NCBI RefSeq assembly: GCF_040954835.1
Contig: NC_090704.1
Span: forward strand, 36,460,979 to 36,524,978
Reading direction: 5' to 3'
From: Lepisosteus oculatus
Taxonomy: Eukaryota; Chordata; Actinopteri; Semionotiformes; Lepisosteidae
Length of the DNA: 64,000 nt
Part shown: positions 1-64,000 of the stretch, in pieces
How positions within the stretch are numbered: the first letter of the stretch is position 1
Layout: each line of letters begins with the position of its first letter
Program-made: the position numbers and the translations under genes
Notes under the pieces: generated by a model
Database searches by the model: none
Seen by the model: only the letters and a program-made list of their open reading frames with translations
Told to the model about the DNA's origin: nothing

Positions 1-2541
1 AGCAATTTAAGTATTTACAAGGCTCAGGTGTCTTCAGTACTGTTACAACTCTCTTGACATCTATTCTTTCACACATGCTCTTGAAAATGAAAGAATATAT
101 AATCGAATTAACAAGAAAGCTTAAGCTTAAATGTAAAAATTAAATTCCCTGGTTTCATTTTAGAGGCTTCACAATGAAAGGTTGGGTGATTGTTAGTTTG
201 TATCAGATATTGTATATTTTTGCATATGTATATTTAATGCCTTATTATTCATTTAAATGTCTGCAACAATCTTCAGTTGTATTTATTCATTATTTATATC
301 AGTTTTAATAATAGATTATAAAAAAATATTTTTATGGGTACTTAGTAAGTCTACTTTTAGTTCTCCAAAACAGTCTACAATAAATTATTTGATCATTTTA
401 CTCCCCTGCATCAGAAATCAATGATAACAGTTAGCAGGAGTCGTTGGAGTTATGTAGAATACAATTTTAATGAACTGCTACTAGAATTTAATATAGTTCT
501 GAAAACCTACTGTACGTATCTGTAGGATCATAATTAGAAAATAATTACAATGGTTTTTGATGTCAAAATTGTCATAAATTGTATTTTGGAGATATCATAA
601 CATATTGGTATTCCAAAGCTAAAGTACAGAAGCACAGTTAAAGAGGAAACTTTGGGGATCTAGGAATTTTCATCATCATCAACAACAATAACAACCATTC
701 ACCAGGGGGTTCCAGTACTGTATATTGAACCAAAAGGCATTAGTTCTAAACTTTATAAGTGGAAAGCTACATCATGAAATTAAAATTGTGCTCATTTTGT
801 GCCAGACATTTGAGGCCATTAGTATTTATTTTGATGCATTATTAATTAGTGGAGATTACATGCTTCATTTACGGTAACAAAGTCTATTAAATATTTCATT
901 TGCAATAAAAGAAATTCTAAGGCACATGTTAAAATAATTAAAGTAGCACATGATTGTATTAGCCTCATTTCTTTAACTCCATTTAACCTTTGTGCTGTGG
1001 AAAGGGGATTTGTTCTGCACACCGTTTTATACACTGTTAATTACAGTCTAAGTTAATTGAATACTGGTATTTGCGCTCACTTGGTAAGACTTAGAGAAAT
1101 TGCCTACTTACCACAGTACGTCCAGAAATTTATGAGTGAAACAAAACAGCTTTTTTTACACAGAAAAACAAAGAAATCTACGTCTGTTTAGTCCATTCCG
1201 TGCTCATAGTGTTTTGTTGTAGTGTAGCGACTTTCACTACGGTACTGTAAATAAAGAAGTTTCACTTTGACTCAACAAATGCCACAGGCGAAACAGACGT
1301 CAATTAAATGAGATCCAAAGCACTACAGTGGCCGAATTGGTCGGCTTTTGTTGGACTGGGAAATTCCAGGCGTCGCCCAAATGGCATACCAAATTAATCA
1401 AATAAGGTTATAATAATAAAAATAATAAGGTTAATATAATTAAAATTCAACCGCCCAACACACACATCCACACACACACACACAAGCAAAACTGATTTTT
1501 TATTTGTCTGTTCCGTACTGTATTACTTCGTGCTGAACGAGTTGACGGGTAACTGGGCATTGATTAAACATGCTGCAGGCTACATTTGCACCATGAATGA
1601 AAACTCTCACAGACTTCCTCAGTTCATGCTACTGTAGATCATACACAAATGTTTGGTTTATTTTTTAGTCTCAGCAACATACAGTATGTACAGAAGCCAT
1701 TGTACTGTATTTCTGTGCACCCAGCGGATTGCTGTGTAATTTTCTATTTGATTGAGCAGCGTACAGTAGGTGTAACAGAATAACCGGACGAAATGTGCGG
1801 TACATTGAAATGAGATAATATTTAAATACCGATTTAGATCAGTCGTTGTAGAAAGAGGAAACAACGAGACTGCCTCTTTCCTTTTTCTCTTCACATTTTT
1901 TTCTTTTTCGGTCCGTACTGCACCTAACCCTGGCCGCCCAGGAGGTCTAAATGGATCTGCATTCATTAATTTGTCGAGTTTATGTGCTTTACTCGACACT
2001 GGGAACAGGAGAATTCCAACAAATAATCAATTTTGTAAAATGCAAAAATCAAAATTGTTAGGAACACAATGTCTTTGGCATCATTTCTGTGACCAGTTCA
2101 GGTTCCACAACTTCAGACAAACTGACAGTTAAAGGAATGTTAAGTATTAAATGTGAACTGTATTTTCTAATAAAGAGGAAAATTCGAATGGAGAGAGCAT
2201 AAAAATATAATGATAAAGTTTTTCTTCCCCTATAATTAAATGCTTTCTCAAACATTGTATCGAAATATGTATGTAGACATTTAATGTAATAAAACTGGCT
2301 TTAAACAATGCCATCAAAAAATATATTTCTAAGCATGGCAAACAGTACTGTATATCCACAAGGCCTCTCCAATGCATATACAGTACATACTGTTCCTGGT
2401 CTCCAGTCTCTATCATATAAAGTACTAATACCTTTTTTTTCCTTGCTTCACTGAACTTTCACATCGTTAAGTTTGTGAGCTTATCTAGACACTCACACAT
2501 AATTATGTTAATTATGTTAAAAGAAGGGCTATTAGATACTG
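1..2541. other. gene-free AT-rich stretch
   Basis: No spliced gene could be assembled here. The DNA is AT-rich and contains a short CA repeat near 1.46 kb. Around 1658-1999 the minus strand has a 113-codon open frame preceded by a plausible splice acceptor (see findings), but it has no recognisable family. The rest reads as ordinary intergenic sequence or old unclassified repeats. Confidence 0.5.
1458..1485. repeat. CA microsatellite
   Basis: An interrupted run of CA dinucleotides, broken once by a TC. It is short and ordinary for a vertebrate genome. Confidence 0.85.
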
Positions 2542-2609
2542 TAGCTACAAAACTGAAAGCTAACTTGAGATAACTCGTTATCTCAAGTCAGCTTTCAGTT
2601 TTGTAGCTA
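2542..2609. repeat. 68-bp near-perfect hairpin
   Basis: Two 33-nt arms (2542-2574 and 2577-2609) are reverse complements with a single mismatch and a 2-nt loop. The complementarity resumes outside the arms after a 5-nt bulge (ATTAGA versus TCTAAT). It lies about 50 bp upstream of a Tc1-like relic. It could be a tiny fold-back element or the core of a MITE; no transposase belongs to it. Confidence 0.9.
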
Positions 2610-2659
2610 TCTAATGTTGCTGTCCTGGTACCAAAATAGAATACGAACGATAAATGTAT

Positions 2660-3870
2660 AGAGAGCTTTGCAAAAGTATTCAGACCCTTGCACAATTATC
2701 ACATTTTGATGCTTTAAACCTGGGCGTTATGACACTTTGATGTAGCAATGAATATGTTATATACACAACATACTCCACACATTCAAAGCACAAAACAAAA
2801 AGATTAGATAATTAACATGAAAGAATGATTGAAAAGATGATCTCTGTAAGGTCATCAGACAGGTAATGAATTTCAAGGAAAGGATTCAGCAATGAAGACC
2901 AAGGAGCTTTCAAAACAACTTGGCACAGATTTTCTACATGTTGTAGACCGACACAGATCACAGGACACAGGAGAAAGATAGAAAACAATTTCTAAGACAC
3001 TTAATACCTATGAGCATAGTGAAGTAAATCATTAAGAAGTAGAAGACATCCAGACACTGTCTAGATAAGGCAGTCAGTTCAAATGGATTAACCAGGAAAT
3101 GAGTAAACAGTGACTTTGAAAGAGCTTCTGTGTTCAGTGGCCGAGAAGGGAGAATATGTGCAGAAGTAAAAAAACCTCGGATCACTCCACAAAGCTGGCC
3201 TGTAATGCAGTGTGGAAAACTCATTTTAACTGCCACATGGATTTTGCCACAAAGTATTTAAGCATCCCTACTGTCAGGAAGAAGGGGGGCATTACTGTAT
3301 GTTATACTGTAGCTCTGGTTCTCATTAGCAGGGTCTGGAAAGCTTGTCAAGACTGAAGGGAATACAGATGGAGCAAAGTTCAGGCACATCAGACCTAAAA
3401 CTGGGACAAAAATTCCCCTTTCAGGAGGATAATGAGTTTTTGGTTGTGGACAATCCACCAGACCAAAGCTACACTGGAGTGTCTTACAAATAAGAACGTA
3501 ATGTCCTTCAGGTCCAGTTAAAGTCCTGATTTGAATTAAGAATTAAGTATAATGAATGTGTGGAAAACTTGAAAGCTCCTGTCCATAAGTGATCTCCAAG
3601 GAACTTGAGAGAGCTTGGCAAAAATTGCGCTGAGCCAGTGTGCAAATTGGTTGAGATTTACCCAAACAGACTTGTAGCTGTAATTACTGAGAAAGGTTCT
3701 TCTGGCACAAATATTATTCAATCAGAATATTTCTTCTTCTTCTCTTTAGTTATGCTGACATTTACTGCAACTTATAATTCCATTAGAAGTTTTAAGTTTT
3801 AACATTCAGGTTTATTAAAAATCGTAAGTTAAAAAACGTTTGCATCATTGTGTTACTGCACATTTCATTG
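2660..3870 (+). mobile_element. Tc1/mariner-type transposon relic with broken transposase
   Basis: The left end (near 2667) reads GCTTTGCAAAAGTATTCAGA, the terminal sequence typical of fish Tc1-like elements. Around 2890 a start-like segment encodes the MKTKELSKQL type of opening, also typical of fish Tc1 transposases. Around 3325-3480 there are remnants of the conserved block near the catalytic core (GKLVK..GNTDGAKF.. and a QEDNE-like segment). Around 3600-3720 are C-terminal remnants (ELGKN..KLVEIYPNRLVAVI.EKG). The frame is broken repeatedly by stops and indels and no long frame survives, so this is a dead copy. Family placement rests on remembered features of fish Tc1 elements. Confidence 0.8.
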
Positions 3871-4704
3871 AATGTTGAATTAAAAAAATAATCAGCACAT
3901 TTCTGACGAAAGCATTGCAAAATATACTGTATTAGTTCTGGCATTTTTACAACTGACTATATCATAACTATTCTCTAACTTTTTCTTTTTGTGTATTTAT
4001 CTGATAGGATCTTTTTCCAGCTTGCTTGGCTTTGCACATTTCACACAGTATGTAGTTCAGGATGTTGCAATTGCTATAGTGCTAGTCAACACTGTCCTTG
4101 TATAAACTAAAAACACATCCACATTGTAAGGCCTCGTATCATCAGAGTGTTCATGTCATACAATCAGACACAAGCCTCCTCTAATTCCCACAAATGCAGA
4201 CTCTTTAATCAATCATCCAATCAGTCACCACCACACCAGAGTACTTACAGTAAGGACTCTTTCCAAACATCTCAGCGCTCAGTATTGAGTTTCCCACTGA
4301 GACTCCTGGCTTTAGAGTTTCCTTGCTACCTGTCTGCTGTTTGCTTCCTGATCCTCTGGGTTACTGACTAGTGTTTACTACAACTACGACTTCAGATACT
4401 CCCTTTGGATAAGTACACCCGGCTTTTGCTAAAAATCTGTTCCTCTGTTTAAACCGTTCACCGCATAGGGTCCAACCATAATTTTGGCTTTTGCAACGTT
4501 ACAGTTCGCCCAATAAAAGCATCCTGTTGAAACTTTATGGAGGTGTTAACAAACATTTGGAAGGTATGATACAGTATCTCCCAAGGTCTTATCCACTTCT
4601 TCTGCTTCCACTCCTAATTCTTCTCAGAGACACTTCCCATGAAAACGTATGAATACCAAAGTAACCCCCTCTCTTTTGCATCATTCTGCATCCCTCCTTA
4701 ACCC
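3871..4704. other. gene-free stretch, probable transposon debris
   Basis: No coding exon was recognised. The segment 4140-4480 has a 74-codon frame with no known domain, and its style resembles 5' parts of retroelements seen elsewhere in the window (about 12.6 and 16.8 kb). No family is assigned. Confidence 0.4.
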
Positions 4705-4979
4705 ATCCCTCCTGGGGTGTTTCTTGAAAAGTCTAGGGGTGTAACCCTGGCGTCCTGACCAAATTTCCCATTGGCCTTTATAAATCATGGCCTCCTAATA
4801 ATTCCCATCTATGAATCTCTGTTCTCCTCCCCACTAATAGCTTATGTATGATGAGCATTCTGGTGCACTATGGCTGCTGGCACATCATCCAGTTGGATTC
4901 TGCACATCGGTGGTGGTGGAGGGAAGTCCCCATTACCTGTAAAGCACTTTGAGTGGAGTGTCCAGAAAAGTGCTATATA
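4705..4979 (+). mobile_element. 5S-rRNA-type SINE, truncated copy
   Basis: It matches the downstream body and tail of the SINE found complete at 57.3-58.3 kb: a segment about gene-desert style CATGGCCTCCTA, then CTCCCCACTAATAGC, GGCTGCTGGC, TAAAGCACTTTGAGTGGA and the end AAAAGTGCTATATA. The 5S-like head is missing. A Tc1-type end begins immediately after its last bases. Confidence 0.8.
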
Positions 4980-5200
4980 CACTGCCTTGCAAAAGTATTC
5001 ACCCCCCTTGGACTTTTTCACATTTTATTGTGTTACAGCATGGAACCATTATGTATTTAACTGAGACTTTTTGCCACTCATCAACAAAAAGTAATTATGC
5101 ATTCAATTATTTTCCGTTTTTTATTTTTAATTTATTTAGTAAAATGTGTGGATTTTTTTTCACATTGACATTATATAGTACTTTGTGAATACAGTTCAGA
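4980..5200 (+). mobile_element. Tc1-like terminal fragment inserted at a SINE end
   Basis: It begins CTGCCTTGCAAAAGTATTCA followed by CCCCCCTTGGAC and TTTTTCACATTTTATTGTG, the known terminal sequence of a fish Tc1-like family. It adjoins the TATA-rich tail of the SINE, consistent with insertion at a TA. No transposase is present, so it is a solo end or MITE. Confidence 0.75.
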
Positions 5201-5519
5201 ATGGTATTTCGTTTTATATTGAATCCTGTATGACAGTAATAGAATGAAATTAAAATGTTATTTATTTAATTAATAAGTATGGTATACAAATTGCTATGTG
5301 AGTGGAATGCACATGTGTTGAATGCTGTAAAGATTGTCCTGAAGAGGTGTTTTTTATAGGAGGTAACATCATTCACCCACCCCCACCCATCAAGATTAGC
5401 CCTCATAACTCTCTGTGAGAAACAACAGCAACAAACAACAGTACAGATTAGGGGTGGATGATGTAATTTAATGCAGTACCAGGAGGATCAGTACTACAGT
5501 AGGACCACTGCTTCTGATT

Positions 5520-6325
5520 TGCTCTAGATTCTGGTTTAGCTTGTAGAACTAATCAAGATTTCAGATTATATCAAATTAGTAGGATTACCAAACTATCTGG
5601 AAGCAGCAAAAGAAATTAGAAAAGGTAAAATCCCAGACTGTGCTAACATCTGACAGATGACGTTTAATGCACTGTAGGTAGGAAAAAAATGAAATATTAT
5701 CACAAAAATGGAAAGACAGAGCTAGAAGAGGCTACTTATGAAAAAAGACTTAGGTGTTTAACATCAATTATATCTTGAAAAGGTGGGAAGCAATTCAAAA
5801 GGCAAAAAATGTTAGCATACAGTACATTGATACAATTTTAGAAGTTAAATCAAGATATGTTATGTTTAAGTAGAATAACTTACTGCTAAGGTCTTATTTA
5901 GAATAATATGTAGAATTCTGGTCACCACATTAGAGAAAATATATTGTTGCTCTGGAATCAGTCCAGAGAAAACCAAATGAATACTTTCTGGGGCTTCAAG
6001 AAATGTCTGGCATTGACAGGCTGAAGGAACATAACCATACATATCTATATATTATAGTCTTGAACTGAGAAAAAGAATTCAGAACTCTTTAAGGCATTGA
6101 CAAAGTCACTCATGTGCAACAGTATGTGGCACATATTTAAAATTGAGAGCAGGAGGCTCCACTTTACCTAAAGGATCGTGGCAGTATGGAGCAAGCTACA
6201 GTATCTAGCCATGTTTTCTTTCAGGAAATGGCTCAATGACATGCTTGGAGAAATTATTTACTTACTAGCAAGATGGGCTGAATAGTTTCTTCTTGTGTGT
6301 AACAACAGCGCAATGGAACAATAAC
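5520..6325 (+). mobile_element. LINE 3' end (CR1/L2-like), degenerate
   Basis: The translated style at 5900-6030 (EFWSPH..KYIVALESVQRK..NTFWG) and the downstream text AGGCTGAAGGAACATAACC and ATGGGCTGAATAGTTTCTTC recall the end of ORF2 and the 3' UTR of CR1/L2-type fish LINEs, where a phrase like GGGCTGAATGGCCTCC is standard. Many stops and indels break it. The clade is uncertain. Confidence 0.6.
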
Positions 6326-6784
6326 TTTGTTTTCAGATGTCATTGACTCTTCAAAAGAAATACATAAAGCTTCAAAATAAATTATTTAATTATATTTTAT
6401 TCGGTTTTGTTGCTTTTGTTGCATTTTTTTTTCTGGTTGAAATCTCTGGGTGAGGGAGAGCACTTTGTGTATGAGAACAAAAACTCAAAGGTTTTATTGG
6501 AATTTTACCAAACTGATACCTAAGAATGAAGAATAGATGAGGGCACTGACATGCGAATCAGGTAAGATTATCCCCTTCTGTTTTGGTGTGATTAAACTAT
6601 AAATACAGTCTTTACTTGTACGTATGGCTCAACCCTAGGCAGAGAAGTGATATGTGCATCCAAGTCGGACATTAGTCTCATGTCCGGAAGCCAATTTGAG
6701 CTAGTGTTCCACGATAAGCCTTTGACTTTGAAAGTTCTGAGTGTAATTTAAAGAAGCGAACTCAAAGTAAGACATTATAATAAT

Positions 6785-6880
6785 AATAATTAATAATTGC
6801 TTATACTTATATAGTGCTTTTCTTCGAACTCCACTCAAAGCGCTTTACAGGTAGTGCAACCACCTGCATCCACCTTATAA
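6785..6880 (-). mobile_element. 5S-SINE tail fragment
   Basis: Reverse-oriented tail of the 5S-type SINE: AATAATAATT repeats, then TTATACTTATATAGTGCTTT and CTCCACTCAAAGCGCTTTAC. It sits inside ficolin relic A. Confidence 0.8.
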
Positions 6881-7820
6881 TAGAAATTCAGGCTTAGAGC
6901 GGAAAGTACTCTTTATTTCCAGCACAGCAGCAAAGACACCAGCACACAAATACACCGTCACCGGGCTATAACACACTCAGGTCACTAGGGGTACAGGTAC
7001 TATAGGGTGATTCAGTGGGAACAAGTATAAAAGGCTATAAACCAGCGATAACTATTTACATGGCAGCCCAACAGCCAACAATAATGTGCATCTGCAACAG
7101 ATGGTCAACCCGCGCTGGCCGGAAGCCCTCAGTCCCCCCTTTTGGGTCCTCCTCCCATCCTGCCCTTCGCCCAGCATCTCAGCCGGGCCCTCTTCGGCCG
7201 CAACGCCAGGCGAGGGCACCACAATGTTCAAAAGTAAGAACAAAACGGTATGAACATTAAGTGCAACGGTTGAGCCACACTCGCATATCAAAACGGAAAT
7301 AGCATAACCACGCATTCATGACAACTAGTGATGCGCGGGTTGAAAAAGATTTTAGATCGGGTTGGGCGGGTGCGGGTAAAAAAAAGCCGACCTGTGCATC
7401 ACTAACGACAATAGACTGCTTCATGGCGGCAAGGACGTCGCCGCCAAACTGACCGTCTCGTTTTCCATGTGTGACATCGTTTCATTCGTGGTGCATAAAA
7501 TAAAAACTGAAGCGATAAGCGCTGATGGGGAGAATGAAGAGGCGAGGTTGTCCGCCATAATGTTTTAAGTTTCATTAAAACACAAAGGCAAATGAAGGGT
7601 ATAGCCAAGGAGAATGAATGGAAACTTTGCCCTTTCAGCAGACCTCAAGCCAGCCAAGCCGACTAGGCTGGTGCTTGCCCCAGTATTGACAAACACAGTC
7701 CCCTTAACTGGTGAAACCCAAAAACCTAGCATCAACACACAAGTCCCTCCTCCCACTTTTAACAGCTTACAATTCTTAACAGTGCTCATAGGGGGAGCAC
7801 TCCTGACTTAAACAGGTCCC
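6881..7820. other. GC-richer unclassified insert within ficolin relic A
   Basis: This block has no counterpart in the intact ficolin gene. It is richer in GC and CpG than its surroundings (notably 7110-7220) and contains the hAT-like MITE at 7326-7404. Short frames on both strands have no recognisable domain. It may be the remains of one or more transposons that replaced the ficolin exons. Confidence 0.4.
7326..7404. mobile_element. 79-bp hAT-like MITE
   Basis: The termini are inverted: TAGTGATGCGCGGGT at the left and the complement of TAGTGATGCACAGGT at the right (12 or 13 of 15 bases shared). The flanks ATGACAAC (7318-7325) and ACGACAAT (7405-7412) agree at 6 of 8 positions, as expected for a decayed 8-bp target duplication of the hAT superfamily. 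There is no coding capacity. Confidence 0.65.
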
Positions 7821-7919
7821 TCATTGAGACCATTTAGTCTAAAAGTTTTGAAAATGTAGAAAGTCTTAACTGACCACTAATAAGACAGCTAGAAATCCAT
7901 AACATAGTACTATTATATT

Positions 7920-8155
7920 GTAACGCATACGGCCTCCATTGCTTGTGAGAGCCGGCTTACCAGCCCGGTGACGTCATCGCTCTTCCCTATGTATAGCAGG
8001 GACCACAGCCGCTGGGCTGATGGGAGATTTCCCTTTGGCTCAAGAGGCTCGGTCCCTGTTGAGTGATGCCAGAGGCCTGGGTTCGAATCCCTGACCGTCG
8101 GGGGCTGACCTGAGGTGGCAGTAGCGAGGGTGCCCACATGAACCCTGGAGTGTTA
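7920..8155 (+). mobile_element. tRNA-derived SINE
   Basis: An insertion into the intron-7-like block of ficolin relic A. It carries an A-box-like TGGCTCAAGAGG (about 8037-8048) and a B-box GGTTCGAATCC (8080-8090), spaced as in a tRNA promoter. Its ends are TGTAAC and GTTACA, a short inverted match. A clear target duplication was not found. Confidence 0.65.
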
Positions 8156-8760
8156 CAATATCATTACATAAGAACTCAAGTGGCACACACAACACTATAT
8201 TCATTTAACGTGATGTTTATAAACATTATGACATTTTATGCAAGATGTACAGTATGAACCTTTATCAAATCTAAGCATTGTTAAATATTTCAAAATATAA
8301 CCAACTCAGAAATGCAATTGGCAAAATCTTTTCTTCACATTCAAAATTTGGGTTTTTCATGACAGTATTTCCCTGAGAATAATATTACAGTAATTACATG
8401 TTCTACTTTTACTATACTGTATGTGCCATTGAGTTCTCAGATGAATGGTTAAGTCACCAGAACGAGTGTGTTGACGGAGGTATATTGTAGATCTGAATGT
8501 TGGCCCACTGTGGGTCTAATTTGTAGAAATATGGCTAATCTAGTTTTTTTATCTACTGGGAGTGCCAATTGTCAAAAAACAATCATTAGAAAACCAACAC
8601 TGGGATAAAATCCTTTTGTAACTGAGTCTTCAAGAATACATACTGTATGTCAAGAAGAATAACGTGCTAAATCATCTTACAATCTGATCACAAAAGGCTC
8701 AGCTTTGAGTTAAAGAACACATATTGTATACTGTAGGTAAATATGTTTTATTGGTTATCT

Positions 8761-10025
8761 TATCTCTTTGGAGCTTACTCACAGCGTTGCCCATATTATT
8801 TTTTATGGATGGATAATTTGTGGGAAAGTATTGCATTTTCATGGGTCATGCTTTGCATTTTAATTTATTATGTTTAAAACTTTCCTAAAACTATTCAATA
8901 TAAGGCAATTCAAATTTTGGGAACTAAAATAAATATTTCTAAAGCAATAGAGGTTGTGTCCTTTCTACTATATTATTCATACAATGTTATTCTGCTGCAG
9001 TGTAAGTGTAATTTGTATTTTATCATTAGTGATGTATTTTACATTTATACCCACACAAAAAATATCAGACAAATAAACTTCAAAGAAGATGAGTCCACTG
9101 AAGATACTGAATAACAGTAATAAATGTTACAATGATTGCACTCACTCCACTCCACTCCCCCAGTTCTCTTGAATACAGCAGCAAGGAATTCTTCATTAAA
9201 AAATTAGGATGAATTAAACAGCAGGTATTATGCAGTAGGTATCAATCAAGAGAACACATGCAACATATTATCCATAGGGGTATGCACAGTACTTTACATG
9301 GTTTAATCATTATTTAATATTATATGACCCTGTATGATTTGGCCTTGGTCTTAAAGGGTGAAAATGCTTTGCAAATAACTATTATCACTGGCCATTGATA
9401 ATCAAGCCGTAAGCAGAAAAGCTAAGATCAAGAGTGTACTGGAACCCCCATCATTTACAGTAGTAAAACAATCAGCATGAGTAAAACTAATTTTTGGCTT
9501 ATTAAAATAATAGAAAAAAACAGTTATCTTTTGGTTGTGGACCGCAAACATGGTGAAATGTTCCTGTGACCGATCAAAGGTTAGGAAAATGAGAAACTTT
9601 GAGGGCAATAAATCAAGGCCAGATGAGGCTGCTCCATTTGGCAGATCAAGAAGTTGACATAGCTTTAAAATTTTAAGTCATTTTAAACACTTGCGCTCCA
9701 TCTTTAAAACAGTAAAACTGATAATGAAGTGTTGGGATAAAGACAATATCCCAGTAAAGGAATACATTCTTAATTGTGTTAATGATGATGATTCCTCTTC
9801 CTGCAGTCTTACTTTGGTCATGCTTTTTCTTGTTGGCCAAAATTAGGGACGATTTTCAGTTAGAGAATTGCACCACACTGTAATGCATTGTTTAGCACTA
9901 CTTTGGAAGGTATTCTTGTGTTTTCTCCTGACCTGGTGCCAGATCCTCTCATTGTGATTCAGATACTGTAAATTCATAAATTACTGCTGAATAAAAACAT
10001 TATTGTACAACTACACATACTGTGC
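8761..10025. other. gene-free stretch between ficolin relic A and the tandem units
   Basis: AT-rich with no exon, RNA gene or classified repeat recognised. Short open frames at 8917-9114, 9402-9608 and 9974-10165 have no domain and are expected by chance at this base composition. Confidence 0.5.
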
Positions 10026-12763
10026 TGCGAGGTAGCAATGCTAAACACTGCTCCAGTGTACTGCACAAAAATAACACTCCTAAATACATTTTCTTGTTGG
10101 TTGGTGCTATTTCTAGTGAAATATCCTGAAACCACAATGTAAATTGCTCCAGTGAAGCAGAACACGGTTCACATTTTATTCAATATTAAATTAGCTGCTG
10201 TACCGCAGTAATTTCTAAATCTGGGTTTAGGTCCCCATCTAGTGGTTGATTGAGCAGTGACAGATGGGCTCTAACAAATCATTTGTGTCTTGTGAGTTTC
10301 ACACTTCAATATTGGGTTCTGCTTGTGAACACTCTTATGTTAGAAAAGCTTGAGACAAAGCTTTATCCTTTGATTCATAACTGTAATCACAACCACTTCT
10401 TAAGGAATTAAGCTGCTGCCATAATAAAATTTAGTATAATAATTCATCATGTTTCTCTGTAGAATGCATTTACTTTTATTGGGCTTTGATTTTCTTATTA
10501 TCGTCACTGTGAGGGGGATGTCTGTTCTGTTACATTAAGCTTCAAAATTCATTATAATGTTCTGATTATCTGCTCCAAGCCTTTCTACTCCATTTTATAT
10601 AAAATGTTCAATGATGAACATTTATACTCAAATGTTTAGATGATTAAACGCAGTTTTCTGCAAACAGAGAGTTTGTGGTGAACTCCTTAAAAAAACATTT
10701 AATCTCCAAACAGCCAAATGAGACAGAAGAAGGGTAAACAAATTTCCTCTGGATAAAATAATTATTTAACTTATATGCATTAAACAGGTTGTATGAAATA
10801 TTCCTTTTATCTAAAAATAATAAGAGCATTTTAAATTTGAGGGTGTCCACAATTTGAAAGAACAAAGTCTGTGATGGCCCAGGGAGTAGTGTAATGCAAG
10901 AATATTATTTTCCCAAACCCTTATTGCCCTTCATTCCAACTTTCCATTGCAGAGGATGAAGATAAACTGTAGGATTTTATTAATCCTTTGTAAAGGACTT
11001 GAAGGACTTTTTGAAGAGATCTTTTATATCAAACCTTTTTGGAATGCATATCCAGTAATACCCTTTCTGTTGTACAGCCTGTCATGCTAGCCTATTAAAA
11101 GAGCACCAAACGATGGATGATCATCCACTATTAAGGGCCAAACCACTACTGGTGTCTTAGACAGATACTGAGAGAGTGAAAATGAAAGAAGAATACTGCT
11201 GACATACTGTAGCTAAAAGCAGAATTTGTAAGAGAGCCTGTGAGAAACGACACTATGGGAGTCTGCGAAAGGTGTCTTAATATCAGTGAGCAAGCACTAT
11301 ATTGTTATCATAATTAAAGAAGTCCAGTGTAACTATCAGGTAAACTACGTTAAAAAGGAATTGCATTTTTAACTAGGAGCTGGGTTGTGAAAATAATTCA
11401 GACGCCAGAAATAAACAGCAGTTACTTTTGCAAGGGATTCTGTTTTTGTCTTTTCTTCTGTAGAGGGAACCCTAGCTTCTAGACATCTAGCTATCTACAC
11501 AGGGATGTTTTTCAGTTTAGACAGTTGCTCCACCCACAAGCTAGGGCTTTATTTTCCTACTGGTGTTTTTTTTTTTTTTCAAGAAACCATTTTCTGTTTG
11601 GTCTTGAACTTGCGTGTGTCTGTCTTGAACTCTGCCTTTTCAAGGCCCAAAATGTGTTTAAACCCCCCTGTAACATCACAAATGTCACCTATGTTTTGTA
11701 TATTTACGGTACGTGTCAGCTTACTTTGTCAGTAAGGAGAGGAGTTAATGGGCCTTGAAGATCTTTCCACGAATTTCTGTTTACATGACATACTGTATGA
11801 TAAGAACATATTGATTCTTAGGAAGAAACCGGATCTAAACTGGTGAAAAGCAAACCGATATCCTGTATTTTTTACAGTTCTAGACAGACATCGATTTACA
11901 TCAGTACAATATGGACTTCAATGTTCAGGGAAAATGTCGTTTTAATGCATATTACCTGCTGACCACACTGTTTAATCTTTTTCTGAAAGTACCAACTCCG
12001 ATCCATGCAATGCAACTTCCTCTCAAATTATTTATTATACGTTTAAAATTGTCAATCAGCTGGAATGAGGTCATTAGTGGAGTGCCACATGGATTAGTTC
12101 TAGGACTGCTAATTCTAGAACTCTTTTTTCACATCATCGATTCTTCAGCAGAAAGACATAAAGAGAGCCTTAGAGTAAATGCTTCTACTTCTTCATCTAT
12201 TGAGAGTAAATGCTAAAAACCAAATAGCTAAACAGCCTTGGAGTAAATGCTTATACTGCTTCATCAGTTTCGTCAATCTTTATTTTCTTGACTTTCTTTG
12301 CCTGAAACCACACTGGTTGAAGGATAGCACCTTGTCAAATGCTTTTACAGGAACTTAGCTTCACAACATCAGAGAATGTAGTCAAGTTGAAAGCACTAAT
12401 ATGCAAATGCTTACTCCACCCACATTGTGTAACTTTCTTGGCAAATAAGCATTTTCATGGCACTTGGCTACACCTCCACTCACCTGTCACTTAGCAGTGG
12501 TTGTTTTTGGATACCAATTATACAAGAGACTTGAACCACCTGGAGGCAGTTAACAATTATGCCTGCTTCAGGAGGTTCATGATATTTAAGGGCTACTCTG
12601 ACCGTATTCTTTGGCTCCAGAGCCGCCCAACCTGAAGTCTCTAGCTTCTGTGTTTCCTTGTCTTTATTTCATTTGGATTCCCTGTTCCTGTTATGCTTCT
12701 GTGTTAACTCAACTTGGATCCAGCTTTTTTTAATTTCAACAACACTTTTGTGTTACTTCACCC
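10026..12763 (+). repeat. 2.74-kb tandem duplication, unit 1
   Basis: A direct repeat of unit 2 (12766-15505). The offset is 2740 bp at the left and 2742 bp at the right, and only about ten differences were noticed, so identity is above 99%. The left junction is TGCGAGGTAGC in both units, and the right end is TTGTGTTACTTCACCC in both. Content: AT-rich flank, a LINE reverse-transcriptase fragment (11911-12216), and other retroelement debris. The segment 11738-11910 resembles 21040-21200, the 5' flank of the intact ficolin, so the unit came from within the ficolin cluster. Confidence 0.95.
11911..12216 (+). pseudogene. LINE reverse-transcriptase fragment (unit 1)
   Basis: A 101-codon frame containing SGVPHGLVLGLLILELF. 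This resembles the non-LTR retrotransposon motif SGVPQGSVLGPLLF, which precedes the catalytic YxDD motif; that motif is not present here. It is a fragment of a dead element of CR1/L2/Rex type, not a host gene. An almost identical copy is at 14653-14958. Confidence 0.7.
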
Positions 12764-12765
12764 AT

Positions 12766-15505
12766 TGCGAGGTAGCAATGCTAAACACTGCTCCAGTGTA
12801 CTGCACAAAAATAACACTCCTAAATACATTTTCTTGTTGGTTGGTGCTATTTCTAGTGAAATATCCTGAAACCACAATGTAAATTGCTCCAGTGAAGCAG
12901 AACACGGTTCACATTTTATTCAATATTAAATTAGCTGCTGTACCGCAGTAATTTCTAAATCTGGGTTTAGGTCCCCATCTAGTGGTTGATTGAGCAGTGA
13001 CAGATGGGCTCTAACAAATCATTTGTGTCTTGTGAGTTTCACACTTCAATATTGGGTTCTGCTTGTGAACACTCTTATGTTAGAAAAGCTTGAGACAAAG
13101 CTTTATCCTTTGATTCATAACTGTAATCACAACCACTTCTTAAGGAATTAAGCTGCTGCCATAATAAAATTTAGTATAATAATTCATCATGTTTCTCTGT
13201 AGAATGCATTTACTTTTATTGGGCTTTGATTTTCTTATTATCGTCACTGTGAGGGGGATGTCTGTTCTGTTACATTAAGCTTCAAAATTCATTATAATGT
13301 TCTGATTATCTGCTCCAAGCCTTTCTACTCCATTTTATATAAAATGTTCAATGATGAACATTTATACTCAAATGTTTAGATGATTAAACGCAGTTTTCTG
13401 CAAACAGAGAGTTTGTGGTGAACTCCTTAAAAAAACATTTAATCTCCAAACAGCCAAATGAGACAGAAGAAGGGTAAACAAATTTCCTCTGGATAAAATA
13501 ATTATTTAACTTATATGCATTAAACAGGTTGTATGAAATATTCCTTTTATCTAAAAATAATAAGAGCATTTTAAATTTGAGGGTGTCCACAATTTGAAAG
13601 AACAAAGTCTGTGATGGCCCAGGGAGTAGTGTAATGCAAGAATATTATTTTCCCAAACCCTTATTGCCCTTCATTCCAACTTTCCATTGCAGAGGATGAA
13701 GATAAACTGTAGGATTTTATTAATCCTTTGTAAAGGACTTGAAGGACTTTTTGAAGAGATCTTTTATATCAAACCTTTTTGGAATGCATATCCAGTAATA
13801 CCCTTTCTGTTGTACAGCCTGTCATGCTAGCCTATTAAAAGAGCACCAAACGATGGATGATCATCCACTATTAAGGGCCAAACCACTACTGGTGTCTTAG
13901 ACAGATACTGAGAGAGTGAAAATGAAAGAAGAATACTGCTGACATACTGTAGCTAAAAGCAGAATTTGTAAGAGAGCCTGTGAGAAACGACACTATGGGA
14001 ATCTGCGAAAGGCGTCTTAATATCAGTGAGCAAGCACTATATTGTTATCATAATTATAGAAGTCCAGTGTAACTATCAGGTAAACTACGTTAAAAAGGAA
14101 TTGCATTTTTAACTAGGAGCTGGGTTGTGAAAATAATTCAGACGCCAGAAATAAACAGCAGTTACTTTTGCAAGGGATTCTGTTTTTGTCTTTTCTTCTG
14201 TAGAGGGAACCCTAGCTTCTAGACATCTAGCTATCTACACAGGGATGTTTTTCAGTTTAGACAGTTGCTCCACCCACAAGCTAGGGCTTTATTTTCCTAC
14301 TGGTGTTTTTTGTTTTTTTTTCAAGAAAGCATTTTCTGTTTGGTCTTGAACTTGCGTGTGTCTGTCTTGAACTCCGCCTTTTCAAGGCCCAAAATGTGTT
14401 TAAACCCCCCTGTAACATCACAAATGTCACCTATGTTTTGTATATTTACAGTACGTGTCAGCTTACTTTGTCAGTAAGGAGAGGAGTTAAGGGGCCTTGA
14501 AGATCTTTCCACGAATTTCTGTTTACATGACATACTGTATGATAAGAACATATTGATTCTTAGGAAGAAACCGGATCTAAACTGGTGAAAAGCAAACCGA
14601 TATCCTGTATTTTTTACAGTTCTAGACAGACATCGATTTACATCAGTACAATATGGACTTCAATGTTCAGGGAAAATGTCGTTTTAATGCATATTACCTG
14701 CTGACCACACTGTTTAATCTTTTTCTGAAAGTACCAACTCCGATCCATGCAATGCAACTTCCTCTCAAATTATTTATTATACGTTTAAAATTGTCAATCA
14801 GCTGGAATGAGGTCATTAGTGGAGTGCCACATGGATTAGTTCTAGGACTGCTAATTCTAGAACTCTTTTTTCACGTCATCGATTCTTCAGCAGAAAGACA
14901 TAAAGAGAGCCTTAGAGTAAATGCTTCTACTTCTTCATCTATTGAGAGTAAATGCTAAAAACCAAATAGCTAAACAGCCTTGGAGTAAATGCTTATACTG
15001 CTTCATCAGTTTCGTCAATCTTTATTTTCTTGACTTTCTTTGCCTGAAACCACACTGGTTGAAGGATAGCACCTTGTCAAATGCTTTTACAGGAACTTAG
15101 CTTCACAACATCAGAGAATGTAGTCAAGTTGAAAGCACTAATATGCAAATGCTTACTCCACCCACATTGTGTAACTTTCTTGGCAAATAAGCATTTTCAT
15201 GGCACTTGGCTACACCTCCACTCACCTGTCACTTAGCAGTGGTTGTTTTTGGATACCAATTATACAAGAGACTTGAACCACCTGGAGGCAGTTAACAATT
15301 ATGCCTGCTTCAGGAGGTTCATGATATTTAAGGGCTACTCTGACCGTATTCTTTGGCTCCAGAGCCGCCCAACCTGAAGTCTCTAGCTTCTGTGTTTCCT
15401 TGTCTTTATTTCATTTGGATTCCCTGTTCCTGTTATGCTTCTGTGTTAACTCAACTTGGATCCAGCTTTTTTTAATTTCAACAACACTTTTGTGTTACTT
15501 CACCC
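12766..15505 (+). repeat. 2.74-kb tandem duplication, unit 2
   Basis: Copy of 10026-12763. Differences seen include G to A near 14002, T to C near 14012, A to T near 14057, the poly-T tract near 14310 (broken by a G here), T to C near 14374, G to A near 14450, T to G near 14491 and A to G near 14874. The low divergence points to a recent event or an assembly artefact. Unlike unit 1, it is followed by unrelated sequence starting GACCCAGCACC. Confidence 0.95.
14653..14958 (+). pseudogene. LINE reverse-transcriptase fragment (unit 2)
   Basis: The duplicate of 11911-12216 with one amino-acid change (I to V near the end, HIID to HVID). It has the same SGVPHGLVLG motif and the same interpretation: a retrotransposon fragment carried along in the tandem duplication. 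Confidence 0.7.
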
Positions 15506-15789
15506 GACCCAGCACCATGGGGTTGGCAAAAGGGGGCATTGCCCCCTCAACTGAACTGTCCTGCCCGTTCAGTTTTGAACAAAAGGATTTTTGAACACTT
15601 TCACTTACTTAGCTTGTGCCCTGAAAAATAGTTGTACTTTGTCAATGGTCAGATAACTACACTAACCCTGAATTCACAGTTACTACAGTACATTGGACTG
15701 TTTGATCTGCAGGAGGGCTATTTGCCCAGGAACGAAACATATTACATAGTGTCTACGTTATTTTGGGTGTCAACATTATTATGATTTTG

Positions 15790-16435
15790 TTTATAATAAT
15801 AATTAATAATAATTGCTTACACTTATATAGCGCTTTTCTGGACACTCCACTCAAAGCACTTTACAGGTAATGGGGACTCCCCTCCACCACCACCAATGTG
15901 CAGCATCCACCTCAAGGTTTTTTTTGTTGTTGTTGATTTGTGTGTGACAATTCAAAAGGGATGCACATGACAGTATTTTTGACTGCAGCCATAGTGCGCC
16001 AGAACGCTCACCACACATCAGCTATCAGTGGGGAGGAGAGCAGAGTAATATAGCCAATTCATAGAGAGGGATTATTAGGAGGCCATGATTGGTAAGGACC
16101 TATGGGAAATGTGGCCAGGACGCCGGGGTTACACCCCTACTCTTTTCGAGAAACGCCCTGGGATTTTTAATGACCACAGAGAGTCAGGACCTTGGTTTTA
16201 TGTCTCATCCGAAGGACGGCACCTGTTTAAAGTATAGTGTCCCTGTCACTATGCTGGGGCATTAGAACCCACATGGACTGCAGGGTGAGCGCCCCCTGCT
16301 GGCCCCACTAACACCTCTTCCAGCAGCAACCTTAGTTTTTCCCAGGAGGGTACTGACCAGGCTCACACTCGCTTAGCTTCAGTGGGTTACCAGTTGTGAG
16401 TTGCCAGCAGCCATATCACCCTGTTTGCTCAGGTG
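15790..16435 (-). mobile_element. 5S-rRNA-derived SINE, reverse oriented
   Basis: It runs from the tail (ACTTATATAGCGCTTTTCTG near 15820) to the 5S-like head (complement of GAGCCTGGTCAGTACC near 16360). The middle body is well preserved: AGCTATCAGTGGGGAGGA, GCCATGATTGGTAAGGACC and CCCCCTGCTGGCCCCACTAA. About 70 bp at 15912-15985 replace part of the usual body. It looks younger than the copies at 4.7 and 57 kb. Confidence 0.85.
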
Positions 16436-17039
16436 GAGCGATTCCTTGCAGTGCTGTAGTTTATCCTTATACTTACAATCGTTATATAACTAGGACTGTA
16501 GTTATAGACGTTTGTGCTTTCTATTGGTTTAAAACTATTTTTTCTTAACGATTCAGAACCTTGTTACCGTCGATGTATCTGCAAAAATGAATGCATATGG
16601 GATTTTGTCGCTCAAGGCAATAATAATCACGAGAGTGCTGATGAACATGAAACTGTACTTCATCGCTAAAAATACCAGTTTGCTCGACGTTATCTTCTAC
16701 CATGAAGCACTAGTAGTTGCATGGGTAGTTGTAATGGCTCCGTTTCAACCGAAATTTCACAGCCCTGCCGCCGGCCCTGTGCTTCACCCTAACTGTGTCT
16801 CTTGAATTCTCCTTATGCTTTGTACAGTCTACAAGAACTTAACTTTGGTTCTGACCTTGATTCTGAACTGCGTTGAATGTTTCTCTTGCCTGCCTGCACC
16901 ATGCTTATCTGTGTGTGGCTTCACCACCGTACATGTTCAATGCTACCTGTTTCCCTAGCCAGCTGACTCCCCCCCCTACACAAGGGTTCACAGATCTGCC
17001 GCTTCAGTCCACCTTAAACAGCAGATTATTACATCTTAT
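16436..17039. other. gene-free stretch before ficolin relic B
   Basis: No exon recognised. The 72-codon frame at 16587-16805 has no known domain. The text near 16.8-16.95 kb is in the style of retroelement debris also seen near 12.6 kb. Confidence 0.4.
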
Positions 17040-19990
17040 CTTAGAGAAGTGATCCAAGAAATTCAGTTGCATTGTTGTGTTTGGTGGGGAAATTATGATA
17101 TTTTCTGAAATAGGGTCTTGGTTGCTACTAGTTCGATGTCATTGTTCTTCCAGGGGGTAGTAACTGTAAGGGGAACTATATGAACAGTTGGTACACAGTG
17201 AGTACAGAGGGAGGCAAAGGCCTCCAGGTGTTCTGTGACATGGAGAAAGATGGGGTGGCTGGCTTGTGAGTGAGCTCATCTTAATTCTAAGAGTTAGAAC
17301 ATTTCTAGACAGATATATCAATTTAACAATATATTGTTTGTTCATTATAATAAAAAAAAGTTTATGCACATACTGTATACAAAGGTTATTTAAATTTATG
17401 TGGTGAAAGATGTCACAATGCTCTCACACACCGATGAATCTCACACCCACTTTGGGATGATAATGTTAATAGGTTCAACAACATGAACAAATCTACCTTA
17501 TTGGAACAAAATGTATCACAATATAAATGGTAAGTTAAAAGAAAAATAACAGGAAACATTTTCCATTAAACATTCTTATTTTAGGAGCTGTCCTACATGA
17601 AGGTGTATAGAACTATATATTTTTAGGAACTCTGTTTGTTGTGCCTTAATATTATGTTTTATCAAGCTTTGAAACAAATGGTCATTCATATTAGATTCCT
17701 TCTTTCTCTAAAATATATTTTAATCTAACATATTTCATGTATTTTTTTCCTTTTCTTCTTTTACTGTATTTATTTTGTTACTAAGATTGCCACCCGCCCG
17801 TATTTGTGCATGCAGCTTACTTCCACCCTAATTCCTATTTTCCTTATAAAAATTTCATACAGTATATAATACTTCTATTTCTAATATTGATCTTCATCAC
17901 TTTTTATGGAATCCATTCACTCCATTAACATCTTATTTTTTATTTCCAAAAAATAATTTAAACCAAATTCTCCAGGGTCATCTTAGCTTTAAATGTTTCA
18001 CAATCTTCTAGGTTAGGGTAAAAGACAGTAAGAAAAATACCTTTACTGAACATCATAATAGTTCCTTCGAAAGGGGAGTGGTTGGATTTGCACATTTCTA
18101 CCAACACTGGAATGCAGCTTATGATATTAATGCCCTGAATGCCTCAGCAGAGTCTTCTAGTCTAGCACTGTTTTTTCTTTCTAACTTATTTTTTATGACA
18201 GAGACTATTTCGTATCTTCTAATTTACACAAGAAATTATTTCATGATTAGTTCTTTTGAAACCGTATTCCCGCTCTTTCCTTGGTCTCAGATGTTCTCTG
18301 CTGAAGGTGTATTCTTGCAAATAAATTAAGCAAGTGAAATCGTTCAGTATTCTTTATTTAATTGTTTCCTTTTCAAACAACTTTTAATATCTGAAAGAAG
18401 TATCATGAAAAATAAGAGTTTTTATAAAAGGAGGTATATTTGTTTTTTAATGGAAATCATGCTATAATGTGTAGACTGTACAACTCTGGTTGTTTATTCT
18501 TTAATATTATTCATGACATTGTCTTTATAAATGTTCTGCAAAGTAGGGAAGATCTTCATTCAAAAAATTAACATGGGAGCAGTGAGAAGGAATAAGGTTA
18601 GTAGCAGAAAGAGATGTCATTATTGGGGATTGAAAGACATAAGGATTGATTTTAATAACAAATTCATTTTACATTATACTAAATTTATTAAGTTTAACAT
18701 GCTTTAACTATGGAGGGCTGAAAGAGAAATATCAGAAAGAAATGGGAGAATATAATCTACAAAAGATTACATTTCGTGACACTAGAGTATCAGTGGGGGT
18801 AGTGTTGACAAGTTATTGAGCAAACACTAATGGCCTCAGTTCCACAGCCCTGTTGAACAACTCTGAGCAGTGAGACATGATGAGATGTCACTGATTCAGT
18901 CTAAGCACAATTTCTGGAGTCCTATTCATATTAATAAATGAGTAAAAAAAGCCAAAGCATTCTAGATCATGCCAGTTTTAACAAATTTCTTGTTAATCTA
19001 ATAAAAAAATATTCCTGAATAATGGCACAAATCGCATTTATAGACAAACTATTGTGCAAAAGCATGAGAGAAATAGTCTATGCTTACCCATTGAAATTTT
19101 GTAGAAGTAATTTCATTCATTTTCTGAAGTTTTGTTTTGTCTGTCTTGTATTAAAGGGAACTTCTAATTAAGGATGTAGACAAAATATGACTTCTTTAAA
19201 ATTCTGGGAGAATAGCAGTCAGCTTCTGGGAAATTTCGTGGGCGATACTGCAGGTACAGTAAGTTCACACTTTTTATTCGTACACTGACCTCCTAGGATG
19301 TACTGTAATTCATGTCTTTCATGATCAATTCAAATATTAAATTATATTACAGAATTTAAAGTAAACTAATTATCTTTGTTTACTTTAATACTTGAAATGT
19401 ATCTTGGAAATAAACAGTAATGATTTGCATAACTTTCTTTACATGTAACTACATTAAATGGCTACAGCATCGCCTGAAAGGTTTTTCTTTTCCTTATAAG
19501 GTAACTAAGGTCTTACTGTGAAATTCCTTAGCAAATAATTTGGTTCCTTAACAAATTCCTTAACAAACTGTGTGCAGTGGTATGCAGTTGTCTTTCTAAA
19601 TTTTAACAGTTTTGAAATATCATGTTTGTTTTAGTTTTTGTTTGTAAAATAACTTCTACAGTATTTAATGTATAATGTCTTTGAAATGTTTTGTAATTCA
19701 TAAGTGATACTTATATTGCTGTTAACTGTGCCACTCTGTATGCAGTTACCTGATGGTATAACAACTGTTGTATGGCCAACATTAATAGGGGACATCATAG
19801 TTTTTCCAATTAAATCAACTGTTACCCTATAAAAGATTCAATTATTTCTCTAAGTACAGCAATATGAAAATCAGACCAAAGTGTGAGATTGATCAAGGAG
19901 CAGCACAGTAGGAAACCTTAATTATTCTCAAGGATTTTGTCATAAGGAAATATAGTTGCCAATAATACTAGCATTTAAGGGCACAACAAC
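17040..19990 (+). pseudogene. ficolin pseudogene (relic B), exons 5-8
   Basis: Collinear with the intact ficolin from the end of intron 4 to the 3' UTR. Exon 5 relic: 17154-17275, with a 15-nt in-frame deletion after the NCK codons and a 1-nt loss near its end that shifts the frame; the GTGAGTG donor is kept. Exon 6 relic: about 18081-18147, lacking roughly 50-60 nt including the codons for the GN..TEFWLG segment. Exon 7 relic: 19157-19253, with a 38-nt-scale loss and an in-frame TAG in GGAGAATAGCAG. Exon 8 relic: about 19700-19886, readable from TAACTGTGCCACT to AATATGAAAATCAGACC and continuing into a matching 3' UTR. Introns 5 and 6 also align. No exons 1-4 were found upstream. Certainly non-coding. 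Confidence 0.9.
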
Positions 19991-22540
19991 AGTTCATTCA
20001 ACATTCAAAGTTCTTGAAATTTTCTGTGCCCATCCCTGATCTTTGGTTTTCCACAACTTTTACCCTAGGTTTTTTTTAAAGATCCTTTGGTGCTTATGGT
20101 TGAATCTTGTGCTTTGAAATGCATTTAGGAACTTTGATTTATAAAGTACAAATTAGATTCAACTTCTAGGTAACATGTTTTATAGTTAACCAAATGTTAT
20201 TTATTCATAACATTCTTCAAAGCACTTGACTGGCATGGTTTTCGCTGTATTTACATCCAATAAACTGTTCGAGAACATTTTGCACAGTGTGCAAATGAGC
20301 ACAGTTTTGGTAGCGCTTGTAAAACTGAAACAACCTTCAGTAAGTATGTACTGTCTGTACAGTAATACAAATCAGTATTTTCTGATTGGTGATGCCTCCT
20401 CTCCTGTGCAAAGAGGTGTTCTATATTTAATCACTAAGGTGCTGGATATCCAAAGCTTGTATTAAATTTATATTAAATAGAAAAGTAAAGGATCTTATTC
20501 AGTCTCAACTAAATATTAGTGATGAATATTTCTAAAATGGCAATATGGGTTCTGCTTGGTTCTCCTCAGGTTATATGTGAATTTTTCAAACTCCAGAGCT
20601 ATTATAAATGCAATTCTTGTATTGACTGTTTACAAAGGAAACAAGACAGATTCAGAATACTCTTAAATTCAGATGCTTGATGTATGTGTGGTTGATTTTC
20701 TAAAGACAAGTTCAAATTTTAACCAGTAGGTTCTGCACCGTTTACACAGTTTTTTCACGCAGAGATTGGGCTGATTTACTGTACTTCAAAAAACATTCTG
20801 TCTCCAACCAGCGTGGAGATGACTTTGTCTGGGGAAAGTGAAGTGAATAGAGGCCTACTAATGTAACAGTTTTATTTAACTTACAGTTTATGGACCATGC
20901 AGGTTGTATCATACTGTACTATTAATTTGATAATTTCTCTCTAGGTGCTTATTAAATTTAAGGCCATTCTAATCTTGAACAAATACAGTATAACCAATGT
21001 TTTTAATACTTACTGTACAAACATTTGCAATTTACTTTGGCAGTGTTGGGAGGAATTAATTAAGTTAATGGAGCACTCACGAAAAGAGAATTTACATGTA
21101 CTGTGCTGTATACTAAGAAAATATTGATTGTAAGAAACAGGATCTAAATAAGTTAAGACATCTGGTGAATTTCCCAGTATTTTACCAACTTTGTTTAACA
21201 TCAAATAACAATGTGCTCAGCTACAGTATGTATCTATTGATTCATGTGACTTTCTCTGTTGTTGAATAATTATTTTTTTCAGAGTACTAACACAGTTCAC
21301 TGAAATGCAAATTATTATCAAACTGTTTGTATGTACACAAAAACCATATCAGTAAAGTGTTCCTGAAAATATTTTGAATAATTAAAATATATATGTTAAA
21401 TATTTGGCCTTTATACTTTTATAAAGTATAAAAATCCCTACAAATAGAATAATATATGTTATGCCCTGGATACTAGTTTTTCAATCAGGTTGACCTTCCC
21501 AATCTCATGTAATTGAGCAGACTATTTAAGGCTTTTCCCCGTTTATTATGTGCTCTGATATTACTAAGCTTCGCAGTACTGAGATGCCCACCTAACAATG
21601 CCTTTTCCATTCGAATCCTTAGCAAATCAGCGGGGTCATTCTATTGTACCTTCATTGTTTTTCTCTAATTATACCAACTGCTCAGGTATATTCTGGAGAA
21701 ATCACTTAAAAATTGGATTTATGAATAATTATTTTACTTATTGACTAACTGCTCGGTCAATTCCTGATTTTCACCATTTTCATAATCCCCCATTTGTTAC
21801 AATATGTAAAACCATAGATTCTTAAAAGGGCGTACTGTACTTTCTTTTTCGCATCACTGTACACATTTGGAGACTAACAAAGCTGATAAAATAGGGTGGT
21901 CTATGACATGTCTGCCACCAACAAACAACACAATCAGTGACTCCCACAGCATTCGTTTGTGTATTGTTTTTGCCAGTTTGTGTCATTAAAAGCTAAATTT
22001 GGAGATATTTTTGAATCTGTCTGACATCCGTCTGCAGCTCCAGTTATGCGGCCATTGTAGCGAGTGTGGCAAACTGCACTCGCAGCATGTGCAGAGCAGA
22101 AAGAGAGGAGCCACATCACACTACAGTTTTATTACATTTACATTAATGTAATTTACACTACATTACATTTATTACAAGTCTAATTTCACGTGGACTGTAA
22201 AAACACATGAGTATGCTATATAATGCAATATACAGCAGATATTTTATTTTTTTTATCATACCAAACAACTATCCTCTCCCAATGGCTCACTAGGTCCCCG
22301 AAAATCATACACTGCTTGCAGCAGTGCTGGAAACTCCAATGCCACTATCCTTGTGCTGTTATTAGTGTAAATATTTATTCAGCTTGTCACTCTTTGTTTG
22401 TCACTCTTTTTGTGTAAACGCCCTTTGGCTGAACACAATCATGTATGAGAACAGTCAACAGGTTTTATTGGAATTTTAAGAACATTGAAAATTGTAAATG
22501 ATAATGACACTGAAATGCAAATTAGGGAATATTATACTAA
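19991..22540. other. intergenic sequence upstream of the intact ficolin
   Basis: No gene recognised. The part 21040-21200 is related to 11738-11910 and 14480-14650 in the tandem units (shared ACATATTGATT-like, AAGAAAC and GGATCTAAA words), so it is an ancestral ficolin 5' flank. The rest is AT-rich without a classified repeat. Confidence 0.5.
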
Positions 22541-22561
22541 TGAGTTTTGGTGTGACTTTAA

Positions 22562-22569
22562 TATAAATA
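22562..22569 (+). promoter_or_regulatory. TATA box of the ficolin gene
   Basis: TATAAATA lies 62-69 bp upstream of the ATG at 22631, which would put transcription start near 22590-22600 and give a 5' UTR of about 35 bases. The same box and surroundings are conserved in relic A (6598-6605), supporting a functional promoter rather than chance. Conservation of GGTTTTATTGGAATTTTA about 100 bp further upstream marks a second possible element. Confidence 0.7.
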
Positions 22570-22630
22570 TATCCTTCACTCGTGCAGTAGGTATTCATCA
22601 ACCTAGAGCAGACAGAATAGGACCAGCAGA

Positions 22631-25600
22631 ATGATGGTTCTTAGAACAGTCATCACTCTTTTCCTGTGTCAGTCTGTCGTGGCTTATGAAAAAAACACCT
22701 GTCCCGGTAAGTGTGATTGATACATTTTTAGAAAGTTCACAGTTCTGTGAAGATTTTTCCCTGTAGTAATGAAATGACAGCAGTGCTTTTCTTATAAGTG
22801 CTTTTTTGTCGTTTAATGTATTGCGGGCCTCATTCAGTTAACACCAATAATGACCTCTCATTACTTTGATATAGGTGGAACAAAAACTATAGAGTGTTTT
22901 GCTTATTTTAATTAACTTAAAGTTTGCTGATATGCAGATAATATCTAGAAAGGCAGTCAATGTGTAATAAACATCCTTTTTTTCTTGGAGAGCTGCAATC
23001 TAAAATGCATTTCAGTGTACTTCCAATATAAACCGTGACCACATAAAAAGAGATATCACACATTTGCTAAAACATTGGTCAGAGTCTTTCCAGAAGATAA
23101 ATGAGGGATAAATGAGAGCCTGAGCATTCAAAGCATTATGTCAGCTTTCAAATTATGGACAGACCTGAAAAAATACCTACTGTAAATAAGCCAAAGTCAC
23201 TTGCTTTTTGGCGTTAATTCCGATTGAAAAGTACCTCTGACTCTTGCAGGATTCTGGTCCTGCAAGGTTTGTAGTGCTATGTGAATTTAAACACCTACTG
23301 CAGTACGCATCCTTAACAGCTAACTACAATGCCTCAGACTCAATGCACATTTGCACTATGCACTTTTTATAGTACATGGAAAAAAACATGGTCTACAATG
23401 TTTTTTTTTCCAGTACTACATATTTATTGTTCTGTTGTGATTATTTATTATGTTTGTAATGTACTGTCTACATTGTGTGGTGTTCTCTGTTGCACTGTGT
23501 TGTCTGATGTATTGTATATGTCCCGAGAAATCAGCGCAAGAATTCCAATGTACATGTACATATGGCAATAAAATCCTCTACTACTACTCTACAGTGGAGC
23601 GCACAGTATCTCCACTAGTTCTGGCACTGCATAGCTCATGTGATTGTACTGTAGATCACAATTCTTTTCTTTTCTTTCTAAGCTCTAATGTTCTAAGCTC
23701 TAAGCTTATCCTCAGCGTCCATGTTATTTCAGCATCCAGTCCATCTTTTATTTAATTACTTTGTGACACTACAGCTCCACTTGTCATGGAGAAGGTTCCA
23801 ACTATGTGCCTTCACATATCAAGTGATCTTAAGCCAACATGGAATTCAAGACCCCTTTCTTCAAAGGTAGCTTAGAAATGCCATGTGTACTAAAAGAATC
23901 AGGGTTAAGCATCTTATTTAAGGACAAGTATCTGAGTATCTGAGCTGGGAGATCATGATTCACCAAAGTGAAGAAAAATATAAAATATAGCAAAATAAAA
24001 TAAAAAAGGATTTATTTCAGTGCTCATGTACACCAGCATTGTTTGGGGGGGGGGGGGGGGGGGCATTTTACAGGATATACAAACAAAAAGGAGAAACAAA
24101 AGAGAAACAATATCAATATAATATTGAACAAAAAGAAAAGAAGTACATAAGGCAAACACTAATTAAAAGCATGAATAAAAAGATAAGACTTTAGATGCAG
24201 AAACCTCTTCCCATTTTTTCCACAAACTTAGCTGTCTAAAATACATATAAAGTAAAATTAACTCAAAATTCATGCTGTATAACACTTTAAAATCAATTAA
24301 ATATGTTAGCTCATAGCTAAAATACTTTGACTACATTTGTTTATTTCATCCTTTCAAGGCTAACTTGTTATCTTCTGTGTTTCAGATGTGAAGATTATTG
24401 GCCTGAATGACAATGAGAGACTGACCCTGCTCCAGGGGTGCCCAGGAATCCCTGGAAGCCCAGGAAGCCCGGGAACAGCAGGTGCTCCTGGATCTCCAGG
24501 CTTGCAGGGACCACAAGGCCCTCCAGGTAAATCCAGACTATTCTGGATTCTTCTTCCATAATCACAAGTTGCTTTACTGTGATTGACACAAATCTGTCAA
24601 ATCTGTCAAAATTGACACAGATTGACACAAATCTGCTGTTTTTGACATTATTAAAGAGGATACCAAATGCTTAATTCAAATTTCTTTAAGTCTGTCTTCA
24701 CAAAGCCTCTTCATACCTAATAAATGAATTGAGGTCTTCAATAGAGGACTGCAGTACAGACCATTGGACTTTGGACTTAGCAATAGTCAAATATATTTTA
24801 AGGTCTTATAGCCATTTTTGCCATGTGCCCAAGACATTAAAATAACATTACAAATGTACAGATTCTCTGCTGTTAGTATGAAAAGGTACACGGTCTCAGA
24901 AGTATATGTGTACAGTTAATCTAATCACCTCCATGCTGGTTTTAGCTGTCCATGAAGAAGTTGAATCTTCCATTTTAACTGTGCTTCTACGTTGTAGGTC
25001 CTAAAGGACCACAAGGCGAGCCTGGCATGATGGGACCCAAAGGTAAGTAAATGCTTTTCTATTATTTATGATATTATATAGGAGCCCAAGATGAGTGATG
25101 GATCCCCACCCCAACCATGGATATTGTGACAAGAACAGGCGTTGTATACTGCAAATATAATTTCTGGTTACAGTTTTACAGTACAGTTTGTCTTCCCTAA
25201 AGATCCCCCATAACTTAACTATTGAGGCCATTTTGTCACCTCTCCATCTGAACTGCTGTGTAGTGGTGCTGCTTGCATGTACTGTACAAAGGTTTACTGA
25301 GGATGAATCCACTAAGTCAGACTCAGAGCCTCAAGTATCATAACAATGAATGTGTTAGGCTTAATGTACTTCTTGTATCTTTGTAGGAGACAAAGGAGAT
25401 CCCGGGGTCCAAAGTGACAAAGGTAAGTTAACAAATGTGAATTTTACCCACATAATCAAGAGTATAACCATGAACAAAATATATCATATATCATAATGAT
25501 GGATGGGAAACCAAAATAAAATGACCACAGTGAACCAAAATTATTATGCATATTAATAACAGAAAAGCATCGTTTTGTGTCTTAGGTTATAGCAAAATCT

Positions 25601-28600
25601 CAAGAAATTTGGTTGCATTGCTGAGATTGGTGTGGAAAGAATTGCTGCCAGCGTGATGTCATCGTTCTTCCAGGCGCTCAGAACTGTAAGGAGCTGCTGG
25701 ACCAGGGGAACTACATGAGCGGCTGGTACACAGTGAGGATAGCAGGAGGAAAAGCCCTCCAGGTGTTCTGTGACATGGAGACGGACGGAGGCGGCTGGCT
25801 TGTGAGTGAAATCTCACTTCTAAGAGTTAGAACATTTGAATGTGTAGCACCTCATTTCTGGGCAGATTCATTCACTAAGTAATATATTGTGTGTTCAAAT
25901 AATAAAGTAATTTTTTAAGATAAATTATTACTACTTTCAAAACATACACATCAAAAAATCTCAAACACATTATGAAATAATTTCATGCCCTTGCTATGTA
26001 TCAGGTTCTGAACAGAAATATTATTTTTTTTGTTTTAATTACACAAAAGCCTAATAGGTTTTTAATATACAGTATGTATTAAGATATCATTATAAGGAAA
26101 TATAAGACTTAATAAACACATATACTGTACTTTAGGGGAACAATATGAATTAAAATATAAATATTAAAAAAAATGGAAAATACCAGGAAATTTAGTTCTC
26201 TAAAAAGACTTAGAACTAAAGAAAATCAATAGCCATGCAGCCACAAGGAGAGCATGCAAACTCCACAAAGACAGTGCCTTGCTCCAGAATTAAACCCATG
26301 ACTGAAATGTGACAGCTCTGCTACACACCACATAACCAAGCTGGCGTACAACCAGATGTATAAAATCATATTTTTAGGAAATGTGATTGTTGTCCCTTAA
26401 CCTACTGCTACAGTATATGAAGCTACAGTATGAAAAACCAGTGTCCAGTCAAAATAAATTTGATTCAAATTTATTTTATGGATTATCTTTCATTGACTTA
26501 ATTTTTCTTAAATATTTGTATTGGTGAATTTGAGTGGTGAAGTGGCACAGTGGCTAGGATTGCTGCTTTGCAGCACTGGAGCCCTGGGTTCAATTCTGGA
26601 CCTGGAGTGCAATCTGCACAGAGCTTGTATGTTCTCTCTGTGTTCAAGGGTTTCTCCTGTTTCCCTTGTGTGCTACAGTATCCTCCCACAGCCCAAAGAC
26701 ATACTAAAGGTTCATTGGCTTCTGGAAAAACATGTCTTTAGGTGTGAGTATGTGCTAGCATCATGTCCAGGGTGTACCCTGATTTGTGCCTGTTGCTTGC
26801 TGGGATAGGCTCCAGTGGCCTCCTGATACCAAATTGGAAGAAGTGTTAGACAATGGGTGCATGGATTTGTACATTTAATTTACTTCCACACTTATTCTTA
26901 TATTTCTCATAAAATTATCTTATCTAATACTATTGTTTTGAGTTTGCTGCCTTATTTATAATATAATCCAAGCCAAAATATAATCATGTTTTCACTGTCA
27001 GGCACTTATCATAGAATCCACTCACTCCATTAAAATCTTTTTTTTTCATCTTTACCAAATGCTCCCACTTCTGCTTTGTTTATAATATTACTTACACTAT
27101 TGTTAGGGTAAAGGATAATAAGAAAACTCCCATTCGTGTGCATAATTCTAACAATAAGTAGTAATAGAACTACGCTAATATTTCCTTTATAACCGTGGTG
27201 TTGTGGTGGTAGGTGATACAGAGGCGAATGGACGGATCTGTAGATTTCTACCGAGACTGGAATGCCTACAAGAAAGGGTTTGGTAACCAGCAAACAGAGT
27301 TCTGGCTGGGGAACGACAATATTAATGCTCTGACGGCCTCAGGTGAGTCTTATACTTCAGTGGTGTTTGGTCTCTGATGTTCATTGCAATGATTTTTAAT
27401 CACTGGTGTGAATATGTATCTTCTATCTTAGTTAAAAACTAAGCTCTGACACTGAATAGGAATAGTGGAAGAAAGAGATCCATACAGTAGGATTCAAAGA
27501 CATAAAGACTGAATTTAATAATGAATTCAATTCATATTAAGTCTACTAATGTTATTTTGTAACTTTAGTAGTAACTTAACAAGAAATATCAGAAACAGGA
27601 GAATATCATCTGTCAAGTCATGACACCTGAGTATCAATGGGAGTAGTGTTGACATTTAGTTGAGTCCACAAATTTACAGCCCTGCTGAGCACCTCTGAAC
27701 AGTGAGACATAGTAGATGTCATTGACACAGTTTCAAAACAATCATGAATTTATTAGAGTGCACAAAGTCAAACTATTGTAGAGTAGGCCAATGGTAGTTT
27801 CATCCATGTCAATGAATTCAAATCCTCTCTCTGGGGACAATGTTTTTTTTAAGTTGTGCAAAAGCATGTAAACAATAACATACTGAATGCCCATCAACTG
27901 AATTTTTGTAGAAGTAAAACTTATAATTAATTTTCTGATTTTTTGTTTTGCATTTAAGGGAATTTCCAATTAAGGATAGATCTGAAAGATTTCGATGATA
28001 TTGCTACTTTTGCCAAATACCAATCCTTCAAAATTCTGGGAGAATCAGACAAGTACAAGCTCCTTCTGGGAAATTTCATGGGTGGTACTGCAGGTAAGTT
28101 CTCACTTTGATTTGTTCACCCCCTGACTTCCTAAGAGGTAATTCAAGAATAAAAACTTATTAATTATTCATTTGAAATATGTCTTGGTAATATTATGATT
28201 TTGCGTTGCTTCCTTTACACATAACTGACATTGAAAGCCTCTACACTTCACCTTCAGTTTTTCTTTTCACTTGAAATCCTTTCACTTTTCATTTTGAAAT
28301 CCCTTATAAAATGACCCGGTTCAAAAGTTGTTTCTAGCACAGTTATATACTGTCATTTTTCCAAATGTTATGTTAATCATGTTTCACATTATCATCTGTT
28401 TGTTTAATAATGTAAAATAAATGTAATATATAAACTTTTGTAAATGTTTTGTGGTTGTAAAGGGATTTAGTGTAGGAGAATTAAAATTACAAAAAATGGC
28501 TTGAGAAAGTTGTTGTTTTATTTTGCTAATTGATAATAAGATGAAAAATGTTGGTTTCTAAACCTGCAATTTCATTAGGCATCATGAATGTTGCTAACCT

Positions 28601-29647
28601 CCCAATCAGTTTAGGAAAAAAAATGTTTTAATTCAGCATACAGGTCATCATTGTCTTTTGCATATTCAAAAACAAAACTGCAAATGTACATTTGAAAACA
28701 TGACTATAACAGTAAAATAGAAAATACAGTAGCTGCTACAATACTTTAAAACATAAAGGAAAGGCAGGAAAGGTTAAATTAATTGCTCATTACAGTGTTC
28801 AATTTGCTAATATAACAAGTTAGCCTGTTGCAAGGGATAAGTTTCTCTAATTCAAATGTGAAAACTGAATAATAATCAAACAGAAAAATAAGTGCAAATT
28901 CCACATTTACACAATTCACACTTGAAAATTGACCACAAAATATGATGCTTAACATGAAAAAAACTGTCAGGCAGAAATGGCAGTTTCTGGAATCACGTAA
29001 ACCCCAGATATTTTTCCCAGTGGCGGAAATATTGTGTCAAAATTAATAACTTTTAACAGGTTTTTCTTTCAATAAATAGACCATTTAGTCTAAAATACAT
29101 ATAAAGTAAATGTAGAAAAATGAAAGTAATAGCAGACCATTAATAAAACTACAAGAACGTTATTCTACCAGTACTATTATATAATTTAATAAGATCTCAT
29201 ATGGCATACATATTGCTAGGTTCAGTTAATGAATGTGATGTTTTTTAAATATTATGCTGTTATATGTAAGATGTGTGAAGCTCACATTAAGCAGTGCTGC
29301 ATTTGTTGCAAAAATATAACCAGCTAAAAAGAAGAAACATCTGATGGCTCCAGACCTTGCAATTTTTCTAAAAATGTCTTCATCTTCTCCCCACAGGAGA
29401 TTCCTTGACAAGCCACAACAACCAAGCCTTTTCTACCAAAGAGCAAGACAACGATAGTTATGGTGGTGGTAACTGTGCCACTGCATATTCAGGAGCCTGG
29501 TGGTATAATGTGTGCCATGATTCCAACCTTAATGGTCTTTATCTGAAGGGACATCATGACAGTTTTGCCAATGGAATTAACTGGCACAGTGGAAAAGGAT
29601 ACAATTATTCCTATAAGTACAGTGGTATGAAAATAAGACCTCAGTAA
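22631..29647 (+). CDS. ficolin (collagen-stalk, fibrinogen-domain lectin), 8 exons
   Basis: Exons: 22631-22706, 24386-24526, 24998-25042, 25387-25422, 25674-25801, 27213-27342, 27959-28093, 29397-29647. All introns are GT-AG and phases agree, giving 313 residues plus TAA, the usual ficolin length. Residues 1-18 are a signal peptide (hydrophobic, ending SVVA). C24-P-D-V-K-I-I-G-L is the ficolin N-terminal segment. Collagen-like Gly-X-Y triplets run from about residue 46 to 102, with Ser97 where Gly is expected. The fibrinogen-like domain is C104-Q313, with disulfide pairs C104/C132 and C257/C270 expected by homology. The calcium loop has D248 and D250, and the C270-H271 pair that shapes the acetyl-group pocket in ficolins is kept. 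Family role: secreted oligomeric pattern recognition, classically of acetylated sugars, with activation of the lectin complement pathway through MASPs. The second ATG (22634) is an equally possible start. No orthology to FCN1, 2 or 3 is claimed. Confidence 0.95.
23330..23590 (+). mobile_element. probable LINE/SINE 3'-UTR fragment in ficolin intron 1
   Basis: The segment ends TGTACATGTACATATGGCAATAAAATC, in the style of fish retroelement tails that end in a short poly(A)-signal-like sequence. Family not determined. Confidence 0.4.
24045..24063 (+). repeat. poly-G tract (19 G) in ficolin intron 1
   Basis: An uninterrupted run of 19 guanines about 320 bp upstream of exon 2. It is capable of forming a G-quadruplex on the transcribed RNA and is likely to be length-polymorphic. 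Confidence 0.95.
26525..26870 (+). mobile_element. tRNA-headed SINE in ficolin intron 5
   Basis: The head has an A-box-like TGGCACAGTGGC and a B-box-like GGGTTCAATTCTGG. The body has GTATGTTCTCTCTGTGTTC and CCTCCCACAGCCCAAAGACA, and the tail ends ATGGGTGCATGGA. This family recurs in the window on both strands. Relic B lacks the insertion at the corresponding place, so it landed after the two copies split. Confidence 0.8.
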
Positions 29648-29958
29648 GTTTGTACAAGGAAACAGCACAGGGGGAAATTTCTGATTCTTTTCAATGATTG
29701 TCACAAGAAAATATGTTTAATCATATTTTGTTTCAGAAACTTGAAGACATATTTCTATATATATTTGTTCCTGACTACTATACCTGAAACTCTTTGAATT
29801 TGGAACAACCATCAGTGCTCAGACCTCAATTCTGTAATTCATCCCCACAAACACAATACGGTTATACTACAGTATATTTTGTAGAAATATAGCTTTAATG
29901 CAATTTTTACCTATTAGGAGTGTCATTAGACATCAGTCATTAGAAAATTAAAACTGGG

Positions 29959-29964
29959 AATAAA
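29959..29964 (+). terminator. candidate ficolin polyadenylation signal
   Basis: AATAAA 312 bp after the stop codon. Further AATAAA hexamers lie at 30222 and 30301, so which one is used cannot be told from sequence. Confidence 0.4.
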
Positions 29965-30369
29965 ATGCTTTGGTAAGTAAACCTTCACGAATACAGTACA
30001 GTATGTACCTCAAGAAGGGTAATGTGCTAAATTATTTTACTATCGGATTATAAAAATCCCTGTTTTGAGCTACACATATATGCTTTACTGCACAAATATG
30101 TTCACTATTCCTTTTTGTGCTTGTTTTTGTAACTGCTTGTCTATATAAATGGGAAATGTTCCAGCTGGTACTCTGACTTGCCTGTTGTTCCCTTGGCTAA
30201 ACAATTCCTGTATGCATACATAATAAACTTACTGTGCCTTTCTCAGCAAACTGACTAAGAATTTCTTTTCTACAATTTTCTACAATTGTATGACAATTTT
30301 AATAAAATGTTGTGTATTAGCTGTGTTTCACATTTACATTAGTGGTTATTCATAAACTGTCCACTATTC

Positions 30370-30490
30370 ACCCATCCATTTTCTAACTGCTTTATCCACA
30401 ACTTAGGCAAGCAATGGGCACATGGTATGATACATCCTCGATAGGATTACAGTCCATTGAAGGACTCATACAGATGCTAACACACACTCA
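30370..30490 (-). mobile_element. tRNA-headed SINE, tail half
   Basis: Reverse-oriented: CCATCCATTTTCTAACTGC (complement of the GGATGG tail), then GGCAAGCAATGGGCAC and ACACACTCACACC. The head is missing. Confidence 0.75.
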
Positions 30491-32847
30491 CACCAGAACC
30501 ATAGTAGAAAATGTAACAGGGTTGGAATACATGAATCGCAAGGCGAGGAACACAGGAGCAAGAGAACAAATCCTTTGAGAGGGACTAAGCAAAACACTCC
30601 ACCAGAATATAGTCAGCATGAACCTTCAATAACCTGAACCACCTGAGGCAAGCATGGTCATAAATTGTTTTCAGGTGATACATGTCTCCTGTATGATTAT
30701 ATATGCATAGCAAACAACATTGACTGACAGGTGGGTAGAAGCATAGCTCACTGTCATGGTAATACTGACTCACTCCGTATCTCTCCAGAGAAGGCGAAAA
30801 TGACAAATACAATATATCATTTTCATGATATAATAATAAAACAATACAAGAGAGAATATATATGAATGACTGTTGTTATACAAGTAGCTTTTCAATGACT
30901 CATGGATTGCAAATACAATAGCAATAATACTATATAATTTCTATAATACTTGTTGGGACTAGCCTCATAAATAGTCATACACTCATACAATTATATCAAC
31001 ATTCGTATGCTCAAAAAATGTTATTAGAAAACAAGGATTTCAATTATTTTCCAGAATTTATTATCAGACAGAAAAGTATTTAGAATAATAGGTTAATTCA
31101 ATATTGTTATAAAATTAACATTTAATATTTACTAATCGAAAACAGATCCAAAGGCTTGCCTAGACTGTTCTGAGGAGGCTTTTAAAAGTTTTGAGGGAGA
31201 ATCAGAAAAGAAGAGATAAGGATTTTGGTTAGCATTGTACTGAAGACACCTTCTGAAATGGAACATACACCTCATCTTTAAGGCTTGGAAACACGGCCAC
31301 AAGTCAAGACTTAGTTGGGAAGAAACTTGGAAATTAATAAATAAATATTCAGTGGTGTCAACAAAAGTGGTGTCTTGCATTATGTTGTTGATATGACAAA
31401 ATTACAGTTAGGAACTCATCACAAAATTACACTTGCCACAAAAGAAAATTTGGGTGGAATTGTGGATAATGAACAATCTTCCACCCAGGTAGTTACTTTC
31501 AGCTACGTTTGTTCCTGTTACAGGTCAGTTAGTAGTAATCACAGTCATGTGATTTTATTTTTGTTACTACCTGGATTTCAAAGATGATTGGAAACTGTTT
31601 TAAAGGTTCTATCAAGTTGTGCTGTCAAGGGTGATAATTAGTTGTTACATCACTAAGTCTAGTGACAATTGCCTAACTACGATACCCCTCACTGGAAGTT
31701 CACTCTGGCCCTGTGAGTGGATTTATGAGACATGACTTCCATCTGGTGTTCAGGCCCAGATGTGTTTTTTTCTTGGAGTTGGAGACTATTTGTCATCCAT
31801 GTGGGCACTTCATCACTGGATATGTAAAGAATATCTTTATGGTTGGTTATCCAGATTAACGGCATCATTTTAGCTGCAAGAAATGTCTAAAGTGACAAAA
31901 ATTTACTTAAAGGAGTTAAACAGTCCAGGTTTATTTTCTGTTCAAGGCAGTACAAAGATTATTATTGTCTCTCTGAGCACTTTAATAATACAAAATCACA
32001 CATCTAATGTTCTTCTTTCTCCTTGTTCGCAATCTCTGGCTGCTCTTTCTTGTTCTGTTCAACCCCTCTTTTCAAAACTCTCAATCTAAGAACCCATGTC
32101 TTCCAGCTTCCTTCATGTTGTAAAATTTAATATGTGTTCTATTTTTGCCCCACCTCTGGCAACATGCCTGGCTCTGAATCAACATTTTATTGCCTCAATC
32201 TAATCTCCAATTATAGAGCATACATTCATGCATTATAGTTTTATTTATGTCACTAAGCACTGACTCTCACATGAGATCAACCACACTGCACACATGTCAT
32301 GGCTCCCTTCTACACCTGCTCAAAAAAGGCATACTAAAGTGCTCTTGCAGACAAGACAAGATTGAGTATTGAACTCTTCATATCTTTCACTGCCTTCCTC
32401 TTTGCCTTCTCATTCAACACCTGTGAAAACTTATTCGAGATTAATAAATATTACATGACACTTCTTGATTTTCACAGAGACATAAAATCCATATCAAATT
32501 GAAAACTATCAGATAAAGAAACTCTTCCACCTACTGCATACAGTATTCACAAAGGTTTACATCCTTGTTTTATGTGCCCTTGGTGCCTGGATTCTGTTTT
32601 ACATTGAACAATCATTAATCCCCTTCAGTCACATTTTGTAGTATTTTTCACTGAAACTAATAATAATTTAGTCCTTGTACATGGACAGAATTTCATAGCA
32701 CATAAATATAAATAAACTTTATTTGCAGGGCTTGCTATGAAATGCACCTGACAATCAAAGATGTTCAAAAATCATAAGTTTTAATACATACTTTCTATAT
32801 AATACACTCTAATTTTTTGCATTTTGAAACCTGAAATAAATGAACAA
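30491..32847. other. gene-free stretch downstream of the ficolin
   Basis: No exon could be tied to a family. Frames of 60-82 codons at 30585-30812, 31132-31380, 31375-31587 and 31883-32089 have no recognisable domain or splice context. AT-rich and probably ancient repeat remnants. Confidence 0.45.
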
Positions 32848-34040
32848 TTTAGCTAAACGTGAGTGACAATTGTAATCCTTACATGTAGACAGCACAAATC
32901 TTTGATTTTTTCTGAAATTACTGCAGCAGGTAACGTGAAAAAGAAATACTGCAAAATTAAAGCAGAATCAAAAAAGATACAATAAAAAAAATTCTGGAAA
33001 ACTACTACTGTTTAAGTTTCAAATTAATTTGGAGTCATTTGGGTAAGCTTCGGAATGCAACATTTTAAGACAAGGTATTTGATATTTTCTGGAAGTGCCC
33101 GAGCTAGGGTTACGGTTCTGTAATGCACTTCCTTTGTTCTAGGATGAAAAGCAGGAAAAGTGTTGTGATGATTCCTCAAAAAATAAATTTGGCCCAATTT
33201 TGCAGGCTTTGCAAAGCTATGTACCTGTCAATCAAATATAGAAAAAAATTACAAGTTAAAAGATAAAACATCTAAATGCTAAACTTTTGGAGCATGTAAA
33301 ACCCCCCAAATCAGTTTAGCAAAACATGAGTGATAATTGTAATCCTAAACTTTAGTCCAAAATGCTTAATGTGGCAGTTTAACGACCTTTTCAAAGTATC
33401 TGCTGTGAGTCTGATTTCATTTTCCAGTACTTCTTTTTCGCCTTACCTGCTGCTAGAATGGCAAATACAAATCAACGTGTTTGGGGCCATTTGCAGGTCA
33501 GAAGTACAAATATCACTCACGTTTTGCTAAGCTTTTGGTATCAGGTTTAAATGTAAGAAACAAGTCAAATTAGCCCGTAGAAGGGGTTTTAAAAAACTTC
33601 TGATGCTTGACCCATTTTTGGCAGGCGCACAGCTTAGCAAAAACGACAAATTTGAGTCAAATTAATTTTTCCTGGAAATAAAACAACACTTTTCCTGCTT
33701 TTCACACGTGTCCTAGAGCACAGCAAATGCATCACAAAATGTCTAGGTGTTGTTCAAAATCTAACCCTAACCCTAGCTCTGGCATTTCCGTAACATTTAT
33801 CAAAAACCTTGCCTTGAAACCCTGTGTTCAAAAAGTTACCCAAATGACTCCAAAGCAGTCCAATATGCTTAAAGTGGCAGTTTGATGACCTTTTAAAAGT
33901 AACTGCTGTGAATCTGCTTTCATTTTCCAGTATTTCTTTTATGCCTTATGCCTTTTTCGCTGCTGGAATGGCAAATAGAAATCAACGTTTGGGGCCGTCT
34001 GTAGGTCAGGAGTACAAATAACACTCATGTTTAGCTAATC
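32848..34040. repeat. nested inverted and direct repeat block, unclassified
   Basis: The words AGCTAAACGTGAGTG (32851) and AGCAAAACATGAGTG (33318) reappear in complement at 33513-33532 and 34020-34036. The outer arms are about 32848-33180 and 33640-34040 (sharing GGAGTCATTTGGGTAA, GAGCTAGGGTTA and GAAAAGCAGGAAAAGTGTTG). A second pair, 33315-33533, sits inside. A direct pair is 33355-33535 versus 33857-34040. No coding frame is present. The shape fits repeated self-insertion of one non-autonomous DNA transposon family, not identified here. Confidence 0.75.
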
Positions 34041-34789
34041 TTATGGTTTAGTAATAATATCTGCCTTGAGAATATTTTTATTTTACTTTGGTGCTTGATA
34101 ATAATGATTTTCCTTATCATTTTTCATTTTTATGATTCCTAAATTTTGGTAATTCTCTAATCATACTCTTAAAGTTTGGTAACAAAATATATTCAAATAA
34201 ATTCAGTACAGAGAAAAATTACTAATTTCAATTTAAGTACATTTTGAACTTTGTGAAAAGACTGTATAGTCCCCATATTGTTGCAAACCCCTGGTCTTGC
34301 ACAATTTCCACCAATTGTGACGTGATGCTAGTCTCATGACTAAAGTAATGTGATGTTCAAGCGAATCAGTGATTTGTGTAGCAGAGATTTCATCGCAGGA
34401 ATGATCCAACATGAACTGCATGTAGTTATAGTATCAAGTAGTATTCATTGGCAAAACCATTTTGAAATCGAGAGCAATATTGTATTGAAGAGATGTACAG
34501 TATACTCATGCTGGCTTGTTTACAGTATAATAGTGCCACTTCACATCACCGGAAGTTTTGTTGCCTCATTCTTATTGCAGAAAATAGTGTAGCAAATTAC
34601 TTGAAAATGTTATCTATTTTATTATATAAATTGGAGGTTTTACAAGTTACTGTGTACATTTTACTTTTATTGTGGTTTGAAATGTACTTATAAATGCCAA
34701 TTAAAAAATCAGAATTTTTTCTTTTGCATACTCAACAAGAAAACTGTTCTGGGACTTGCAATATTATAAAAAAGACAAATATACACGTA

Positions 34790-34975
34790 CATCCTTACCT
34801 GTTCACACCTTTGGAAACCAGAGCACTTGGAGGAACCCCACATGTACAGTACACAGGGATGACATACAGTACAAACTCCATGCAGGTAGCACTCCAGGAA
34901 TTGAGCACAGGGCCCTAGCACTGCAAGGCAGGCATTCTAATCACTGCACCAAAATGCTGTCCAGCAAACTTCCCA
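34790..34975 (-). mobile_element. tRNA-headed SINE, head half
   Basis: Reverse-oriented: CAAACTCCATGCAGGTAG, ATTGAGCACAGGGCCC (B-box complement region) and CTGCAAGGCAGGC. The tail is missing. Confidence 0.7.
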
Positions 34976-35034
34976 TTCCTACAGTATGATTATTCTACTT
35001 TTAAGCATCTTTTTTATTAAAAAAAAAAAGAAAA

Positions 35035-36275
35035 CATGGACTGGCTTATCACAGATTTGCTGAATCACTTGTCTGGATCTTTCCAGGAGATAAATCAAGG
35101 ATGAACAATTCCAGTCATTGTGGCACTGATCATCTTCTGGTTTTCATTTCTGCCTTCAACTTGCAGACAGACCTACTGTAAAAACATGATCTGAAATGTC
35201 AAACTAATTTTTTTTTTTAAGTTAATAATTTCTAATTAAAAAGTACCACTGAATCTTGCAATTGACTACAATTGACATGGGAATTAATTGCTCATGCTGC
35301 CTCACAGTGCTGGGGACCCAGATTCAATTCCAGACCCGAGGTCCTACCTGCATAGACCTTGTACAGTATGTTCTCTCCGTCTTCATGTGGGTTTCCTCCA
35401 AGGGCTCTGCTCTCCTTAATATAAACATTGTCCATAAATATGGTAGTGGGTAAAGTGGCTTCTTGGAAAATTAGCCCTAGGTTAGAGTACAGTATGTGTT
35501 TGTATTTACCCAGCAATGACCTAGCATCCTGTCCATAGTGTACCCTGCCTTACACCCATTGTTTGCCAAAGGCTCCAGCTCACCTGCAAAACTGAACTAG
35601 AAGATGCAGTTAGAAAATGGATGGATGGATTTCTATTTGGGCTTAATATCATCTTCAGCTTCAAATTCATACGGTTTCAATTTCATCATCCACTTCACGT
35701 TATATTTGAATACTATGTGGCACTCCAGGTCTACTTGTCAGAGAGAAGGTTAAAACGGTCATCCTTCACACATCAGTTGGTGTTAAGATAATGTAGTACA
35801 AGTTTATTTGAATGGCTTATTTAATTTCTTAAAGGTAACTCCTCAGCAGTATCATATGGTTATGTCATAGCAGAAACTTCATGGTCATTCACTCTCCAAT
35901 ATGAAAGAACATACAAAATATTTTTAAACATATGATGTACAGTAAATTAACTAAATGTGTAGAATGTTTAGAATAGCATAGTAAATATACCTTAATGTGC
36001 AGCACAAGTAATATTAAGCCCTTTTTAAATTCTAAATTCTAATAACATCTGTCTTAAGTATGTACTGTATATAGTATTGAAGTAAGCTATCATATCAAAG
36101 CAATAATATAAAATCCATCTATTCATCCTCCAGTTCATAAAGTACTTATAAAGTTTACCAGACATATAACCATGAACATGCTGATTTGCAGACCAACTCA
36201 CAGTGCAGGAGAATGTATTAGATTATGTCTTATATTAGAGAACTGTCCCAAGAAATGTATTTGAATTGCTGAGTT
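35035..36275 (+). pseudogene. ficolin relic C: intron 1 and intron 4 sequences only
   Basis: Blocks align in order with the intact gene. 35040-35260 matches intron 1 at 23050-23250 (TCTTTCCAGGAGATAAAT, GACAGACCT..CTACTGTAAA, AAAAGTACC.CTGA.TCTTGCA). 35670-35800 matches 23715-23850 (GGTCTACTTGTCAGAGAGAAGGTT-like). 36150-36275 matches intron 4 (ATAACCATGAACA, CAAGAAAT..TTTGAATTGCTGAG). No exon survives between them. A tRNA-SINE is inserted at 35275-35635. This shows that the cluster once extended downstream of the live gene. Confidence 0.7.
35275..35635 (+). mobile_element. tRNA-headed SINE, near full length
   Basis: The head reads GCTGCCTCACAGTGCTGGGG and ATTCAATTCCAGACC, the body GTATGTTCTCTCCGTCTTC and CATGTGGGTTTCCTCC, and the tail CAGTTAGAAAATGGATGGAT. 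It is inserted in ficolin relic C. Confidence 0.85.
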
Positions 36276-36279
36276 TGCT

Positions 36280-36625
36280 TTATTATAAATTCATTTTCTA
36301 ACCACTTTATCCAAAAGAGTCAAGAGGGAGCTGAAGTCTATTCTGGCAAGCAATGGGGACAAGGTGGAATACATCAAGTATGGGATGCCAGTCCAAGGCT
36401 GGGCACATACAGACATGCACACTCACACTATGTACAATTTTACCAGAATCCACTTAACTTTCCATGGTCCAGGGGTGGGCTGGGGGGGACATCTGAGTAA
36501 CTGGAAAAAAACTCACACAGGGGAGAACACACAAATTCCACACAAATAACACACCAGTTCCAGAACTGAATCCAAGGTCTTAGCTGGACTGTGAGTCAAC
36601 AATGCTAACCACTGTGCCATTTTTC
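36280..36625 (-). mobile_element. tRNA-headed SINE, near full length
   Basis: Reverse-oriented: the tail complement ATTCATTTTCTAACCACTTT, then GGCAAGCAATGGGGAC, ACTCACACTATG, and the head complement TCCAGAACTGAATCC and AATGCTAACCACTGTGCC. Confidence 0.8.
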
Positions 36626-36790
36626 CACTGTATACCAAAAAAATGGGGAAATGTCCAAACCATATGCTTGTAGAATGTCTAATACTTATCAATGTATTTA
36701 TCAATATACGGTATATGAATGGTGTCCTAGTGGTGTTGATTTTTTGGCTTCAGATTTCCTGAATAGGTAAACATGACAGTATATTTTAAA

Positions 36791-37054
36791 TCAGGTGGGT
36801 AGCTGCGTCAGCATGCGCACGCTGCAAAGGAACAAGTAATAGGTTTATTCCATACTGAAAAAAAAGAAGAAAGAGAACACAACGTTTCGGCCGTGGAGCC
36901 TTATTCCATGCTGAAAAAAAGAAGAAAGAACACAACGTTTCAGCCGTGGAGCCTTCTTCCGGAAGGCTTCCTGAAGAAGGCTCCACGGCCGAAACGTTGT
37001 GTTCTCTTTCTTCTTTTTTTTCAGCATGGAATAAACCTATTACTTGTTCCTTTG
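36791..37054 (+). mobile_element. 264-bp fold-back insertion with perfect 14-bp target duplication
   Basis: CAGTATATTTTAAA occurs at 36777-36790 and again at 37055-37068, directly flanking the element. Inside, TGCAAAGGAACAAGTAATAGG near the left is mirrored by CCTATTACTTGTTCCTTTGCA at the right. The arms share the sequence around GGCTCCACGGCCGAAACG and its complement. The left arm is itself partly duplicated (two copies of the CAACGTTTC..CCGTGGAGCC segment). A long target duplication points to LINE-type retroposition rather than a cut-and-paste transposase. Confidence 0.85.
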
Positions 37055-37922
37055 CAGTATATTTTAAAGGCTCTAATGGTTAATCAAAGAAGAATTGTTA
37101 AATATAAACACTTTTAGAGCCATCAGCTATAGTAATAGTAAAGAATGATACAACTCATAGATGTGAGTAATTTTTAAAATTCTTGAAAAATTGTTTCAAA
37201 GTATTGATTTTCATCACAGCTTCACACAGTACCCAAAATATATTATAAGTCATGTTAATTAATAATATTAAGAATATATGAATAATGGCCTGATATTCTA
37301 CTACAAACATTATTAAAAGTAATTTTTCATTTGCATAAATAATACAAGTGATTTAAAATAAATTGGGGCAGATTACACTGACCACTGTGAGATTTAAGTT
37401 TTCAATCCTTTGACACACTATTTCTTAAAATTCCAGTTAAGATAGCGTTGTTCTTCTTTACAGACATAAGGCAGACTCAAAAGCAAAATAGAAAACTGAA
37501 ATTCAAGAAACTGATTAAGCAACATGACCAGACACACTCAAATTCATCTTCTGATATGTTTATTATAATTTCAAGATTATAGGCAATTAATGAAGCACCA
37601 AGTTTAAGATGAACAAACATTGTATTTTTGGACTGTTTTGGCTCACATTTGCAGTATTTGAGTCAGAATTCAGACATGATAAAAGGGACAAGTACGTAAT
37701 ACCAAGTTTCAGGTAAAATTCTGCTTCACTGAAATCTTTAAGTTTAAACATTGTAAGAAATATCTGTCATCGCAATCTGTTTTTCAAAGATTCCTATAAA
37801 GTATGCTTAGGGAACAATTTTAAATTTATGGGAGGACTTTGACGTTTAGAAATGCTGAACATTCCAGGGAGCACCCAATCCAGACATATTAAAATATTAG
37901 CTGTGCTCAAATGAGGACATTT

Positions 37923-38340
37923 TAAAAATCCTTGCTACCACTTCTAAAATATTTCTTTCTTCCTGTTATTTGTATGGTTCACATCCATCTGGACCTCATT
38001 GTTGTAATGGATTATTCAAGGGAAAAGGAAAACCAAATGTCCCTGTCCTCTTCTGGCAACACAAACCAAATTAAATGGGAGTTACTGAGGACAGCTGTGC
38101 TATTCAACCTGGATTGTGTTGCAAGAGTGTGCGATCAACACTGACTAAAGGGATTTACTGCTGATTAAATCTGAATAATTTGCAAGGCATTGCAATCATT
38201 TTATTATCAAATCATGGGAAGAAATTATTTTAAAATCCTTGCTCCGACTTCTAAAATATTTCTTTCTTCTTGTTATTTGTAAGGTTCATGTCCAACTGGA
38301 CCCCACTGCTGTGCTGTATTATTCAAGTGGAAAGGAAAGC
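37923..38340 (+). repeat. pair of 110-bp direct repeats
   Basis: 37923-38035 and 38230-38340 share CTTCTAAAATATTTCTTTCT, TGTTATTTGTA.GGTTCA, GGACC and ATTATTCAAG, at an offset near 307 bp. Identity is perhaps 80-85% by eye. Confidence 0.75.
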
Positions 38341-38429
38341 ATGGGTGGAGAATGTGTTAAACATTTTGCGGGAAGAAATTAAACAAACTGATGTGTCTCC
38401 TAACTAATAAACAAGGACATCTATCCACC

Positions 38430-38600
38430 CATCCACTTCAGCGTCACGGGGGATCCAGAACCTATCTAGGCAAGCAACAGGTGTAAGGCAGGATACACCC
38501 TGGACAGGACTCCAGTCCATCATAGGTGACACAGTAAACAGACACGCACACACTCACACCAAGTGATTACAGGTGAAATACTAATAGGTGTGAGCACAGC
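38430..38600 (-). mobile_element. tRNA-headed SINE, tail half
   Basis: Reverse-oriented: GGCAAGCAACAGGTGTAAGG, GATACACCCTGGACAGGACT and ACACACTCACACC. Confidence 0.7.
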
Positions 38601-39253
38601 AGCACTGTTTCCACATATGTTTAACAATCCTTTTTGCTTTCTGGTGTATTCAGCCAGCCGACAGCTGATATAAGAGAAAGTCAATTAGAGAACATGATGT
38701 CAGTGCAGATGTTCTATTTAGTTTTGTGGTTGTGGTTTTGCAAAATTTGTTGACATTACAGTAACTATTTTAAAGACCAACAGATGTAAAAAAAACAATG
38801 TTTATCACAGAGGATTGGACATCCTTACTTTCCACCTTTCCCCATGCAGGTACAATGTGCATGTTTGATGAAGTCAGAAATATGCATAATTCTGTTTTAT
38901 GAAATCAATAAAGAGAGTATCCAGGTCTTAATTTTGACACTGTGCCCAACTACATAGAAAAAGATCTGGAATATTAGTATGCTCTGGTACTTTCATGTGA
39001 GTGTCCACTGCACACAGTGACCATCAGAAGTACAGAGATGGAAAAACACTTTGTGAATTTATTAAACTTACCAAAAAGTTCTGAGGTTTGTTTCACAGCA
39101 GGACTAGATTTTGTTTTTAACATTTAAATGTCTAAACCATTGACACTTCTGTCATTCTGTATCAACTAGCAATCCATTTGTAATATGCAGAAAGGGCTCT
39201 GATGACAAAGGTTAAGACAGGATAATCATATTTTTTCCAGTCTTCTTTTTGTT

Positions 39254-39285
39254 ATAATATATATATATAGTCTTATATATATATA
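39254..39285. repeat. AT dinucleotide tract
   Basis: Two short AT runs separated by GTCT, self-complementary. Ordinary microsatellite. Confidence 0.8.
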
Positions 39286-40393
39286 CAGTACATACCCAAA
39301 TTTAGACCTGAAGGTTGTGTGATTTCAAGCCTTACCACAGAATCCTCTGAGCCACTTGCCTTCACTGTAGACCGTGCAGCCCAGTACGAGATGATCAATG
39401 CTTATTGGAGAAGAGGCTCATTCCACCGTATAAGATCAAAATAATCCCTCAACCTCATTGGTGATATCAAATTTATTCAAATAAATCTGTCGTGAAAGCT
39501 ATGGTTAAGTTCTTTGCCGCTGAAGACATCTATGCAATGCTAAGCATGGTGTCTGCTTCTGTCTGCACTGGAACTGAGTGGCAGAATAGGTCTAACAAAA
39601 CTACTAATACAGGGAAAATGTAAAGCAGAGCAAACTTAATGGCAGCTGTTTCACTGTTCTCTCTGTAGTGTGAAAATTGATCATAGCACCAAAAGGTTAT
39701 TTCTAAATCATTCATCGTGACAAAATATTTTGCAGAAATGGTAGAGAGTATGGATAGCCATACACAAAACATTCATGAATTAGTTGTTAAAATTTTCCAT
39801 TGGATTTTCACTTTTAAAGAACACTCTAAAACGGCAGCCATTGAGTCGAGCTTCAGAAAGGAAAAAGATATGAGGGAGGCAGCTTGAGCACATTGCTGCT
39901 ACAGCTGTCAAGATGCAACAAGCAGTTTAAAACTACCTAAAACATTTAAAACAAAGGTCTAGTAAATAGAAAGAACGTCTACTGCTCTACTTTTTTGGAA
40001 CATTTAAAACAAAAACAAAACACAAAATAGGTTTGCTTTCCTAAAACTGCTTAACAAAAAAGGCCCAAAAATTACACCTCAGGCAGGAGGCTGTCCAGTG
40101 TAGAGGAGTCAGCTGGTTCATGCAAGACCACAAAGCCTTTTGGTTCCTCACTCCCTTTTAACCTTCAGTTCACTTCCAGTAAAAATGCGCTAGAATTTCC
40201 CTTAAATTAATTTCACTAGAACGTCAAACTAAATTAAATAATGCACTGGATTATGGGATCATTAGCTGTAAAATATTTTCAAGAATTGATGCAAGTGTCT
40301 GGAAATTTCTTTCAGTTAACCAAAGCATGAAATGAGGGTTCCACTGCCCTAATTTGGATCTGGCAACCCTGACGCACCTGTTCTAATCTACAT

Positions 40394-40399
40394 TTTATT
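40394..40399 (-). terminator. candidate NARF polyadenylation signal
   Basis: AATAAA on the minus strand about 370 bp past the NARF stop. It is the clearest candidate within 400 bp but is unproven. Confidence 0.3.
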
Positions 40400-40770
40400 T
40401 CCTTTCATCGACCCTCAAGTGTTTAAGCAATCCACAGCACCAGGATCACTGGAACAATTAAGGGTTAATTAAACGGATGAAACACAAGCTAGGTCAAAGC
40501 CCTGTAGCAGAACACAATGGAAGTGCCAAGATCTCCCACACCAGTCTCAGAGAACGTGTGTGTGTGTGATTTTCTAAGCCCCGTGCACTGCTGCCGGGAC
40601 AAATCATATTAATATATATGAATATAAAAATGTATAAATGGGGGACATAATTGGCGAGTGTGAATTAAAGAAAGAAGAATCCAAATTAAATTCCCTCATA
40701 TCTGGATGAAGAAGCTGCGTGGCTGTGTCATGAAAGTCGGAGATTTACTGATCAGGGAGAGAGGGCCAGG

Positions 40771-43700
40771 CTACCACTTGTAGTCCGGCGAGCTGGCCGC
40801 CTGGTTCTCTGGCCTGTATTGCGTGTGAAGGACCTGCCGAGCCCTGGGGGAGTCAGCTCCCTCCAGCCAGTCCTGGTAGAGCCTGTGCACCTGGGGGCTA
40901 GTCTCTGGTAACCTCATTGGCAGGCTGGTGTACACCTCCTCCATCTGCTGCAGCAATGCCCGGTCCGGTTTCCCGCTTTCCAGCTGCGCCTGGCCTTTCC
41001 CATTCAGACAGCCTGGCAGACCAAGATACGCAGAACGTTAACTGCAGCTCCACTAACGTAACCCAAGACAAGCATGACTGCTTATGGAACAGATTAAGGT
41101 TTATTCCATGCTGAAAGGAAAAGAGACAACTTTTTGGCAGTGGAGCCTTCTTCAGGTGTGTGAATGCTTCTTCAGGTTTGACTGGTTATAAACATCAAAC
41201 CAGGGAGCACTTGCATTTCATATTAATATTCTTCTATACAAGTCCCTTTCACTTCTGTTGAGATTAATACTATCTTTGAACCTGAAAATATTGCAGAGTC
41301 CGCAGCACAAATTTGCATTTTCTCTCCTAAGTGCCGACACAAAATGAAGAGACAAAAACAATATTCTGCAATGAACAGATTTTCTATTGCATACATATTT
41401 CTATGTAAGGGAATTATACAGTACATCTATAAAATATGTTGGCCTTATTGATACATATGACATGACAGCACATGGTGGTCATAAGATACCATAAGAGTTG
41501 GTGTTACAAAAGTGTCCGCTGTCTCTGTCAACTTGGAAGGCCTCTAACCAAAAGAGAAAGCCTGCTTTCACTGAGTTATAGAAATTGTTTAACCTATAAG
41601 AGAAGCCAAATGTACCTTCTCTTTTGAACTTCTGAGGTTACTCTGTTACTGTGTTGAACTACAAGGAGGTTTATGGTACATATTTCTAGTGTGTACCTTC
41701 CACTTTAGCCATTTGTATATATTTTGTACACTTTTCTATGAAAACTGATGATTCAACAAATAACCTGCTCTTTCAAAAGTCAGCTTGATAATCCATAGCA
41801 GTTATTATTCAAATAGAAACTGCACCTTTATCTTATGACCACATCCAATTTACTAAAAGATGGAAATTTAAAAACACTGAGTTAAACCTAAAGTTAAATA
41901 AAAGGATTTTATAAACCTAAGAATTTACAAATTAATCACAGTAATCTTTTAAGAATAACAGATGAGACAATGGAAGACTGTGGACCAGACCTGTGAAAAC
42001 CCATACTCTTTGAAACATTAGGTTTGAATTACTTGCCTCCTGGACAGGAAAGCACCTCCACCAACTGGTAAGGGAACTTTCCTTTCTTGAGCTTTTGAAT
42101 CATGTTCTGTATATTTCTGAAGCCATATACAGCAGCAAACTGTAAGAGTGTTTCTCCATCCTTCTCCAGTGTCACCTCCTGGAAGTCCCGGTTCCTGAGA
42201 GGCAAGAAAGGAGTAGAGCATGAGGAATTAATTCACACATTTTAGGAAAAACTGTTCAATGTTCTGTTGTGTTCCTGTGTACAGATTATTGTGTAAAAGT
42301 TCAAATTAATATACCTGCAATATACCTGCAGTCCCTGCAATGGTAAGGCTTATTTATCTATGTCAGACTTCCCTCACTTTCATAAATAAAAACAACAAAA
42401 CCCTGATATAAATTCACAGTTTAACCTGAATACAACACACATTTTTTGTTTTAAGGGCTTTTAATTTTGGGAACTAAATAATTTATATTCCAAATAAAAA
42501 TAGTTCACTTTCATTGCTGCATACAATATGCTTAAAAAATATTTTTTAATGCTTATATACAATAGGCAAACAAGTCTCTTCTAGTTGATCTGAAGATATT
42601 ATAAATGCCAATTTATAGTTTTTAGAAGGTATGTATGTAACCCACTTTGGAATAACTTACAACCAGAGAACGATTGTAAAACCATTTGATGATGAGTGTC
42701 ACATTCAGATTTGGTAAATGTAGCCAACAACTTTATTCCTTAGTACAGGGAGTCTTTATATGGTGAGCATTCCAGAAGACCCAAACAGACACAGACCCAA
42801 AGCACTCACTTCAGAGTCTTATAAACTATTTCCTCGACATCCAGTCCAAAGAGCTCTTTGGCTGCATATTTGAAGATGTGTTCCAGAAATCCCTCTGCTC
42901 CCCTCCCTTCATGCCGAACAATATCGACTTCCTCTGTCTCCCCAAACCTGGAAACAAAGAGCAGATTTCATCACACACTAAAATCTTATCTTGACTTATA
43001 AACTAATTTCAGATTACTGTCTTCCTGACTTGGCTCTAAATAGCACACAAGGGTGTTTGCCAATCCTCTTTATGAAAACGAAAGGTGACAGGGAAGGATC
43101 TGTGCAGAGTTCACTCTCAGCAGAAACCTTATAGTTTCAAGCAACTTATTAAATACCAGGGCTCAAATAGTTGAGCTATGGAACACTGGGGAGACCACAA
43201 TACATCTTAGCAAGCCTGGATTTATTACCCTTTCCCATTCACCACTTCATTTACACCACTTAAATCAACTTCAAGCAAAATGAAGAACAATTACACTGAT
43301 CTCTGCTATTACATGAGTTTCTAAAACGCGAATTGGCTCATATGCGATTGGTAAATTGGGGACAGTTGTCTGTATAAAAGGAAACTCGTGTTGGCTTATA
43401 TGCGATTCCATCCCCGACATGTTTACGTTTTGCATGGTGGAGTAACACAACTGAACGCATCGATCCACAGAGGAATACACATGATGCTCAGCTGTCCCAC
43501 GTGCTTTGTTTTGAAAGTGCCAATAATTGTAGGAGTTGCTCCTCAATTCTCCTTGCCCACATGAATCGTTCCATAAATGCTACACTATAAATTTAATGTG
43601 TTTAAACTGTGTAAACATTTTTTAATAGGATAACTAACAAATTTGGTCAAGCTTTGGTTAGGCATTTGGTTAGGTTTTGAGCTAATGCTTACATTTGGGT

Positions 43701-46700
43701 AATAATTTAAGTAGAGACTATATACTGTTTTCAGTTTAACTAACTACTTTTCACAGAGCTGCAAGAACTTACACATGATCTAAAGGAATGGAATCCAAGC
43801 TCTCAATTGAAACCTTTTGCTCCTCCATCATGAGCATGATTTCCCCTGAAACACAAAAAAGCGCTGTTATAATATTCCGAGTACCTCAGAACAGATAGAT
43901 TTCATATAGATGAATAATGAATTTCTGTATTAAACATGGGAAAGATGGCTTAATTATGTTAATTTCACAATGTTAGGCAGGACAATCATTTCAGTCTGCT
44001 TTCTATACATTTAATCAAGACAAGCAGCCACAGAAAGCCATTTCACTCTATTAAGGTTCTTTAAACATGGTATACTGTACATGTACTTTGCCTGGTGAAG
44101 CAGACTTAAAGAGTGAAATACTTTCTCACACCTACTGTGAGAACCCAAATACAGCAAAACCAATTTTTAACACCTCCTGTTCAACATATGTGTGGATATA
44201 AGGCATCTGCATTACAGGACTGAATACAATGGTGTCAATGCCTCCTAAGATGTGCTCGTTTTATTATCTACTTGATATATATTAACATACAGTATATACA
44301 GTACTAAAGGCGTGAAACTAAACAGAAGTCTACAGTCTCTTTTCAGTGTTTGCATAGTGAATTACAAATAATAGTTAAAAGCTTACAATATGTAAAGTCA
44401 GCCACTCAACACTTCAGTCACCACCCCTAGATAGTGTGTCTGGTGAGTATCCTGAAGTGTGTTAAGGGGTCAATCTAGCACTGACCTGAGGTGACAACAC
44501 AGTCTACATCTTGGCTTTCCAGCAGGCTGTTGTAGAACTCCTCCCGCAAAGCCTCCAACTTCTTATCAAAGCAGGGTGCCACCACCACATGGTACACTTT
44601 ATCTGGGGAGAGCTTCTGAAAAACAGCATCAAACACTCCCTTGTCAAGAGACAGATAAAGCCTGGGAGCCTTTTTACAGAAGAAGCAGGAGGTTTGAGTT
44701 CTGTGGCTGCAATTTAGGGTTTTCAGGATTTCCACGAAAGAAGACTCACTTCAATCCATAAGGTTCTTGTTTCCTTTTGAATGTGAACTATTCACAAACT
44801 GAAAAAAAAACACCTTAATATCAATTTAGAAATATATTTTAGGAACTGAGAATAGCCCTGTAGTTGTGGTAGCACTCAAGTAGTTTATTCAATGTTAACA
44901 ATACTAGCTAGTTTAGTGAATACATTAAAACAAAAGCGTTTGGAAAGTCATCCAATCACTTCTTGTGCTAATGCAAAATGCATGATGCATCTATTTTTCT
45001 CTGACGATTTATTAAATAAAATGTAAACCTAGGTTTTAGATGAAATAAACACTTGGGAAAGCTTAAGAACTTATTAATGGATTAACTAAGGACTAATGTA
45101 AAACGCATAGAAGCTTGAACACTCCCCAAAATTTTAAACATTCAACAAAAGAAGGTTTTAAGGCTAACCAGTTAATTAGCCAAGACAGGCCCTTGAGTGA
45201 CAATATTAACATGGGAAACAGTATCCTCAATGCTATGTGTTTTTTCTGACGTGATGAATCTCCTAATGGCTTAAGTACTCTGTCATGATTAATATTTTTT
45301 GACGATGTATGCAGATACATTATTGTTAAGATATTAACAATGGTACAAATATTTATACACTTCCTCTTTTATTAAATTGATATTTAAAACCAAATGTAAC
45401 ATATTACATGAATTCACTTACAAACTAATAATTTCACTCATCCTTAAGGCTGTAAAAAAGGAGCTAGCTATTATGATTGTGATGATGCTCACCTGCTGTT
45501 TGGTGAAATAGTCCTTGACCAGAGAGCCCATTATCTGCTGGGGGGATTTGGAGGTGCAGATGTGTGGGGTCACAAGGCTACCCAAAACACGCTCTGCATA
45601 GCGGATCCACCCTGAGAACAAAAGGTCACCGTCAGTCTGGTCTCAGAACACCTCACACAGCACCTCATTCATGCCATTTCCACGAAAATCAAAGCAATGG
45701 CTTGAGCTTATTATCCCCTATAATCTGGCTGCACTGGTGTTAATTTTAATTAGAATGTCCTTTAACTCTATGACTAAGTCAGATCACATGAATCTCTTGC
45801 TTAACATTGAAAGCCCTCTTTGTATAATGTTCTGACTGCATTATTTCATTTGAAATGCTACTGTATACCGTCATGAGACTTTAGGGTTTTCTTAAGGTAT
45901 CTGAGTCTTCACTCTGCTTTAAACAATCACTCCCAGATTAATTGTGTCGGCAGGTTATCAACTGGGACACATACTTACAAGTTTAATGTTTCCATGGATC
46001 TTACAACTAAACAGATAAGTTATTACATACAGTATAATGATTAGCATCGTTATTACCAATACTAGTCATAATACTTTATTTTATAATGTATCGCAGCTTT
46101 GCGGAAGCGACAATTCTAGTATATGTTTTGACAAGACTACTGATTATTTGAGCAATACAACTTCAAGGCACAACACATTTCAAAGCACAGAAATCAACTG
46201 CATGTTAAAAACTGATATTTATAGTTATATTTATATTATTACTATGGGACGTTGACTCCTCCATCAGTACTCTGATGACTGAAGAAGTTCTACACACAAA
46301 TGTGTGCAGCCTATGATCCACAACATTCTGTATCCAGAAACTTTTATCCTATACAACATTCAAGACTTAAACACTGTGTAAAATGTTCTTTATTTTTAGA
46401 ATATATTTGTATATTTGTAACTGCACTGCAAAATAAATTTAAAAATAAAGTTGTAAATCATGTACAAAGCTTAATTTTTACTGCTTTACTGCATGTAAAC
46501 ACAAATGTGTATAATATGTTTATGTACAAAGCACAGTTTTAGAAAGATGGAAGAGAAGATAAAAATCAGTACCAAGTTTACAAGTGGTTTAAAAGTTGGA
46601 CTTTACGTAGCTAAATGTATAAGCAGTAATCAGGATATATCTCCAGAGAATACTTACTTGTGATCTGGTACTCTTTCATATTACATACCTACAACTCCAA

Positions 46701-49700
46701 TATCACTCACTCTGTGAGTGAGGTAAAAAAGGAGTCATGAGCTGCCGTGTATGCGAGGATGGGACAGGGACTCTCACCTGGGCAGGCAGAGGTGAACATA
46801 GGCAGAGCCTGCTGGTCTTGGTTCCTCCTCCGGTACCGCTGGACAAACTCCCTCTGGCTCTCCAAGAGGCTGAAGTCAGCCGCCAGGGTGGCATCAAACA
46901 CATGGTGCACCCCTGGCAGAGAACACAGGCTTTGACTGAAGATGCACAAGCACCTCTGGGTAACACTTTAGTGTGAGTCTGTGTGACATTAATCTTTAAA
47001 AAACTCTATCAACATGCCAGATACGCTTCAAGAACAATGACATGGAATATCCCATGCTGTAGGTAAAGAAAGAAAAACTGAACTAAAACAAAGTTAATCT
47101 ATACGAATTCAGTTTATGGGTGTAGGTAGTAAACAAACAGTCACTGGACTACATTTTCCTGCCCTGTCAGAAAAACAGGCCAATATTCCTCATATTCTTA
47201 GATAGGACAGTGTAAGTACAGTTAGAATATTACTTAGATGTACCTTGACTCTTCAAAAATCCACAAAGCTTCCTGGTGGAATCAGGAATGCCGAGGTTGA
47301 ATTTGGCAGCAAAGAAAGGCAGAGACTGAGGGCAAAGGGAGACTACCAGCACTTTGTGTTTTGAGGTATCACATTTCTGTAGGAAAAACAAAGAAAAAAA
47401 TATTAAATTAATGGTTCACTGATGCAAAAGCTTATACAGCACCTGTATTTCTAAGTAATTATGACAATTTTCTACTAACAACAAATTTATGGAAGTCACA
47501 GCAGAAAAGTGTTGACAACAGAATGGCCATGAAATCTGGATTTCAACATGGTTTCAGAGTTGCCTTTAGGAACACATTTAGACTGGTCATCATTCAACTT
47601 TGGTCCCTAACTATGAGATCCTGCATTTTTCATTTACTGTAGATGTTCACAATCAGAGAAAGTAGAAATTCCATGTATATAGCTAGTTTTTGGAGTACTA
47701 TGCTATTCAACGCTTTGCTCATGAGTAGCAGGTCAATTGTTAGCCATATACTGTAGGACGCTCCTATAAAATCAGTGACACAGGAGAGAGGTGTGCATTT
47801 TTTGGGGCTTTTTTCTATGAGCAGAGTTCTATACATTACATCTCTGTATTCTGTAATTGATAGACTGGTAAGAAAAGACAACACTACAAATTATACAATA
47901 CCTGCACCATTTAAAAAAAAAACGTAATAACTGCACCATGGTACAGACCTCACGCTCAACATTAAATCATATACTTTGACAAGGCTGTATATTCCACAAA
48001 TATATCCCTTCCGTGATCAAGAGAAATTCCTGCTTAATTTCAGCTTCTTAATGCCACCTTATTGATAGATATGAGGAGGCACATTTTATGATATTACTGC
48101 CAAGTAAAGAAAAAGTATGAAGTATGTATGTAAGTATGTAGTAGAAGTAAAATGCGACACTCCTGGTGTGATATTAAGGCAATTACTCACCCAGGAAGGT
48201 TCTGCACCCCCAAAATCTTGTTAATGAGTTGCAATATGTTAATCAAGTTAGGATAAGAAACTTTGTTTACAAAAATCCACTTAATGGACAATCAACTTTC
48301 TCAAAGTGTAAAAATCTTCTTTAAGTGCTTAAAAAGGCGAAAATTCCCAAAACTGTAAATAAGTAAAGTTACCACATAGTGTTACAAACAAATAGCATGC
48401 CTACTACTTTTCTTCTCTTTCACATCCAGAAAAAACAGGAAATGTACTTTTGATATGTCAAAATTGTAGGAGCTGCAACTTAATACTGGGTTTGTCCTTG
48501 GAGGTTTTGTTTGTATGACATCATTCATACTTGGTAGGGAAATTCCCTTTTCCAAAACCTGTTCCACCTGAAGCTTCAGAGCTTGCATATGTCTCAACAA
48601 TGGACACATCTAAAGCAAGCCTTTAGTATCTCTGTGTGCCATCAGACAATGAGCAGTCTTGCTGAAAAATATTTTATTAAGAACTGAAACCTAATGTGTT
48701 TTTCATCTGCAGTGTGCTGGACTTTAAACTTACAGGTGTCAAGATATAACCAATAAACATGATACTACATTGTTGTTTCTTCCTGTGAATAACATGTTGT
48801 ATTACTTACTCCACATAACCTGGAGTATAACACCCTGAATGTATTAACTGAACAAAAGGTTAACTAAAATCCTTGAGGCCCTACGTCAACATACTGTATA
48901 TATTAATAGACAGCAAAGAGGAATGTACTGTAGTTCCTGCACTAAAATCCTAAATCTTCTTGGTTCAGAGCTGTTCCTATGCCATTCTCCTTTAAAGTGA
49001 AAAACACAATACCTTGTTAAGGCCTAGAACCCGGGAGAATTCCTTAAGGTTCTGCTGAGATATCCTGTGGCGCTCCTGTTCTGTAATGCACCGATCACAA
49101 GCCAGACAGTCACTAAGAAACACTCTCTCGCTGACTAGTTTGTGGAACTCACTCAGCTGCAAACAAAGGCAGGCACAGTGAGTAGGCAGTCTTTTTAGGA
49201 GGTAAAAAATACATTTTAACTGAAAGAGAACTTATAAAACTGATTTTCACGTGAACTTATAAAACAATGAAATGTAAGGTATAAGAGGAAGAGAGACAAC
49301 TCTCCTAGCAAATACAGTACATACAGTATGCCATAACAAAGACACAGTGGAGTGTGAGATGAAAGGATCCTGCCTTGACTTCAATCCAGGAATACTTCTT
49401 TCTTCTATATACTGTACTATTATATACACTATATACTATTTAATTATATTCTTTATACTTCTTTACTTCTATAAGTCTTTAAAACATACAATAAGTTCAC
49501 AATTCTATTCAAAATATCTTTTGTTGTTCGTAGAAATCCTTTTATAATTAAAACTACTGCATGTTAAATCATGGATAGAAGCAGAACTTTTGCTTTCTCC
49601 TCCCAAACCCCAGACTCTTTAATGATCCCTACCATAACTAATTAGTGGGACATATGGAAAAAAGTCAGCTGTTTGCTAGTGATCTCACACATGTCCAAAC

Positions 49701-52700
49701 TTTGACTTACGTAATGATTTTCATCTGAGGTCTGGCTTTTATCTTTTCACCCCCCTATCATCCTCCTCAAGTAATATTCACACTATGGGAATCCAAGACT
49801 AAGCACTAAATAGACAAGCTTTTGAAAGGCAGTTTCTGCTGGGAAAAAAAGCATCAATGTAATTTTGTTCTCTGTTCTATTTAGTTCTCTTCTTGAACAT
49901 TTAAAATTAAGAAAACATCAGCTTCACAAAAAAGTTCCCTTTAAGCATTACCTCCGCATTTTCTTCTGTCTTCCCCACAGAGTTGCTTGATGAACTTTGG
50001 TATTCACCACCTGGCTGTTTCTTGCTGCATTCCTGTACAATATTTAACAAACAAAATCATTAGCCACTTAGGTTTTCACCTTTATTATCCTCTTTTTTGA
50101 AAATATGACAAGAGCACTGCACAACAGCACATCGGGCATTTAAATGTCAAATGACCTTCACAAGAGTTTTTATTTTCATAAAAATTATATGCAAAATACT
50201 GTGGAATGTAGCAAGGAAAGTTTTTATTTCTTATTCAATTACTTTGTATCCATTGCTTGCCATGTTTGGCTTAGACTCCCCTGTTACCCTGAAATGGACA
50301 AAGCAGATAGAAAATGTATCGATGGATATTCTGTCAATGTGGTGGTTTCTTCCATTGGACATATATTGTTGTGAAATGTGATCATTTATGTTAAGATACT
50401 GATGAACCACATGTTTTCATATACACACTCAAAATAATCATAAATTTGGTCAATTTTAAACCGATGCTGTGTCTCATTTGTTGTTTAAAAGAAAATTAAA
50501 ATCCAATAACCATGTAAGCAAAAATGTATGAGATTTACTTTGCTGCATTACCCTATTTATGCGAGATGAGAAAATGACAAGTAATAGGTTTATTCCATGC
50601 TGAAAGAAGAAAGAAAACAACGTTTTGGCTGTGAAGCCTTCTTCGGGTGTAAGCACAATTGTTTTCTTTAAAAAAAAAAAACTTCTTCCACAAGCTATGA
50701 CTTCACAGAATTCCCATAAATATGTTATTCAGTATAGAACCCAAAGGAATACAAGTTTCTACATGTTTATGAGTTACAGGGTAAGGGATTTACTGGGGAT
50801 TCTTAATCCAAAATTACAGAAAATTAACAAAGTCATATTTATGCTTTATAAACAATCATTAGAAACCTCAAAAGAAAAATATTGAGGTTACTATATCCAA
50901 CACAAGATGCAATTTCAATGCTTTCACAGAAATAAGTGAACTGAAGAAGTGAATTTGAAGTGGTAATGGAAGGTTAGTAAATTATTAATCAAAAGGGTGA
51001 AAAATGTGTCAATAGCAGAAAAAAGTGAAAATTTTTGGCAGACAACAGAATCAAAAATGGAGGAGAGGATGACAAACTTTTTTTGGGAGGTGAAGATCAA
51101 AACATGCCACAGGACTGAAACATTCATGCATTTTGCATTTGTGTTTATAACATTATAACAAAGTAACCACATATGTTTTGTGTTGAACAACATCACATAA
51201 CAAAACTTTGGAAGGTGAAGGCAGCTACTTCCCCTGCCTTCCCTAAATGGCGTACCCGGGCATTATAAAAAAAGTCACAATCTTCAAATGAAGCACCACC
51301 ACAGAAACAAAAGGATATTAAAAATTTAAAAATAATAACATCACTTAGAGCAGGTATTATCTACACAGCGAACACTAACATCATCCATGATATTCAGTTT
51401 TGAACTCCTGCTCACTGAAGCATTACAGGCATTGACGACTCACAGGCTAGTCAGATGTAGATTTAACAAATAACAAATCTCCAGGTGATTCGGCTAAGCC
51501 TGATCACTGACAGAACTGAGTGAATGCAATCCAGGCTACCTTACGTCTCAAACAATGTGAAAAAAAAAACAGGTTCTTCATCATGGTTCACTGTTGAGAA
51601 AAACAACATGACAAGATAGGGGCTCTAAGCAACTGAAGGGAGGAAGGGAGAACCAAAGAACCAAATATGAGGTCATATTACAAATTCTTCAAACCTATTC
51701 CTAGTTATGATGTAAATAAACCCACGACAATTAGGAAATCAGAACCTGAAAGAAAAAACAGAAGCAAAACTCCCACATGTTAACGATAAAAAAAAACATT
51801 TGGAAAGACCCAGTGTTTGCATCTCGCCCTCCAAAAAAAAAAGTAAAACTGTCAAACTGTTTAGAACAGGAAGCAGTAGAGTTGGTTTTCATTACGAAGA
51901 GGTAATGATTTTCATTAAATCAAAAAAAGCTGACAATCAAGAGACCCAAGCAATCTACTAGGCAGACATGAAGTACAACCCAGTGATCAATCAACTAAAA
52001 TATCAGAAACATACAGCTTAAATCCAAAATCACAACCTGATAGCTGAGGAGAGTTAAGTCATACACTTCTCAAACCCACACAAGCAAAGACCTGCTTTGT
52101 TTGGCTGGGTGTAACAGGAACCCAAACCAAGCCTAGTTCATGAAACTGACAGCTGATGGAATTTTTCAGGGATCATACATTCCATATAAGCAAATATTCT
52201 GTGAATGTGTGCTATAATAAAGCATAAATGTGCTTTCCAAGTTTTTAGTGCTGAAATGGTGGAGAAAATGTACAAAGCAATTTCTGCAAAGCTACACACA
52301 CAAGTATTGAGTTTAAACAAGGGTACTCTGTTAAACAGTAAGTTAATGGAGAGGGGGTCACACAGACATTTTATGCCACTCAGTTTATAGCCTCTGTGTT
52401 AGGATAACTGAACAATACATAAAACCAATGTCATATTACAAAAGGAGAAGGTTTTATCTTCAGCTAGAAGGACATCAGCACTAGGGGGTTAAATGACGTG
52501 CTCAGCAAAACACAGTGAAACAGTGGCAGAGCTTTTGTTCAAACCTGCAACCTCCTGACAAACCTAAAACAATAGTCCACATTTACTCCACTATTTAGTT
52601 CACTATTAAAAGCAGAACAAATATCTAAATATATATATATATGTTAAAGCTTCTATTTTGTTGAAATAGCCAGGATCTTGCCTATTTCACATTACTTTCA

Positions 52701-52924
52701 TATTACTGTTTGTAACATTATTTAGAACAACCCTGTGTCCACGTTTAGAATAACTGAACTGTTTGAAAATGAATAATCAGTTAATAATAAACCTCGATCA
52801 TTTATAGGTTTGGACACCCACACAAAATGTTAACGACCCAACCACTAAGCTGACAAGCGCATAAACAGGACTAGTAGAGCACAGGCCAATTTCTTACCTT
52901 CTTTGTGCAGTTCTCACACTTCAT
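40771..52924 (-). CDS. narf: nuclear prelamin A recognition factor, 11 exons
   Basis: Exons in transcript order: 52924-52898, 50032-49952, 49156-49013, 47376-47244, 46912-46778, 45611-45493, 44615-44486, 43845-43773, 42947-42810, 42194-42037, 41012-40771. Phases agree throughout, giving 459 residues plus TAG (human NARF is 456). The protein starts MKCENCTKK and ends SSPDYKW, as in vertebrate NARF. C53-x2-C56-x2-C59 with an upstream Cys would hold the N-terminal Fe-S cluster. C172 (SACPG), C228 (APCFDKK), C377 and C381 (SCPGGC) correspond to the four cysteines of the iron-only-hydrogenase-like domain. NARF binds the farnesylated prelamin A tail in the nucleus; no hydrogenase activity is known in vertebrates. 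NARF was preferred over the paralogue CIAO3/NARFL because of the short MKCE..C start, exon layout and CYBC1 neighbour. Intron 10 uses a GC donor. Confidence 0.96.
41013..42036 (-). other. NARF intron 10, GC-AG type
   Basis: Exon 10 ends CCAGGAG and the intron begins GCAAGT, the usual context of GC donors (strong match to AG|GCAAGT). The acceptor is TCTGCCAG. The splice joins the codons of the conserved SCPGGCLNG segment, which carries two presumed cluster ligands. Confidence 0.85.
41098..41180 (-). repeat. fragment of the fold-back element family
   Basis: GGTTTATTCCATGCTGAAAG followed by TGGAGCCTTCTTCAGG, matching the left arm of the element at 36791-37054. It lies in NARF intron 10. Confidence 0.7.
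43270..43560. repeat. unclassified repeat-like segment in NARF intron 8-9 region
   Basis: Contains two copies of a phrase like GGCTCATATGCGATT and GGCTTATATGCGATT and is unusually CpG-bearing for its surroundings. The 91-codon minus frame has no known domain. It may be a pogo/Tigger-like non-autonomous element, but this is not established. Confidence 0.3.
50033..52897 (-). other. NARF intron 1
   Basis: The longest NARF intron. It holds a fragment of the fold-back family (50575-50655) and a short AT run near 52.63 kb. No exon of another gene was found in it. Confidence 0.6.
50575..50655 (+). repeat. fragment of the fold-back element family
   Basis: ACAAGTAATAGGTTTATTCC then CAACGTTTTGGCTGTGAAGC and CTTCTTCGGG, the third copy of the family in the window. 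Confidence 0.75.
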
Positions 52925-54030
52925 TTGTGACTGTTTTTCCGCCCTCCGACTCGGGTCCCCTCTCGCACCGAATATTTGTGTGCAGTATAAAGGCTAAAAG
53001 CCCGTGTTATGTCTGTTAAAAATAAAAACAACTTTCACGTGAAAATTAAAGTCCTTCACCTCTACCCTTAATTATGCAAGACGTCTCTTGTCATGTTTAA
53101 CTACAGTATCATCTCAGCTTTCCTCAATACAGAACGCCTGAGTCGGACGAATGGTAAAGCGTGCCGATGTAAATGACACTCACTCTGTCCTATCGTTTGA
53201 CTTGCAATAACCCTCCAATCAACAACGAGACTGGGTTATTTTCCGTCTTGCACCCTCTGCAAATAGGACAAAGACACTATTTCTGTAGCCTGTTAACACA
53301 CAAAATAACTTTCACTGCGTACTGGCAAGGCCTGTTGTATACCCCAAGTTATGAATAGCTTACCTATATAGACCCTACGCTACAAATACCAATAATTATT
53401 GGACTCTCACTGCTTTAATTAAGAGATTTACTACACTCTAGTTTTCCGCAAACTACCACCTGAAAGTACCCATTTCACAAAACGCATAATAACTCGACTT
53501 TAAAAAACTTTAATCCATTCAGCGTTGACAGAATAAACACGGACATCATGCAGAAACAATGAGTAATGATAGTCCTTCACTGGATGTTTTGACATAATTG
53601 CTTTGTGTTTAATGCTTGAAAATGCCTGAAAGCTGTTCATGGGGCATAAACGTGTCTTTACAGGTAATGCCATTTCAAAACCACCAAAACATAAATTAAC
53701 CCACTCACCTGCTTATATTCGTATTAAAATGTCGTTTGTCAAAATCCCTGAAACACATAATGTAGTCTGCACGAAAGACCTGGGTGGTCATACGCATGTG
53801 CCTGTGCCTTCACCAATCCAGCGTGCAAGCCAAGACGCCCTTCACAAACTGGATATTTTTCGAAGCTTATCCGTGTCTTTCTATTCTCTTTATAGAAGTA
53901 AAACACTTTCGTAACAGACTCCCGTCCACCGCACAGGGAAAAAAAAACTCCTCTGCAAAACCAACGGCGCATGTGTGCAAGTCATGGTCCAGATCGCACT
54001 GTGCACGTCACCATGCTTTTTAAAGAGACC
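52925..54030 (-). promoter_or_regulatory. NARF 5' UTR and promoter region
   Basis: The sequence directly upstream of the NARF ATG contains GGGCGGAAAAAC (minus strand, about 52934-52945) and more CpG than the flanking DNA. No TATA box stands at a convincing distance, as is common for housekeeping genes. The exact start of transcription cannot be read from the sequence. Confidence 0.4.
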
Positions 54031-57000
54031 ATACCACACTGTGGGTGGCATTAATAATATGTACAGGCGCTATTGTCCTCCAGTACAGTACATCTCAGAC
54101 TCTGCGTGAGTAATATTAGTTACTAAAGCCGAGTTAAAGCAGCTGATCTATGATCATAGGATTTTCGTGCGGTACTTGCGGTTTCCTTTCAATCCTAGCT
54201 AGCATTATTGCACTTTGCCTTTATTGCAATAGATTGCATTTGTTATTATAGTTCTCGTATCAGAAGTATTTTTCTGTCTGTACCTGCAGTTCAGTGACAC
54301 GCTAAGCAAACAAACAACTACAAAACAATACAACTGATAGTAATAACAAAAATAATAGGCCGGCAAAGGCGTGTTAGTTACAGTAGCTCTGCTATAGTAT
54401 CTCACAGTTCTTGGATCTCTAAATTGTCCTAGTCTGCCTACAGACATCCAGGAGGTGCAGTAGTCCTATCGTGAACCTTATCTCTCTAGACTAAACTTAC
54501 CTTACCAGGAATAAACTGCTTTCTGAGTATGGATAGTTAGATAAAACGTAAATTAGCCAGTTCGCAGATACTGTAAATGTGTATTATTTTGTCTATACAA
54601 CAGTAGCTTGTGCCCTTTTGTCTTTTTCTCTTAAATTTACAACCCAGAGTACAAACAGTGGCAGCACCTTCAAACGCACAGATACAAAAATGTGTAATGA
54701 TTACCGCATACTGTATGTGTAAGTATAGTATATAGTATGTGTAATAAGTACTGCATCCAGCATCTTAATTCTAAAAGCATGTTTTTGTCTTTTTAACTAT
54801 TGTTATATATGAATGGATACCTTATCGTATGACCATCTGCCAGGTTGTAAAGACGTTAATGATCTGGAAATACACTATGGGGAATATGGAAACAGAAGTT
54901 CATTGGGTGTAACAGAATGGAATTTGGGAGGGCCAAATTGTGTGAAAGACCACGCACAACAAACAGTGAAACAAATAGTGGAAAAAAGTCTGACCTGAAA
55001 GATATCACCTCCCAAAAAGCAATAACTGTTTAGATGTGCCAACAACTGCGTGTAAGAAATTTCATCAACAAGGACTTTGTTGCAGCTATCCATATTCCAA
55101 TGAATGCAGATAAGCAAGGGTACAGATTTTGCTGCAGTGGTCTCCAAACCATAGAAACTATAGAAATGAGACCACCAGAGGAATGGCTCTTAATCTTTAG
55201 TTCTCTAAATGCGTTCTTGCACCCATTACAAAAAATTCTTGGAGTAGCCCAGTTCTTTAAACCTACAATATACAGTATCATACTGTAACTACAGAAAGAA
55301 AGAGATAGAATTATATATCTAGTTTAATTTCACAGTAAAATAGAGAATACATGAAAAAATACACTTTTTTACAATAATATATTTTGATTTCTCTCTAAAT
55401 GGAAGAAAGCATGAAGAACTGCACTTGCACTTTGTCTAAATATACCTTAAAATTCCTGGGACTCATGAAAAAAAGCAGTTGTACTTACAGTATGTGTGCT
55501 TAATTTTTGTTTTTGATGATTTACCTTTTAAAAAAAAACATTGCTCTAGTGTAAGCATAAAACATTTGGGATTGTGTGGGCTGTTGAACCCAGGTACATG
55601 CTGCTTGCTTTCCAAAGGGAGGGTCTGACATTCTGAGGTGATTTTCTCTGGCCACACACTGTGGAGGTATTAATGTAAAGGATGGGAATGTGTCTCATGG
55701 TTTGGATTACAGCTAGATAATAAATCCAGGACTGTGTTGAATTTTGTGAAAAGGGATCTGTCTCTACAAGACAAAAATGCACTATTTTACTGTGGTTAAA
55801 GAAGAGCATTAACGAAACCATTTCACACACTACTCAGAATCCTAATCATAGTGCCATACAGTACAGCTGAAATAAAATGGAATGGTAAATACTTAGTTCT
55901 TTAAGGTCTGCTATGATGGATATGCTTCATAATCAGATATACTTCGCTAATTTATATTTTTTTACTACATAACAGGAGGCAGGGGTGGCACAATAGCACA
56001 TTGGTTAGCATTGTTTCCTCGGAGCACTTGGGCCCTTACATAAATTCTGGACCTGGGTACTATGTGCGTGGAGTTCACCCACAACCTTGGACTAGATGGA
56101 GCAGTTAGAAAATGGATGGATGGTAACAGGAAGCTTTATGAGAATGTAGTGGTTTATGTTAAACTCAGTTGCATAACATGACTTTTAAATCTTTATTTTT
56201 AATTTCTTGCTTTTATTTTCCTTTAATGATGTCAAACACATTATAAATGTATATTCTTTGTTAATAGAAGATGGTTGCACAGAAAGAAAAGCTGCCACAT
56301 TTAAATAAATAAAAAAACATTTTAGCATGACAGGTAAACATAGAAGCTGTAAGATATCACTTTCTCATTTGTTGTTGACAAGTTTCAAAATATTCCTATG
56401 GACCTCTGCAACAATTATTCAGCAATGATATTTTGACCGAGAAAAAATGTGGGACATTACTTTGTGTGTGACCTTGATACTGTCCTCACTGCCATACTCA
56501 CCATTGACCTACTAAGTGATAAGGGCAGAAAAAGAAATCATGTGTGAACTATTCAATGGGGGAAGTGTGCAAAACAAAAGCTAATGTGTATTACGTTTCA
56601 AAAGTCAAATGGAAAATGTGAAATTCTGTTACCTATGGAAAAATAAGATATTTAGTGTGTATTTTATTTTTTTAAAGGATTAGTAAATACAGTATGTTAT
56701 GAGATATCCCAGTAATATACAGTAAGAAAAAATAACTTTGCAAAAGTTAAACCTTTGATATTTTTCATTTTTATGGCAAATTTAAAATTGTATAACTAAG
56801 TTTCCAGGTGACAACCCTAGATAAGACTTATCAGTTCTAGACAGGGCAGCAATTAGGCTTTAGTGCAACATGCAACATGGCACTTTGAGTCACAAGAAAA
56901 GTCTGCCAAAGCAACTTCCTCTGCCCTACTGTCAAACTGAACAGTGACTGGAACTCTGTACGCAAACATATTTGTCATTTTGCTCCTATTTGTCCTGTTC

Positions 57001-57299
57001 AGTGAAAAATAAAAGTTAAAAAATTGGAGACTTTATAGGTCAGTTTCATGGAATGCATTCAAAACATTAACACCACATTGTGATACCACACATCCTTAAT
57101 ACACCTTTCAGGGCTGTGTAAAGTAAATGTGCTTTAGCTGAGTATACAGTAGGTGATGTAATTATGTATTGCTTAATCTACTTCATTTCTTGGCTTAATA
57201 TACCGAACTTATTTTGGCATATTATTTATATTATATTATTTGTAACAAACGAGGAAAATTTCACACAATGGGTATTCATGGTTATTAAAGTCTGCAGTC
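54031..57299. other. NARF-CYBC1 intergenic stretch, first part
   Basis: No exon recognised. Overlapping frames on both strands at 54813-55288 (60-90 codons) have no domain and no splice context. A SINE remnant lies at 55985-56130. Confidence 0.5.
55985..56130 (+). mobile_element. tRNA-headed SINE, internally deleted
   Basis: The head GGTGGCACAATAGCACATTGG is joined, after loss of most of the body, to the tail GGAGCAGTTAGAAAATGGAT. Confidence 0.75.
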
Positions 57300-57795
57300 A
57301 TATTAATAATAATAATTGCCTACACTTATCTACTGTAGCACTTTTCTGGTGCTTTACTGGTAAAGGGGACTCCCCTCTACCATGATCAATGTGCACCCCC
57401 ACCTGGATGATGCAACAGCAGCCATTGTGCGCCAGAATACTCACCACACACCAGCTATCAGTGGGGAGAACAGAGTAAATGAAGCCAGTTCATAGATGGG
57501 GATTATTTGGAGGCCATGATTGATAAGGGCCAATGGGAAATTTGGCAGGACCTCAGCTTTACGTCTCATCTGAAGAACAGTGCCTTTTTACAGTATAGTT
57601 TCCCCATCACTATCCTGGGGCATTAGACTGGGGTAACTGGGGTAACCACCCCCTGCTGGCCCCACTAACACCTCTTCCAGCAGCAACCTTAGTTTTTACC
57701 AGGAGGTCTCCATCCAGGTACTGACCAGGCTCACACCTGCTTAACTTCAGTGTGTTGCCAGTTGAGAGTTGCAGGGTGACATGGCTGCTGGCATA
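57300..57795 (-). mobile_element. 5S-rRNA-derived SINE, reverse copy of a head-to-head pair
   Basis: From tail (ACACTTATCTACTG, AGCACTTTTCTGG) to the 5S-like head. The complement of 57702-57750 reads like the 3' half of 5S rRNA (AGCCTGGTCAGTACCTGGAT followed by GGAGACCTCCTGG). It abuts the next copy head to head. Confidence 0.85.
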
Positions 57796-58270
57796 TTATC
57801 CTCCATCTCACAAATGGTGAACCTGGCCAGTACCTGGATGGGAGGCCTCCTGGAAAAGCTTAGGTTGCTGCTGAAAAAGGTTTTACTGGAACCAGTTAGG
57901 CATGCTCACCCTGTGGTCTGTGTTGGTTCTAATGTCTCAGCATAGTGACAGGGACACTGTACTGTAAAAAAGGTGCTGTCCTTTGGATGAGATGTAAAAC
58001 TAAGGCCTTGTTTCTCCATGGTCATTAAAAATTCTAGGGTGTTAATCCTGATGTCCTGGCCAAAGTTCCCCCAGGTCTTTACCAATCATGGCCTCCTAGT
58101 ATTCCCAATTTATGAATTGGCTGCATTGCTCTGTTCTCCTCCCCACTGACAGCTCATGTATGGTGAGCATACTTTGCGCACTTTGGCTACCTTCTCAACT
58201 TCCAGGGTAGTCTCCATTAACTGTAAAGAGCTCTGAGTAGAAAGTCCAGAAAAGTGCTATATAATAATCA
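57796..58270 (+). mobile_element. 5S-rRNA-derived SINE, forward copy of a head-to-head pair
   Basis: The 5S-like head ACCTGGCCAGTACCTGGATG and GGAGGCCTCCTGG is at 57833-57870. The body has AACTAAGGCC, CATGGTCATTAAAAATTC and CATGGCCTCCTAG, and the tail AAAAGTGCTATATAATAATC. Together with 57300-57795 it forms an inverted repeat of almost 1 kb. Confidence 0.85.
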
Positions 58271-60119
58271 TCATCATCTGTTGCCCTTGGGCACAAGTAA
58301 TAAGAGCGTACTCTGATAAATTCTAAAATCTGATAATAAGATTAAATGTAACAGAAGGTCAACAACGAGAGAAGGCTTTTTGGAACATTTAGTTTGTTAT
58401 GTTACTAGTTGCTCTTGGATGCGAAGATCACATCCAGGCGTTAATTGAAACAAGCTAGGGTATCAGCTTCAACAACATGGTAATGAGATCGCACCTACTG
58501 TACAAAAAACAAATGATAGCATAATCTACGTTCTACAGTATACAGTGAGGGTAGGGCCCATTTTCTTAGCGGCCAATCAGAAGCCAGCGCAATGAGGAAG
58601 GAAGCAGGACGTTCTTATTTTTTTTCGTTTTCTCCTTACTTCCCCATTCATGAAAGTACTATAAATTGAACACGTCGAATTGCTAATAATAAAAGTATCT
58701 TTGTCATTTAAAGACCCTAACCTGGTTAAAGGTAAGAGTAAAATAACTATTTTGTTACAGATCACTGTTTCCCCGTGTCAAGCCTCTGTGTATTTGTTTT
58801 AGCAACATTGTAACGGCTATAAATTAAACAACCTCGTGTTCAGATACCAGCGCCCTGTTTAAAAATCTAATGCATTTTCAGAAAATAAACACAAAGTTCA
58901 AAGCTAGCTGGTCTCGGATACAAACTTTGATTATGTGTGTTGAAAGAAAAAAAGTGATGTGTAAACTACAACACTTCCGTTGGAAAAATACCGATCCCGC
59001 CCAACAGCAAGACGCACTCAAATGTGATGAGTTCGAGAAATATAATTTAAGGAGAAATGTGTTATTTTAATCGAAGCTTAAAATTTGTGCGACTGAAGCC
59101 ATGGTGTATTTACGAGCACTATTGTAATGTAGCCACTTGCGCGTTGCTAAATGTGCTATAACAATTACTATTTTGTGTATTTGCTTACATTTCGTATGAT
59201 CCAGAAATACCCCTCTTTTACCTGCCAAAACAAAAAAATCATAAATGAACATTTGACATAGATATATATATATATTTATTGTCTTCAACGAATCAATAAT
59301 TATTCGAAGTCCCCTGTAGAGAAATTACACATTAAATAATTATGTGTTGCATGTTTTCTTCTAAAACGTGATCAATTTAATTTTTATTGTTATCAACATT
59401 TTTAACAGCGTTAAGGCATGTTCAATAAACAGCTCAAGGTCTGAAAAGTAATGTTAAAATCAATAAGTGTAACTTGAATGTTTCTTTCCGCTTTGTTAGG
59501 GCTCCTATTTTTAAGGCTGCAGTTATAAAAGGAGTGATATTACTGCCTCCACCCTTGACTGATTTCTAATTCATGCCAGTTAGACTAAGTTCCCTGTTCC
59601 ATTTTATAAAAATATTAAAAATATGATGGAAAACCATTATATCTCACTTGGGGAGTTGTATAAATTAGTGGTCCCCAACCTTAGGTCTGGGGAACCCCGT
59701 TGTTTTCTAGTGGTTGTTAAAGCCAAACTCTTAATCTTGGGCTGATGTGATGTCAGTTTTCTCTTTGAAGCATGCTTTTAAATGCTTTAAAATTTTCAAT
59801 GGGATATTTTAGGGTTTAGTACCCTGTAGCAATGGCTGGATTTAACAAACATCCCTTATTTCATCTTGTTAGCTGAAATGTAATCACTGTAGAAAGAAAA
59901 TAGTCTCATTATGGGATAGGGGTCATAAGGGGCTGATATTATAAATTTAAAGTGACTATTTCTTACAGTATTTTTTTAATTAAAGTGTATGCATCTCCAA
60001 TCTCCAGCAAGATTACAGAAGAAATGTCAGAGTCACTTCTGGGCTTATGAGAACTATGGCAGGAGAAGAGGTGACATAGTAGCAAATGTCTAATGCATTC
60101 AGCATTTTCCTTTTGGCAG
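58271..60119. other. CYBC1 upstream region and probable first intron
   Basis: Contains the likely CYBC1 promoter and noncoding exon 1 (see next entry); the remainder to 60119 would be intron 1. The 66- and 73-codon frames near 58.9-59.3 kb have no domain. Confidence 0.45.
58571..58731 (+). promoter_or_regulatory. candidate CYBC1 promoter and noncoding exon 1
   Basis: A CCAAT box in GCGGCCAATCAGAAGCC (CCAAT at 58573-58577) is followed about 150 bp later by a strong donor, TTAAAG|GTAAGAGT, at 58731/58732. CYBC1's first coding exon begins exactly at an acceptor (GGCAG|ATG), so an upstream noncoding exon is required, and this is the best candidate. Inference only. Confidence 0.4.
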
Positions 60120-63100
60120 ATGGGGTACATGACAGTGGAGACTCACACCCAGAATCTTCTCCACTTGAAGAGGCTGCCTGGTTTGCGTTCCTGGTCTTTG
60201 CTTGTTGGTATGTTATTTACTTACTTGTGCCATTGAGATGGGATAGCATTTTATTTCAATAAAAAAATTATAAAAAATAATAACAATATAATAGGAATAA
60301 AAACATGGTGACACTGGGACCCTGTCCTCTGCATTAGATATTAAATTGAGGTCCTTACTACACTCTTTGAGAGAAAACGTGTGGTATTTAGGGTTTCCTG
60401 GATGAATTCTACTTCAGGTTTACTCAATCTAGTCTGTCTGTTATCTCCCCCTTAATTCAGTTAATGAAGTAATTTCCTGCTGAGCTGGTGGAGTGTAGTG
60501 GTTGTTTCAGTGGTGGATGAAGCTAGTGTCCTCTGAAATGAGAAGTATTTGGGGATTCTAAATGAAAAGTGCTGTATGAGGCACTACAGTGTGTTTGGGA
60601 AAATGCTGTGGTTCAAGTATGTGACCAAAAATGGACTGATAGGCCTTTAATGCTACAATATTATTGTTTTAACCAGAAGTCTTTGATTCTGGTTTCTGGT
60701 GATTGCAGTGAATGAACTATTATACTGTAGTTTTCTTTCATTAGAGCTATCTGTTTTAAGACTTGGGGACAGCATTAAATGTGCCTAATTATGCAATTAA
60801 CTGGTACACTTGGATACAGTAAATGAAAGGTCAAATGGCAGAATAAAATTAAGAAAGGGCCTCTGAATGATTAAAATTGCCTACCCCTAGTTTTAAAAAT
60901 TAAAGATGATGTAAGATCTTGTTTTACATCATTCCTTGTCATAAAACAATTTTTTTGCTTTGGATATGTATCTGGTGAAGGCCTTTGTTTGAGGGTCAGG
61001 GTGAAACAAGCCATTACCAATTCATTTTCAGAATTTCCAGACAGTGTCACTCATCTGAAAGCAGGGAGGTAGCGCAGGCAGCCCTGTGCCACAGCAGGAT
61101 GAAGCCAACACTGGTACTGAAGCTGTTTGTTGCTCATCGGCTGGCTGTCCGGTCTTCAGCAGAGTGGTGTAGCTGTGAAATTTCTGTTCTCCAACTGACA
61201 AATTAGAACTTCTCCTTCCAAATCATCAAAGCCCTGTTGCCTTTTGGTCTCCAGTACAGTGGGGGTCTCAGTTAAATTTAAAGTAGTGAATAAAGTTATT
61301 TGGTAGCTGAATTAATTTATTTTTTTCCAAATTGTTTTAATCCCAAGAAGTGTCTTATAAATATACAAGTTTTAAAAAATGAAATATTGAATTTGTTTGG
61401 TGAATTTAAGCATCTCTGCAAGTGAATAAAGGTAGTTCTGAAACTCAGAAATTGGTACACTATTGATGCCAATTACAATTACCATTTGGCATTTTAAAGA
61501 ACTGAAATAAAGCAAATTTACAAATAAGTTTCAAATGGGAAAACAATTAGCCTATAACTCAGAACTCAGCTCAAGCAAAAAATTCCAGAAGACCGTGTTC
61601 CTCTAGGAACATGGTTGGGAATCACTGTAGTAGATTTCAGTCTGGCACCTTGCAAATTAAATGCTTTTAGTATGAATATTTTTTCCTTTTTAACTCTTTC
61701 TGTTTTGCTTTACTATAGGAATAACTTCTGTTGGCCTTGCAGCAGCGTATTACAGCTCAGGTAAACATTTTTTGTATTATATCCTTTGAGCTCTGTGCTT
61801 GGAATGTATTGAAAAAGATTAACACAACTTTCTCTCCAACCTGTTGTGCCTTTATTAAGTTTGTCACAGGACATTGACTAACACCACAAATGACATAATT
61901 GGCCATATATATTGGAGCAGGAATGAATTTCTTCTTCTCCTTTGGCTTATATTCACATCTGCTAAAACTGTGCTTTTGTCCCCCTGCCATTCATCTGTCC
62001 TAGGGGAACCGCAAAGCTATTTTTTATATTTCAGGGTTAGAAAGAATCAGCACTGATAAGTGCATTTCAAACTACAATAAAAGTAAAATTGGAGGATTTA
62101 GAAGTTTGTGTACATCACAAAATAGATTAAATTACCAGGTATGTGCAGCACCATGTTCGGTGATTCAGAATGAGGCAGTAAAACTTCTAGTGATGTGAAG
62201 TGGCCCTATTTATAGATGGTTCTACCAACAATTACAACTTACTTGTTAACTCTGTATGCAGGTCATCATCATAACAGTAACTAGTGAGCAGAATGGGGCC
62301 ACATCACTTCGCAACCTGTGGTGAGACCAGGGGTTTGCAATAACAGGGTAACTTACAGGACTTTCACAAAATCAACAATTTTGTGCTTAACTTGAAATTT
62401 GTACAATTTTTCTGTGGATTTATTTTGTTACTGAGATTTAATAACCAGTCTGAGAAATTGGGACTGTAGTTTCCTTCAAGTCCCATAGCTCTCAAGTACT
62501 TTTTGTTACTCAGCATCAGATCTGTTTATTACGTGCTGTATGAGTGTTATAAATCACCTGATCACCTGATAAAAAATGACAGCTGAAAATAGTTTCCTTT
62601 GCTGTCTTTTGAAAATGTAGTCCCTAACAAGCTGTAGCCTGCGGCCAAGTGTTAATTTTGTGCTCTGTGATTTACAGATAGCTGGCTGTGGAAACTTTTC
62701 TATGTGACTGGATGCTTGTTTGTGGCAATACAGAACCTGGATGAGTGGGAGGTAGGAAAAGTAGACCCAATCAGTGGCATGTTCAATTCAGCTACATAAA
62801 AAGTCTCCAGGAGGATCAGCACATCTCTATACACAACGCTTTTTTAACCCCAAGTCACAATGCCTGGGTAGTAGTGTTCCAGAAATGATAATACAAAACA
62901 TCATCACAAATTGCTACAGTTGTTCATGTGACTTGCCTGTAATTTTTCTGTTAATTTTTCACATATTATGATTATGTGGTATAAATTCAGGACCCATGTT
63001 GTCACTATTAGGATGTTTCATGGTTTTTCATTTGCTGAAGAAACACATTTTTTTAAACCTGGCTGTAAGAGAAGTGCCAGTAGATGCTGTTTCTTCAGTT

Positions 63101-63913
63101 GATGAAAGAGACCTCACACAGACACCAAGCTGTGCTTTGTTATCAAAGCAAGCCAACACCCTCACAGGGACCGGTTTGCATTTTTTGCTTAGACGTATAA
63201 AACCATGTGAGTACAAAGGATAAGAAAGGAATTGATGTTCCATTGAAATATCTCTATCAACATGTAGCAATTCATAATTCCTATTATATAATATTTGTCT
63301 TGTTTACTTGTACTTACTAACTGTATCTGTAACCCAAAGCTATTCTCAGATCCCTAACCAACGTTAAACACAGTGGATATACAGTATAGAGTCTAGGATC
63401 CTCATGCTATGCAGTATTATTAACGGTCTTTTAAAAAAGATTCCTTAAAAGACAGTGCCATCAATGAGAGACCATCCTTTCCAGTCAGTTATTCACAGTA
63501 ATTATCATTTCTATTGCTCCAGTCTCAATCCTATTAATAAAATAATTCATTATTAAATCGAATTATCTGAAAATATTTTTCTTCTCTGTTAGAAAAGTGG
63601 TCACTCAATGCCTTTTTCTACAGACAGGAATATACCTGTTAAATGATTGCTGCAGTTTCCACTGCTGATGCCTAGTTATGGAAAAATTGTTTAAGAAATG
63701 TTTTGTTATTCTATCACCAGGCTAAAAGGCAAATGAGTGTTGTGTTCATTACAATTTCAGAATGAGGAGAGAACCATTCACTTTTAAATCTTCCAATGCA
63801 CTTTGTTTTTGCTCAGGAAGCCACTTTTGACAAAACTAGTGGCCAGGTGATGCTGAAGTCCTTAAATCTCTATACTAAAGTCCTAACCCTATGGAAGAAG
63901 GGTCAAGAACAAG
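60120..63913 (+). CDS. cybc1: cytochrome b-245 chaperone 1 (Eros), 5' part, 4 coding exons
   Basis: Exons: 60120-60207, 61719-61760, 62678-62751, 63817-63913. All introns are GT-AG with matching phases, giving 100 codons plus one base; the human protein is 187 residues, so the C-terminal part lies beyond the window. The protein opens MGYMTVETHTQ and continues HLKRLPGLRSWSLLVG, matching human MYLQVETRT..HLKRAPGIRSWSLLVG in spacing. Two hydrophobic stretches follow: residues 24-43 (ending LAAAYYSS) and 47-64 (LFYVTGCLFVAIQNL). Then comes DEWEEATFDKTSGQVMLKSL, as in the family. ATG 60129 is an alternative start. CYBC1 is an ER membrane chaperone that stabilises the gp91phox-p22phox heterodimer of the phagocyte NADPH oxidase; its loss in mammals causes chronic granulomatous disease. 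It is transcribed away from NARF, as in human. Confidence 0.95.
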
Positions 63914-64000
63914 GTAAAAAAATACACGTCTCTGTGCTTGCTGATTTTTCTTTTCCTTTTTCATGATGAGATTTAGCTTATCCTTGAAAGTGATTTCACT

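Follow-up and report, generated by a model that had tools for sequence, protein, structure and literature searches.

An intact ficolin gene among decayed tandem duplicates in Lepisosteus oculatus

A stretch of 64,000 nucleotides from Lepisosteus oculatus (the window) carries one intact ficolin gene, here called W, together with three ficolin relics, A, B and C. Very probably a single explanation covers the locus, in which the relics and W are what remains of a lineage-I ficolin array, a sister array of lineage II exists with exchange between the two, and W has been kept by selection. At least four head-to-tail lineage-I genes (A, the 2.74-kb units plus B, W, and C) would once have stood here, produced by segmental tandem duplication. 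Decay would have removed all recognisable exons from A and C and introduced gaps, stops and unconstrained substitutions into B, leaving only W complete, while sequence would at some time have been exchanged between lineages I and II. The initial annotation of the window described a birth-and-death history, of which tandem duplication and decay hold; the description is incomplete, since a chimeric gene and localised gene conversion also belong to the history of the family.

The intact gene and its duplicated 5' flank

W occupies 22.6–30.2 kb on the plus strand and consists of eight exons with GT-AG introns and a 313-codon frame.

22631..22706, plus strand: exon 1, start codon, hydrophobic N-terminus and first N-terminal Cys, placed by splice site and open frame
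24386..24526, plus strand: exon 2, N-terminal segment and collagen triplets
24998..25042, plus strand: exon 3, collagen triplets, 45 bases without Gly-Lys-Xaa-Gly-Pro
25387..25422, plus strand: exon 4, end of the collagen region
25674..25801, plus strand: exon 5, start of the fibrinogen domain
27213..27342, plus strand: exon 6, fibrinogen domain
27959..28093, plus strand: exon 7, fibrinogen domain
29397..29647, plus strand: exon 8, end of the fibrinogen domain and stop codon TAA

The encoded protein combines a fibrinogen domain nearest to those of ficolins (fibrinogen_C, Pfam PF00147, 251.8 bits) with a collagen-like Gly-Xaa-Yaa region N-terminal to it (Pfam PF01391, residues 43-100, 37.2 bits against a cut-off of 27.2). 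Among solved structures, to which the comparison by bit score was confined, W scores highest with ficolin-2 (324.4 bits), ficolin-1 (322.3) and ficolin-3 (259.3), the best non-ficolins being tenascin-R (208.5) and FIBCD1 (207.7). A hydrophobic stretch and two N-terminal Cys residues can be read at the N-terminus. The product of W is most likely a secreted lectin of collagen-fibrinogen type, its fibrinogen domain maintained by selection, and the protein is predicted to be expressed, secreted and able to bind ligands.

W is similar to tetrapod ficolin-1 and ficolin-2 (FCN1/FCN2) in its collagen region, in a fibrinogen domain that best matches ficolin-2 and ficolin-1, and in its N-terminal Cys segment, NTCPDVKII, which resembles the mature N-terminus of rat ficolin-B as quoted in a passage of PMC3179595 (ADTCPEVKVL). 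With MFAP4 it shares a fibrinogen-related domain, but scores at most 198.9 bits compared with 324.4 bits to ficolin-2. A collagen region would not be expected in MFAP4. Passages of PMC9265350 describe teleosts as lacking ficolins and MFAP4 as a possible stand-in for them, and in a passage of PMC11312191 collagen-type ficolins are missing from teleosts and lower groups, urochordates excepted. In a partial coverage of the literature no paper on gar or bowfin ficolins was found by title or abstract, and the passages seen of papers containing both 'ficolin' and 'spotted gar' hold nothing on gar ficolins.

Part of the W 5' flank recurs upstream in two tandem units, as the initial annotation had proposed.

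10026..12763, plus strand: 2.74-kb unit 1, with an old copy of the W 5' flank at 10648-10868 and 11687-12033
12766..15505, plus strand: 2.74-kb unit 2, with 13388-13608 and 14429-14775 matching the W 5' flank
20744..21328, plus strand: W 5' flank duplicated in the 2.74-kb units (blastn)

The two flank segments match the units at 75.4 bits (20993-21328) and 44.0 bits (20744-20989), and at about 60% identity the match is, to judge from its divergence, an old one. By position only, the units, with some 580 bases of W flank matched at this level, are assigned to the lost 5' end of B. The units themselves are 99.6% identical, and two full copies are listed in the genome; the listings for unit and flank contain further genome matches only outside the shared stretches, the flank search being too insensitive to list the units. 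High identity and the presence of only two copies would fit an assembly artefact in which two haplotypes were set in tandem. This is a possible, though not the favoured, origin of the pair; nothing decisive opposes it, but the units differ at nine places, eight by substitution and one by a 2-base indel, all of which are confined to 11261-12133 and not spread across the unit.

A second array, two lineages and constraint on W

The initial annotation regarded W as the one survivor of its cluster, which is correct locally but not genome-wide. A second ficolin array, on the same chromosome at a distance of 0.77 Mb (C9:35.655-35.718 Mb), holds seven intact genes, six of lineage II and the chimera F3, along with one pseudogene (F6), and another ficolin is found at 462 kb on contig C27. 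As the exon-chain script accepted only stop-free, in-phase exons, the open frames of the array genes are so by construction, and their integrity was tested by exon scores and by stop-free matches to exons 5-8. In seven genes every exon has a homologue that scores well and lies between splice signals, and in the eighth this is not so; the eight-exon model for F6 is a forced chain with near-zero scores in six of the eight exons and is taken only as a sign that F6 has no valid model. No complete lineage-I gene other than W was found.

A tree of exons 7 and 8 combined separates W, F3 and B from F1, F2 and F4-F8 at 100/100, and in exon 6 the seven lineage-II rows are set apart at 100/100; the exon 5 tree did not recover the split between W/F3/B and lineage II. 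By these comparisons the two arrays are shown to hold two sister ficolin lineages, I and II. The 5' half of F3 aligns to F2 across exons 1-5 with their introns (71-78%) and its 3' half to W, including parts of introns; the F3-W match at W 26548-26816 is a dispersed repeat and was excluded from this evidence. F3 is in this way shown to be a chimera, and its lineage-II 5' half joined to a lineage-I 3' half points to past exchange between the lineages. It could have arisen by several conversion events rather than by one exchange.

W and F3 differ in exons 6-8 at 19, 16 and 34 of 173 sites each for the first, second and third codon positions, with changes at 30 of 105 synonymous and 39 of 414 non-synonymous sites (Fisher p 2.7e-6), which shows the fibrinogen exons of W to be under probable constraint, part of which may lie on the F3 side. 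The corresponding differences between W and B are nearly even (36/32/39 of 125/121/122 sites), showing B to be under little or no constraint. A mild third-position excess is seen between W and B in exons 5, 7 and 8 (28/34/41 of 135/132/132), which may be caused by changes in W itself.

These values bear on whether W is itself decaying, still open yet out of use, with a missing core of the MASP-docking motif as the first sign. Exon 3 is 54 bases long in all seven intact genes of the second array and encodes a Gly-Lys-Xaa-Gly-Pro core there, and this core is present in all eight other ficolins without found defects (F1-F5, F7, F8 and the C27 ficolin). When 22707-25673, the interval between exons 1 and 5 of W, was read in its three forward frames, GK.G did not occur, which speaks against an overlooked GK-X-GP exon there. 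Its neighbours in the array are also dead. Decay of W is nevertheless unlikely, given intact splice sites and frame, canonical domains at full strength and exons 6-8 that diverged from F3 under constraint, with the reservation on the F3 side made above.

The relics A, B and C

Alignment of 20500-31500 against the window by DUST-masked blastn yielded 16 relic segments (A 4, B 9, C 3), collinear with W and all on the plus strand, in agreement with the annotated picture of an intact ficolin among three relics.

6468..6643, plus strand: relic A promoter and 5' flank with TATAAATA, aligned with that of W at 22442-22612 (70.1%, 82.5 bits)
7825..8516, plus strand: relic A intron 7 pieces, matching W 29078-29330 and F3 35672604-35672145
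8514..9008, plus strand: relic A 3' UTR and 3' flank, matching W 29872-30102 and F3 35671326-35670999
17017..19997, plus strand: relic B, parts of exons 5-8 and introns, with exon gaps and in-frame stops in exon 8
35047..35260, plus strand: relic C intron 1 piece, matching W 23054-23248 (65.0%, 78.3 bits)
35680..35802, plus strand: relic C intron 1 piece, matching W 23726-23850 (72.8%, 81.1 bits)
36222..36277, plus strand: relic C piece 5' of exon 5, matching W 25575-25629 (41.1 bits) and relic B 17028-17083 (78.6%, 48.3 bits)
35295..35635, plus strand: interspersed repeat within relic C, matching many places, as does its W counterpart

The noise level was set by 200 locally dinucleotide-shuffled copies of the gene region, which reached 45.4 bits at best, a reversed copy giving 36.8. 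Eleven of the 16 segments exceed the shuffle maximum, and the other five (A 44.0; B 39.7, 42.5 and 45.4; C 41.1 bits) draw their support from collinearity. The promoter of A, aligned with W, keeps a TATA-like box. In its intron 7, 7827-7918 matches W 29078-29182 (44.0 bits) and 8149-8311 matches W 29170-29330 (66.8 bits), with 41.1 and 109 bits to F3; at the 3' end, 8514-8747 matches W 29872-30102 at 133 bits, with 62.5 and 66.8 bits to F3. Exon 8 is absent between the intron 7 and 3' UTR pieces. The nine segments of B run from 17017 to 19953 (39.7 to 235 bits) and include sequence of introns 4-7. Neither blastn nor exon searches found a recognisable exon in A or C, so the case for their ficolin origin is made by introns and flanks that resemble those of W and, in A, those of F3 as well. 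The relics had been described as keeping introns, promoter and exons; introns are indeed present in all three and a promoter in A, while exons persist only in B. Masked alignment to the intact gene was significant for 6465-6655 and 7820-8340, and also for 35040-36275, from which the repeat at 35295-35635 has to be left out and was rejected as ficolin evidence. A stretch of W intron 1 (about 23294-23592), a dispersed repeat with at least 39 other copies among the best 40 of 1018 candidates, was likewise left aside.

It could be argued that only B is a ficolin relic and that A and C resemble W by chance or through dispersed repeats, as introns often carry transposons. The lack of exons in A and C, the repeats in W intron 1 and in C, and the weakness of the third C piece (just 41 bits to W and also 34.0 bits to locus L010) speak for this. 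Against it, three of four A segments (66.8-133 bits) and two of three C segments (78-81 bits) stand above the shuffle maximum of 45.4, their order follows that of W, none of the repeat parts coincides with these matching parts, and A matches F3 independently. Across 35 loci (204,565 bases), neither the two intron-1 stretches nor their partners in C scored above 31.1 bits, and the promoters of W and A gave nothing at E 0.05. The W intron-1 stretches matched by C had no second match in the genome, in searches too insensitive to list C itself (65-73% identity), so other copies equally diverged may have been missed. Taken together, it is very unlikely that B is the only relic.

Beyond the array, 30 kb on its left and 10 kb on its right showed no further relics: a tblastn search with W returned no match at E 1, and all 15 matches there are to W 26208-26873, 30352-30504 and 31038-31098, taken for dispersed repeats. 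A tRNA scan found none. One exon of one of 15 globin matches, a beta-globin used as a marker of fish or tetrapod, was not decisive: its best solved matches appear to be bird beta chains, followed by human gamma chains, and a fish chain scores lower, an outcome that weighs as neutral to slightly against a fish.

All three relics keep parental introns or flanks and show lesions or lost constraint (stops and nearly even codon-position change in B, no exon found in A or C), as duplicated, unprocessed pseudogenes do. Retroposition of processed copies, for which no supporting point was found, is rejected with near certainty by introns 4-7 in B, the promoter, intron 7 and 3' flank in A and intron 1 in C, and by relics that share one orientation beside their parent; segmental duplication, as first proposed, is upheld by the retained introns, TATA-bearing promoter and 3' flank. 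Human MBL1, a pseudogene according to a passage of PMC10855846, is comparable in that one complement lectin copy was lost while others persist, but differs from the present case, where a single tandem array contains at least three relics and nothing but intron and flank sequence survives in two of these.

A ficolin without the MASP core

The MASP-docking motif is typical of ficolins while lying outside their structural definition, and W lacks it. The full published motif is found in none of the eight other ficolins, the preceding Pro/Hyp being absent in each. W is predicted to be unable to dock MASPs. Tentatively, as the selected last complete ficolin of lineage I, it may have given up MASP docking and would either recognise targets with no activation of the lectin pathway or damp complement by competing for targets with MASP-docking lineage-II ficolins. 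Whether a ficolin can have its own role in the absence of the MASP core is a question for which the locus offers a natural test.

Composition of the window cluster

The intact ficolin gene W (22.6-30.2 kb of the window, + strand) has eight exons separated by GT-AG introns; its frame of 313 codons encodes collagen and fibrinogen_C domains, and its closest solved relatives are ficolin-2 and ficolin-1, presumably the human structures. The initial annotation placed W in a decayed tandem cluster, which is borne out by a self-comparison of the window (C9:36460979-36524978, genome of 1.2 Gb in 813 contigs) with low-complexity sequence masked, three places being collinear with W. Against W, relic A (6.5-9.0 kb) gives four segments of 82.5, 44.0, 66.8 and 133 bits, relic B (17.0-20.0 kb) nine of 39.7 to 235 bits, and relic C (35.0-36.3 kb) three of 78.3, 81.1 and 41.1 bits. 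The background consisted of 200 locally shuffled copies of the W gene region (best score 45.4 bits) and a reversed copy (36.8 bits); five of the 16 relic segments score no higher than the shuffle maximum. The 30 kb to the left and the 10 kb to the right of the window yielded no additional relics.

The relics had also been described as keeping exons. This holds for relic B, which contains parts of exons 5-8 with intron sequence, and fails for A, where promoter, intron and flank pieces remain instead, and for C, where only intron pieces do. Relic A comprises the promoter region, which runs to some 20 bases short of the start codon and has its TATA-like box aligned with that of W, together with pieces of intron 7 and the 3' flank. 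It lacks exon 8, the part resembling F3 (a gene of a second array, see below) stopping at 8516, with W-like 3' sequence starting at 8514. Relic C, broken up by a dispersed repeat at 35295-35635, retains two intron 1 pieces and a 55-base stretch from upstream of exon 5, which matches relic B as well (78.6%). The finding holds up, and at its core it is an ordinary case of tandem duplication, decay and one local survivor, W.

Two repeated units also belong to this region:

10026-12763, 2.74-kb unit 1
12766-15505, 2.74-kb unit 2

Eight substitutions and a two-base indel distinguish them. As had been proposed, they carry duplicated 5' flank, unit positions 623-843 and 1664-2010 resembling the W 5' flank at about 60% identity. 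The 41 genome matches listed for the unit are the two units themselves and 39 short ones, at unit positions 2425-2587 (36), 936-1036 (two) and 1467-1587 (one). For the W 5' flank, the 11 other genome matches listed all lie at flank positions 733-902 (window 21472-21641), outside the stretches common to flank and units. The units are positioned where the lost 5' end of relic B would be, and may represent it. Separately, W flank sequence at 21676-21805 resembles intron 1 of F3 and of F2, another gene of that array (72.5 and 49.7 bits), out of register with the genes.

Further features of the window are:

40774-41037, 44478-44750 and 46710-46967, - strand, exons of an iron-only-hydrogenase-like gene (PF02256, PF02906)
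57675-57792, - strand, 5S rRNA match (43.8 bits)
36832-37061, 41087-41159 and 50577-50653, both orientations, short repeats with related sequence in common

The hydrogenase-like gene, which we take to be NARF or its relative, adjoins the ficolin array. The 5S match sits in a dispersed repeat, probably a 5S-derived SINE, that recurs at 4.7 and 16 kb of the window and in locus L009. The short repeats occur near the second ficolin array too.

A second array, two ficolin lineages and a chimeric gene

A genome-wide Pfam search located a second fibrinogen-domain group at C9:35657634-35715292, and 90 kb around it were examined for ficolin genes, giving F1 on the + strand and F2-F8 on the - strand. 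In seven of these (F1-F5, F7, F8) an exon-chain script found a homologue of all eight exons between splice signals, the weakest scores (28-54) belonging to the 36-base exon 4. The script accepts only in-phase exons without stops, so that open frames arise by construction; exons 5-8 of the seven also match stop-free in an independent search. In F1 exon 7 and F7 exon 4 the chosen ends, and in F2, F3, F4 and F8 the exon 2 starts, probably overextend by a few codons. F6 is a pseudogene: apart from exon 6, and a weak exon 8, none of its exons scores, the exon 5 match being absent, exon 7 broken and exon 8 carrying a stop and a frame change. At C27:462-465 kb there is one more ficolin, which includes collagen exons and has no lesion in the exons seen (exons 1 and 4 undefined). 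Other fibrinogen-domain matches are also present in the genome.

The tree of exons 7 and 8 separates W, F3 and relic B (lineage I) from F1, F2 and F4-F8 (lineage II) with 100/100 support. Exon 6 likewise sets apart the seven lineage-II rows (100/100), and exon 5 does not resolve the split. W is the sole complete lineage-I gene among those found. F3 resembles F2 over the 5' flank and exons 1-5 with their introns (71-78%, about 3.6 kb, to 35675879) and beyond this point in exons only; its resemblance to W covers exons 6-8 and extends to the beginning of intron 5 and to parts of introns 6 and 7. Judged by sequence, F3 is therefore a chimera joined at exon 5 or early in intron 5, which fits the observation that the relic A promoter and the relic C intron 1 pieces have no partner in F3. 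The exchange may date from a time when the two arrays lay side by side, or it may have spanned 0.77 Mb.

Constraint, probable gene conversion and the MASP-docking core

Between W and F3, 30 of 105 synonymous and 39 of 414 non-synonymous sites differ in exons 6-8 (Fisher p 2.7e-6), with 19, 16 and 34 differences by codon position (173 each). The corresponding W-B differences are 36, 32 and 39 of 125, 121 and 122; over exons 5, 7 and 8 they are 28, 34 and 41 of 135, 132 and 132 for W-B, and 32, 38 and 37 of 134, 131 and 131 for F3-B. These counts indicate that W and F3 are under constraint and that constraint on relic B is slight or absent. Localised gene conversion of half of the fibrinogen domain has likely occurred in lineage II.

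Identity within lineage II is 0.94-0.985 in exon 5 (15 pairs), 0.89-0.99 in exon 6, 0.68-0.87 in exon 7 and 0.73-0.935 in exon 8 (21 pairs each). In four lineage-II pairs dS is 0.04-0.25 for exons 5-6 and 0.36-2.23 for exons 7-8 (one not computable). W exon 5 is near F1 and F7 (dS 0.20 and 0.25), compared with about 1-1.9 in W exons 6-8. Near the C-terminus, all six intact lineage-II genes encode an additional cysteine (KYC.MKIRP, exon 8). A CDC.C stretch directly after the DND residues (exon 8) occurs in F2, F7, F8 and pseudogene F6; W and F3 have neither feature.

The GK-X-GP core of the MASP-docking motif is present in all seven of F1-F5, F7 and F8, with Ile as Xaa in five, Thr in F5 and Leu in F7, and preceded by Phe or Tyr. 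The C27 ficolin has it too (VGKPGP). Since none of these eight has Pro/Hyp before the core, and Xaa is unusual in F5 and the C27 gene, their MASP docking is only putative. The core is absent from W, where exon 3 measures 45 bases as against 54. Because the C27 gene carries the core, loss in W appears likelier than gain elsewhere; exon 3 of F3 belongs to lineage II and is uninformative on the lineage-I state.

Ficolins in the gar lineage

Hox9 and Hox13 are each represented by four genes, on one shared set of four contigs, so that nothing points to the teleost genome duplication. The sole genome match to the isotocin/mesotocin pattern is CYISNCPIG, isotocin, which is typical of ray-finned fish.

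In the literature, teleosts are described as lacking ficolins (PMC9265350), collagen-type ficolins as missing in teleosts and lower groups, urochordates excepted (PMC11312191), and cartilaginous fish as having none reported (PMC6795676). The passages concerned do not treat gar or bowfin ficolins, and a literature search of partial coverage returned no report on them. What raises the locus above the ordinary is the wider family, which holds two lineages, a chimeric gene and a survivor lacking the MASP core, in an animal group whose ficolins have drawn little notice.
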